From: Trichostrongylus colubriformis
Taxonomy: Eukaryota > Nematoda > Chromadorea > Rhabditida > Trichostrongylidae
Reading direction: 5' to 3'
Length of the DNA stretch: 64,000 nucleotides
Assembly (NCBI GenBank): GCA_963978905.1
Contig: OZ022256.1
Span: 58,678,646-58,742,645 of the forward strand
The notes under the pieces are model-generated. The model was not told the DNA's origin, ran no database searches, and was given only the letters and a program-made list of their open reading frames with translations. This document shows positions 1 through 64,000 of this stretch, in pieces. Each line of letters starts with the position of its first letter. Position 1 is the stretch's first letter. A program made the translations under genes and the position numbers.

Positions 1-496
1 ACCTCCTTTCGTTGAGTGCTCATTACTATGGCAGTAGTAGTCGCCAAACTATTGGTCGCCCAATTTTCCGAGTTTGGGTCCAAATCGCGATTAGGCTGAA
101 AACTTGTCATATAGGGTAGTTCGACCCCCTGAGCATGAATATCACACGTACTTTGCAGGAAATCGCCTAGTTCCCGTGTTATGAGCGTTGGCAGGTCCAA
201 ACCAATCATTCGCTTATTACGTAAAAACAGTGGAGATAACGGTTCCCTGGTAGAATAAAAATTGATTTTGCACATATTTTGCACGTATGGTCTTACATGA
301 GCACAAATGGATGAAAACTAGAAAAATGCAAAAATTTGCCCTCAGTGGGGACCGAACGAACCATCAGCTATTTTCTGGGCCCCCCCAAAACCATTTAGCC
401 AAATTTGAGACCGGTTTTTTGCTTTAGTATGTGACCTTATAAAATGCAAAAAACCGTTTTGAGAAAGCTCACCATGACCTGATGGGCCTTCCGTGT
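1..496. other. Left edge, no gene seen
   Basis: This is where the terminal cha-1 exon of copy A would be expected, about 50 bp past the end of homology. No NRYMCYG-like exon is present on either strand. Confidence 0.6.
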
Positions 497-1348
497 CAGG
501 AGAATGGGAACTAAAGCAACTGGTGAAGGCAAAAGGGTACAATCGGGAAGGATATGGGCAGTGTTCTCTTGAGAGCCAATAAACGCATCTGCGACGGCAT
601 TTAATTCACTCACTTTGAGGAAGTGTACTGCCTATCTTTGCATCCTCCAAAATCAGTGATGCGAGTAATGGGGGTGATGAAAACCCTTGGAATGAGTCAC
701 CCAAATAAAAGCTGGGGGTTCACGAAGACTACAAGATGTGGCAAGACCCCTGATGAAATTAGAGCTTCGATAAGGCATCTATTTCAACAGCTATCACTTA
801 TTTTACCTTGACCCACCTCTTTTTTGATCTGGCCCGCCCCTTTCGGAATTAATGGTGTGGGTGGGAGCCCTATCCTATGTTTCATTCCGTTTTCCTTCTT
901 TTTCGTACTACTGCGCACCTCTACTTTCATATACATTGATGATGCTTCCATATTCGGCCCGAACTGCCCCTACCACGGCCTCTAAGCTGATACAGTGTAT
1001 GACCTTGCAGCCAAGACGCATTACGTCAACCAATTAAAGCAGACTATAAACTCCTACTTTGTAGATCCAACCCACTAATTGTATCACTAATGTTGAGAAG
1101 GTAGCTTTAAGCGGCGGAATGAAACGAAGGATATGTATCAAGTAGAAATGAGGAAAAAGGAAGAACAAAATCAAAAAATAAACAGAGAACTGTATAAGAA
1201 AAGGAAAAAGGAAAAAAGGCAGATGATTTTGACTCAGCTACAAGAACAGATCGTCCAACGATCAAAGCTGCTCGCCGACTATTGGAGAAATTGTTGGCGG
1301 CCAAAAAAAAGGGCAGATTCTCTATAAAATCATGCGAGTTTTCCTCAC

Positions 1349-1501
1349 CTGGCTGGTAGACAATGGAAACCGCAACATTTCTTTCCATAGGGGATCCCGA
1401 AAGATATCCGGCAAACTTTCGATTTCTCCACTTTCCACAGATTGTCTCGCCAGGACGAGTAGAGCATACAGGTGATTGTCAATACCGTGTCCGACCAGGT
1501 T
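1349..1501 (-). CDS. cha-1: cha-1 copy A, exon 13
   Basis: It encodes [18 protein letters not shown] and ends FPLSTSQ before GTGAGG. G-GIDNHL-AL and LSTSQ are hallmark motifs of carnitine/choline acyltransferases. The terminal exon should follow about 0.9 kb to the left, but homology to copy B stops at 497. Confidence 0.92.
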
Positions 1502-4500
1502 CTAGAAATAGTTTACATTACTTGTTGAATGGCGTGTATGAGGTTTCATAGCTGCACTGTCGAAGACTCTTGCATGCCAGGGGTCTTATGGACTTTAAAC
1601 ACCGGGAGGAGGCAAATTCGGCTTACGGTGTGGGTGGCAATGGTCTGCAATTCGTTACTCTGCACATACGACGACTTACCAAGACGTCGAGTGCGAATTT
1701 ATTTACCGTTTTTAAAAATATAATCACCTTATTTTTACTCTTTCGTCTCTTATCCATTTCATTGTTTCACTTGTTTGTTGCTGTGTGCTGTTTCACAAGT
1801 TTGACATCATTATGAATGAAATCAATCTCACACTACGCTACATCAAATGATAATGGCGTAGGCCCGCCTGGAGCGTGGAGTTCGAAGTAAAACGCGTAAA
1901 GTCTCAAGAGCTCCCCGGAGGCGAATTTTACCAATGCGATTTTCCCACACATTATCTTTCCTGAATTAAAATGTTCGTTCACAAAGAGCAGATCTTGAAG
2001 TTCGCATTCATTCCTTGTTCCCCTCCCGGTGCTCTCAGTTCAGGCCTCAGCCGTTGCCACATCGCGCTCGACGCATGAGGACTTAGCGTTTAGGGCGCAT
2101 TCATGCTCTGCGGTGCCAGCACTGCGTGTCTCTGCGTATCTGCCTCGTCACCTGTGAAGGCAGCCACGTCTTGTATGAAGGTAGCCTTAGCGCTGAAGCC
2201 ACTGATTCCCAACTCACTTCTTGCGTTATTAGTGCCTGTTTCTCTGCTGCTCGACGCATCAGAACAAGACGGGTTTCCTGGAAAAAGAACGACTGATTCT
2301 GTCTCATTGGTCAACTATCCTACTCTATATCATCGGCTAAGTGTGTCTGTTGGTGTGTGTGTTTGACCGGAAATTCATATCTCGCGACGCACGGAAGATA
2401 GGACTCTGAATTTTGAAAGTGATATGGGGAGTGATGAGGGGACATTAGTGGTGAGGGAGGGGGACTGATAGCAACTGATAGAGGCTGATAAGGAGCTTCG
2501 AAAGGCGAATGGCAGGACTCAGTAAAGCTGGGATTCTGAATTTCAAAGTGATATGGGAGGTGGTAAGGGGACATCAGTAGTGAGGGAAAGGAAGTGATAG
2601 CAACTGTTAAGGGCTGATAAGAAGCCTCTAACGGCGAATACGGGAAATTGATATCTCGCGTCGCAGTAAAGCTGGGACTAAGAGTTTTACAATCGATACG
2701 ACACGACGGATGCAGAAGGACGGACGAGTTTTAGGGAAGGGATTTTGTTTCCTTTCCCTGTTTTTGCAAATTGCCTGTTTTTGCGAACCGTTCTATTGAT
2801 GATACTGATCGATTGATGCGATCAGGCTCAATTAGCATGCTCCCATGGTGATGCGCGCAGTATTGTGCGCCCGCCCAACTGGTTCTGATATGAAACTAAA
2901 TTTTAACAATTCCATTATGTCACCTTTGATTCGTTCTTTTGCATCGCTTTCACCCACTGAAGTGCTTCTCTCGTATTCGCTCGTATATTGTCCACCCTTC
3001 CAGCCCGAAATCTTCGGATTGATGCTGCTTCGTAAGTGGAGACGAGGTAGCCGTGAAGCCTACAATGCAGCTTTTGATGTTTTCATATAAAATCTCTGAA
3101 GGTACCGCTAGGGGAAAGCAGAAAATTCGAACTCGGAACGCATGCTCCTGAAAACAAAGATTCCAGTCCAGAAAAGGCGTTGTGTGGCGAAACTCGCGTT
3201 GAAAAAGCGCGGCCTAGGGTCTTATCACGATCCCGCCGCACAGCGAGTCGCGCTGCCACGAATCCGTCAGGGACATGCCTGCAGAGGTAACGTTCGCGAC
3301 CACCTAACTAAGACCCACGCTTGAGTTTCTATTTCTCGGGCTTTTCGCCGTTTCTACTATTGCACTCTCTCATATTCTCTGTTATTCCACAATGTGCCAA
3401 ATTAACCCCTTCCGTTACCTTTAACCCATTGACGACCGCGGCATTTACACGTGGGACCGCGTGGAATTTTTCCACGCACCGTGTGTGACGCGACGTTGTC
3501 TCACACGGTCCCACAGGTGCACCTTTCTGCCAAGCTATCATTTTTCACCTTTTTGCATTGTAATTAGGTTTCCAGATGTATTTATGATAATATATAGACC
3601 ACATTTGTATTAATTTCCCCTTTCAAATAAGAGTGGATGTTTTTAATGATGAAACTGAACTAAATCAAAGTATCGGTAGGCTGTTACTAGAAAGTGGATT
3701 CGAGCGACCGAATGACGTCTTACACACCGTTTGTGAGAATGAACACCACGGTGGTACACCAGGCTTTACATCGACTGAAAATTTACATATTAGGTTGTCG
3801 GAAAAAATCTTTGGTTTTTTAAAAACGTGCTTTTTCCCGCTAAGCTGCTTTCTAGGAATTTCCTCTGTACATATACATGTAGTACAAGTTCACATGCATC
3901 TATAGGTATTGTCGTCTTTCATCTTCTGGATAACCTTTTTAGGCAAAATAAATGTTAGGTGTATGCAGAATAAATGACCATAACTTCGACACAACTTTAT
4001 TTATCGAAATAAAAGCCATTCGAATCTACACACCATCACCAACGATCTGGTGAAGAAAATATGCCATCATGATAAAATTCTGGATTGCGAGAACTGGTAA
4101 AGTCAACAATGGCATTTTCAACCTGCATTGCATCGGCGAACTCCTTCTGACGTAGGTTTGCATCGAGAATCGGAAAATGTGGTAATCCGCTAGGGATATG
4201 TCTGAGGGATAAGGAGGGTAAGGGGGAGTCTCAATGCCTAACTGCATCAGTTTTTGCCTGGTGTGCTAAACAACGCAAACCCCACACTTCGCAATTTACC
4301 CGGCAAAAACTGTTGCAGTAGGATATCGAGACCTTCCTAGAGACTAGATTTACCGTGAAAATCCCAGAGAAACTTCTGAAACATGACACTTCGTTCTGCA
4401 CGATAATGCTCGCCCACATTTTGAAAAAGTGACTCACCAAAAAATTCTTGAGCTTGAGTGGGAAGTGCTGCCACATCCTCATTATAACCACGGTCAAGCC

Positions 4501-7500
4501 TCCGTTGAGGCATCCTCAACGGGGGTCGTATTTGGTTCGCTAAAAGGGGGGGGGGTGGGTTGTTTGCTGGGTTAGGCAGTGATCAACAGAATTATCAGGT
4601 TGAGGGTCTAAAGCGTAAGGGGAGAAATGATAAAACTGATTAACTGGGTTCGAACCCGAAACTATTGGGCTGAGGAATGAGTCCCCGCGGTTTTTTCAAC
4701 CCCGTTTTTTACAATGTTGCCTTCATCATTTGACGAAGCTCATATATGTTTTCGATAGAGCTTTTTTTGCTCTACAAAATGCTACTATCTGTTTTTCGAT
4801 TCCTTTAACTATCTAATATTTATGAGATTTGGAAATGAAGTAAGCTGAAGGCAAAAAACTGGCACTTGCGCACCCCATCTTTCTCCTCTGCCATCAAGAT
4901 CAAAAAATGTATGTGTGTGTGTTTCGATACAGCTCTTTCAGCTCTACAGAATGGTACTACTTTTTGTGCAAATCGCTCAATTTTTCGCTGTTTTTAAGAC
5001 TCACAAATGCAGTGCTCGCAAAAGTGTGCACTTTGGTTATCTTTTCTCCCTCTCTACTATCAAGATTGGAGAGCATGTGCATATATGCATTCGATAGAGC
5101 TTTTCTTGCTCTACAAGATGATACCACTCATCTTTTGTATCCTCTCATATTTTAGCATGTAGGAATGATTTTCCACATGTTTTTCAATTCAAAACTGCGT
5201 AATGAAAATGAATTTCATCGGCACAATGTTTTCTACTATTCGATAGAGCTCTTTTCGCTCTACAAAACAATGTATACGGTTTTTGTTCGAATTAATTTTT
5301 GACATTTTTTAGATCATTTAAAAGTCGACGAAATCGAGCATTTTTGACACCATTCGACGAAAATGCTCGATTTCGCCGACTTTTAAATGATCTAAAAAAT
5401 GTCAAAAATTTATTCGAACAAAAACCGTAAACACTTTTCTGTAGAGCGAAAAGAGCTCTATCGAATAGTAGAAAACATTGTGCCGATAAAATTCATTTTC
5501 ACCACGCAATTTTGAATTGAAAAACATGTGGAAACTCATTCCTACATGCTAAAATATGAGAGGATACAAAAGAAGAGAGGTACCATTTTGTAGAGCAAAT
5601 AAAGCTCTATCAAATGCATATATGCAGATCCTCTCCAATCTCGATGGTAGGCGAGGAAGAGGAGATAACGAAAGTGCACACTTTTGCGAGTACTGCATTT
5701 GTGAGTCTTAAAAACAGCGAAAAGTTGAGCGATTTGCATAAAAAGTAGTACCATTCTGTAGAGCTGAAAAAACTTTACAGAATGAAAAACCGCGGAGACA
5801 TATTCCTCAACCCAATAGTTTTTAATCATCATTGAAACCTCATGCATGGCGCGATTCGCAATGAAACCGGTCATCGCCAATAATCCTTTCGTTGGTCCGT
5901 TGACACCGACTACACGCGAGACACCTCCCTTCCCTATTCAACGCCATTCAGAAAAATTTTTCTTCGATAATGAAGAGACCGCGCTCCATCGTGATCGCCG
6001 CGTGATCGTCGTGATTCGCAGCCGCACCTATTCCTTTTTCGCGCACACTTTCGGCGATTCTTTCCTTCGGCGTTTTTGCTTTCTTATTGTTTTATAATGT
6101 TCTTTGGGTGTTAGGAAGTCAGGGCGAGGAGAGTGGTATGCTGCGCTCTATCCATAGTGTTAGAGACGGTATCTAACGCTATGGTTAGAGCGCAGAGAGG
6201 CTGCAGCGCAAGCCAAATTGGATTCATTTCGCAACTATATAATTTTTTCATATGTGATCTTCTTGAAGCCGTAATCGAAATGTTACCTCCCTTTTCTATC
6301 TTGGTTACGGCTTCAAGAAAAATCGCATATAAGTAAACACAGTGCCAAGACTCATGGAAAGTCGAAATTGAATACTTATATATGATTTTTATGAAGTATA
6401 ATCGAGTTTTTTCTTATCCTATGTTAGCCTAAGCCTGAGGGAAGGAGATTCCCTTTGCGTAGGCTTAATCAAAAACGCGTACGTGGTTCTTTAGTTCAGT
6501 TGAAGCAAATTTCTTGTAATATACCATAAAAGAATACTTTGTTAATTACTTATTGCATTTATTTATTATTCATTGCATAATAATGAAAACTAACAATAAC
6601 ATAAACGAAAGGGGGAGCGTATTGAGGCACCCTTTGGGGGAGGGGGGAAGTTTCTTTTAAAATTCAAAGACGACATTCAAAGAAAAATTTTTGATAATGA
6701 AGAGACATGGAGCGGTTGTTGTGCAATTTCTTCACATCAAAGCGAGATAAATTTCACGCGCATGGCATGGCAAGTTTGTCTGGAGTGGCGAAGAGTGGTA
6801 GAATAAGAAGGTGATAACTTTATTTCATAGTATGCTCTGTGTTCTATAACGAAATGATAAAATGAATTGCTTCAAAAACGAAAGAACTTTCCCGTCAACC
6901 TAATATTTATTTACCCCTTCATCTAGCTCAATAATTCAAGAATCGAGAGTTACTTTCTTGGACCATGCTTTGTGCAAAAACCTTTATGTTTGAAGTAAAC
7001 CTAATATATAAAAGATCAAGTAAATGTTTTAAAAGAGGCTTAAAATATAAGTTACAAGACCGTGACACGAAATCGTGTCACACGGTCTCACGCGGCCAAC
7101 ATGGTGTGACATGACGTCGTGTCACGCGGTCGTCAATGGGTTAATGTAAATTACTGTGCAGTAGAATGATACTGCCGGGATATTTGCACCGGAGCTCGGT
7201 CAGTCGGTGTTTCGTTCAATGTCACAATGGATTTTTGCTCCCACTTCTATTGTCACGAGATTTACTTTCCTGGAACGCTGAATAATTTCCCTGAGACTCA
7301 CTTAAAGTGTGCTAGTTGCAGCGCTAACTGTACAAAACCATCGGGGCTGAAGCCGGACTTCTTCATGAAGTCCCGTCCAAAATCGTTGAATATCAATACT
7401 TCCAGATCTAGCTCATATGTGAGTCTGAAATTCAAATGTTGTGATTCTTTATGCAATAAAATGTTCGCTATCAATCAGTTTGACGTCGGCCATACTTCAG

Positions 7501-10500
7501 GAAACGGCATTAACGGCATTTCATCTTGCCTTTCACTAACAAAACCATGAAATCGATAATAAGGGTTTGTAGGTTCATTCCTTCCTCGGTTTTTTTGAAT
7601 TCCTCGAATTAGAAAAAATACCGTGGGCTTGATGTGGGGAATGTACAGAATGTTTCGGAACATACTCGTCAAGTTCTGATGCTTGTTGTCGGAGTATCTC
7701 CATGCCATCCGCCCCAACATGCCAGGTTAAAGGATTTGGGCTTATTTCACGTTCAGCTCCACTAATCTGAAACGTTAGAATGATCCACTTTTCTATGGAA
7801 AGGTGAGTGCAGCCTTATGTCGAATATTCGCGCGACCGCGCGTGACGAGCAGCGCGGCGGATTTCTTCGCGTGTGATTGTGTTCATTTAGTATCCATAAA
7901 GTTTTACGCCCGAACTAATTAGGTTTTTTTTTGATCAGAAGTGCTATCATGTGGCAATGGTTTCTTTTGAGTTTTATGCTACTATTTTGTTCTTTTTGGG
8001 GCACAAAAGTTATTCTTCTTGGCTATTTAACTATCCACGACGTTGTTAACACACCTTTATTGGCTAACGTTTCGGTGGAATCGCCTTCTTCAGAGCCTGA
8101 AAGGATCAAGACGATTCATGACTACCCGGCCAAACACATCGTCAACCATTCGAGATCACCCAGACACCAAATAGCCATAGGATAAGCAACCCACCGCAAT
8201 AATCTGGATGCGGGAGACCAACCGGTCAGCAGCGACAGGACTCGTTGTTGCCCAACCTCACCTATGGAAAGCTGTCCTTATATAGGGTATCAATTCCCGT
8301 ATTATCATAGGACATTCTTCTCTCCGATTCATTTTTGGATGGATGAACTGAATCCAAAATGCCTTGAGGGATCTCCAGGCAGACAGTTGACGATTCTTGT
8401 GCCAACAACTGAACCCTGACCTCGAGGTCGTCTCCGTCTTTTTTTTACCTCGGTGAGCTCCCAGAGCACTTGATGTGCATGACCTGCTTTCAGCGTCAAT
8501 GTGCTCCTTTAATCTCACGTGAAGAAGCCTCGCCGTTTCGCCTATGTACTCATCCCCACATGTAATTTTAACATGTAATTTTATAGGCTACACCTGCGGT
8601 GGTGCATTCACCTTCCCTACCCGTAGGACATACCACACAATTGAGGGCCAAACTCAATCGATCGTAGAGTCGATTGTGTACGAGGCGAATGAATTTCCCT
8701 CGAATGAATTACCACCGGGTCTGTTGACTGCATTTCCACTTTTCTATCCATATGAAGTCTAAACAGTCTCGTAGCCATTGAGCGCAGCTATTTCGCATGC
8801 CATTCCAGTGATTCTTTACGCTCCTTATCTCCCATGCATACTTTCGCGGCTTTTCTAAACATGTTCCTAACAATAGCTCGCTTAGTTTGAAGGGGATGGG
8901 CTGATCGAAAATGCACAATGACATTTTTGCTGCTGGATTTTCTGTACCACTTTGTTTCTCCACGAATTTTCACTTGGATGTTTAAGAGAGGGAACCAATC
9001 TTCGTAGGGTTTTCCCCTTTCAGCTTTATGTGCTCTGTTTGCCGGCCTAGTAAGTTGAAAAACAAATTTGTCTGCTCTTATGTTTAGCAGATAACAAAAC
9101 AGTCATCAGTGCATTGGCAGTAAAACATAGGGTTTAGTTCCAGCACAGGCACTCCTATTTTGGACATGGAAGCTATTGCCAATATAGGCGCCAATCGCTG
9201 TCCCATTGCAAAGCCTCTGATCTGCGCAAATATCTCCCCGACCATCTGAAAACGCTTCAATTGATGCACTTATGTAGTAGAGCCATGAGTTGTCCTATGG
9301 AGAGCCCATGCATATTAATTTCATTACAGTGCTGGTTTAGAAGCTCGAAGATGGCTTCCATCGCGGCATTGTTGCTTATGTTTGCTTACATATAGTGCTT
9401 CTACGTCGTAAGATTCCGTCACACAGTTGCCGTTTAGTCGTAGCACGTGAAGATGATCTAACAGCATTCGGGTATTGGTGAGGTGCGATTGTATGTATTA
9501 TCGAAAAAAAAATCAGTCTCTGTTTCTTGACGATGTGTTTGGCCGGGTATTCATGAATCCTTTTAGGCGCTGAAGAAGGCGATTCCGCAGAGATGTTAGA
9601 AAACAAAGGTGTATCAGCAACCTCGTGGGTAGTTGAATAGTCAAGAAGATTAAAAGTTACGCCGAGGTTCATACAAAGCCGCACATAGAAATGACAAAAG
9701 TTATTGTTTTTAGATATGATGAGATAGACAGCTACTTTTTGAAGGAGCTCCAGCCCCTTGCGTCCTGAGACGAATTTCAACCGATCGCTATTCGTACTAT
9801 TGGCGCCGCGCGCACGACGCCGCCAAGAAAAATTCGGCGTAAGGCTACATATCACTATTGAGAGCAGAGTGCGTATGAATCAAAGAGAATACTGCAAGGT
9901 TTCTTTTCGCATCCTATAGATAGGTCCACCCCTGTATTAGAAAAAACCTTCGGAATTTCAGTTTCGAAAATCGATGTGCTATATGTGCCTTGATTGCCAG
10001 AAAGGAAACGCAGAAAATGTGGATACTCGTTTTTTCAGTCTTTCGAATTTGCAGTTTGATACTTTTAGCAAATGAAGGAACAAAAATTAAAAGTTTTGCT
10101 CGCCAACCTGAGGTATATATTACACTTTTCCGCAGTAAACTCGCAGAGAAAGGGAACGAAAGAAAAACGATAAAAAATGCTGACACGTATTTTCTGCGTT
10201 TTCTCTCGAACATTTAGGGTGGCCATTATAATGGAAATGGATCCTCGTTGAAAGGCTATAGTAGGGTAAGTAAGATTGGCTATTCTCATATCTGGGACAA
10301 GAGCGAACCGTGGCAGCGGCCAGAGCCACCGCACTGTCTATGTGATTGAACCCTTTCCAGATTCTTGTAAACAAACCCACTGTAGTTTGTTTCCGGTTCT
10401 CTCGTTCGTATCGGAGGGCACTTTCAGCCACGTGAATGAGGGCTATACCCTCATTAGGAGAGTGCTCAGTGCATATACCATTGGTGCCGTTAGTACTGAC

Positions 10501-13500
10501 GATCAGCTGAAACACTTTGATGTAGTCTTCAGTATCGAAATAGCAAGCGCTACTTCCTGACCTGGATGGTCGCGTCGAACCAGCGATTCAAGCCATGACC
10601 ACTGCTACCACCACCGGTGAGGATATGTTTTCCCTGCTGTATGAGATTGGTTTCGTGCGACTGTGAATCAGCATCGCTATTTTGAGCAGAAGCGCCTTTC
10701 GTCTCGTCGTCGTCCAAGCAGACGACGAACAAAGCATCACGGGCCCAAGTAAGCGAAATGCTATTCGTTTCAACTAAACAGGCATGTATTTCACATCCTT
10801 TTGATCCAAATGTCAACTCTTCGAGAAAAAATCATTCCGAAAGGCATCGTACCCACCCTCCTGCATAGCGCTCCAGAAGTGCGCCGCTCTATCACGATTA
10901 CCAACTCCTGCAGCACCAACAGCTACGGCAAGTCCTTTCCGTGCTTCAGACATCCGTAATACTTTCCGTAATTGGAAGAAAATATCGACGAACGGTAGCA
11001 GATTGCCGTCTACCCGTGTATGCACCACAAACGCCTGAAATGACGCCGTAACTTGATTCTACATATTGTCCATGAGAATTTATCTTCTCATATTCTCATA
11101 TTTATATTCACCAGGTGAGCTTCGCGATCTACATCGCGTTACAGGATAACGATGCGAAGCGGGCTGTGGGCCCAACGATGTGAAAGAAACTCCACGGCAA
11201 TGTGGTTTGGCGGCAATCAATAGATTTTACATTGGTGCTGAGGGGTAGTCCATCAACAGCCTTCACTACAAAGGCTCTCGGAGCGGTGCAGATCGTATCG
11301 ATATGCGTGCAATAAGCTCTATAGAGTGTAAGCCTCTGCAATTGTGTCTATCCACTGGTGTGGTACCTCACATTGCCCGGCTCTTCGTACGAAAACCGAC
11401 GATTACGACCCATGGCACATAATGCTGCAGTTTTTCAACTGCTGCGACTGTCATTAAATGGGATTCCATTACTTGTTTTCAGCTGTTCGCTTAGTGATCC
11501 ATGATTTTGATCGATGTCGACCATTAGGACTTCATCAAAGTTCTGCAACGGTGTCACCTACTGGTGTGGCTCGCTGATCATTTTCCAGAGGTTTATCTTC
11601 TATAAGGGTATTCACTCAGTGGTATGGTCCATAGGCGGTTTCCATCCTTTCGCATAAATACGGTTTTTTTTCAATCAATATCCTGATGACGCTCCGTCTT
11701 CCGTGATCAGTTGAAATTTTTGTCACTCTGGCAGCTTCGAATTACTTCAGCATTCTTCGGCGCTCTAGACCGATTTGTAGCGATGTTATATTTTCATGAG
11801 TGAGCACGATATTGTTGATTGCACGTTCCGCCCATTGTAGACGGGCCTCCACCTAATCCAATAACGTGCAACACCGCCTAGACATCGTTGATCTCCGTCG
11901 GTTTTTTCGCAGTCTCTGGGCTGCTCCTGAGACAACTTACAAACGTTCATCGTAAACACCACCTAAGCGGAGCGTGCTCCGCCAACTGAAGGCGGGTAGT
12001 ACTCATCTGCTACAAATACCCTAAACTCATTTTGGCCTACCTTTTCCCTACTCCTGTGTTTTTTGGAAGGAATTACAGCAAATTATGATTTTGCATCTAA
12101 ACACCGAACGTTTCAACGCACGCCACGCTCACAGTGGGGAGTCTGATATGATCCATATGCTACTCGTTCATTTAGCATTCAGTTAGCAAGACCCACTCAA
12201 GCTCAACTTGACCTACTTCTCCGCTTGTTCTTCAGGTAGTACTGTGTTTTGGGTGCACAGACACAACATGACAGACATACCAAACTCCTGGTGCACATAT
12301 AGGTCATGATGATTTTTCATCTGCTTCATACACCCTTCACTCATCGCCCACCTTATTCCGACTCCTGGGCGCTTTTGGAACAAATTAAAGAATTTTGCAT
12401 TTAAACACCGAACATTTTAACGCAGGCCCCGTCCACGTCCACAATGGGCGGAGTCTGACATGGTCCAGTAAAGTAGTGTGCAGTAAAGACACGACTGATA
12501 TCTTAAATCAACGATATCGATAACTTAGGCTCCGTCTAGTGGTTATTTGGCATTATTTATGCCACTTGAGCTGTTACACATTACTTCGGTTTTTACCCGG
12601 TTCCTAGATCGCTTTAGAGAGGAATTATGTTTCATGAAAGGATACGATTTTGATTGCTTGCTCCGCGCAATGTGGGCGGTCGCCGCTCAATTCAGATATG
12701 TTGAACACAGCTCAGATCTCGCTGACCTCCATCGATTTTTCCACAATCTCTACACTGCTCTGGAGCCAGGTTATAAACATTTGTGGTTAGCATCGCCCAC
12801 TTTGAGCCCGCTCAGCCCATTAAAGGTGGGTCTCCCACAAATGCTACATATACGTGGATCTTATCTTGGTTCACCTTCTCCCGATGTCTGGGCAATTTTG
12901 AGACGAATTACAGAATTTCGGCACTGTTCCGAGGACAATGCAGCACACGCCCCGCCTCCTGTGTGCGGAGTCCGTGTGCGCTCTGTACATTTGGACCATG
13001 CCCCATCCAACCCAAACTTGACGTGACCTCCTCCACTTGTTTTTCTGGTAGAACCAAAGAGTGAGCGGACAGACACACAAAAGTACAAACACACAAAACT
13101 CCTGGTTTATATATAGGGTATGATAGGTTGAGACTGGGAGATTTCAACTTTTTGGGCACTCACTCAATGGTATTTTTGATAAGCCGTTATCAGCCTTACT
13201 CTCAAAAACCAATATTTTCAACCAATATCCCAGCTTGGGCACCGTCTACCTTTTTGATTTGATATCTTTTTGTCACGGTTGAACATTGTTCAGCTTTTAC
13301 CCAGTCCACAGACCGCTATGTAGAGGAAGAATAATTTCTCGTGAGTGAACACGACTTCATCTATTGCATGCTTCGCTCCCGAAGGCGGGTCTCTCTTGCC
13401 TGCGACAAACACATAAACTCGCCTTCATCCCCTTCCCTTTTTGGCGACGTCCGGGCTCTTTTGGAACGACTTATAGGATTCTCCACATAAACACCGATTA

Positions 13501-16500
13501 ATTCAACGCACGTCCTCCCTATGTGGACGGAGGATTTTCGCATGGTCGATGTGCGCTCTTTACATCTCCTATTACCATGACTCACCCAACCCAAATCGAT
13601 CCACCCCTCCGTGAACAGAAAAACAAAATAACAGACAAACCAATTTCCTGATTTAAATATAGGTGATGATGAAAGGTTATGTTTTCTAGACTGCTCTGTA
13701 GCCGAGTTATAAAGTTAGTCGTGGTGAGCACCGCCTATTTTGAGCACGCTCCGTCCGCTGTAGGCGGGCTCCTTATCTACACAGATACAGACTCCTTCAC
13801 CTCGCCCTTACCCAAAATTTCTCGACGATCGGATTCTTTTGAAACGATATATAGAATTTTAGGCCCTTCCGCAAAGAGTTGGGGATGCATCCCCCCATGA
13901 ACTAATCCTAGAGGGAGGAAGGAATCCTCTTTCCTACTAAGCCTCAGGCAAAAAATGCGCCCCAATGTGCAGATTTACCCCTCAGGATCACTCCGAGATG
14001 TCTAGATAAGCAGCGTTTTGTGAGATGTCCGTCCGTCATTGCGAAGGCACCAATTTTGCACCCAAACACCGATCATTTTGACCGCAGACCCCACCCACCG
14101 TAGGCGTGATCCCACATAGTCCATATGCACTCGGCAAACTTCTACCATGTCGTACCTGACCCACACTTGAACCGCATTCCCCGCTTGTTTTTCAGGCGGT
14201 ACTGAATTTCAGACAGGCAGACATACAAAATGACAGACGCAGCAAACTCCTTATTTATAAATAGGGTATGACAGATTCTGATGACGATATGCTTACTACA
14301 GCTGCGACCTCGCTTCGCCTTCTGTAGGTGGCCCTCTATTGATTGCTACACACCCTGCACCCGACTTTACTCACTTTTCCTGATGTTAAAGCAATCTCGA
14401 GACGAATTATGGAATTTCACACCCACACACTGACCATTCTGACGCAAGCCCCGCCCACAGTAGGCGAAGTCACACATTGCACATGTGCGCTCAGTACATC
14501 TCGAAGCATGCCCCAACCAACCTAAGCTTGACCTGACCTCCCCCACTGCCTTTTTGGCAAAAACGGGAATCGAGCCAAACTCCTGGTTTGTATAGGGTAT
14601 TACTGATCGCTGATGCATGATGTTGTAGAATTTCAACTTTATGAAGGCCCTTAATCAGTAGTATGGTCCAGAAGCCGTTTCCAGCGTTCTTCACAAAAAC
14701 CGATATTTTCAATCAATATCGATGGATTCAATCAATATCGACAACGTCGATGTACACTCTGTACAACCCCTACCATGTCCCGTCCGACCCACACATGACT
14801 CGACCTTTCCTGCTAATTTCTGAGGTTATGTCGAGTTGCGGGTGGACAGACAGACCAACAACGTTACAAACACACTAAACCCCTGGTTTATATATAGGGT
14901 ACGATATACTGTCTTATTCTCTTACTTTTCATGTGCTACTGCAGTTGAAGGGGGGCACTCATTGGGGGCTGTTATCTATGACTCGCAACCGTTCTACAAT
15001 CATCACTTTGGGTACTCGAGTGTAAATTTTTACCTAACCTTACTTTGTGGGAGTAGAGGTTTCCCGCTGAACGAAGACTTAGGCTAGAAACCCAGGCAAG
15101 AATAGCGCCGGACGCCGAATTCAGTGAAGTGCCCCCCCCCTCCATACTACATTAGCACCATTTCTCATATTTAAATATCTCAATCCTTATATTTACAGTG
15201 AAAATTTTCATATTCTCATAATATTTGCAGTGAAAGATGCGTTCAGACTGTTGATCACCCTGCCTCTAGAAAGCCAAGCAGTTTATCTCTAGAATTCTCC
15301 AGCTTTTCTTTTCTTGCAACCTCGGCATTCTTAGTTGCAAGTTGTTTAATTAGTTTGTGCCTTTCAAGGTTGATTGGTGGAACATTTGTCGAAACGGCCT
15401 AACGTTTCGACTGAATCGTCGCCTTCGGAGGCCTGAACGTGGTACAAGGTTCACATTTATAACTGTAAATCCACCAAGCGCCTCATCTTCCACTAATCAA
15501 TCTCGAAAGGCACAAACTAATTTAACAACTTACAATTATCTGTAGAATGGCTAATTGAATGGTGCTAATGTAGTTGGGGGAAGCCACTACACTGCGCTCG
15601 ACGTTCGGCTGAGCTTATAGCCGAAGCTTCCCCTGAGGGAAACTCCTATCTCACTGATTAAGGATCAGGTAAAAGATGCACCTTAGAGTACAAACAGATG
15701 GCTGTAAGAAGATACTAGGTGAGCAGGTGAGATCCGACAGCACGAAAGTGAGTGTCTTTACCCACTTCCTTACCTCCAAACTACATTAGAAGCATAGAAT
15801 GCCGTACCTGATTCCTAGACATGACGAGGATATGCTCATTTTCAGTGTTTCGCTTCGGTTTCAAAAGAAGCAAATCTTCATTAGTAGAGGGTTGCCTAAA
15901 ATATCTTCACTTCCGTGGGCGTATCACATTCATCTGGGGAAAGCGTTTCGTACCTGTAGCATCCCAGGATTCTGTCATACTGTTGCATGCACATATAAGT
16001 TTTGAGTTTCCCTGTTGATACCTCTCGCTCCAATTGTTTTCTGAAACTTAGCCATGGAGCGAAGGTACCCCAAATCATGTGACCACACCAACATTGAGTT
16101 CTGCGTTAAGATGCCTAATTTAGGGAGAAGAGAAATGTTGAGGCGAACTACAGGAAAGCCAACTTCAGCATGATTTGTTCCTATTTAGACTCTGTTGACT
16201 GGTATGGATAGTTTACCGGCCTTAATGTTAACGACGTGTATGAATTACTATGGTTTGTCATAAAAGAATGACAGGTATGTCCCTTTGCGTAGGATCAGGA
16301 GTAGTGGTGCACTTCCACCCTTTCTCCAATTGCTTTTTGACAAGAAAGTTAAAGCATACAAGACGGCAGTATTGTGAAAATTACCAGAAGACTGGTGCTT
16401 ATATAAAAGAAAAGTTGTCGTTAGATTCGAGAAAAAGATGTATAAATACCACTGCCACGTCGAAAAGAAAATAGTTGAAGAGGGGAGTAAACTGGCCCTT

Positions 16501-19500
16501 TTCAGATATATATCAGCTCTAAAAATTCTCTATAGTAAAGATACCAGTCTTATGTAAACCATATGGGTCCGTGGTGATATCAGATACTGATAAAGCTGAA
16601 CTGTTTGCGGATGTGTTGAAGCAAGTTTTGATCAATAATAAGGATCATGTAGAAGTTTGCCACGAGCTCTGTGACTCTTTTCCTCAAATACAAGACTCTC
16701 TATGTTAGTGAACAAGAAATTTTCAAGCCTCTTTCCGGGTGGAAGAGTGGCCTCTTGTTAACTCCCTTGGTATTTCAACTATTTTATTGAAAAGATTTTG
16801 CCATCGATCGTCAGCCGGCTACGGTACATCTTCAATTTAGATTTCCGGGCTGAAATTCCAGAAGAGTAGAAGCATTCTTTCGTTACTCCGATCGCGAAAA
16901 AGCCCCCATTCGCTATATCAAACAACTACGGGCCGATTAGTATCACCTCCATATTTTGCAGAGTTTTCGAAAAGGATGTAAGAAGAGTATTACTCGAGCA
17001 TTTGGAAAACAATAAGATTTTGTCGAGCTCTCAACATGGTTTCAGGAAAGACAGGTCAACAGGATCTCAAATGCTGGAACCTTTGAATGATTGGAAAGCG
17101 TCCCTAGATGATAGGAGTGATGTGGATGTAGTGCACATTGACTTTCTAAAAATTTGACAAAGTTAATTATAGGAATCTTATATGAAAGCTCAGGCATATT
17201 GGTGTACATGAAAGAATAGTTTTGTGGGTTGAGTCCTTTCTTCAAGGGCTTACGTCCCAAGTACGAATAAATGGTTCATATTTCAGGGTCAGAGCCGCAC
17301 CAAGCGGAGTTCCACAGAGCGGTGTCCTTCTGTTTTGTATTTACTCTTATGAGCTTTCTGAGATCACAGAAGAGATTGGAGTCTCCTGTAAAGTTTTTGC
17401 TGATGATGTTAAAATTTACAAGACCGTAACCGCGGAAAATGATGGAAGAATTATACACGAGGCTATTGATGCTGTTGTCAAATGGTCTAAAATGTGGACG
17501 ATCCCCTTAGTTTATGATAAAGCGTCGGTTCTCCATTTTGGAAGCTCTCGGATTAACTCTAATTATTTCACTGATGCTTCCAACTTGAAGAAGTCAAAGC
17601 AGTGAGGGACCTAGGAATCATTGTCGATCATGGACTGTCATTTGACTCGCACTACACGACGGTAGATAATAAAGCTAAAAAAAGACTTTTCAGTTACTGC
17701 GAAGCCTGCACACGAGAGATCTTTGTTGCTCATCAGAGCTTACAAGGCTTATGTTCGTCATATTCTTGAGTATGGAACTACAGTTTTCTTTCCACACAAT
17801 AAGAAAGCTAGGTCTAGTATTTAGTATTTAGTATTTATTACACAAGCGAACTTGTGTGAACAAACTCAGAGCAAGCATACAAAAAAAACAAAAAAAAACA
17901 ACTTCAGCAGCTACAACGAACAGAATTGTCAAAGATTAAAAAAAGAAAGGAAGTGTGTATGGAGACCTAAGCGTAGTACTCGTGCATCTTTCTCTTCAAC
18001 GCGCTACGCTACTAGCCAGCGGATACTTTTTGCTAAACTTAGCGAATTCAGAAAAAGCCCGCACAGTGAGGAACTTGGCTCTAATGGACGACCTAGCCCT
18101 AGGGAGGAATGGTTTCAGATTCTGTCCTCCAGTAATAGACGGTAGAAGGGTGAAAGATCCTTGCATATCCCTGTGATTATTTTGAACGCAGTCAGAATAT
18201 CGAATTTCTTTCGCCTGCACTGAAGAGACTCCAGGCCTAGCATTTTATTTCTAACGACTCCCCTTGGTATGGCGTTGTAATTAAAACCTAAGGCCCTAAT
18301 CAGTACCTTTCTGGTAAAACTATTTTGAATTGATTTTAATCTCAAGGTAGACTTTTTGCTCTGCGACTCCTAAGCAGTTGGAAGAGTCTGGATTTCGCTT
18401 TGTTGGCAATGTAACTACAATGGGAATCGAAGCGGAGATTTCTATCAACCATAAAACCCAAGTCTTTAACTTCGTCAACTCTACTGAGCTCGACGTCACC
18501 GATGTGGTGATTGCAACCGGGCTGACTTCTACCTAAATGCAGAACTAAAGTCTTTTCGGATGATAACGGTAGCTCCCACATTGCGGACCAGTCTAGGACC
18601 GCATTAATGGCTCTTTGAATCAGTGAAAAATCTGTTTCTGTTCTTGATGCTCTGTAGATTTTTACATCATCGGCAAAAACTTTGCATTTAACGCCTACTT
18701 GCCCTACCACTCGTGGAAGGTCGTAAGTGTAAATAGAGAACAATACGGGTGATAAGACACTGCCTTGCGAAACCCCGCTCGGGCATTCCCTGACCGTGGA
18801 AAAACTGTTCCTAAATGACCGTAAATGAACGCAACGCAGAAATGATTCAATTCACGCTACAATCCTTGGATGTATGCCAACATGGTTCAACTTAATCAAG
18901 AGTTTGGAATGGTTGACGCGATCAGAAGCTTTAGCAAAATCAAAATAAATCACGTATACATTTTTTTTCTCATCCAAGGCGGCTGTCCATTCATTTAGGG
19001 CTTCGAGCATATGTGAAACTGTTGACCTTGCGCTCCTAAACCCATGTTGGCAAGCCGGCAATATTCTGTACTTTTCCAGATGGTCGACAATAACCCTTTT
19101 CATCACTTTTTCGAACACTCTGCGGAAAACTGACGTAATACTGACTGGTCTATAATTGCTTGGATTGTCATGTGGGGGCTTCTTGAGAATGGGAGTTACG
19201 AAAGAAATTTTCCGTCTCCGAGGAACTTCAGCCGCTGGTCCCCACCGAAAGTGTAGGTGCCCTCAAAGGAATCAGCAAAACACTGTGCCTTATCGAATTC
19301 AGTAACTACTCGCCCCCCGTTGGGTTTTACCAGGCACCCTCTCTTTGGACTTGCATTTGGACGAAATGTATTTAAATAGTGCGGACTTATTGTTACTTTC
19401 TATAATTCTCTTCTCGACTGAACTGCAATGCTTATACATCTTACTCTCGAACCGTTTTGCCATTAGTTTATAAAATTCCCAATCGCCGGATGTGTTTGTT

Positions 19501-22500
19501 AAGACCGCTTTCTTGTATGCTCCAACCTTCTTTTCGAAAAGGGAATGAAGGAACAAGGGGATTTGCGCCTTGCAGAGCCTAACCTTCTTGGCTGGGACAA
19601 ATCGATCAATACATTGTTGGAGGATGAAAAGGAACATTTCGTACATGTCGTTCACATTCAGCGAGTGAAAAGATCCATACCAGTCAACCGATTCCAAAAA
19701 GTATACGATTTTCCCGATGTCAGCATTCTTAAAGTCGCGCTTAACGACAACGTAGTTATCAGTTCTATGAGGTGGCAAGAAAAATTCTATGCTAGCGTTG
19801 TCGCTCGTACCCAGTGGAGAATCAATCGATACTCTGGAAACAAAAGCCTTCACATCACAAGATAGCAGATCCAGAATCTTACCATCTCTGGTCCCTGTGG
19901 ACACAAACTGATGGAATCCATGATTTGTTATCATGTACATAAATTTCTGGCAAACCCCTCCATACTGATAGTCGGAGATGGACCAGTTTATATTCGGGAA
20001 ATTGAAGTCTCCACTAAGCAGGCAAACCTTTGTGTCAACACGGAGGTCGCTTATACATTTGATGAGCTTCTCAGACTCTTCACTTGTGCAACTAGGGGCT
20101 CTATAACAGAGAACCAGCCTCCAGTTGACATCCCCTATACAGGAGTCAACCGCAACTATTTCGTATCCGCCAGATATCGACCCACTGAAAACTAGACTGG
20201 GGCAAAAGATAAGCTTAATCAAGATTGCCACACCCCCACCCTTTTTCCGTTCCGGTTACACTTGAATATCTCATAATCAGAAGTTAGGTCCCCGAACAGG
20301 GAGGAGATTTGCGATCTACTTTTTAACCATGTCCCAGCAAGAGCAATTATTCCATAGTCGGATTTAGAAAGAAGGAATGTAAGAGAATGAATTTTTTGAC
20401 TAGTGAGCGTATATTGGTCAAAAGACACCTTGTACCACGTCGAGGCCTCCAAGGAATTGCTGAGAAAGATTGACATCTGTCTTTGAGAGGCTGGTTGAAG
20501 AACCGCGGAATCTCCGCTAGTTTCCCACATTCACTGAGACATTACTAGGAGATCAAGTGACAGTACAGTCATTTGACGAAAGCGGCGGTAGGGCGTTAAC
20601 AGCATCAGAATCATGATTAACATCATCACCGCGAGAGCGAGACATTTGGCTCTCACGTCTCCTCACCCTTTCTTCCAGAGTCAGTGATTCCCTGAAGAGT
20701 ACACCTCGTTCCGGAACGGTGCGGAGGCGGGAAGCCCTTCTGACAGCAATCCGTTGCTAAAACGAACAGGGAAGAACAACTTTGATCAATCTACTCTTGC
20801 CACTAAACCATTTACCGAGTCTATAAACCGCGACTGGGTAACAATCAACATTTAGATGAGATAAAACATTTAGAACACTCTGGTAATCATATTGTATCCT
20901 ATCGAAAGAGTTAGCGTCACGAATCTCGGGGACACCACTTATCACGATCAATCGCCTTCTTTCGATCTCTTCATAAGACACGGCTCTAGCGGGAGTAGAA
21001 TCACTTCCAGGAGGGTGAGAAGTCTCTTTTTGTACGAGCGCGCGTGAACGATCTTTCAATTCATTATTTTCTTTCTTTAAGTCATTGGAAGCCTCTAGTC
21101 GCTTACGTAAAGCAGCATTCTCTCCGACGATGGCGCTCAGCTGCGTTGAGATAGACAATAACCACTTTTTGACACAATCTGGCACTGCTTTGGAGTCGCT
21201 GACCTGCTTCACGATATCAACGAAATCCGGGGATAGCGAAGGACCATCCGGCCTTACCACTCTTGGGCGCTTCCCACTCTTAATTAAATGTGAAATTGGC
21301 GTCTCCATTACACGGGGAACGACTCGATTGATCGTTAGCGGCGAAAAACCGACGTAATCGAAACTTCACCTGACTTGGTCGCAAATAAGACACCAAATCT
21401 TCAGCTCCCTTGCGACAAGGAGCTACGCAGATCCCAAGGATAGAAAGCAGGGAGCTGGAACAGAAGTAGAAGTACTAGTAGCCGAATACGGAAGTAGGAC
21501 AGAGATGGCTGGACAGTCGCTCAAAACACAGCATCATGCGGGCAGTACACAAGCATGAAAATTGTAGTTCTAGACTGGAAGCGCTTCAGAATAGTTTTAC
21601 AAGGAAAGTTTTTACCAGGGCACAGGGATTCGGTTATAGTGCTTTCCCCAGAGGATTAGTTAGAAATAAGATTCTGGAAACTGATTCACTTCTTCGTAGG
21701 AGGAAGGTTCAAGACCTAGTATGATGTTCGAAATACCCTCGGCGTCTATGGTAGACTTGGGGGAGCTCCTAACCTCTGGCCATCCTTCTTTCGTGGTGAC
21801 AAGTTCAAACTCCTTTTTTCAAGGTCTAAGTTTAATGTCAGAGCCAAGTTCTTTGTTGGGCGCGCTGCTTTGGAATTTGGGAAATTTGCCAAAAGATATA
21901 GCTTGCCTGAGAGTCTAGTTCAGTTCAAAAAGCATTGCGCAAATACTTTACATGAGGGCTGCTTCAGATTACTTCAGTTCGGGCCTGACACTGAGGCAGA
22001 TGGAAAGTAGGCTTCTCCATGCTGTTTGTTTTTTTCTACATATTACAGTCTATTTGCTTTGTTCAGCATCCTCGTTACAGAATTTGTAGCTGCTTTTGTT
22101 CCTCGGGTTATGAAGTTCGTTTGGTGTTTTAGTTCTTGACGTTCCATGTACCCCATTGTACATGCTATAAATTATGAATAGTTTCTTTTACAACCACTCC
22201 CTGCATTCAGTAGTTTCTAAAGAAATTGGAAAATGGAGCTTAGAAGTCGTTCTGAGTCCCTCTAATTTGAGTCGAGTTAATTATAATTCAAATCCCTAAT
22301 CTATTTCAATTTATTGTACTAGTTTTATTTTGTCCTATTTTATTTTATTTTATTTTATTTATCATACTAATTTATTATAGTCTCTAATTTGAGTTCTAAT
22401 CTAAGTCGTTAAAATTCAGTGAAATACTCACGTGTCAATTTTGTTTTTGCACTCTACGAATCCTTTGATCAGAAGTGCTGTGTACCTGGAGATAAAGAGA

Positions 22501-23146
22501 TCTTTGGTATGAATGAAATCATTTAATACGCATCGCCGTTCAAACCAGATTTTGAGTGTGGGATTGTTTTTAAGTCTCAAGTTCATTCCCGTGAAAATTT
22601 TTTCATCTATAGTCGTTGTGGAATTTATGTTTCATGAAATTTGGTGTTCTGAAATTATAAATGTTTCTTGTCTAGTAGATCAGTGGAGTCCCTTATTCAT
22701 TCGCTGCCCTCGTCAGTTCCATCTATAGCTTCGTATTTTATGATGGCGCGTCTCATTACGCATAAATAAATAAATTAACCTTAGCCAATCATCCTCGTCC
22801 TCAAAGTGCTGCTGTGGAAAAATATACGCCGGTGATGTATATACTGGTAATGGAGTTCGATACCGTAGATACGCCTCAGGTAGCCAGAATTGGTTGATCT
22901 AAAAAGATTCCAGTTCTCAGGAAAGTTTCTGACTGCGAAATGGGCCTTACTCACCCAGTTCTCCTCAGTTTCAGCCAGTCGCAGCAGTCTCTCTTGGTAG
23001 ACAAGACCTGTTTTTCTAAAATCTCGGACAGCTCGTTGTGTCCGTTGAAGGGGTTGATGACGCCCCTCGGCGACAACTTCGGCATATTCGATGTAACGAT
23101 CGAGTGTGTGATCCAATGTCGGAATAGGAGGTTTGGGGAGAGGAGC
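1349..23146 (-). CDS. cha-1: Choline acetyltransferase, copy A (13 exons, no terminal exon)
   Basis: Choline acetyltransferase makes acetylcholine from acetyl-CoA and choline in the cytosol of cholinergic neurons. Thirteen exons splice in frame: 23146-22955, 22898-22780, 22485-22432, 16040-15954, 15895-15808, 11034-10818, 10773-10562, 10506-10381, 7766-7666, 7424-7302, 3059-2924, 2277-2218 and 1501-1349. Every junction is GT-AG with matching phase, and no exon has a stop. They total 1668 nt (556 residues); with the 68-residue terminal exon of copy B this approaches the roughly 630 residues of C. elegans CHA-1. The active-site histidine motif (CTEHS, exon 8) and the CoA-side LSTSQ motif (exon 13) are present. 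A short first coding exon with the start codon was not found. The terminal exon is absent at the expected place, so this copy is either 3'-truncated or continues beyond the left edge. The introns contain CR1, Penelope-like and mariner elements. Confidence 0.9.
2218..2277 (-). CDS. cha-1: cha-1 copy A, exon 12 (60 nt)
   Basis: This exon encodes 20 residues including [13 protein letters not shown], between TTTCCAG and GTGAGT. It is identical in peptide to 49886-49827 in copy B. Confidence 0.9.
2400..2650. repeat. Tandem duplication of about 130 bp in a cha-1 intron
   Basis: Copies beginning near 2403 and 2531 share CTGAATTT, GTGATATGG, GGGGACAT and GATAGCAACTG. The stretch 2318-2880 that holds them is missing from copy B. 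Confidence 0.75.
2924..3059 (-). CDS. cha-1: cha-1 copy A, exon 11
   Basis: It encodes [20 protein letters not shown] followed by [13 protein letters not shown]. Copy B and other choline acetyltransferases read YESAS at the motif that here reads YEAAS, so a usually conserved serine is alanine. Boundaries are TTGTAG and GTGACA. Confidence 0.92.
4665..5815. mobile_element. 1.15 kb palindromic foldback element
   Basis: The element is flanked by TA and has inverted ends (TTGGGCTGAGGAAT and its near complement). The two arms mirror each other around position 5354 over more than 430 bp each. The left arm contains four copies of a small hairpin (TAGAGC, T-rich loop, GCTCTA) near 4754, 4922, 5089 and 5240. 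Copy B has an empty TA site near 52295. There is no coding sequence. Confidence 0.88.
6150..6215. repeat. Hairpin, copy A
   Basis: It is the counterpart of 53445-53508, with two mismatches in the stem (TCCATAGTGTTAGAGACGG). Confidence 0.65.
7302..7424 (-). CDS. cha-1: cha-1 copy A, exon 10
   Basis: It encodes [16 protein letters not shown] and [15 protein letters not shown], matching the family motif FG---IK----SPD-F-Q-ALQLA. The next intron (3060-7301) contains the nested TTAA-flanked and mariner elements. Confidence 0.92.
7666..7766 (-). CDS. cha-1: cha-1 copy A, exon 9
   Basis: After GTTTCAG it encodes [20 protein letters not shown] and ends in phase 2. It corresponds to the P--L-W------I block before the second half of the enzyme. 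The preceding intron holds a Penelope-like element. Confidence 0.88.
8020..9650 (-). mobile_element. Penelope-like element with GIY-YIG endonuclease, copy A
   Basis: Leftward reading gives a reverse transcriptase ([49 protein letters not shown]) followed by a GIY-YIG endonuclease ([20 protein letters not shown], 8590-8450). That domain order defines Penelope-like elements. The frame is broken many times. The outer 125 bp (8020-8145 and 9525-9650) are inverted copies of each other. It lies in the intron between cha-1 exons 8 and 9. Confidence 0.83.
9990..10215. repeat. Short inverted-repeat element in the cha-1 intron
   Basis: GAAACGCAGAAAAT near 10005 faces its complement near 10190. A similar end occurs at 39411-39440, and copy B has the element at 58950-59150. 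Confidence 0.5.
10381..10506 (-). CDS. cha-1: cha-1 copy A, exon 8 with the catalytic histidine
   Basis: The 126-nt exon encodes [20 protein letters not shown] and then HVAESALRY. The histidine in TEHS aligns with the catalytic base of the family. I place the donor at ACA|GTGGGT because it gives phase 0 into exon 9 in both copies. Confidence 0.9.
10562..10773 (-). CDS. cha-1: cha-1 copy A, exon 7
   Basis: It encodes [16 protein letters not shown] (family block I---L-VCLD) and ends [13 protein letters not shown], the HGGG--NRWFDK-IQ motif of the choline/CoA tunnel. The acceptor is TGTTTAG and the donor GTCAGG. Confidence 0.92.
10818..11034 (-). CDS. cha-1: cha-1 copy A, exon 6
   Basis: The 217-nt exon starts [15 protein letters not shown] after ATTTCAG. 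It continues through [10 protein letters not shown] and ends in a split codon before a 44-bp intron (10774-10817). Copy B has the same length and boundaries at 59713-59929. Confidence 0.9.
12000..14910. repeat. Satellite-like array of diverged units
   Basis: A unit ending in ACAGAC runs, AAACTCCTGGTTTATATA and AGGGTATGAT recurs near 12283, 13095, 13645, 14247, 14576 and 14874. The spacing is irregular, about 300-810 bp. Units also share CCGCCCAC/GTGGGCGG blocks and ATCGATATTTTCAATCAATATC. The array fills part of the cha-1 intron between exons 5 and 6. Short frames inside it have no recognisable product. Confidence 0.7.
15121..15595. repeat. MITE-like element with CAGTG ends
   Basis: Inverted ends share CAGTG, a C-rich stretch and CTACATTAGCACCATT. 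Inside is a second palindrome (15335-15540) built on TTAGTTTGTGCCTTTC. There is no clear target duplication and no coding capacity. Confidence 0.65.
15808..15895 (-). CDS. cha-1: cha-1 copy A, exon 5
   Basis: The exon lies 58 bp beyond exon 4. Its first base completes an arginine codon, and it ends [11 protein letters not shown] before GTACGG. This matches the EH-IV---NQ strand of the family. Confidence 0.88.
15954..16040 (-). CDS. cha-1: cha-1 copy A, exon 4
   Basis: After the TTTCAG acceptor it encodes [20 protein letters not shown] and ends DRILGCYR before GTACGA. The CM-QY motif is conserved in choline acetyltransferases. Confidence 0.88.
16120..17812 (+). mobile_element. Older CR1 copy, 5' part, interrupted
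   Basis: Decayed reverse transcriptase sequence begins in the endonuclease-RT linker ([17 protein letters not shown]), so the 5' end is missing. It retains [11 protein letters not shown] and FADDVKIYK at 17222-17605. It stops at 17812 where the minus-strand CR1 is inserted and resumes at 21574. Confidence 0.82.
18115..20530 (-). pseudogene. CR1 ORF2, endonuclease and reverse transcriptase, broken
   Basis: Frames 20530-20219, 20231-19299, 19118-18852, 18743-18342 and 18345-18115 join into one ORF2. The order is APE endonuclease ([22 protein letters not shown]), linker, reverse transcriptase ([23 protein letters not shown]) and the C-terminal [11 protein letters not shown] block. The first and third catalytic aspartate regions survive. 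The GVPQGSVLSP-like block is lost at a frame break near 18750. Confidence 0.82.
20757..21308 (-). pseudogene. CR1 ORF1-like protein
   Basis: The 183-residue frame begins [15 protein letters not shown]. Its middle is rich in E, K and L heptads ([20 protein letters not shown]), suggesting a coiled coil. It ends with a segment ([18 protein letters not shown]) typical of the RNA-binding part of retrotransposon ORF1 or esterase-linker proteins. It lies just 5' of the endonuclease frame, so ORF1 is the natural reading. Confidence 0.65.
21574..22010 (+). mobile_element. Older CR1 copy, 3' part
   Basis: It continues the interrupted element with [20 protein letters not shown] and [11 protein letters not shown], the C-terminal block also found in the inserted copy at 18345-18115. 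It ends near 22010 with a stop and non-coding sequence. Confidence 0.8.
22432..22485 (-). CDS. cha-1: cha-1 copy A, exon 3 (54 nt)
   Basis: This small exon encodes [17 protein letters not shown], which fills exactly the gap in the family alignment between the PLPV block and the CM-QY block. Acceptor is CTCCAG and donor GTGAGT, and both phases fit the neighbouring exons. The next intron is about 6.4 kb and holds the nested CR1 elements. Confidence 0.88.
22780..22898 (-). CDS. cha-1: cha-1 copy A, exon 2
   Basis: It follows a 56-bp intron with acceptor TTTTTAG. The peptide contains FWLPEAYL and [13 protein letters not shown], matching the family block W---MYL--R-PLPV-S-P. It ends in phase 2 on an AG that completes an arginine with exon 3. 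Confidence 0.9.
22955..23146 (-). CDS. cha-1: cha-1 copy A, exon 1 of those seen
   Basis: The exon opens after a TTTTTAG acceptor and reads [18 protein letters not shown], then ends ETEENW before GTGAGT. This is the conserved N-terminal start of the carnitine/choline acyltransferase fold (P-LP-L--TL--YL). It is phase 0 at both ends. It has no initiator methionine, so a small upstream coding exon is expected to the right. Confidence 0.9.
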
Positions 23147-24316
23147 CTAAAAAATGCGACATTTTTTGACTCATAAAAATTATGGTTATGTGAGGGTTCC
23201 ACAAAAAAGGGGAGAATGCGATTTTTACTTTCATTTTGCATTCGGATGTAGGTTCTGCTATTTCCGGATTTGCAACGGGGAAAGGTGGGGAGGTGGTCAA
23301 TGGCCTGCGTTCTTGGATCCCACTCAAAAATTCCTAACGCTGTCACCATCTTTATCATATGTCGACCCTAGAGCTCAGAAAACACAAGGTGATGGTGATT
23401 CCAATTTCCCAATTTCGTTGTTAGAATGCTCGTAAGACGGAGATTAGACTCCCATCTATTGGAGGTAGGTGGAAGGAGAAGTTGGCGAACATTGACGTCA
23501 TGTAGCAAATCATGAATCCGATGATTATGAGTTACCACAGATTTCACTGCGAATAGTCGCTTACGCGAAGCTACTGTCGCCAGATGCGGTACCAGATCTG
23601 GAAGTTTCTTTTGAAAATAGTGCAGTGCATATGTGAAAGTGAAACGATGATGGTAATCGATAATAAGAAGCTACCAAACTCTGATCATGAGTCGATATCT
23701 CAAAAGATGCTCGAGGGGTCGATCGGTTTAGGGAGGGTCGAAGAGCTGTGAACTTGAAAGAAAGAGATGTGGAGAGCTTCTCTAGTCTCACTTCTTGAGG
23801 ACAAAAGGCAAAATTTTGGCCTTGATCAATTCATTTCCGGCATGCCCCATGTATTGTGGTTCCATATAGAATAGTGGTGGCAGGTGAATGCGATTTGCTG
23901 TGAGATCGGAATGAAGAAATGTGGATGCTGAAGAGCTGTGAAATCGGAATGAAGAAATGTGGAAATTGGCCTATACAATGACTCCCGGAGGCCAGCCGGT
24001 GCAAAATTCAGGGCTTTTAAATTTCCAAATGAGTCCGACAGCACTAGTTCCTCTATCCCGCAATGATGGAACGTTCGGCTTGGGCGGGCACTGACGCGAG
24101 ATCTGATCCCAGCACTACGGTGGTGGGAGTGTGGCGTCACCTATCACTACACCCCTTTGCCCTATGATTACTTTTATAGAGAGAACCTTTTCTTGAGTGT
24201 CAGGATCTGATCATTTTCCATAGCGGAAGAAAACAAAAGCTATTTTGAATGGGGAAAGTGAGTGACTGTTGAGGTTGTAAGGACTCTCAGAAAATACTAC
24301 AAGATAACTGATATTA
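23147..24316. other. Upstream of cha-1 exon 1, no gene seen
   Basis: I looked for a short first coding exon on the minus strand and did not find a convincing one. A 28-bp motif is duplicated at 23897 and 23936. Confidence 0.4.
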
Positions 24317-25190
24317 TTAGGTTAAGTCGATATGGCTCGGACAAATGGTAGTGATGATTTCTAGAGATCATAACTCAACAACGAGTTAAAGAAAATGGAT
24401 GTGCCAGGTACCGTTGGAATCGGTATGAAAAGCTCTCCAAAGTACCGTCAAACAAACACTCCAAACTAGTTTCATTCCGCCACCATGCCGTACGAATTCA
24501 AGCCGTCCAGAGACCGTGTCCGCAACCTTATACTCTTTCTACCGCTATCTGAAAAGAACCTGTGGATATCGACAGACGCCTAGAGGAAGCTTACAGATAG
24601 CATGTCCCCGCCAGAAGTACACTGTACTTGGGGCATTCGAAGTTTGCTTCAGGCGGCTAATCCATCGGAGACGAAGACCGCATTTGGTGGAGCGTACACG
24701 ACGCAGAGTATTGGGAGCTGCTCGATGAAGGTACAACAGTATCTACCGACGTCTACACTCGCCAACTACGGGAATTGAAGGCAAAGGTCCAGAATTTGCA
24801 ACGACGGCGGTCACATGTCTACTTCCAGCACGACAACGCGAGACCACACATTGCAAGATCGACCGAGGCCGAGCTGATGTCGTACAGTTGGACGGTGCTT
24901 CCACACCCACCGTACTCCCCAGACCTGACCTCATCGGATTTTCACCTTTTCTCCCACCTCCAACGCCACCCGGACGGCCGAGACTTCAAAATTCGAGACG
25001 ACGTCAAGAAGCCACTCGAGAACTTCTTCGAGGCCCAGCCCCCGGCCTTATGGAGCAAGGGCATCCACGATCTGCCTAACCAGTGGCAGATGATTATCGA
25101 TAAAGATGGGTGAATCCCTGTTGCAGTTAAAAAGTTGTAAGGTGAAGATAAAAATTTGTCAGTTTGTCCGATTCATATTGACTAAACCTG
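24317..25190 (+). mobile_element. mariner (D34D), shortened
   Basis: It is the same family as 53681-54579: both ends carry TTAGGTT(A/T)-type repeats with GGACAAA. The interior frame 24775-25113 reads FQHDNARPHIARST and [15 protein letters not shown], with 34 residues between the two catalytic aspartates. The N-terminal helix-turn-helix part and the first catalytic aspartate are lost, and the element is under 900 bp. Confidence 0.88.
24775..25113 (+). pseudogene. mariner transposase C-terminal half
   Basis: The 112-residue frame retains catalytic aspartates two and three (HDNARPH and SSDFHLF) and the C-terminal [13 protein letters not shown] tail. It lacks the DNA-binding domain, so it cannot be an active transposase. 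Confidence 0.85.
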
Positions 25191-25410
25191 AACTAAACCT
25201 GATAGGTTGCTGAATAAGAGCGCGTTCAACTTTCCGCTGGTAGGGCGTGGCTGTGTTCACCGGCAGCGAGGCAGAGTGGCACGGGGAAGGTGTAAAGACG
25301 ACGCAGGAAACGAGAGAGGGTGGCACAGGTGGAGAAGCAAAAAAAAACGCAGTACACGCTCTGCCGCCGGCACCGCAAAGTATGAACGTGACCTTATAAG
25401 CAGAAGCCTG

Positions 25411-25483
25411 GTCTTAAAAGGGACTCGAACCCACACTCCATGCTTTCCGGGCATATGTACTAATCCATTACACTATCGAGTCC
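25411..25483 (-). tRNA. Degraded tRNA-like sequence in the left arm
   Basis: It is the reverse-oriented partner of 25767-25838, with the same D arm and GTGGGTTCGAGTCCC T arm. Its acceptor stem no longer pairs (GACTCGA with TTAAGAC). Confidence 0.35.
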
Positions 25484-25766
25484 CCTATCACATCAGCTCA
25501 ACTTCTGAATGGTATGTTCACCATAGCTTATCAGCACTCACACGTACAACGTGCTGAGCCGGTTGATCATTATCGGCATTGAACCGTGAAGCTGTAGGTT
25601 TGAGTAGATTGATTTTGATATTTTTGAATGTCGATAGATGCTGATTTTCGCCGCAGCTCGCGATGCGAAATCATTATATACTGAGGCTTCAAGCTTCACA
25701 GTTCAATGCCAAAATTGACCAGCCGGCGGTAAACATACCATTCAGAAGCTGAGTTAGGGTGAAAGG

Positions 25767-25838
25767 GTCTCGGTAGTGTAATGGATTAGCACACACGCCC
25801 GAAAAGCATGGAGTGTGGGTTCGAGCCTCTTCCGAGAC
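25767..25838 (+). tRNA. tRNA-like sequence (possible pseudo-tRNA, GAA anticodon position)
   Basis: The 72-nt sequence has a full 7-bp acceptor stem (GTCTCGG with CCGAGAC), a D arm (GTGT with GCAC) and a TTCGAGC T loop. The anticodon loop CCGAAAA would place GAA (Phe), but base 33 is C rather than T, the anticodon stem has one mismatch and the T stem is weak. These defects argue for a tRNA-derived repeat, not a working gene. Confidence 0.45.
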
Positions 25839-25865
25839 CAACGCTTCTGCTCATAACTCAGCTCC

Positions 25866-28223
25866 CTAATAACGAATTAGCATTACGGGCTGCTGCGTAA
25901 ATCAGCACCTGTAAAGAATTAAAAATCATTATTTGCTTGATAAATTCTTTTTGAAGAGGTCATGATTCTGAAGTGCTTCGGCATTTCTTCAAGGAGCAAG
26001 TTTCATGAAATATGAAGCAAATGGAAGTAGAAGAAGGATGCTTTACTAATTTTCGTGTGTCCAGTCTTCGTGACCGGTGTCTACTTCAGAATTTCATGGT
26101 TTCGGTGGTGTCCACTCGAAGGATTCTTCACGGAAGAGCCAGCCGCGGCGGACGATGGGACGGGGCTTTTTCGGGTGGGAACAGCTCCCCAATCTCTTGG
26201 CCGGGAGGCTTCGCCCACCTGGCCAAAGTTTGGGGAGCTGTATCCTACCCGATTTCTCATTTTTTCGCGTGAAACTTTGTATGCAGCCCTTATTTGGCAA
26301 ATACAACATAAATATGTGGGTAACGAAGAGGCTTATTTCTCCTTGGACGATTTCTTTAAGTTCAGGCGCAAATCTGGAGTTGAAACATTTCCTTTTTAGG
26401 ATTTCAATTACCACACTGGAATGGATTGATTTCAGCTGTTACAGCTTCTATGCTGAGGTTGCCACTCACTGATTTTTGAGTAGGGCACAAGTCCAAAATT
26501 CATCCATGCGCCATTTTGAGTGGAAATAGCGTGCCGACGTATTTCTCAGGAAGGGTTGTTCGATTTTGAATTTTATGCCGTGGGCCTTTATACTCTCTCA
26601 AAACTTATAATATAAATGGAGGATATTGCTGAGTGTTTGGTTTCCGTCTAAGGGCCCGCGCAAAAACAAAATCAAACTGACTCATTTTTACAAGACATTC
26701 AGAAATACCCTCAACTCTAACAGTGATGAAGGAGCAAATCATAGCCTAATGGAATATTCCATTTTTCTTTTAAATTCAAGATTCCAAGAAATCTAGCAAC
26801 TACTTCATTTATGGACCTTGCTGAGTTCCGCTCAGCTCTTTCGATGTGCAACGGGACGACAGGTGACAATTGATATGGGTGATAGCTTCCGCGCATTGAG
26901 CAGAATCATAGCCACCTATACACCCTATTTCCAACTATCATCGAATGAGGAGTTAAAGTCGTGATGCACGTATTAGTTCTATGCTTCATCCTACGCTGTG
27001 CAAAAAAAAACGTAAAAAGTGTCCAACTCCATTGATCCTTTGAATTTTTTCCATTTTTTGTTCAATGGCTTCTGGTATTGCTGCTGCAGGTCGCGATGCT
27101 GATGAGAATGCTCAGGCAAAGCTCGTCTCATCCTGGAGCTCGAATGAACCCTCGTCTTCTGAGTCTTTCTTCTCCATTTTAAAAGGGCATGCGATCTTCT
27201 CTCTCCTTTATAGATGCACTTTTGTGAAGTCTAAAATTTTTTACTTTTTTAATTTTTGATTTTTTTTGAAATTTTGAAAGTTTTTTTTTTTTTTCAAATT
27301 GTGTCGGAATTACAAGTGTAACGGGATTGGGCACGTCTCCTAGCTCTTCCGCAGACACTGATGCCACGTTAAACGCTCGCTAAATGCTACTGAGGTTTCC
27401 TGTAAGATACATGGCAATTGATGGAGTGACCAGCAATCTTACACAATGAATTGGATAGGCATGAACATTTGAAAAGCGCAGGGCCTAGGATCTTTGGTTA
27501 CAACCCTTTCGATCAATATTCTGCAGTCTGATAAATCAGGTTTTCGAAGAGCATCACGTTCCGGAAAATTGAATTCAAAATTGGAAGGCAGCACATTTTT
27601 TGATTCGAATTTCTCCTTTTGGTTGCTTAAAGGCACATTCTAGGATTACCTTGAGTGGGTTAAAGCGCTAAATTATGAATTAGAGGTGCTGTGAAATGCT
27701 GATGAAGAAATATGCGAAATTAGCTCGCGATGTGGGCAAAAATAAGGCCTCCTGACACCTGGCCCTGGACGAGAACACCGCGTGAGAACGAGCCTTTTAA
27801 TCACTGAAGTATAACTGTTTGCTCATGTCATCGTCCCCTTTATCATTGGGATCTCTTCCTTATCTTATATTATCACACAAATGGTAAGTCTCATTGCAAC
27901 GTTGTTGCAACCATTGTCACTGTCACTGCCAACGATCACGTCTCGGGTGAGCTGCCGGGTGGAGTCGCGCTTGCTTCTTTGGATCTGCAGGCTCTGGGAA
28001 CTGACATCCACGCCTCGGTAAAAGTGCAGCTCACTGACTGTGGGTCGAACTATCTGACCACGACATGAGCTGTAACACCCCAGTAGTCCTGGAATGTGCC
28101 TTTAATTGATGGATCTGTCATCTGAACCCATCAACTAAAGAAAAATCCATTTCTTCCATCAAAAACGATGCAACAGCCGAGTTTTGCTGTAGGTAAATCT
28201 CAGTTCAGGAATGTCTCCTTCTA
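25866..28223. other. Intergenic, dispersed repeat and AT-rich runs only
   Basis: It contains the dispersed repeat at 26135-26320 and a T-rich tract at 27236-27296. The short open frames are unsupported. Confidence 0.4.
26135..26320 (+). repeat. Dispersed repeat, single copy
   Basis: It matches the right arm of 35021-35390 (GGGGAGCTGTATCCTACCCG, then GCGTGAAACTTTG). The overlapping open frames on both strands look incidental. Confidence 0.65.
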
Positions 28224-28895
28224 TTAGGTTGTGGGGAAAGATTTTTCGTTTTTTAAAAACTGCTTTTCTCTCTCCAAACTGCTTTTCAGCAATTTATTCT
28301 GTACATACATATACATGCAGTACAGGTTCACACGCATCTATAGGCATTATTGTCTTTCATTTCCCTTTTTCGGCAAAATAGACATATCAAAGGTCAATGT
28401 CATCTTCACTATTGAAGAGTTTTTCTTTGAATGGCGTGAGATAGGGAAAGGAAAAGATGACAGTTCGATGGAGCAAGATCAGGGTTATAAGGTGGATGGG
28501 GCAGCACTTCTCATTCAAGCTCGAGAATTTTTGGCGAGTCAATTTTTTGGCAATCTTCCCACATATTGAAAACGTGACTCGCCAAAAATTCTCGAGCTCG
28601 AATGGGAAGTGCTGACCCATCCACCTTATAGCCCTGATCTCGCTCCATCGGACATCATCTTTTACTTTCCCTATCCAACGCCATTCAAAGAAAATCTTCC
28701 GATAGTGAAGATGACATTGACCCTTGATATGTTTATTTTGCCAAAAAAGGTTATCCGGGAGATGGAAGACAATAACACCTATAGGTGCGTGTGAACTTGG
28801 ACTGTGAACAAGCATATGTACAGAAGGAAGCTGGAAAGCAGTTTAGAGGGAAAAAAGACGATTTGGAAAACGAAAGAACTTAACCTACAACCTAA
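28224..28895. mobile_element. Head-to-head mariner palindrome
   Basis: TA-flanked ends TTAGGTTGTGGGG and its complement enclose two inverted copies of a mariner 3' region that meet near 28562. The right arm reads [14 protein letters not shown]; the left arm is its reverse complement. Transcription across it would give a long hairpin RNA. Confidence 0.83.
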
Positions 28896-30177
28896 TAGTA
28901 ATCGTCGCTAGTCAGTGATCCTGGACACTTTTTCTCTGAATTGCTTTCAAAAACCGAGTTTTTTGACATCTCGTGAAATTTTAAGGTTCTGTGATTTCGA
29001 GATTGTTTGGCGATTGCTTGCCATTAAGGCAGTTTCAAATGGGCCTACAAGCATAATAAGATCGTTTGGAAATTGAAGCGCACCATCTTTTTAGGGTTGC
29101 ATCCCGATTGTAATCATTCAGAGAGCAAGTTCTGGTGCACAGGAAATGTTTCCAAGACACTCAAATCCTTCCGCTTTTTTTTGAAGCATTCCAGACGGAT
29201 GAAGCTTGCGTTAATGAGTTTCTAAAGGATATATACACGTTGAATGGGAAAGTGGTCAAATTCGGTGTTTGAGATGAGTGTCATATCCATAACTGTCATA
29301 CCCCTGATTCTGAAATACACCCTTTACCCCTTCCCCGAGCCTGCTCTAATTTTTTTCGAGGTGGAGGGAAAGGGGGGGAGCTAAGAGCGAAAGGGGAAAG
29401 GAGGTTAACAAGAAGGTATCTACTGAGGGGTGTTACGCTGCAGACTCAAAGGGGTCGTACTGCGCCAAACACCAAACTTTCGTGACGATTCCTGACGTGA
29501 TTTCGGAGTCCAAAGTGGCTTGGGGCTTACCAGGGTGGGCACTGGCGTCCAGATCAATTTTAAAAAATTACGATCCCTCAAAAAAGGTGTCTCCGGTGCT
29601 GCTTTCCCACATTTTCTTTAAAAATATTACCCCCTTTCCATCTCTTCCTGTCCGACCATTCCCTCGGTCGACAGAGTCTATATTCGGGCGGTCAAGCCGT
29701 CGCCCCAGAAAAAAAAACGGGCTCAAAATTTCGTTCACGGCGCACGGGTTCTCGCAAAAGGCGTGTGAGTGTACAGCACTTGTCGGGAATCGGGGCGAAA
29801 ATTGAATGGGTTGAAAGGAATTTGTGGTGACTGAAACATTAGCCAAAGCGTTGAAGAATGTCAAGCGAAGCGACATTGCGGCCGTGGGGGTTCATAGAAG
29901 TGATGTGTTGATTAGATGGAGAAGGGGAGTGCTGCTTGGCAAGAGACAGTGATACAACCTCTTTTCAAAGGTTTCTGAGGAGATCGTTCATGCGCACCTT
30001 CACTCATAGAATAGCCGGGAGCACATTACGAAGGGTTTGCGCTTGCAGGCAGCAAGGAAACACACCTGGCATGTCGAAAACAAACCTCATACCATCCGCA
30101 GCAGAACTGTTGTACGCCCTCGTTCTGTTCCATTTTGCTCTAAATTTGATGGTTCTGTGAGCTACAGTATCTATTCA
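28896..30177. other. Intergenic, no recognised gene
   Basis: Overlapping frames on both strands near 29480-29880 are about 100 codons long but resemble no family I know. They may belong to an unclassified dispersed repeat. Confidence 0.35.
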
Positions 30178-30303
30178 TTAGGTTGTCCCAAAAGTCTTGT
30201 AGCATTTTTCCAAAAAAAAATCAGTAACCTTGTTCACTGGGAGGCAGGTCCAGGCGGTTCAGGAATATGGCAGAAGGTTCTCTAGGCTTTCTAACGAAAT
30301 ATA

Positions 30304-30789
30304 CAGTAGCGGTCAGAAATATATGCGGTTCCGGATTTTAACCATAACTTTGGTCAGCGTTTACATATCTCGCTCAGATTTTTTTGTGTTTTGAAGACAA
30401 CTGTCATTCAGTGAAAGAAGGTATATCAGCCTAGTAGGGTGCAGTGTGAAGGTGGAAAAAATTATTTAACTGAAAACACTGAAAATGATCAACACCGCGC
30501 TTCGGTGCTGTCAGGATTCCAAAGGACGGGTAATAATGTTCTTGCCTCATTCCGCACTATTTTCTGCATAACGGCTAGTTCCGTTGAGTTATAAGCTTTT
30601 TATTTTGAAAGGTTCGGCCATTTTGGGGCTTCCAGATAGATAATTTATTACCTTCACACTGCATCCTACTCGGCTAAGATACTTTTTCCATGGAGTAGCA
30701 GTTGCCTTCAAATTACTAAAAAAAGAGTTTGTAAACGTCGGCCAAAACTATGGTATGTCCAAAACCGCATATATTTTTGACCGCTACTG
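30304..30789. mobile_element. MITE with TA target, nested in a mariner
   Basis: The ends CAGTAGCGGTCAGAAATATA and its complement are inverted repeats, flanked by TA (30302-30303 and 30790-30791). There is no coding capacity. The ends resemble a Tc1-type group also seen at 42357-42864. Confidence 0.88.
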
Positions 30790-30810
30790 TATATTGACCA
30801 ACCAGATTCC

Positions 30811-31484
30811 GTGGAGAGAGCTACAATGCCCGTAGTCGATACCCACCCAACACGCGGTGTCATCTACTATGAGTGGTCTTGGGGCAGCAAAGCGACGAAA
30901 GCTTGCCACTCCATCGACGATGCATTGGTCAAGGTACGTGTGAGCTGCGTGACCGTGCGCCGCTGCTCCATCATCTTCAGCAACAGCGAGATTGACATGA
31001 AAGACAAACCACGCTTGGGGCTGTGCTGGCTCTGGGACGCGGAAGGAATACTTTTCCGCGAGGTGCTGGTGCAAGGCGAGAAATTCACCGCTACCGTATG
31101 CACCCACCAGCTCCAGCAGCTCGCCGTCGCTGTTCGAGAAAAGTGCCGAAAGAGGTCCGCGGTCACCCTTCTTCATGACGACGCCCGCTCCCATTTAGCT
31201 CCCATTTCGCGAAAAGTACCCAGGCCAAGATATAGGAGCTCGGCTGGGATGTGCTGCCCCACCCGCCATACTCTCCAGACATTGTCCCTCCAGTCTATCA
31301 CCTTACCCATCCTCTCAAATCTTTCCTAGCCAAGAGAAAATTCGTTGATTATGACTTGCTTGCGGAGGAGATCGCTGACTTCTTCGACTCTCAGAACCCA
31401 AAGTTCTGGGAGGAGGGAATCAACGATTTTCCTATAAAGTGACAGAGGGTTGCCGATAACAATGGTCAATACGTTGTTGCCTAA
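30811..31484 (+). pseudogene. mariner transposase remnant
   Basis: The remnant joins frames 30811-31329 and 31251-31442, then runs to a TAA near 31482. It keeps the second catalytic aspartate but not the third. The upstream helix-turn-helix region was displaced or removed by the MITE. Confidence 0.82.
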
Positions 31485-31561
31485 TTGTTGTTTGTTGAAA
31501 AAAAAATAAAAAGTGGTGATGGAAAAAAATCCTACTAGACTTTTGGGACAACCTAATACAA

Positions 31562-31612
31562 TCTGTATTTAGTTTTTGGCTGAGACACCGCAGCCAAAAA
31601 CTAAGTACAGAA
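31562..31612. repeat. Short hairpin downstream of the unc-17 pseudogene
   Basis: CTGTATTTAGTTTTTGGCTG and its near complement flank an 8-nt loop. It lies between the mariner end and the pseudogene. On its position alone it could be a relic terminator or a small MITE. Confidence 0.5.
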
Positions 31613-31865
31613 TGTAAATATAGAGTGTCTACATCTGATAACTTATCAAAATAACATAATAACATAACAAATACAAAATAACATAACAAATGCAAATAAA
31701 TAGCACTCTAAGCGATGCAACGCAAACAGACACAACAAGCCTGTCACCATAGCCTGTCACCAGGTCCATGATAACCGTCTTGTACTTTTGCTGTCGTTTC
31801 CGTCGTATTACGATCTTTTCGATTTTACCCGTATTGTCATTTTTCGATGACGTCACTTCCTATTT

Positions 31866-32760
31866 TTAGGTAACAGAATTGTACCCGTGTACTTTTTTCA
31901 GCATGAATATGACTGGTGTGTAGACAATATTCAAACCGAAGATGATGATGTTCAAACTAAGAAGCTCATGTTGCCTACGATCCAACCGGCAATAATTGGT
32001 CCGAATGCATAGGCTAACAAATAAGAAATGTCTGCAATTGAGTACACTGAGCCGTATACAGGAACACAGAAAAAAACGGAACGGAAACGGATGTCCACGG
32101 AAATCCAAGCATTGGTAGAAGCGAGGTGTCAATAAGGGCGATGCCAAAGCCCACAAAGCTCAATGGAATGATCAGCTAAAATACTGAAGAGGTGTATGTA
32201 GGACAGGGCAAAGAACGAAGTATCCTCGATTCAGGCCGAAGGAAGCGATCTCCCATGTGTGATCGGGGAAAGCTTTCAGAATTCTCACCGTGATGTACAC
32301 AACGAGTGCATGGGGGAAGAAAGCCGGCAACCAAATAACACCAGCCAGCCACACTGGTGTGTCCTGCATACTTCCTCCATCCAGTTGGTGATGGTGGACT
32401 CAAGAAATGCCAATGAAACGTTCGCCATGATTAGCGCCCCAGAGCATACGGCTATCATCGGGTCCATGAACAGGCGCCACATTGGTGTGCCTTTGATACG
32501 CTCTCCAACAACATCCACTGCTACACGACGACCGGGTTGAATCACCATGAACACGGCCAGGGCATCGGCGAGGAAGACGAATGAGAGGATCAGAAATGGT
32601 ACTGGATTGCCAGCCAACGAATATAAACGGTGGTGCGATGATACAGCCGAATGAGATGAAGGCGAGGGCTATACCGAGTGCAGCTGATCGTTCACTTTCT
32701 TCTTTGAAACGGTCGCGGCATCGCTAATCCAGAGATGTCAGCGAAAGCTGAGCCAAATCC
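31866..32760 (-). pseudogene. unc-17: unc-17 pseudogene, exon 2
   Basis: It opens [14 protein letters not shown] after GCGTTTCAG and carries the C-terminal two thirds of the transporter to a TAA at 31866. The segment 32285-32617 is the longest intact piece. The usual long acidic C-terminal tail of UNC-17 is absent. Confidence 0.88.
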
Positions 32761-33579
32761 CTGAAACGCTTGACTTTCAGCTACATTTATAGAAGGCAAA
32801 GTTTTGAGATTTTTTCCTATGAGGACCATATGGGGCCTGTTTCAATTATTGAGGTTATTGGTGACCTCACGATAAACCTCATTTACAGAAGTTCTTAGAA
32901 TGCAATGGCAGGGGGGTATTCCACCATGGGAGCTATTTTGCCTAAGCCTTGCAGGAGAAATGGAACCCTCCTTCACTTGGTATTAGGCAATAGTTGAGTG
33001 TACAGATTGACCCTTCAAAAATTTCTCATATTCACCCTTCAAATATGCCTCTAGCTGCTTAATCCTACAACTATTTTATCGATTCCCCTTTCCCCATCTC
33101 TGTGACAGCACCGTTTCTGGAAGCGTAGAGGAAGTTCCGGAAAAGGTTCCGCAGAAATTCTACAACCCGACCTTATGCTTCCCTTGTGGAGTTCAAAGCC
33201 CAAACAAAAGTCTTAGGTCTCTCGGAAGATAACGTGAAATCAGGCACGATACTCCAGGGGATTCTTGGCCGGCTCAGCCTTTAAAATCGAATCCTCCACG
33301 ACAAAGCAGACGCCGGAATTTTTTCAGGATTTTTGTTATTCCTCTGAAAAGGTTCCGCAGAAATTCTACAATCCGACCTTATGCTTCCCTTGTGGAGTTC
33401 AAAGCCCAAACAAAAGTCTTAGGTAACTATGAGGTGAGTCTCCAAACTGCCTTATTCTACATCATCTAATGTGGTAACCTTGACGGCATCTCGGCATTCT
33501 AAGCCTGTCCCGGCTCGATACATGAATGAATTTAAAGTGTATTTAAAGTTTGCAGGAAAATCGTGCAGAAAAGACAAAC
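32761..33579 (-). other. Intron of the unc-17 pseudogene with a 79-bp direct repeat
   Basis: The intron keeps GT-AG ends. Inside it, 33140-33218 is repeated almost exactly at 33346-33424 in direct orientation with a 206-bp period. The repeat has no coding sense I recognise. Confidence 0.8.
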
Positions 33580-34068
33580 TTGTAATGATCTGGCGAAGAA
33601 CGTGACACTATGGCTGTGGCCGAGAGCAAATATAGCCGTCGAACTGAACATCACCACCAAACCAGTAACCATAGGAATCTCGTAGCCGAGTCGATCAATA
33701 ATATAGCCAGAGAATGGATCGACGAATGTTGAAGAAGGGCTTTTGAGGCGGCTAGCCAGCCGAGCTCAATATCTTCATCTCTGTAGTCGATTTTTCCTCC
33801 AACAGCCTACTATAACGGTACCATTGGGCAGTTTTCTCGTCTCATTGTGATAGCGTGGAAATCTACTGAGTATGCATGAATGTCACGAAGGTATTTAGGA
33901 ACAATTGGCACAATAACCATGTACAGCAGGTTGTCGAGTAGTAGAGCCACAGAGACGATGATCAGTACAAGTTTCTTTTGATTTTGAGGTTCCTCGACCC
34001 ATTGTTTCGTGGCCGCCCGGACGGCGTCCGAATTCTATTCGATGCAGAATTGCCACGTTGAAGCCCAT
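33580..34068 (-). pseudogene. unc-17: unc-17 pseudogene, exon 1
   Basis: It covers the start codon, first membrane segment, lumenal glycosylation-type loop (YHNET and NGT still legible) and the second and third segments. It ends FFARSLQ before a GTTTGT donor. Several single-base shifts interrupt it. Confidence 0.88.
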
Positions 34069-35020
34069 GATGATGAGACAACGACGATGACCTTAATGTA
34101 GAAGAGCACGACGTGGCGAGTACGAGCCCAGCGAGCACAAAACGATGGGCGGGGCGATTAGCGCATACACGGAGAGAAACGAGAACTTAACACAAGCGCT
34201 ATCTGCAACAGTGACAGCCGAGCCATTTATACAGATCAACGCTCGTCCCGCCCACCGCTAGCATGATCACTGGTCCATATGCTATCAGTACTTTCGACAC
34301 ACATGACATAGTCTGTGGGCGGGACGTACAAAAAAACACACACGAGCATTTTGGGTATTCATATGTATTTTCAGGTGAAATCCATGAATTTACTTGAAGA
34401 AGTGGTGAACGAATGGATAACCGTCGGATAGTGGAAGGCTGTACATGTGGCTAAATGAGGAGGTGGCATGGCACTGCGCTGTGAACATGTTGCATTGTGA
34501 AGTGAAAAATAAAAGCAAAGCAAGTAGGGAAAGCACTAGGAAGAATGTTCTCGATTAATGAAAAGGCCAGTTGTGAAGGGACAATCTGTAGTTAAATTGG
34601 CGTTTAAAAGCGAGCTCTAGAGCCTTTTTCACGGTCTCGCTCTACTGCGTTGTGTCCTTCGCGCTGCACTGGGCCCGAGAGAGGGGCAACGTTCGCATGT
34701 GGCTGGCATACCCCCTCGCCATCTGCATCTAATCTTCAGCGAATCTATTGAAGCAACAAGGGCGAAAGGTGATAAGCGACAAGGAATCTCAATTCTCTCA
34801 TTTCTAGTAGCAGTAGTAGTTTCATCCAGTTCTTTCTCTGCCGTTGCACTACTCAGTGCCCCTCTCACCGACTTTCGTATTCCATAATCAGTCAAAATTT
34901 TCCCTTCCAGTGTCATTACTTCTGAAAGGATTTTTACTAGAGAAGGTACGCTGAAGCAAATCTATGCAACATGACTGAGAAAAGAGCTTGAGAGGAATTG
35001 TTCGTGAAAATGAGTTTTTT
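34069..35020. other. Upstream of the unc-17 pseudogene
   Basis: By position this would hold the shared 5' exon and promoter of a cholinergic locus. I see no clear promoter element or further exon. Confidence 0.35.
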
Positions 35021-35390
35021 GTTACTTATATATTTATGTTGTATTCTCATAATGTGGGCCGCATGCAAATTTTCACGCGAAAAACTATGAATCCGGCTAA
35101 GATACAGCTCCATAAAATTTCCGGGCGGGCCCCCGAGAAAATGCCCACCCCGTAGTCCGCCGCTTTCGGAGACGCGTTGTAAGAAGAGAAAATTAGAAAA
35201 TTAGAGAAAAGAAAGTAAAACAGTCGCACTCTCCGCTTTCATGAGAGGCGGACGACGGGACGAGGCCTTACTCGGAGGCCTGCCCATCCGGCCAGGAATT
35301 TGTGGAGCTGTATCTTAGCCGAAATCTCTTTTTTCTGCATGAAACTTTGCATGCAGCTCCTATTAAGCAATGCAACATAAGTATATGGGT
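35021..35390. repeat. Inverted pair of a dispersed repeat
   Basis: Arms 35021-35165 and 35244-35390 are inverted around a 78-bp loop and share GGAGCTGTATCTTAGCCG and the TGCATGCAG region. A third copy lies at 26135-26320. Confidence 0.75.
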
Positions 35391-35943
35391 AACAGAGAAA
35401 CTCACAGTGGACGATTGTCTTGAGGCGGTGTAGATGAGGTCAGCTTCACCAAACAATTTCTTTTACAGCAGGAGTGAGTGACACAAAGTAATTTCAACCC
35501 TAAGGCATGCTACATACTCTGCGGAGCCATCATCACCTTAGCACTGACTCCGCCGTCAATGGGTTTGAGGGGCCCGCATCCGAAAAAGCGCGCGCTGCAA
35601 GTGCACGGAACCTGTCACGCTCACCGAGGACGTGACCACTTCCTGCCTTGAAACACTAACTATCCTCAATCCCACCTGCTAGCAGCGTATCAGACGCGCA
35701 GCCTGCTTCGCGCAGCACTGCAACCTTGCTAAGTACGAATTCTGTTCAAAGCCATAACCCAGGCGTGGCAACGTATGGCGACCTCTTCAGCTCAGTAATC
35801 TGCCCCTTTTGTTCGTTCCTGCACCCAAAAGCAAATTTTCAATGGATTTCACCTTTGTGGTTTTTAGAGGGTTTTACATCTCTAGTTCAGTCACAGGTAT
35901 AGGTCACATAGCGAAAAAAGATATTTTGTGTTCAAAGATTAGT

Positions 35944-36740
35944 TCTTGAAGGTGCTCACCTTCTAGTCAAAACACAGTGATGAACGAGCGATTCGATGAG
36001 GCAAATACGATTCTGAAACGAGTTCACCATGATTAATTGTAACAATCACAACCGATCCAAAATCGATTTAAAGACAGACGAAACGCCATCAAAGTTCGGT
36101 TCACATTAGTTACATTCTTGCTAGGAAGGGCGAGAAAATTGAAGAGGTGAACTAACAATAAGACAGTTAATAATATGGTGAAACAGAGTTTGGAGTTTGT
36201 GATCAAGCCTGCGTTTTGGGCGACCAGGCGAAGAGGCTACATACTGTGCACAATGAATACGATACAAATGGATTAGGCGATCAGGCGAGGCTACATTGTG
36301 CACAATGAATATGATACAAATCGATTAGGCGATTAGGTGATCAGGCGATGCGGGTAGGATAAGATACGTATCTAATGGATGATATTAGGTTGAACTAACC
36401 CGGTTTGAACTGATTTCTGTTACACAATGACGAAAAATTTCACATTTTTTTATTTGTGTCTAACTTCAGTTTGTGTCTAAGTTCAGCTCACCTGCTAGTG
36501 AAAACAGAGCAATGAACGAGTGATCCAGTGAGACAATACGATCCTGAAACGAACTCGCCTAGGCGACCAGGCGATGAGGCTACATACTGTGCACAATGAA
36601 TACGATACGAATCGATTAGGCGATCATGCGATTAGGCGATTAGGCGGATAGGATAAGATGCGTGACTAATGGATGATATTAGGTTGAACCATAATTTCTG
36701 CTACACAATGACGAAATTTGAAAATTGATATTTTTATTTA
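35944..36740. repeat. Direct duplication with GATTAGGCGAT motifs
   Basis: Two copies, roughly 35944-36440 and 36480-36740, share GAACGAG, ACTGTGCACAATGAATAC, repeated GATTAGGCGAT/GATCAGGCGA and GGATGATATTAGGTTGAAC. The second copy runs into the mariner at 36679. The first ends in a similar mariner-end fragment at 36389. Confidence 0.7.
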
Positions 36741-37559
36741 TGTCTAATTTCAGTCAACAAAATATGTACCATTATGACCAGCAATATATTGCCAGCGAAT
36801 ATGGTGGTCATAGATGCCTAGCTTATAGAAGTCTGGAGATCTCTTGTCGAAGAAAGTCTGGAGGCCAATTTTGAGGTCATCGTCGTCACTGATGCCGTCC
36901 GTCGATGAAGTGGTTCAGATATCGGGGTAGGTGGTAGCCATCTGGGACCATGTTCGTAGAATACGGTGAATATGGGTGGAGGAGCTCCGACCAACCAAGG
37001 TCCTGGATCTTTTGACACGTCAACTTTGCCTTATGTGGGCGAGCGTAGCCGTGGAAGAAAAAGACTCGGTCCTTTTTCCGGTGAGTTTTGCAGCTACGGT
37101 GTCCAATTGCCTGCAGTAGAGGTTGGCAGTGACAATCGTGTTGGATGGCGTTAGCTCCCAGTGATTAACGTCAGTTGCGCTCCACCAGACGCATAGAGAA
37201 ATCTTCTTTGGGTGTATATCGCTTTTGGCGTCGGATCTCCAGACTCGCTCGATTTCAGCCATTGCCGACCATGGTAGTAGTTGACGTGAAAGGTCCACTT
37301 TTGTTCGCCGACCAGGTTGCTGAGCCTTGCGTGCTGAAGAACCGAGGCTGATTGTGAAGTAGAAGGAGCTGGAGACCTCTCGCGGAATTGTCGTAGATTC
37401 ACTGAGAAGCCATAGAGAATATGACCGTGTTATAATCAGTAGTCCTTTTCATTCACTCCTATACCCTCCACTACAAAATATTCCAGAAGCTTCCACAGTT
37501 CCCCCCTCCCCCCCCCAAAAAAAAATAAAAAGTGTAACAGGAATTATAGTACAACCTAA
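36679..37559 (-). mobile_element. mariner relic on the minus strand
   Basis: TA flanks inverted ends TTAGGTTGAACCATAATT and TTAGGTTGTACTATAATT. Minus-strand transposase pieces read GEQKWTFHVN (usual GDEKW, so the first aspartate is lost), ISLCVWWSATDVNHWEL and the tail SPDFYKLGIYDHHIRWQYI before TGA at 36751. There are several frame breaks. Confidence 0.85.
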
Positions 37560-38119
37560 TAGTGCGACTGATCGTCTTACGCCTATTGCTTTATCACTCA
37601 TTCTTGGCCTGATCGCAAGAATCGCGAATTCTGGACTATGCTTCAGAACTAATCATAGGAGTTGATGACGATGCACATGGCTTGCTGCTGAAGAAACAAC
37701 TGAGAATTGAGAGTTTTGGTTCCACTGTTTTTTGACATGTTTACTATTTTGATCGCATACAAAAGCAAGCAAAGAGCTGTTACTTAATCTGTGCGAATTT
37801 TCCAAATAGAAATGTGACAATGAAGTGTACAAATCGAGAAGAACACGAATCCGGCCGCCAAGAATTGAATGATAGCTTTTCTCAGCTGAATTCCTCATAT
37901 TAAATAAATATCTTTACGCTCGGCATGGATGTGTCCTGCAAGGAAGCCGCGAACACGCTTGAAGAGCGGACTTCAAGGTATTCAAAGTGAACCTCAACCT
38001 AACAGCGATTGCGACTTGGTAACAAGACAGCTTTACAACTTCTAATTGATGGTTTGGGTCTAAGTTTGTAACAAAAAATGCCCGATTATAACTTTGATTT
38101 TCATGGCTTTTTTATAATA

Positions 38120-38922
38120 GGAATTATAAAAAGAAGATTACCATGTGATGAAAAAGTTTTTCTTTTTTTAAATGCGCACTTTTTTTCCTCAAAACTGCTT
38201 TCCAGCAATTTCTTCTGTACGTACATATGTATTATTGTAATTGTCTTCCATCTCCCGGATAACATTTTTCGGCAAAACATATATTTATGTCGAAGGAGTA
38301 CCTTCGGGGCATTCTACTATATAATTTCAAATATCGGATGGCCTCCAGCAACCGAATCCTGTCGACGTATGAACGCTGCATTTGAAGGGGGTTCAATGTC
38401 TGAACTTGTGGCACAACTTGAGTTTGAACGCTTTCGAGAAGGCAACTACATCGTCAAAGATTCTCACCGGTCCGGACCCCAGCAGCCGTATATTCTGGTC
38501 GCGAAAATCACAGAGAAACGTCCGAACCATGACACGATCCTTTTCCTACACGATAGTGCTCGCCCACATATAGCAAAAGCGACTCGCCAAAAATTTCGCG
38601 AGCTTGAATGAAAAATGCTGCCTTATCCACAATATAGCCCTGATCTTGCTCTATCGGATTATCATCCTTTCCTTTTCCTATCTAACGACATTCAAAGAAA
38701 AACCATCGATAATGAAGATGACATGGAACAGCGGTCGTGCAACTTCTTCAAATCAAAGCCACATCAGTTCTACGCGAATGGCACAGCAAGTTTGCCTAAA
38801 AGGTGGTGAAGAGTGGTAGAGCAAGAATGTGATTACCTTGTTTCAAAGTATGCTCTGTGTTTTGTAATAAAGTGTAAAAATTGATTGCTTCAAAAACGAA
38901 AAAACTTTTTTGACAACCCAAT
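38120..38922 (+). mobile_element. mariner relic
   Basis: The frame at 38280-38810 contains FLHDSARPHIAKATRQKF and, after an in-frame stop, LPYPQYSPDLALSDYHPF, with 34 residues between aspartates. The right end TTTTGACAACCCAA is an inverted-repeat relic; the left end is poorly preserved. Confidence 0.8.
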
Positions 38923-39493
38923 ATAATTAAATTAATGCGAATTTGATTAGCTGACGATTAAACGTAATTAATGTTGAGAAGTTAATTGAGCTACAGAAAA
39001 CATGAGTGAGGAGGGTCTAGTACTTACAAAGTCTTTGAACGCTGAGCAATAGTTTTAAAGTGATACCCTGAGTGTCAAGAACATTTCAAAACTTCGCATA
39101 ATGGTATTCCAAGGAACAACTGGGTGATATTGATACTATAATGAGGATGCTTTTTATTTTCACATGAAAACTTCTGAAACAGATTGCATTCCTGATTGCA
39201 AAGGCCAACTAAGTTGCATATTATAGAGCAGAAGTCTTCAGAAAAAAATCCCCATATTCCAATATTTTTCCCCCAAAAAAACCTATGGGTTTGTTGAAGT
39301 CGCCCTTATGGGCACAAGGAAGTTCGAAAAATCACATTACTAAAATTCTAAGACCTTTTTTTCTGTTGGTCCGGCTTGGTGACCTGCAATACCCGCCCTA
39401 AGTTTTCAAAAATAAACGCGGGAAATGTGGATCCGCATTTTTTCGTTTTTTCATTATAACTACATTTCAGTGCATAATTTCTATACAGATGGA

Positions 39494-39701
39494 TTAGGTT
39501 TGTCCCAAAAGTCTTGTAGGATTTTTTCGATCATCACTTTTATTAATTTTTCTTACAACAAACAACAATCAGGCAACGGCGTATTCACCATTGTTATCGA
39601 CAACACTCGGCCCCCTCATAGGTATAACGTTGATTCCTCGATGTAAACAAGAGTTATTGATTTTTTTGGAAAAATCCTACAAGACTTTTGGGACAACCTA
39701 A
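39494..39701. mobile_element. 208-bp deletion derivative of the 30178 mariner
   Basis: It has the same TTAGGTTTGTCCCAAAAGTC ends, plus interior sequence matching the end of the 30178-31556 element around 31440-31530. Its size is MITE-like. Confidence 0.85.
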
Positions 39702-42356
39702 TATATACCACTGGAATCATTTCGTCAAGCTCTACAACACGGTCGCTTCAGTAAATAGAAAGTCTTAGTCTTGATCATTCACATTCTCAAAACGCCACTG
39801 GGCACCCATCAGCGAACCGAACCACGCTTGCTGTAATTATAACCAGCAGGCAAACGGGTCCTATGACAGCATTCCGCAATTTTAGAAGAGGTATGCCACG
39901 CTGAATAAGAACCATACAGATCGTGGAGCTTTCTAAAGGGTACGATCGTTCCCATACCGGCTTGTCTTAAAGGACCGTCTTCGCTTTGAGACCTCCATCT
40001 GAAAATCAAATCTACTTGTCTGCCAAAGTTAAGACTTCTGGAAAGCCCTGTAGTTTAAATTTTGATGAGAATTCCATTCAGGCTCAAGGATCATTTGTTA
40101 TGTTAAGACCCTCCTTAGGACTTTTTTGGAACTCATGCAGGTTATCTCCTTGACCGAGCTCTCGATTTTCTTGCCCGAACCCTCGATCTGCACTTGATTA
40201 GTTGGCCCATTGGTAAGGGCAGTGCATTGATCGACCTTTTGCAGTGATACCTCATCTCCACGTAACCATTGTATCGTATCTATTATCTTGCATGGCATAG
40301 GGCAGCTTACAGCATCAGGGCCTAAGTTGCTTTGGTATTTAATAATACCCACAAATTTCATGCAGCCAGTTGATGCTTTCTGATTTTTTTTTTGAAATAG
40401 CTCATATTGAGGAGTGTGTATGAAAGTGGGTAAAAGGGAATATTTAAAAAACTGCTTCTGCCGCGCAAGGAAAAACTCATCCTACGCACATATGTATGTA
40501 TGTTAATCACTGTTTCAGGTATTTGCCTGTGTCACTTCTATGTGAAATTGAGAAAAAGGTGAAAAGGCTATATTGAGGTCATTCGCATGGGAATCTTGAT
40601 CATTATTAGAATAAAAGAACAGAAAGAAACGAAATTATATCATATTTACTGGACGAAAATTGGCAATCGGTGCACATAACGTGGCTATAAATATGGACTG
40701 GCAGTTTTAATGATGAGGCATCATGCTGCTTTAATGGAGTGCTGGAAGGCGAAGACAATGTATGCCATCAACCAGTCTTACATTCTACCGTAATCTGTTT
40801 CTATCCACTCATAAACGTTTTGTTAGATTGCGAACGAGCGCTCTCTGAGCTTATCCCAAACGATTTCATTTGCTTCACCCCATTCACTCAGCTTAGCATT
40901 GAGTAATGTGATTTTGAAAGAGAGAGCCACCGTCTTCGGCAGTGATCCATTAATCTGGAATGCGCCACTCTTTTACACATTCCAATATATCGATAAGACG
41001 CACCTATGATGCGATTTACTGTCATACCTTCTTTAAGCAACACAGCAGGATTCTCCATAGAGGAGTAGGGATTTGCTGAAAACTTCCTACTTTACACTAT
41101 GAGGCTGAATCAGTACCGTTAAACTCACTCAGCAGACACGAAAGGAAGGTATCGCCACTGACAAAAATTCCAAGTGGTAACGTAAACGGATTGTTACCTC
41201 CTACTAAACGTTCCCCCACTTTGATAGTGATGTCGAGAGCCTGAACGTACACCTAGCGTAAACATCAATTATGTAAAAAGCTGATTGTATAGCATCCTCA
41301 TTATAATTTTGGGCAAAATTGTATAGCTGAAACCTTGCGATAAACGCAGAAATGAATTCGATAATCATATCACTTAATGGATTCAGTCGACACTATGTGT
41401 CAAAAGACTGTTTCGGCAACTAAGAAGGCTGAAATGGAAGATGAAATGTACAGGAGGTGCAAAAAAAGTAGTTTTTTCCTCCCCTTCCAACCCCATTTTA
41501 GTCAAACATCAGCAAATTCTGACGAGGTAATTCCATTTCCAAATTCACGAGCAGGCTACATACTATCACTAAACTCCGTACCAGCCTTCTGCACGAACAG
41601 GATCGGGAGCTTCTCCTGCGTGAACAAGATGTGCCACCTCAACTCGGCAAAATCCTAGGTTCGCCACCCTCGTTCAGAACCTTGCTAAGCTTCGTTCACT
41701 CTGAGTACCTAAGGGTTTATTTGATGATACAGTCCAACGGTCTCTTCCTTAGATTTCTTTTTCAACTTTCTCATCTTCTGTGAAATACTTACGAATCTAT
41801 GAACTTTGATTATTTGCATTTTTTATCATTGTGGTGCGAGATATTCGATGAAATGAAAACAAGATTGCGTTGTTGCTAATGTAAAGTGTCGCAGTAGCTG
41901 CTGCCAGCAGCCTCGCAACGTATGAAAACCACCCCAGCCTTCCCACTTGACACGGAAGGCCTCCTTTCATTAATCCGGATGCTACAATTGCTGCACATTT
42001 AGGCAGGAGGCGCTGGCGACCAAGTACCAGAAGCGATTGCTCCTCCAAATGCGTTGATAGCCGAATGTGCGCTGGACTTGATGGTTTTCACACAGGTGAG
42101 TTTACTTCGTCTCTGAATTGACTGGAAGGAAGGCTCCTTTGATGGAATTGCATTGCAGTGGCACATAGTAAGCAGTAGCAGAAAGTAAGCGAATTTTCAG
42201 GATTGGCATCCCCTTAATCATATTTCATTTGTGGAATCCGCTTGCGATTCTGATCGAAAAATCGAACAAAACACATCATGCAAAGTGCCCAAGACATTGG
42301 AGAGTGTTATATTTAAGGGCTCCACCAATGGAACAGGTAAACTGCCTACGAATATA
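39702..42356. other. Intergenic, no recognised gene
   Basis: Minus-strand frames at 40098-40361 and 41797-42048 are open but unassigned. The second (GLPCQVGRLGWFSYVARLLA) looks protein-like and could be an exon relic. Confidence 0.35.
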
Positions 42357-42864
42357 CACTAGCGCTCAAAAGTCTTCGGCCAAATCTCTTTTGTCATAAC
42401 TTTTTTTCTACTTGACCAAATTTGACAAAATTTTACTATGTGATGCCTGAACCTACTGCCAACACTTTCTTCTACTTGGGTGCCGCTTGACACTTTTCAT
42501 GGTTTTTTACAAGAATTTACTACAAGACCACCCAAAAGAAAGTAAAAGGCCTGGTCAAGGGGAACGACTTTTTTTACAAAAACAAAACGAGCAAGCCTCA
42601 GAGAACATTAATATATTGTAGAAAGACCACAACTCTTAATGACAGCGGCTCAGCGGGACGGCATAGCGATGGCACTCCAAAAACAAAAAATTTCATATAA
42701 CCGCGTAACGTATATTGTTGAGCGCCAAAATAGTGTATCAAGTATGCAGTGTATCCAAGTACAACATACTAAAACTTCTCATAGATCGGTGTAGTTGCAA
42801 AAAAGTTACAAGTGAAAAACCCCAAGTGAAAGACCATTTCGCCAAAGACTTTTGAGCGCTACTG
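42357..42864. mobile_element. 508-bp MITE with TA target
   Basis: Inverted ends CACTAGCGCTCAAAAGTCTT and CAGTAGCGCTCAAAAGTCTT are flanked by TA on both sides. No protein is encoded. It ends 143 bp upstream of the nicotinamidase exon. Confidence 0.87.
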
Positions 42865-43007
42865 TATATTGAAAGGCAGTCACAATCTCGAAGGCGACTG
42901 TGAGTCGGTCCTTTCTTCTGGCTGCTCTGGCACCAATCAGTTTTAGGAATTGAATCATTGCTCAGTCTAAATATCACTGTAAATAGCTTCAAGTTGAATA
43001 AATTCAG

Positions 43008-43157
43008 ATTCTTCATCCAAGACACTGTGTTCAAGGCTCTTGGGGGCGAAATTCATCCCGATGTCAAAATTCCGCAGAAAACAGCTTTCATTCGGAAAGG
43101 AACTTATGTGTTTATCGATTCCTACTCAGCATTCAATGATAGCAATGGTCATTCATT
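43008..43157 (+). pseudogene. pnc-1: pnc-1 pseudogene, exon with RHCVQGSWG
   Basis: The acceptor AAATTCAG precedes the exon and GTGAGT follows it. TGG-GGG-C-GAA shows the 2-bp loss between the SWG and EIHPD motifs. Confidence 0.78.
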
Positions 43158-43300
43158 GTGAGTATTCGGTATACACAGTTGAGTGTTTGTGCCACGCCCC
43201 TCCACTCTTCCCGCTCATTTGCAATGCAGAGGGGCATGGCGAAAACATGCATGTAACAAAAGTGGAAGAAGAGTCTAGAGCTGACCTTTTTCGTTCTTAG

Positions 43301-43438
43301 TTGCGATTTAGAAGATCTTCTGAAATTTCATGGTATCACGGTTGTGCGTCGCGGCCTCGCCTATGACATATGTGTACGACACACCCTCACAGATGCCAAC
43401 AAACTCGGATTTTTAACGGGTGTCTTACGGGATTGCAG
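43301..43438 (+). pseudogene. pnc-1: pnc-1 pseudogene, exon with the active-site cysteine
   Basis: The exon follows TTCTTAG and ends at GATTGCAG before GTAATC. It is fully open in the frame that continues exon 1, with GLAYDICVRH aligned to the nucleophile loop. Confidence 0.8.
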
Positions 43439-46000
43439 GTAATCAGAGTCTTCATGAAGTACTTCAGGCGCTCATCACTATGGGGGTGGCACTCAAAACA
43501 CATTTGAAATTACAGTAGAGAATCAATTCCATTACAAATCTTCCAAACATATGATACCAACGTGTCTGATTGTCATTAGGATGTTTTTATTTTGAAATGT
43601 CGAAGGTAAATAAGTAAACAAAATCCTGCCTGCCATTGATGATCTCCCGTGTGTGAAGTGATCCCCCCCCCCCCAAGGCTTAGGCTAAATGCTTGGTCCT
43701 TGTTACTTCATTGTTTCTTTCTTTTGTTCCTTGGGTTTTTATGAGTGTCTGTTCTAGTATTATGTTTTTTAATGTGTAGGAAAGTACTAAGATATCAGTG
43801 CGAACTGGGGAGTGAGGTTTTTGCCTAAGCCTTGAGGGGGAAGGAGCTTCGGAATCGGTGCATATTTTTGGTGTGGCAAATATTTTTTCATCCTTCTTCT
43901 CGTTGAGGACACTCCTCGGAGCTCCTTCTTAACTTCTTCGAATGAGGAAAAGAGTTCCGCTTCCCACGAATTGTTTTTGAATGCCACCCCCATAGTACAT
44001 GAGCGCCGTACTTCACACTTAATATGTTCGCAGTTCAGAGTCTTAGGGTTGGACAGCCAGCGGAGGCGGTCTTGAACGGAAGGGGTGCGTACAATTATCA
44101 AAGATTTTCGCTTTGTGAGATCGCACGTGCGGCGCCGTCAGCACAACTTGCCGCGGTCGGTTGAAATTCCGCACAGAACGAAAGGGCTGGTACCATGAGG
44201 TCCGTTGAGAGGTAACTGTTTATCTCATCATTACCTGAAAGCAATAACTTTTCTGCCCTGAAAAGACGAAAAAATGACACAAAAAGTGGAAGAAACTGTA
44301 TCATTGCATGATAACGAACCTGATCTAGGAATAATTAATTTTGGCGTAAAACTCTAAAAAACGTGCGCGAAGTCCGCGGCGCCGCTCGCCACGGCGGCCG
44401 TGCGAAAATCCGACATAAGTGGACGTAATCGGTCGGAGGGAGCTATCGCCTCCATAATACCTATCCAGGGTTTTCGGGAGGAAGATCAAGCCTACCTATC
44501 CAGGGTTTTTGGGAGGAAGATCAAGCCCCATTAAGCGCGATCAAGCATTATCGTCAATTCACCGATTTTGAACCTTGGCGCGTTTGAACCGAAGAGTTTG
44601 CACCACAGCGGTAATACCCGTGGAAGGGTATTCTACTGTAACTTGCGTATGGAGTTAACATTTTGCTTCTCAGACCGATGCCAGGCTTCGCGTTTATTGT
44701 GCCGCACCTTCGCAAGCGATTCTGCGATTTCCTTTGCGGAGATGCGTCACCCTATCCGAAATCGCAAACTGCAGAGTGTGGCGTCGGCCTCATATTTACT
44801 TTTTTCGATTACTGCTAATATTTAAAGAACACTCTTTTCAGCAAAGGGTTCTCGAAGGACAACGGAAGGAGGAGTAACGGAAAAAAACGAGTTATTTGCT
44901 TTTGAAAATATACCTCTTATCGACTCATGGATAGCAAAACGTATAATAAAGAAGGAGGTAGTGCCTAGTGCATGGGTGAAAAAGTTCGTGGAGAATAGTA
45001 ACAAAAGTGAAGCTTCCGATGATGGCGAGCCAACTTCCTAGCGATTACCCATGGGCTATGTATGTGTATTTCTTTCTATGTGATTGATTGTTGTTAATAA
45101 CCCATAGGATTGCGATAATTTAGGCGTCGAGAAAAGAAGTCATTACATGTCTCAAGCGAAAAGCGTCGGGAGAGTGAAAGTTGCACAACTCGGGGTGGAA
45201 GGCTTTATCTGACCTGCCCACGGCCGGCTGGGCATCAGGACGCTCGAAATGGGCCACCACAACACACGAATGTGCCACCGCGCCCCATGAGCGCCTACTC
45301 GGTTTCTTTGTAAACAGACGGGGGACTGAGCGGCGCGACAGTCAGTCATCACGTGCCCTGACCCAGGTTCAGTGTCCTGATTCCCACTTCAGTGAACAAT
45401 GTGTTATTGCCCCGAATGCTGCAGTTCGCGAATTCGACCAAGTTCGCCGGCCAATGGTCGGGGTGCTGGGGAATGGAAGTGATAAGATTTATAGTTATCA
45501 CAGTGTATCATTGCCGTGTCGTCTGGAATTATGAAGCAGTGACGTCACAGCGTTCTAAACAACGAGACCAACAAAGGAAAAAAACATTTGCTTCGATACA
45601 GGTCAGATCCTCTACTTATCGATTCGACTCTATGCTAATGTCTTCCTAAAAATTTTCGCATATTTCATTGCTGTGATGTGACTTTTCTGTCTTTTAACTG
45701 CTACGATATCAGATTTAATTTAATTAATAATAAATTAACTCTAATGCTAGTGATTTGAACTCATGTGTTTGTTAAGGAGCCAGTTTTCACGCAGAAATAA
45801 GGAAACGATGATTCTCAAATGAATAGTTGTTGCTGAAAAAAAACAAAAAGGTCTTGTGCGAACGAGCAGAAAAGCCAGAGAAACGCTGAGAATTCGTCAG
45901 AGCAAGATTTCTCCCTGACGTCACCCTCGGGCGAAGGCGGAATGGGCGGACGTCCATTTGAGGGCGGAGACCAGCAAAGATAGCATTTGGTAGAGGCCTA
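43439..46000. other. Intergenic downstream of the nicotinamidase relic
   Basis: A minus-strand frame at 43787-44101 and a plus-strand frame at 45181-45534 are open but unrecognised. Neither has clear splice or start context. A 35-bp tandem duplication lies at 44458. Confidence 0.35.
44458..44527. repeat. Tandem 35-bp duplication
   Basis: Two 35-bp copies differ at one base (CAGGGTTTTCGGG and CAGGGTTTTTGGG). Confidence 0.9.
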
Positions 46001-46705
46001 GTCATGTGGACAACAACGTAATCTCAGTAGGTCGGCTAACCTTTGCCGTAACTCCAGTCGTCAATTTCAGTGTACGTGACGTAGAGTGCTCACGTACTCG
46101 CGCCGGACTTGATGCCGCATTACGTCGTAAATGCTTAGCTTACGTTGGAGTTAGCTCAGTGGCTGCACCTTTCTCAGCGTCGAAGCTCCTTTCCCTCCTT
46201 AGGCTTAGGCTAAAATTGATATCCCTTCCTGCCACATGAAGAAGTATCTCTCAAAGCATAGGTTTCATCTGCTTTAGCCTGAGGGAAAGAAGCTTCGACG
46301 TGGGTGAAATCAAAAATGAGAGGTCACGGTAAAATTATTCACCAGCGGCGTGCAAGGAACATATGAAAAGCAGTTGAACAACGTACTGGAGGCAAAGAAA
46401 CTTTGCAGCAGCGAGTTCACTCCAGAAAAGGAAGTGGAAGAACTAGCTCAAGAGTACTAGAAACTCTAAAGCTAAAACTGCCGAGTGAATTCGTGGTTAA
46501 ACTCGATATTTGTACCAACTACAACAAGCGGCCCCACTTTTGAGGTTACGCGATGAAAAAAGCAACGAATGCAACATGTTGCATCATGCTTTGACCGTCA
46601 AGTCCGGCGCGAGTACTAAGCACTTTACGTCACGTACACCGAAATTGACGACTGGAGTTACGGTAAAGGTTTGTCGACCTACTGCGATCACATTCGTGTG
46701 TCATG
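46001..46705. repeat. Foldback element with about 105-bp inverted ends
   Basis: Arms 46001-46113 and 46588-46705 are inverted copies (GTAGGTCGRCWAACCTTT, CGTACGTGACGT-type blocks). Inside is a smaller inverted pair containing AGGCTTAGGCTAAAA and GCTTCGACG. No gene is present. Confidence 0.75.
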
Positions 46706-46968
46706 TGGCTCCTGAAGCTCCCTCCGCCGCGGAAAGGCTCCACTCTCTCGACAACCGGCTTCCCTGCCCTCTGTTTACTTTCGTGAGTAACCTTGAAGTC
46801 AATAGCTGCGCCCAGGTGTGTTTTATAAGCACCGCCTCAGGAGCCAACTACCAACGGTGTCGCTAGCACGCACTCAACGCCTAGCACGGTGCGTCGCGAG
46901 ATCGTCGCCTAACGATACACACCTATTGCCTGATCGATAACTGTACTGAGACGGATACCGGCTAAACT

Positions 46969-46974
46969 TTTATT
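46969..46974 (-). promoter_or_regulatory. AATAAA polyadenylation signal of cha-1 copy B
   Basis: An AATAAA hexamer lies about 145 nt past the stop codon on the same strand. No better match occurs closer to the stop. Confidence 0.55.
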
Positions 46975-47118
46975 CCCATCACACCTTTTCACCAAAATCT
47001 TCACTCCATGTTACTGTTCACAAATATATAATCTACATACATATATAATCAAACTATTATAATAGAAAAATCGATGACAGAAGCAAGTAAGGGCTAGGGT
47101 ACTCTTCACAACTGTTGT

Positions 47119-47325
47119 TCAGTTCTCAAGAAGATTTCTCATATCATAAAGTGCCGATAGTATTGAATCTTTAAAAGCAGCTAGATTTGTTCGTGGATTC
47201 GATTTGAATGCAGACGGTGAAAAGATGATGGTGTCATTTTGAAGGTTATACGCGCAACCGTATCCATCACGAACCACAGCACCATAGCACATATAGCGGT
47301 TGGTAATATCGGGAGACGTAGTGAC
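47119..47325 (-). CDS. cha-1: cha-1 copy B, terminal exon with stop
   Basis: After ATTCTAG it encodes [19 protein letters not shown], then IIFSPSAF, and ends DMRNLLEN before TGA (47119-47121). This is the G-V--GYG--Y C-terminal block of choline acetyltransferase. It lies 48 bp outside the duplicated segment, and copy A has no counterpart in the window. Confidence 0.93.
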   Translation of the reverse strand, partial: VTTSPDITNRYMCYGAVVRDGYGCAYNLQNDTIIFSPSAFKSNPRTNLAAFKDSILSALYDMRNLLEN

Positions 47326-50300
47326 CTAGAATTGTAAAAAAAGAGAAAAATCCTAAAAGCTTGAATTATAAGTTAGGAGAATGGGAACTAAGCAACTGGT
47401 GAAGGCAAAAGGGTACAATCGGGAAGGATATGGGCAGTGTTCTCTTGAGAGGCATTTAATTCACTCACTTTGAGGAGGTGTACTGCCTTTCTTTGCATCC
47501 TCCAAAATCAGTGATACGAGTAATGGGGGTGATGAAAACCCTTGGAATGAGTCACCCAAATAAAAGCTGGGGGTTCACGAAGAGTACAAGACGTGGCAAG
47601 ACCCCTCATAAACTTAGAGCTTTTATAAGGCATCTATTTCAACAGCTATCACAGCTATTCAACAGCTCTAAGTTTTCCTCGACCCGCCTCTTTTTTGACC
47701 TGGCCCGCCCCTTTCGGAATTAATGGTGTGGGTGGGAGCCCTATCCTATGTTTCGTTCCGTTTTTCTTCTTTTCGTACTACTGCGCACCTCGACTTTCAT
47801 ATTCATTGATGATGCTCTCATATTCCGCCCGAACTGCCCCTACCACGGCCTTCAAGCTGATACAGTGTATGACCTCATGGGTCTCTTGCAGCAACGACGC
47901 ATTACGCCAACCAATTAAAGCAGACTATAAACTCCTACTTTGTAGATCCAACCCACTAATTGCATCACTAAAGTTGAGATGGTAGCTTTAAGCGGCGGAA
48001 TGAAACGAAGGTATAAGTACCAAGTAGAAATGAGGAAAAAGGAAGAAGAAAAGCAAAAATTAAACAGAGAACTGAATAAGAAAAGGAAAAAGGAAGGAAG
48101 AAAGAAGATTTTGACCCGGCCACAGGAACAGATCGTCCAACGATCAAAGCTGCTCGCCCACTCTTGAAGCCAGTGTTGGTTACCCGAAAAAGGGGCAGAT
48201 TCATTATAAAATCATGCGAGCTCTCCTCACCTGGCTGGTAGACAATGGAAACCGCAACACCTCTTCCCATAGGGGATCCCGAAAGATATCCGGCAAATTT
48301 TTGATTTCTCCACTTTCCACAGATTGTCTCGCCAGGACGAGTAGTGCAAAAAGGTGATTGTCAATACCGTGTCCGACCAGGTTCTGGAAATAGTTTACAT
48401 TACTTGTTGAATGGCGTGTATGAGGTCTCATAGCTGCACTATGTCGAAGACTCCTGCAAGCCAGCGGTCTTATGGACTTTTAACACACCGGGAAGAGGCG
48501 ATTTCGGCTCACGGTGTGGGTTGCGATGGTGTGCAGTTCGTTACTTTGCACATACGACGACTTACCAAGACGTCGAGTGTGAATTTACCGTTGTTTAAAA
48601 ATATAATCACACTTTTTTCTTACGCTTTCGTCTCTTATCCCTTTAATTGTTTCACTTGTTTGTTGCTGTGTGCTGTTTCACAAGTTTGACATCATTATGA
48701 ATGAAGTCAATCTCACACTACGCTACATAGGGTAATTTTGGCTTACTGTAGAACAGACGTAGTGTGGATGGGTTTGAGTGGCCGCCATTGCACAAACTCG
48801 CCAATTTGACGCCTTGGCATGGTGCCAAAAGGAGATGGTTCTATTATAGATTGATATAGATTTATTTTTTCCTTTTGGTTTTTATTTTGTTCTTTCTTAT
48901 ATTGTTTCTAGATGTACTTACGGGTCAAATTAAGTCGGGGGGGGGGGGGAGACGCAAAATTTTCACCCACGTCAAAGCATCTTTCCCTTCCTAGGGTTAG
49001 GCTAAAGCAGATGAGACCTAAGGAGGAGGTATCAATTTTAGCCTAAGCCTATTAAGGGAAAGGAGCTTCGACGTTGACGCAAAGTTGGTCTCCCCCCCCC
49101 CCCCCGACTTTATTTGTCCCTTCTGAGATTTTCAGGTATAGAAATGCACAATTAAGAAGATCCATAAGTAAACAAGTAAAATATGTCACTAGAAAACTTT
49201 CATAATTCAAAAATAAGGTTACATCAGACCGAAGACAAGCTTTAAAATGAACGAAGCGTGGCTCGGCCATGGAAGCTTGCAGTTCGGACGGAAGCGCGCC
49301 CTGGAGGCAAATAGCGCCCTAGGGTTCTTCAACGCCGGTTTCGTTACACATTGTATCTACCGCACCCATATGTTTGTTTTCAGTGGCCATTGTTTTTGTA
49401 AACGTTATTCCACCCTTGCCCCCTTCCCGGTGCCTTTAAATGATAATGGCGTAGGCCCTCCTGAGGTATGCAGTTCGAAGTGAAGCGCATGAAGTCACAA
49501 GAGCTCTCGAGAGCGCACTTTTCGATGCAATTTTCGCTACACATTATCTTTTCTGAATTGAAATGTTCGTTCACAAAGAGCAGCATCTTGAAGTACGCAT
49601 TCTTTTCTTGCTCCCTCCCGGTTCCTTCAGTTCAGGCCTCAGCCGTTGCCACATCACGCTCGGACGCATAAGGACTTAGCGTTTAGGGCGCGTTCATGCT
49701 CTGCGGTGCCGGCGGACTGCGTGTCTCTGCGTATCTGCCTATGGCACCCTGCCTCGTCACTTGTGGAGGTAGCCACGCCCTGTATGAAGGTAGCCCTAGC
49801 GCTGAAGCCACTAATTCCCAACTCACTTCTTGCGTTATCAGTGCTTGTTTCTCGGCTGCTCGACGCATCAGAACAAGACGGGTCTCCTGAAAAAAGGGGG
49901 GTCTGATTCAATGTCTCATGGGTCAGCCTATTTCGATATGAAACTAAATTTTAGCAATTCCATTATGCCACCTTTGATTCGTTCTTTGTCATCGCTTTCA
50001 CCCACTGAAGTGCTTCTCTCGTATTCGCTCGTATATTGTCCACCCTTCCAGCGCGAAATCGTCGGAGTGATGCTGATTCGTAGGTGGAGACGAGGTAGCC
50101 GTGAAGCCTGCAATGCAGCTTCGGATGTTTGAATAAAAGCTTTGAAGGTACCGCCTCGGGTAAGGAGAAAATGCAAGCTGGGAAGACATTTTCCTGAAAA
50201 CAAAGATTCCAGTTCAGAAAAGGCATCGTGTTGCGAAACTGGCGTTGAAAAAGCGCGGCTTGGGGTATTGTCACGATCTCGCCACACTGCGAGTCGCGCT

Positions 50301-53300
50301 GCCACGAATCCGTCGGGGACATACCTGCATCGACCACCTGACTTAGACCTTCGCCCTTCTGCATCTATCGAGCGGCTAGTGATGCACAGGAACGCGAAAG
50401 GGAAGTTTTTGAGTTCGTATTTCTCGGGCGTTTTAATTTGCTCTTGTTCTACTCTTACGCTGCTCAGCTCCCCCTCTCATAATCTCTGTTCCACAGTGTG
50501 CCAAATCAATAACTTCCAGTGCCTTTAACCCACTGATGACCGCGGCATTTACACCTGTCTGGCGCGTGGGACCGTGGCATTTTCACACGCTCCGCGTGAG
50601 ACGCGATGTAGTCTCACACGGTCCCACAGGTACACCTTTTTTGAGAGACTATCACTTTTCATTTGTAATTAGGTTTCCACATGTATTTATGATAGTATAT
50701 AAACCACATTTGTACTAATTTCTCCTTCCAAATAAGAGTGGATGCCTTCAATGATGAAACTGAACTAAATCAAAGTATCGGCAGACTGTTACTAGAAAGT
50801 GGACTCGAGCGACCGAATGGCGTCTTACACACCGTCTGTGAGAATCAGCACCACGGTGGTACACGAGGCTTACACCAACCGAAAATTTACATATTATGTC
50901 GTACGGAAAAATCTTTCATTTTTCAAAAACGTGCTTTTCCCGCTGAGCTGCTTTCTAGAAACTTCCTCTGTACATACACATGTAGTCTAAGTTCACACGC
51001 ATCTATAGGTGTTACCGCCATTTTCCGAATAACCTTTTTCGGCAAAATAAATGTTAGGTGTATGCAGAATAAATGGCCAAAACATAGGTGGCCATAACTT
51101 CGCTTAGACACAACTTTATTTGTCGAAACAAAAGCCATTCGATCTGGATTGCGAGAATTTATAAAGTCAACAATGGATCAACCTGCATTGTATCGGCGAG
51201 CTCCTTCTGAAGTAGGTTTGCATAGGGAATCCGGAAAAGTAGTAATCCGTTGCGGATATGCCCGGGGAACAAGGGGGTGAGGGAGATTCTCGATGCCTAA
51301 CTGCATAGTTTTTGCCGGGTGTGCTAAACAACGCAAAACCCCACACTTTGCAAGTTACCCGGCAAAAACTGATGCAGTTAGGCATCGAGACTCTCCCTCA
51401 ACTCTCCTGTTCCCCAGACCTATCCTCAACGGACCACCACTTTTCCGGGTTCTTGATACAAACCTGCGTCGGAAGGAGTTTGCCGATACGATGCAGGTTG
51501 AAAATGCCATTGTTGACTTTATTGATTCTCGCAATCCATATCTTTATCGTGATGGCATATTTTCTCAAGATGATCGTTGGCAAAGTTGTGTAGATTCGAA
51601 TAGTTTTTAGTTCGACAAATGAAGTTGTGTCTGAGCGAAGTTATGGCGTTCTAAAGAAAGTGGCCTGTTTTGGCCATTTATTCTGCATACACTCAATATA
51701 TCAAATGCGTACTTTCGGGTCCTTCTACTATACGATTTCAAATATGGCCTCTTAGCAACCGAATCCAGTCGTCGTATAAACGCTGCATTTGGGGAGGGTT
51801 CAATGTCTAGATTTGTGGCACAATTTTGGTTCAAACACTTTGAGAAGGCAACTACATTGTCAAAGATTCTGGCCGGTCAGGACGCCCATCGGATGTCGAC
51901 AACGAACGATTGCGGGTGCTGGCTGACAACACTCTACTAACAGCAGACCTACACTGCCTACACTGTGGGGAGCTGGATAGACTGGCCGCGAAAATCCCAG
52001 ATAAACGTCCGAACCATGACACTTCGTTTCCTGCACGATAATGCTCACCCACATATTGAAAAAGTGACTCGCCAAAAAATTCTCGAGCTTGAGTGGGAAG
52101 TGCTGCCTCATCCACATTATAGCCAGGGTCAAGCCTCCGTTGAGGGATCCTCAACGAGGGGTCGTATTTGGTCCGCTAAGGGGGGGGGGTCGTTCGCCGA
52201 GTTAGGTAGTGATCAACAGAATTTATCAGGCTGAGGGTCTAAAGCACAAGGGGAGAAATGATAAAACTAACTAATTGGGTTCGAACCGAAACTAGTTTAA
52301 CTTAGTCATCATGGGAGCCTCATGCATGGCGCGATCTGCAACGAAACCGGTCAACGCCAGCAACCCCTTCGTTGGTCCGTTGACACCGACTTCACGCAGA
52401 GACACTTCCGAAATTCACCGACAAACCGTGTGAAGCGTTATCTATCCACGGGTACCACCGTGGATGAATTCTCCAGGAACTGTGTGATGAAAACGAAAAT
52501 TAGCTGCTATGGACTTCCTTCATATCTTACTATGATTGCAAGTACGTAATCTGGTGTTAGCGGCCACTACGCGGATCGAAAGCATTTGTATTCATTGAGA
52601 ATGTAGATGAAATCCTCATGCATGGCGCATCCCACAGAGAAGCTGACCGACGCTTCTCGCCCTCCCACTGACATTCAAGAGCGAATGATGAATACTAGAG
52701 AAATTTCAGTAACAATGAATCAATTTTTCGGTAGAATCTTGTGAAGATCTCGCAAATTCGAGAAAAATTTTTTTCTCAACTGGCTTTTCTGAATTTTTCT
52801 TGCTTTGTTCCAGAGATATGGCACAGCTCAGGTAGTCGTTCGAAAGCAGCAGCCACGCAGACCCCGCGCACTCGAAAGAGCACTCATACGGCTAGTTTTG
52901 AAGGAAGTTATGACTCTTTGAAATGGAACACTTTAATTTTTCAAAGTTTTCCTCATCTGGCTTCCCTCGAATACTTCCTTCGTTTTGAAGATATGGCATT
53001 ACTCAGATAGTCATTTGAAAGCACCAACCTCGCAGACCCAGTTTCACCAAAATGCACTCATATGATTAAGTTTGAGTGAAGTTATGACCATTTGAAGTGA
53101 AACACTTCGAAATTTTCCTCATCCAATCCTCAACTGGAAACCCAAATCAGGAGAGCAACCATTAGGGAAAGCAAACGGCCAATAGATTAGTCTGAAGGAG
53201 TTATTAGGAAAACAGTTCACAGCTGTTTGAAAGATGGGCTCTAGGTAAAGTTTGAAATTTCAATAATGTTGGAATTCAGTATGGGGAAGATAGCGCGCTC

Positions 53301-56300
53301 CATCGTGATCGTCGCGTCGCAGCCGCACCTACTCCTTTTTCGCGCAGATTTTTCGGCGATTCTTTCCTGTTTTTGCTTTTTTGCTGTTTTATAATGTTCT
53401 ATGGGTGTTTGGGGAGTCAGAGTGAGGGAAGTGGTATGCTGCTCTCTATCCATAGCGTTAGAGACGGTCTCTAACGCTATGGTTAGAGCGCAGAGAGGCT
53501 GCAGCGCTTGCCGAATTGGGTTCAAATTCCGCAACTATATGATTTTTATGAAGTATATTCGAGTTTTTTCTTATCCTGTGTTAGCCTCAGCCTGAGGGAA
53601 GGAGATTCCCTTTGCGTAGGCTTAGACGAAAACGCGTACGTGGTTGTTTTGTCCAGTTGAAGCAAACTTCTTGTAATATATTAGGTTGATTCATAATAAA
53701 TCGGACAAATTGACCAATTTTAATCATTGTCGTACAACTTTTTTACGACAACAGGGATTCACTTGAAATATACTCCATCTTTATCGATGACCTTCTGCCA
53801 CGGTATAGGCAGATCATGGATGCCCTTGCTCCAGAAGCCCGGAAGCTGGAGCTCGAAGAAGTTGCCAAGTGCCGCCTTGACCTCGTCGCGAGTTTTGAAG
53901 TCTTGGCCGTCCAGGTGGCGTTGGCTGTGGGAGAAAAGGTGGAAATCTGAAGGGGTCAGGTCTGGGGAGTACGGTGGGTATAGAAGTACGGTCCAACTGT
54001 ACGACAGCAGCTCGGCCTTGGTCGATCTTGCGAAGAGCGGTCTGTGGAAGTAGACACGTTGTCGTGCTGGAAGTAGACATGTGACCGCCGCCGTAGCGAA
54101 CTTTGGACATTGGCCTTCAATTCTCGTAATTGACGAACGTAGACGTCGGCGGATACTGTGGTACCTTCATCGAGCAGCTCCCAGTACTCTACGCCGTGTT
54201 CGCTCCACCAACCGCGGTTTTCGTCTTCGATGGAATAGTCGCCTGACGCAAACTTCGAATGCTACAACTACAGTGTACTTCTGCCGGGGGCATGCTCCTT
54301 GTGAACTTCTATCAGACGTCTGCCGATATCCGCGGGTTTCTGGCCAGATAGCGATATAAATAGTATGACGTTGCGGATGTGGTCTCTGGACCGCTTGAAA
54401 TCGTGCGGCATTGTGGCGGAATGAATTTACTTTGGAGTGATTATTTTGCGGTACTTTGAAGAGCTTTTCATACTCATTCCAACGGTACCTCGCGCGTCCA
54501 TTTTCGTTAATTCGTTACTGAGTTATGATCTCTAGAAATCATCACTACCATTTAACCGATTTATTATGAATCAACCTAATATAAAAGAATATTTTGTTCA
54601 TTATTTAGTGCATTTATTTATTGTTTATTGCATATTAATGAAAACTAACGATAACATAAACGAAAGAGGGGGCGTATGAGGCACCCTTTAAGGGATAGTA
54701 TATTTTGAAAATTTTCCTCAACTGGACGCCTGACTCTGATTATAGCCCTGATCTTGCTCCATCGGATCATCAACTTTTCCTTTGCCTATCTAATATGTAC
54801 CGCCATTCAAAGAAAAATTTTTGATTACGAAGAGACATGGATTGGTGGGGTGGTTGTGCAACTTCTTCAAATCAAAGCGAGATCAATTTTGCGCAGATGT
54901 GGTATAGCAAGAATGCCTGAAAGGTGGCGAAAAGTGGTAGAACAAGATGGTGATAACCTTGTTTCATAGTATGCTCTGTGTTTCGTAGTGAAGTGATACA
55001 ATGAATTGCTTCAAAAAAACGAAAGAACTTCCCCGACAACTAATATTTGTTTACCCCTTCATTAAGAAGCTCAACTATTCGAGAACCGAGGGTTATTTTC
55101 TTGGACCATTCTTTGTGGAGGAACCTTTATGTTTGAAGTAAACCTAATAAATAAAAGATCAAGCAAATGTTTTAAAAGAGGCTTAAAATATAAGTTACAA
55201 GACCGTGACACCACATAGTGTCACACGGTCCCACGCGGCCGACATGGTGTGACACGACGTCGTGTCACACGGTCGTCAATGGATTAATGTAAGTTATTGT
55301 TCAGTAGAATGATGCAGCTTTGATATTTGCGTCGGAGCTCCGTCAAATGGTGTTCCGTTCGATGTCACATCATAATTTTTTGATCGCACATCTATTGTCA
55401 CGAGAATTACTTCCCTGGAACGCTGAATAATCTCCCTGAGACTTACTTATAGTGCGCTAGTTGCAGCGCTAACTGAACAAAGCCATCGGGGCTGAAGCCG
55501 GACTTCTTCATGAAGCTCCGTCCAAAATCATTGAATATCAGTACTTCCAGATCTAGCTCATTTGTGAGTCTGAAATTTGAATGTTGTGATTTTTTATGCA
55601 AAAAATGCTCGCTATCAATCAGTTTGACGTCAGCCATACTTCAGTAAACGGCATTAACGGCATTTCATCATGTTTTTCACTACCAAAGCCATGAAATCGA
55701 TAATAAGGGTTTGTAGGTTTATTCCTTCCTCAGTTTCTTCAAATTCCTCGAATTAAGACAAATGCCGTAGGCTTGATGTGGGGAATGGACGGAATGAATC
55801 GGAACACACTCGTCAAGTTCTGATGCTTGTTGTCGGAGTATCTCGATGCCATCCGCCCCAACATGCCAGGTTAAAGGATTTGGGCTCATTTCACGTTCAG
55901 GTCGACTAATCTGAAACGTTGATAGAATGATCCACTCTTCAATGGAAAGATGAGTGCAGCCTTATGTCGAATCCTCGCGCGACCGCGCGCGACGAGCAGC
56001 GCGACGGATTTCTTCACGTGTGATTGTGCACATTTCGTACCTTTGAAGTTTTATGCCCGAACTAGTATGAGTTTTTTTGATTAGAAGTGCTATTACGTGG
56101 TAATTGCTTCTTTTGCTTTTTATGTTATTATTTTGCTCTTTTTTATTCTGCTCTTATTTTGCTCTTTTAGGGCACAAAAGTTATTCTTCTTGGCTGTTTA
56201 ACTATCCACGAGGTGGTTAAGACACCTTTATTGGCTAACGGTTCGGCGGAATCGCCTTTTTTAGGGCCTTAAAGGATCAAGGCGATCCATGACTACCCGG

Positions 56301-59300
56301 CCAAGCACATTGTCAACCCACTACAATTCGAGATCACCCTGACACCAAGTAACCATAGGATGAGCAACCCACCGCAATAATCTGGATTCCGAAGACCAAT
56401 CGGTCAGCAGCGACAGGACTGGTTGCTGCCCAACCGCACTTATGGAAGGCTATCCTCATATAGGGTATCAATTCCCGTGTTATCATAAGGCATTGTTCTC
56501 TCCGGTACATTTTTGAATAGATGAACTGAATCCAGAATGCCTCGAGGAATTTCCGCGCAAACAGTTGGGTTTCTTGTGCCAACACCTAAATCCTGATTCC
56601 GTCTCCGTCATGTTTTTTACCCCGATGGGCTCCCAGACCACTTGATGTGCATGACCTGGATTTACCGTTAATGTGATCCTTCAATCTCACATGCAGGGGC
56701 CTCGCCATTTTGCCTATGTACTTATCCCCACAACTGTCACAAGTAATTTTTTGGACTACACCTGCGCGATGGTGCAGTCACCTTCCCTACTCGTTGGACA
56801 TACCACACAATGGAGGGTCAAACATAATCGGTCGTAGAGTCGATTATGTGCGAGGCAAGGTTCAAAGACAGTGTTAGGGGTAATATGGGTGACAGGGAAT
56901 ACCAAAAGGGAGCAATCACCGAAAAATTACGGGTTTGAAAGGCCGATGTATGGCGAAATCTCCCGCAAAAGGCGCCCCAGCGGCGGAGGCGGCTCATCAT
57001 GGTAGGCCGCCTTGGTTAGGGCAGCCCGCCTCCTGGCGACTAGCTTCCCCCTGATTGGCTGGGTGAGAGGAGCCAAGGCGAGCGGCGCGGCTGGAGCGAT
57101 CGGGGCGCGCTTTCGTAAACAGAACGTCGCCTATTCTTTTATGATCAGCTGATTACCCTTTTCAGTGTTCTTGTTTTTGCTGCTCACCCGTAGAATCTGC
57201 GCGTTTTTCTTTTCCATTCTTCTTTTCTTTTTCATTAATCTTCACTCTATGTCTTCGCTGGTTTGTAGTTAAAGATGGGATGCCTTTTAAGTTTTCTGTG
57301 TTTTTGCGCATTGATTACCTGGATACGTGCCAATGGCAGAGTTGCCGGGCCACCCGCCTGTTGACGGAATGGTCGTCCACGTCGAAAATCAGTGGTAGCA
57401 AAGTGGTTCTTTTCTCAGGTTTTCGGTCATTTACTTACGTTTTTCCTTCACCTTCGTATCACTGATCGTCTCTCCCGTCATATTCGCCACTTTTTTCGCA
57501 TTTCGTCCGGTTTTTCCCTTACACTTCCTTTTAAATTTAAAAGTGGTACATCTGCAATGGCAACAGTATTTTCAGGACCCGATCTCCTCATATACTTCCT
57601 CATGGCTGTGCTTACTTCATCGGAGCGAATGGCATCACGAAAGGAATTTTCCCTGCACTGCACTGCCACTTTTGGATCCATATGAGGTCCAAGCAGTCTC
57701 GTAGCCATTGAGCGCAGCTATTTCGCATGCCGTTCCAGTGATTCTTTACGCTCCTCATCTCCCATGCACACTTTTGCGGCGGTTCTAAACATGTTCCTAA
57801 CAACAGCTCGCTTAGTTTGAAGGGGATGGGCTGATCGAAAATGCACAATGGTATTTTTGCTGATGGATTTTCTGCACCACTTTGTTGAATGCAGGTCTCC
57901 ACGAATTTTCACATGGATGTTTAAGAAAGGGAGCAAACCTTTGGAAAGTTGTTCTCGTTTCAGTTCTATGTGCTCTGTTTGCCGGTTTAGTAAATCGGAA
58001 CACGAATTCATCTGCTCTTGTGTTAAGCAGATCAAAACAGTCATCAGTGTATCGGCAGTAAAACATAGAGTTTAGTTTCCCGCACAGGCGCTTCTGCTTT
58101 GACATGAAAGCTATTGCCAATATAGGCGCCAATCGTTGTCCTATTGCAATGCCTCTGATCTGCGCAAAATATCTCCCCGACCATCTGGAAAAGCTGCGAT
58201 TGAGGCACTTATGTAGTAGAGCCAGTAGTAGAGCCATGAGTTGTCCTAAGGAGGCACATGCGTATTGATTTCTTTACAATGCTGTTTAGAGGTTCGAAGA
58301 TGGCTTCCATCGCGGCACTGTTGCTTACGTTTGCTTACATATAGTGCTTCTACGTCATGAGATTCCTTCACACAGGTGCTGTTTAGTCGTAGCACATGAA
58401 GATGATGTAGCGGCATTCGGGTAATGGCGAGGTGCGATGGTATGTATTGTCGGAAAAAAATCAGTTTCTGTTTTTTTTGACGATGTGTTTGGCCGGGTAT
58501 TCATAAATCCTTTTATGCGCTGAGGAAGGCGATTCCGCCGAGATATTAGCCAATAAAGGTGTATTAGCAACCTCGTGGATAGTAAAATAGTCAAGAAGTG
58601 TAACAAATTACGCCGAGGTTTATACAAAGCCGCACATAGAAATGACAAAAGTTATTGTTTTTAGATATGATGAGATAGACATTTCTTGAAGGAGCTCCGC
58701 CAGTCCCTTGCGTCCTGAGGCGAATTTCAACCGATAGCGGCTATTCGTACTATTGGCGCCGCGCGTGCGCCGCCGCCAAGAAAGATTCGGCGTAAGGCTA
58801 CATAACACTATAGAGAGCAGAGTGCATATGAATCAAAGAGAATACTGCAAGGTTTCTTTTCGCATCCTATAGATAGGTCCACTCCTGTACTAGAAAAAAC
58901 CTCGGAATTTCAGTTTCGAAAATCCATGTGCATTATGTGCCTTGATTGTCAGAAAGGAAACGCAGAAAATGTGGATACTCGTTTTTTCAGTCTTTCGCTA
59001 TAACCCAATTGCAGTTCGAATTTGCAGTTTGATATTTTTAGCAAACGAAGGAACAAAATTAAAATTTTCGCTCTCCAAGCTCAGGTATATATTACACTTA
59101 AGAAAAACGATAAAAAATGCTGATACGTATTTTCTGCGTTTTCTCTCAAACATTTATGGTGGGCATTGTAATGGAAATGGATCTCATACCTGACACAAAA
59201 GCGGACCGTAGCAGTGCCAGAGCCACCGCACTGTCTTTGTGATTGATCTCTTTCCAGATTTTTGTAAACAAACCCACTGTAGTTCGTTTCCGGTTCTCTC

Positions 59301-59929
59301 GCACGTATTGGAGGGCACTTTCAGCCACGTGAATGAGGACGATACCCTCAGTAGGAGAGTGCTCACTGCATATACCGTTGGTGCCGTTACTACTGACGAT
59401 CAGCTAAACACCTTGATGTAGGCTTCAGTATCGAAATAGCAAGCGCTAGTTCCTGACCTGGACGGTCGCGTCGAACCAACGATTCAAGCCATGACCGCTG
59501 CTACCACCACCGGTGAGGATATGTTTTCCCTGCTGAATGAGATTCCTCTCGTGCGACTGTGAATCAGCATCGCTATTCTGAGCAGAAGCTCCTTTCGTCT
59601 CGTCGTCGTCCAAGCAGACGACGAACAAAGCATCACGGGCCCAAGTGAGCGAAATGCTATTCGTTTCAACTAAATAGGCATGAATTTCACAATTTTCGAT
59701 CCAAGTGCCGACTCATTGAGAAAAATTCATTCCGAAAGGCATCGTACCCACCCTCCTGCATAGCACTCCAGAAGCGCGCCGCTCTATCACGATTACCAAC
59801 TCCTGCAGCACCAACAGCTACGGCAAGTCCTTTCCGTGCTTCAGACATCCGTAATACTTGCCGTAATTGGAAGAAAATATCGGCGAACGGTAGCAGATTG
59901 CCGTCTACCCGTGTATGCACCACAAACGC
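47119..59929 (-). CDS. cha-1: Choline acetyltransferase, copy B (last nine exons with stop)
   Basis: Nine exons run 59929-59713, 59669-59458, 59403-59278, 55910-55810, 55569-55447, 50107-49972, 49886-49827, 48383-48231 and 47325-47119. All junctions are GT-AG, all phases agree, exon lengths match copy A and there are no internal stops. Together they encode 444 residues up to the stop. The catalytic histidine motif reads CSEHS and the exon-11 equivalent has the usual YESAS. The five N-terminal exons seen in copy A should lie beyond position 64000. With the 3' end and polyadenylation signal present, this is the better candidate for the functional gene. Introns carry the same Penelope-like and TTAA-flanked elements as copy A, plus a mariner. 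Confidence 0.92.
48231..48383 (-). CDS. cha-1: cha-1 copy B, exon 13 equivalent
   Basis: It encodes [18 protein letters not shown] and ends FPLSTSQ. It differs from copy A at five of 51 residues. Confidence 0.93.
48928..49118. repeat. Palindromic MITE with G-run and C-run ends
   Basis: The ends GGTCAAATTAAGTCGG plus a run of G, and their complement with a run of C, fold onto each other. The interior arms contain AGCCTAAGCC and CTTCGACG, like the element at 46001. It lies in a stretch (48728-49437) missing from copy A. Confidence 0.75.
49827..49886 (-). CDS. cha-1: cha-1 copy B, exon 12 equivalent
   Basis: This 60-nt exon encodes [13 protein letters not shown] at its end, between TTTTCAG and GTGAGT. 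Confidence 0.9.
49972..50107 (-). CDS. cha-1: cha-1 copy B, exon 11 equivalent
   Basis: It encodes [20 protein letters not shown] and [13 protein letters not shown], with the conserved YESAS serine intact. Confidence 0.93.
51045..51705. repeat. Palindrome derived from a second mariner
   Basis: Arms 51045-51335 and 51345-51705 are inverted copies of a mariner 3' region. The right arm reads LGIETLP, then [14 protein letters not shown] and [18 protein letters not shown], the usual mariner C-terminus. Copy A (3950-4330) keeps only the left arm and the start of the right. Confidence 0.75.
53445..53508. repeat. Strong hairpin, copy B
   Basis: CCATAGCGTTAGAGAC is followed at once by its complement, with further pairing of the flanks. 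The same hairpin, slightly degraded, is at 6150-6215 in copy A. Confidence 0.7.
53681..54579 (-). mobile_element. mariner with perfect 24-bp inverted repeats
   Basis: Positions 53681-53704 and 54556-54579 are exact inverted complements, and TA flanks both sides. The site is empty in copy A near 6525. Minus-strand fragments of transposase are frameshifted, and at 899 bp the element is shorter than a full mariner. The perfect ends suggest the most recent insertion here. Confidence 0.9.
55447..55569 (-). CDS. cha-1: cha-1 copy B, exon 10 equivalent
   Basis: It encodes [16 protein letters not shown] and [15 protein letters not shown], bounded by ATTTCAG and GTAAGT. Confidence 0.92.
55810..55910 (-). 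CDS. cha-1: cha-1 copy B, exon 9 equivalent
   Basis: It encodes [20 protein letters not shown] and ends ASELD plus two bases of the next codon before GTGTGT. Confidence 0.88.
56186..58605 (-). mobile_element. Penelope-like element with GIY-YIG endonuclease, copy B
   Basis: It holds the counterpart of 8020-9650 with a better RT ([26 protein letters not shown]; 58237-57812), a linker with [10 protein letters not shown] and the endonuclease ([20 protein letters not shown] near 56730). The usual ETGR-type motif reads KMAR here. Inverted outer repeats lie at 56190-56320 and 58470-58605. About 700 bp at 56858-57640 are not in copy A. Confidence 0.83.
56858..57480. other. Copy B-only stretch within the Penelope-like element
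   Basis: Copy A has about 90 unrelated bases here. The stretch is GC-rich around 56960-57110 and T-rich after 57120. It interrupts the linker between reverse transcriptase and endonuclease, so it may be an insertion in B, though a deletion in A is also possible. No domain is recognised. Confidence 0.5.
59278..59403 (-). CDS. cha-1: cha-1 copy B, exon 8 equivalent with the catalytic histidine
   Basis: It encodes [20 protein letters not shown] and HVAESALQY; the histidine of SEHS is the family's catalytic base. The donor is GTGGGT as in copy A. Confidence 0.9.
59458..59669 (-). CDS. cha-1: cha-1 copy B, exon 7 equivalent
   Basis: It contains [16 protein letters not shown] and [13 protein letters not shown], and ends at GTCAGG. 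Confidence 0.92.
59713..59929 (-). CDS. cha-1: cha-1 copy B, exon 6 equivalent
   Basis: It starts [15 protein letters not shown] and is followed by a 43-bp intron (59670-59712). Length and phase equal copy A. Confidence 0.9.
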
Positions 59930-60899
59930 CTGAAATGACGCCGTAAATTAACTTGATTCTCCATATTCTCCATAAGAATTTATTTTCTCATATTCTCATA
60001 TTTATATTCACCAAGTGAGCTTCGCGATCCACATCGCGTTATGGGGTACCGACAAGAGGCCGGCTATGGGCACAATGATGTAACAGAAATTTCACAGCAA
60101 CGTGGTTTGGCGGCAATCAATAGATTTTACATTTGTGCTGAGGGGTAGTCCATTAACAGCCTCCACTTCAAAGGCTCATCAAAGCGATGCAGTAGGTATG
60201 CAATAAGCAATGTATGTGATATGCAGTATGCAATATATGTGATATGCATGCAATAAGCTCTACAGAATGTGAGGCTCTGCAATTGTCTCCATCCACTGGT
60301 GTGGTCCATCACATTGCCCGGCCCTTCGTACGAAAACCGATAATTACGACCCATGGCACATGATGCTGCAGTTTTTCATCTTCTGCGACTGTAATCATTC
60401 AGTTCCCATTACTTGTTTTCAGCTCTTTGCTTTGAGATCTATGATTTCGATCGATGTCGACCGATAGACATCATCAGAGTTCTGCAAGGGCGACACTCAC
60501 TGGTGTGGCTCGCTGATCATTCTTCTATGAGGGTATTCACTCAGTGGTATGGTCCATAGGCCGTTTCCAGCCTTTCGCATAAAAACCATTTTTTCAATCA
60601 ATATCCCGATGACGCTCCGTCTTCCGTGATCAGTTGACATTTTTGTCACTCTGGCAGCTTCGAATTGCTTCAGCTTTCTTCGGCGCTCTAGACCGCTCTG
60701 AAACGGTGTTAAATTTTTATGAGTGGGCACGGTCTTGTTGATTGCACGTTCCGCACATTGTAGACCGGCCTCCACCTACTCCAATAACGTGCAACACCGC
60801 CTAGATATCAGTGATCTCTATCGATTTTTTCGCAGTCTCTGAGCTGCTCCTGAGACAACTTATAAACGCTCGTAGTAAACACCACATAAGTTGAGCGTG

Positions 60900-61373
60900 C
60901 TCCGCCAACTGAAGGCGGGTATTCTTCATTTGCTACGAACACCCTTGACTCATTTTAGCCTACCTTTTCCCGACTCCTGAGCTTTTTTGGAAGGAATTAC
61001 AGCAAATTATGATTTTTCATCTGAACACCAAATATTTCACTCACAGTGTGGGAGTCTGAGATGATCCATATGCTGCCTGTTCATCTCTCAGCAAGACCCC
61101 CCCCCCCCCCGCAAGTCTAACTCGAACTGACTTCTCCGCTTATTCTTCAGGTAGTACTGAGTTTCGGGTGCACCGACACAACATGGCACACACACCAAAC
61201 TCCTGGTTCATATATAGGTCATGATGAATTTTCATCTACTACATACACCATTAACTCATTGCTCACCTTATCCCGATTCCTGGGCTCTTTTGGAACAAAT
61301 CAAAGAATTTTGCATCTAAACACTGAACGTTTTAACGCAGACCCCGTCCACGTCCACAGTGGGCGGAGTCTGA
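60900..61373. repeat. Satellite-like unit, copy B, left of the BEL/Pao insertion
   Basis: It matches 11950-12458, including CAAACTCCTGGTTCATATATAGG near 61198. A C-run interrupts it at 61098-61110. Confidence 0.75.
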
Positions 61374-61838
61374 TATTGCGGATATTCCGCGATTTTTTCG
61401 TAGTTTCTTATGTAAACATTGTTTTCAGCTGATATAGCTACGAGGAATTTCTCACGCTGCTGCAAGTTGTTTTGTTTCAGCTTTCGCCTTATCGGCCGTA
61501 CGGTCGCGGAGGCGGATGGAACTCGCGTACAAAAGGGCGATGACATTTTCATCAGCTCATTCGTCGTCGTAACGGTAAGCGCTGCGCGTCACTAATTCAT
61601 TTTATTTATTTGTTTTTCATGTTTTTTATGTGTTGGTCATTTCATAACTGTTTTCGTGCTTTAATTCTTTGTTGTTCATCACATTTCTCTTTTTGCGCCA
61701 TTTTCAGTCATTTTGTTTACTCATTGTTCTTGTTTAATTACCCAAGTTTGAGTCATCAAAGCGCTGTTCGTGTACTGTGGCACCGAAAGTGGCAAGGATA
61801 CAGACAAGCAATCCACTGAACCACCGAGATCGAATTTA
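61374..61838 (+). repeat. 5' LTR of the BEL/Pao element
   Basis: It runs from TATTGCGG to CGAATTTA. Its second half (61621-61838) matches the 3' remnant at 63060-63261. The termini are not the common TG...CA. Confidence 0.8.
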
Positions 61839-62036
61839 TGGTGCATTGTCTATCGGACCAAGAGTAAAGGCGGTACGATTTTTCCATTAATCCTTTTCTA
61901 CATTGGTTTCGTCGGAGAGGCGCAGAGCAAGAGGACAGCGCTTGGTGAGGTCGGATTTTTTTTGACGAAGCTTCAACATTTCATTTTTTGGGTGAATACT
62001 TTCGAGTTTCTTTCGAATTTTTCACTTTTTACAAAT

Positions 62037-63053
62037 ATGTCGGGACCAGCATTCACAAAGTCCCAGATAGCCCTTTTGCCTCGGTCTTGCAATAATTTGG
62101 AGCGCGTTTTTAAAGATAGTGAGCGGGTCATAAAATCAGAACCAGGACTTCAGAGTGACATTGCCATATCAGCGAAAGCGCAAGCGGTAGCGCTCCAGCT
62201 GAATTCTTGCGCAAAATTGGTTCTCGAAGCGCTGAGCTCCTTTACGGCAATGTGTGACTCAATGGTGACTCATTCACGGCGAAACAGGAGAAGCAAGTGG
62301 ACGATTATGTGACGAGGGCACACAACGCAATCGATCTTGCGCAAACAACCGCCATACAATTAGAGTGCAACCGTACGAGCGCCCGAGACCATTAGCAAGC
62401 GCCAGCAAGCTTACATACAGGGCGCGACACCAGGAGAGGTAGGAATTGCGCAAAAATCGTTGCCACCTATTCCCGTACCTTCATTGAACGGTAGACTTTG
62501 GGAATTTCAAAACTTTTGGACTCTCTTCGTGGCGAACGTCCATAATCAACCACTGAGCGAGCTGCGAAAATTCAACTATTTATTGAGAGCGCTGCAGGGA
62601 GAAGCTCGCGAGACCGTGCGCCGCTTTCCTGTCACGGAAGACAATTACGACCATGCCGTCGACCTTTTGTGTAAAAAAATATGGCGACGAAACTAAATTC
62701 GTTACGTATCTGCAGGGGCCCTCAGATAGGGCCAACGCTAACAAGCCAACGATAGCAGCGCAACTTCAGCTCCAGGAAATTATAATCCCAATTATTACGC
62801 AGCTCAAAGCGAGAAGCATACTAGCCGATGGCTCATTTCTAGTGCAAAAGGTGCTTTCAAAATTTTCGGTTGATTTCCAGAGAAAAGTTCTCCAGCGAAG
62901 GGTGAACCCATCGTTGGGGGAAATGCGTGGGTGATGGAAAACAACCTGGCGGACCTTGACGTAATCATATCGATGGAAGAGAAAATAGACGACATGGTGC
63001 GCAGCAAAGCTGAGGAAAGTGTCGCAGTTTCTCGGGAAAATAAGCGTCCTAAA
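62037..63053 (+). pseudogene. BEL/Pao gag (DUF1759-type), frameshifted
   Basis: The frame starts MSGPAFTKSQ at 62037 and shifts near 62260, where the next frame continues DSFTAKQEKQVDDYVTRAHN. A second shift leads into PPIPVPSLNG, FQNFWTLFVANVHNQPLSEL and KFNYLLRALQGEARETV. That block (L--F-G----W--FW--F---VH--PL----KFNYL---L-GEA) is the signature of the Pao gag-type DUF1759 domain. No zinc knuckle or protease follows. Confidence 0.85.
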
Positions 63054-63059
63054 CCTTTT

Positions 63060-63261
63060 GTTTTTTATGTATTACTCATCTCATAACTCTTTTCATGGTG
63101 CTTTGATTCTTTGTTGTTCATCGCATTTCCTTTTTTGCGCTAATTTTAGTTATTGCTTAATCACTCAAGTTTGAGTCGTCAAAGCGCTGTTCGTGTACTG
63201 TGGCACCGAAAGTGGCAAGGGTACAGAGAAGCAATCCACTGAACCACTGAGAGCGAATTTA
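63060..63261 (+). repeat. 3' LTR remnant of the BEL/Pao element
   Basis: It matches 61621-61838 and ends at the same CGAATTTA. About 245 bp of the LTR start is missing because the internal deletion runs into it. Confidence 0.82.
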
Positions 63262-63266
63262 TCTGA

Positions 63267-64000
63267 CATGGTCCAGTAAAGTAGGGTGCAGTGAAGACAT
63301 CTTCTGCACGAGAACCAATATTTTCAATCAGTATCGATCAGTGATGCATGATCTTGTTGAATTTCAACTTTGTGAGGGTACCGATCAAAAATATAGTCCT
63401 TGAGCCGTTCCCAGTTTTCTGCACAGAAACCGATATTTTCAATCAACGTCGTAGCGAAGGCTCCGCCTAAGTGGTCATTTGGCATTATTGCCACCTGAGC
63501 TGTTACACAATACTTCGGTTTTTACCCGCTTCCTAGATCGCTCTAGAGGAGAATTATGTTTCATGTGTGATTTCGATTGCCTGCTCCGCCCATTGTGGGC
63601 GGGTCGCCATTCACTTCAGATATGCTGAAAACAGCCCAGATCTCCTTGACCTCCATCGATTTTTCCTCAGTCTCTACACTGCTTTGGAGCCGGGTTTTAA
63701 ACATTTGTGGTTGGCACCGCCCACTTGGAGCACGCTGCGCCAATCAAAGGTGGGTCTCCCTCGATTGCTACATATACACGGATCTCATCCTAGTCCACCT
63801 TCTCCCGATGTCTGGGCAATTTTGAGACGACTTACAGGATTTTGGCACTGACCCGAGGACAATGCAGCCTACGCCCCGCCTACTGTGGGCGGAGGACGTG
63901 CGCGCTCTGTACGTCTTGGACCATGACCCACCCAGCCGAAACTTGACCTGACCTCCCCACTGTTTTTCTGGTAGAACCAAGAAGCGAGCGGACAGACAAG
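63267..64000. repeat. Satellite-like units, copy B, right of the BEL/Pao insertion
   Basis: It resumes the match to copy A at about 12459 and continues to 13075 at the window end. A segment around 63290-63460 repeats parts of the unit that copy A has only once. Confidence 0.75.

Follow-up and report, generated by a model that had tools for sequence, protein, structure and literature searches.

Choline acetyltransferase (ChAT, cha-1) is encoded in Trichostrongylus colubriformis by six head-to-tail units in a single orientation, which form an array of about 210 kb in the 331 Mb assembly that supplied the 64,000-nucleotide stretch analysed here (the window). All six units contain the 14 coding exons 2–15 with equal exon lengths, and all six ChAT frames, read from exon 2 onward, are free of frameshifts and internal stops. 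The companion gene unc-17 (VAChT) is intact in unit 1 only and is broken, vestigial, or absent in each of the five other units. The best explanation overall, to which we assign a probability of about 0.85, is a six-unit amplification with loss of unc-17 and a proposed VAChT-independent synthesis by the extra enzymes. Its structural and evolutionary part, repeated tandem duplication of the cholinergic locus in which ChAT was kept and VAChT was lost, is very likely, and its functional part, synthesis by the extra ChATs without VAChT, is put forward tentatively.

The ChAT array and its two copies in the window

In array order, the window shows copy B (unit 2), followed by a dead unc-17 and copy A, both of unit 3. 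Both ChAT genes are on the minus strand and extend beyond the window. The exons listed below were placed by spliced alignment, or from flank sequence where they lie outside the window, and the end of exon 14 was set at a GT donor common to A and B.

495..13075, minus: duplicated segment A, ChAT copy 3 exons 7–14 with introns (self-BLAST)
22955..23146, minus: copy A exon 2
22780..22898, minus: copy A exon 3
22432..22485, minus: copy A exon 4
15954..16040, minus: copy A exon 5
15808..15895, minus: copy A exon 6
10857..11034, minus: copy A exon 7
10562..10773, minus: copy A exon 8
10381..10506, minus: copy A exon 9 (catalytic His)
7666..7766, minus: copy A exon 10
7302..7424, minus: copy A exon 11
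2924..3059, minus: copy A exon 12 (VDN motif)
2218..2277, minus: copy A exon 13
1349..1501, minus: copy A exon 14 (STS motif)
-1110 to -904 in window coordinates, beyond the window, minus: copy A exon 15 (flank sequence)
47372..63998, minus: duplicated segment B, covering the equivalent stretch of ChAT copy 2, which continues past the window (self-BLAST; flank sequence)
66,528-70,080, beyond the window, minus: copy B exons 2-6 (flank sequence)
59752..59929, minus: copy B exon 7
59458..59669, minus: copy B exon 8
59278..59403, minus: copy B exon 9 (catalytic His)
55810..55910, minus: copy B exon 10
55447..55569, minus: copy B exon 11
49972..50107, minus: copy B exon 12 (VDN motif)
49827..49886, minus: copy B exon 13
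48231..48383, minus: copy B exon 14 (STS motif)
47119..47325, minus: copy B exon 15, including the stop codon
53681..54580, minus: mariner-type insertion in B, missing from A (Transposase_1 match; empty site in A near 6523-6526)

An earlier note on this DNA had described two ChAT copies in the same orientation within duplicated, collinear segments, and this description is borne out. The choline/carnitine acyltransferase domain (PF00755) matches minus-strand frames in both A and B, and self-BLAST aligns the two segments, introns included, in 19 pieces, of which a short one overlaps others, with 87.0% identity across 10,620 columns. The equal exon lengths and phases claimed in the note hold for 8 of 8 shared exons (exons 7–14, of 178, 212, 126, 101, 123, 136, 60, and 153 nt in A as in B). 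A retrocopy origin is ruled out because the introns are retained. Truncation of copy A at its 3' end was also considered and was dropped, exon 15 being present in the flank beyond the window.

The identity of the enzyme is supported by a PDB match of 277 bits to ChAT vs 213 bits to CrAT (the query being the exons of A with the last exon of B), and the best protein matches are nematode ChATs. In human ChAT, His324 is described as catalytic and Tyr552 as choline-binding (PMC13255071). The catalytic His is found in all six copies, and Tyr552 in five of them, A and B included, with Phe in copy 6. The VDN motif (human 449–451) and Asn504 are said to separate ChAT from CrAT, as reported by Cronin for rat V459/D460/N461/N514. 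VDN is kept in copy 1, B, and A and reads VDI in copies 4–6, which keep Asn504; the STS motif is kept in B and A and altered in copies 4–6.

The units lie at three classes of distance: dS is 0.28–0.30 between copy 1 and the other five, 0.085–0.12 among B, A, copy 6, and the copy 4/5 pair, and 0.039 between copies 4 and 5. Six copies in line at several distances (dS 0.039–0.302) are what is expected of tandem paralogues. The tandem duplication proposed in the note is right, but it goes beyond a pair: the assembly has six units, of which the window shows two. On a manual reading of the match list, the remaining PF00755 matches in the assembly form six separate clusters, none a comparable array. 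A single 200-N gap is present within 290 kb; this scaffold gap falls in the junction between units 1 and 2, and units 2–6 are gapless.

The cholinergic locus, in which unc-17/VAChT precedes the coding exons of cha-1/ChAT, has very probably been amplified to six head-to-tail units by repeated tandem duplication, with unequal exchange as the probable maker of the array and gene conversion as a partial homogeniser. Unit 1, with intact unc-17 and a canonical ChAT, is taken as the working neuronal locus, and units 2–6 have each kept the ChAT reading frame and lost unc-17, the state of loss differing from unit to unit. Copies 4 and 5 differ at 54 of 1,836 coding positions vs 150 of 13,071 in introns (1.15%; Fisher P 3.5e-8). 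Positive selection on this pair was rejected. Gene conversion that homogenised the introns is a better fit than diversifying selection, because synonymous changes are raised too and the 3' flank is diverged (371 of 6,603 positions). Given the 1.15% intron difference, copy 4 or copy 5 could be a haplotypic duplicate.

Decay of unc-17 and constraint on ChAT

One intact unc-17 was found genome-wide, and the broken copies are confined to the array. The gene in the window, between B and A, was aligned to Haemonchus UNC-17 P0085:

33580..34068, minus: unc-17 (VAChT) pseudogene, exon one (frameshifts, stops)
31776..32760, minus: unc-17 (VAChT) pseudogene, exon two

This copy, which belongs to unit 3, carries 11 frameshifts and 3 stops, and that in the unit of B is truncated, with 3 stops and 1 frameshift. 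Only unit 1 has an intact VAChT immediately ahead of the ChAT coding exons, on the same strand; the units of A and B lack it. The cholinergic locus, said in the note to be present twice, is not complete twice in the window, because the only VAChT found there is the pseudogene at 31,776-34,068; it is ChAT that is present twice. The decayed unc-17 is absent from the earlier reader's account.

The ChAT frames have a different record. Over 14 exons, A and B show dS 0.118, dN 0.036, and omega 0.31 (P 1.4e-7), and both are under purifying selection. Their 1,089 shared coding nt contain no gap, whereas the noncoding rate between A and B (177 gap openings per 9,150 columns) predicts 21 (Poisson P 7e-10). 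Omega for private changes is 0.27 in B (P 0.007) and 0.25 in A (P 0.0014); in copies 4–6 it is not significantly below 1, and the pairwise omega of copies 4 and 5 is 0.71, not below 1 (P 0.26). All five extra copies share 24 amino-acid differences from copy 1.

A Haemonchus-like first exon of ChAT is placed directly 3' of unc-17; it was not found in A or copy 6, and B has it in frameshifted form. At the exon where the annotated model P0001 begins, no ATG is present in A or B. Both findings count against the best explanation. This predicted exon was dropped as the ancestral start, as about 130 nt present there in copies 2–6 are missing from copy 1.

Possible roles of the extra copies and rival readings

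The extra ChATs may be expressed and may add synthesis of acetylcholine or a related ester with no tie to vesicular loading, and copies 4–6 may be drifting or changing their choice of substrate. As the companion VAChT is broken or missing in all five extra units, the additional synthesis is perhaps kept apart from ordinary nerve signalling. In its most specific form the proposal is doubtful: the five would be VAChT-independent, non-neuronal enzymes that make acetylcholine (B and A) or another ester (copies 4–6) for release or metabolism. The idea of another ester is based on the changed choline-recognition Asn and STS motif of copies 4–6, together with Tyr552 in copy 6. T. colubriformis is a gut parasite reported to secrete acetylcholinesterase.

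The extra copies might instead supply dosage, simply raising neuronal acetylcholine synthesis, and the retention of His324, Tyr552, VDN, and STS in B and A and the preserved order of an unc-17 copy followed by cha-1 agree with this. We consider it improbable, however, in view of the 24 shared differences, the VDN and STS changes in copies 4–6 and that of Tyr552 in copy 6, and the repeated loss of unc-17 only, which dosage alone does not explain.

Slightly less probable again is a real array in which units 2–6 are decaying bystanders and unit 1 alone matters. Such decay would accord with the state of unc-17 throughout units 2–6, the ancestral first exon (not found in A or copy 6, frameshifted in B), the omega of copies 4–6 (not significantly below 1 for private changes, nor for the 4–5 pair), and their altered STS motif. 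Set against it, the ChAT frames of units 2–6 (1,836 coding nt in each of the five copies) have neither a frameshift nor an internal stop. At the gap rates of noncoding sequence, 24–39 coding indels would be expected in 9 of the 10 pairs of copies 2–6 (4.2 for copies 4–5). The low private-change omega of B and A also opposes it, as does the unc-17 relic beside A, whose 11 frameshifts approximate the 12.7 expected of neutral sequence since the A–B split.

P0018, a gene model from another T. colubriformis assembly, lies on one 59.5-kb contig and contains four exact blocks of copy 1 (413 of 439 core residues) and, in its tail, a block of 104 residues identical to copy 5 (a copy-5-type N-terminus). 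At the level of the gene model, this linkage of copy 1 to a copy-5-type start on a single contig gives independent support for tandem paralogy. The contig places copy 1 beside the copy-5 type, unlike the order in the window's assembly, and the fused model suggests that draft annotation may collapse the cholinergic locus or render it chimeric. The alternative named in the note, that A and B are two diverged haplotypes of a single locus which the scaffold failed to collapse, finds precedent in the 66% duplicated BUSCOs of a first T. circumcincta assembly before purging (PMC11801625) and in hyper-divergent haplotypes of Heligmosomoides (PMC10682056). The first protein tree also makes sisters of A and B (82%), unlike the CDS tree. 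Haplotypes are nevertheless very unlikely and are rejected on two grounds, the presence of six units in line at three classes of distance and the unit-specific decay of unc-17; they are further opposed by the gapless run of units 2–6, the linkage in P0018, and the lack of any such array among the other PF00755 clusters.

Comparison with known cholinergic systems

T. colubriformis is described as an important parasite of sheep (PMC12370191) and cholinergic agonists serve as anthelmintics (PMC5931475); identifying the neuronal gene among the six therefore matters for drug, RNAi, and genetic work. No title on ChAT duplication in nematodes appears among the matches listed from the open-licence literature. 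In Haemonchus contortus, one ChAT gene is found among the matches listed (models P0002 and P0004, 93% alike), vs six here. P0002 is 87.4% identical to copy 1 and 79–82% identical to copies 2–6, and as a guide it recovers the same exons 2–15 in the array copies. Duplication and divergence in the cholinergic signalling of parasitic nematodes are likewise described for levamisole-sensitive acetylcholine receptor genes (PMC4945070). That case concerns receptors, not the enzyme that makes the transmitter, and the available text of that source does not mention that a partner gene was lost alongside.

Conservation of a nested ChAT and VAChT arrangement across nematode, Drosophila, and mammals has been described (PMC3053374). 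Unit 1 resembles this cholinergic gene locus, known as unc-17/cha-1 in C. elegans and VAChT/ChAT in insects and mammals: both genes are intact, and VAChT precedes the ChAT coding exons on the same strand. The array differs from the locus as that source describes it elsewhere in having six units, five of them without a working VAChT. With the synthetic half multiplied six-fold and the vesicular half dying in each extra unit, the coupling of ChAT to VAChT appears to have been broken in nature, so that a separate use for acetylcholine produced in the absence of VAChT can be put to the test.

The choline acetyltransferase array

The window occupies C1:58,678,646-58,742,645 in an assembly of 330.9 Mb and 52 contigs. 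When it was compared with itself, segments A (495-13075) and B (47372-63998) were found to be collinear, aligning in 19 pieces that total 10,620 columns at 87.0% identity. Frame-by-frame Pfam scans found the choline/carnitine acyltransferase domain (PF00755) in each segment on the minus strand, and gave no PF00755 match on the plus strand of window 1-9999. Exon models were built by spliced protein-to-DNA alignment, guided by human choline acetyltransferase (ChAT) and then by database nematode ChATs. All eight exons visible in both copies are equal in length, and the same alignments contain neither frameshifts nor in-frame stops, so that the two collinear copies and identical exon lengths described in the earlier note are borne out. 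The exons of A joined to the last exon of B, used as a query, scored 277 bits against solved ChAT structures and 213 bits against carnitine acetyltransferase (CrAT), and the best database match was a T. colubriformis ChAT, P0001 (85%).

The tandem duplication proposed in that note holds insofar as same-orientation units stand in line, but the count of two does not: the genome-wide Pfam match list contains six ChAT genes on C1, in one orientation, from 58.566 to 58.776 Mb. B corresponds to copy 2 of the array and A to copy 3, whose last exon (window -1110 to -904) lies just beyond the window edge. Counted from exon 2 in copy 1 through the stop codon of copy 6, the array covers 209.8 kb, with successive exon 2-to-exon 2 spacings of 26.9, 46.9, 40.6, 33.8, and 48.3 kb; the only assembly gap in the 290 kb examined (window and flanks) is a stretch of 200 N that separates units 1 and 2. 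All six copies share the same lengths for exons 2-15 (192, 119, 54, 87, 88, 178, 212, 126, 101, 123, 136, 60, 153, and 207 nt), and the 12 spliced models (six copies, two guides) are free of frameshifts and stops.

Remnants of unc-17 and mobile elements

The vesicular partner of ChAT, unc-17 (VAChT), was followed across the array by alignment to Haemonchus UNC-17 (P0085).

Copies of unc-17 in the array
Upstream of copy 1: intact two-exon gene encoding 524 residues, free of lesions
Between copies 1 and 2: most of the first exon missing; 1 frameshift, 3 stops; adjoins the assembly gap
34,068-31,776, minus strand, between copies 2 and 3 (window), in the stretch separating B's 3' end from A's 5' end: intron kept; 11 frameshifts, 3 in-frame stops
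Between copies 5 and 6: 4 frameshifts, 3 stops

The window copy is a pseudogene, since the same procedure found no such lesion in ChAT A or B. The interval between copies 3 and 4 scored 84, which is noise, and that between copies 4 and 5 scored 106 and includes a single 18-residue match to the tail. Control alignments with the reversed protein scored 59-126 across these seven intervals, vs 1555-2532 for the called copies. A genome-wide P0085 search, whose counts are lower bounds, returned no further unc-17 beyond the array; on C8 it gave three weaker matches, with 41-59% identity, perhaps to a related transporter. Because its 11 frameshifts approach the 12.7 expected from the A-B noncoding indel rate under neutrality since the A-B split, the relic beside A probably became nonfunctional around then. 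Frameshifts are far fewer in units 2 and 6 (1 and 4), whose relics probably died later or were partly converted.

Several other features of the window were also noted. A mariner-type element at 53681-54580, in intron 11 of B, was probably inserted after A and B separated, since the matching TA site is empty in A. Another copy of it, with 82% similarity, occupies 24315-25189, and the stretch separating B from the unc-17 relic contains a further mariner transposase fragment (PF01359, minus strand, about 37101-37232). In both A and B, intron 9 (about 8000-9900 and 56180-58830) contains minus-strand ORFs that by eye resemble a Penelope-type element, a reading based on what we take to be GIY-YIG and reverse transcriptase motifs; Pfam reported nothing in these ORFs at 1e-3, and such an element would predate the A-B split. 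Intron 4 is 6.4 kb in A vs 2.6 kb in B, and at 16870-21365 in A has ORFs on both strands that by eye resemble non-LTR reverse transcriptase. The stretch from A to the unc-17 relic contains an inverted repeat (83%), inside which tRNA-Ser(GGA) and tRNA-Phe(GAA) are called at 25409-25483 and 25766-25840, in opposite orientation.

Divergence and constraint among the copies

Copy 1 differs from copies 2-6 with dS 0.28-0.30 and omega 0.15-0.22. Among copies 2-6, dS is 0.085-0.12, except for 4 vs 5 (0.039), and omega ranges from 0.31 (B-A; below 1, P 1.4e-7) to 0.71 (4-5; no significant departure below 1, P 0.26). Noncoding divergence between A and B (0.113) equals dS (0.112 on exons 7-14; 0.118 on exons 2-15). 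For changes private to a single copy, omega is about 0.10 in copy 1, 0.27 in B (P 0.007), and 0.25 in A (P 0.0014), and 0.50, 0.35, and 0.43 in copies 4, 5, and 6, significant in none of the three. Coding gaps between A and B number 0 vs 21 expected; over all 15 pairs, local alignments gave 0-6 vs 4-70 expected, with 0 in seven pairs and 2-6 in eight. The nonzero counts are taken as local-alignment artefacts because exon lengths are equal and ungapped exon alignments keep at least 79% identity (at least 18 matches per 30-nt window), although short compensating indels are possible.

In the CDS tree, copy 1 lies outside, 4 and 5 group together (100%), 6 joins them (97%), and A follows weakly (61%). 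Copies 4 and 5 (C1:58605197-58670512) differ by 1.15% in introns (0.29% in intron 6), 2.94% in exons, and 5.6% in the 3' flank, a patchwork pointing to recent gene conversion; this pair might include a haplotypic duplicate.

Residues were numbered from the human ChAT sequence, whose spacing reproduces His324 and Tyr552, both named for human ChAT in PMC13255071. His324 is kept in all six copies and Tyr552 in five, with Phe in copy 6. Copy 4 has VTS, copy 5 ITS, and copy 6 VAS in place of the exon 14 STS motif. Copy 1, B, and A retain the VDN triplet of exon 12, presumably a determinant of ChAT vs CrAT, which reads VDI in copies 4-6; the Asn of this triplet is the only position at which copies 4, 5, and 6 are alike and differ from the other three.

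Unit 1 has a Haemonchus-like first exon directly 3' of unc-17, and units 4 and 5 carry an intact version of this exon. In B, the alignment read by eye has a frameshifting deletion and a stop ahead of the donor, and no homologue was found in A or copy 6. The P0001 model begins at a different exon, whose ATG is present in copy 6 and absent in copies 2-5. A and B are probably translated, because their frames are constrained, from a start not found in the exons examined.

Proposed use and database counterparts

The locus most likely multiplied through repeated unequal exchange, and neuronal work would fall to unit 1. In the extra units ChAT has been kept and unc-17 lost. The likeliest use of the extra ChATs would be acetylcholine synthesis independent of vesicles. 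T. colubriformis is cited as an acetylcholinesterase secretor in PMC4031386, which makes cholinergic chemistry at its surface plausible and shows no more than that.

Among database proteins of this species, P0001 is nearest copy 6 (24 differences in 611 residues; 68-75 for the other copies), as is P0203 (99.1%), and none of the annotated proteins of another T. colubriformis assembly matches B, A, or copy 4 exactly. P0018 (GCK32_009221), a single public gene model on a single 59.5-kb contig, seems to be a chimeric annotation over two array units, copy 1 fused to a copy-5-type N-terminus. Its 439-residue core (residues 54-492) is identical to copy 1 in four blocks that add up to 413 residues; the remaining 26 do not match copy 1 and seem to result from mis-splicing. 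The C-terminal tail forms a second ChAT N-terminus, in which 104 consecutive residues are identical to copy 5, and the residues after them seem to run on into an intron. Copy 1 thereby adjoins the copy-5 type, unlike the order in the window's assembly, through either fewer units in that strain or misassembly. By these protein matches the window comes from T. colubriformis or a very close relative. Since P0018 joins the two types on one contig, tandem ChAT copies are present in that other assembly too.
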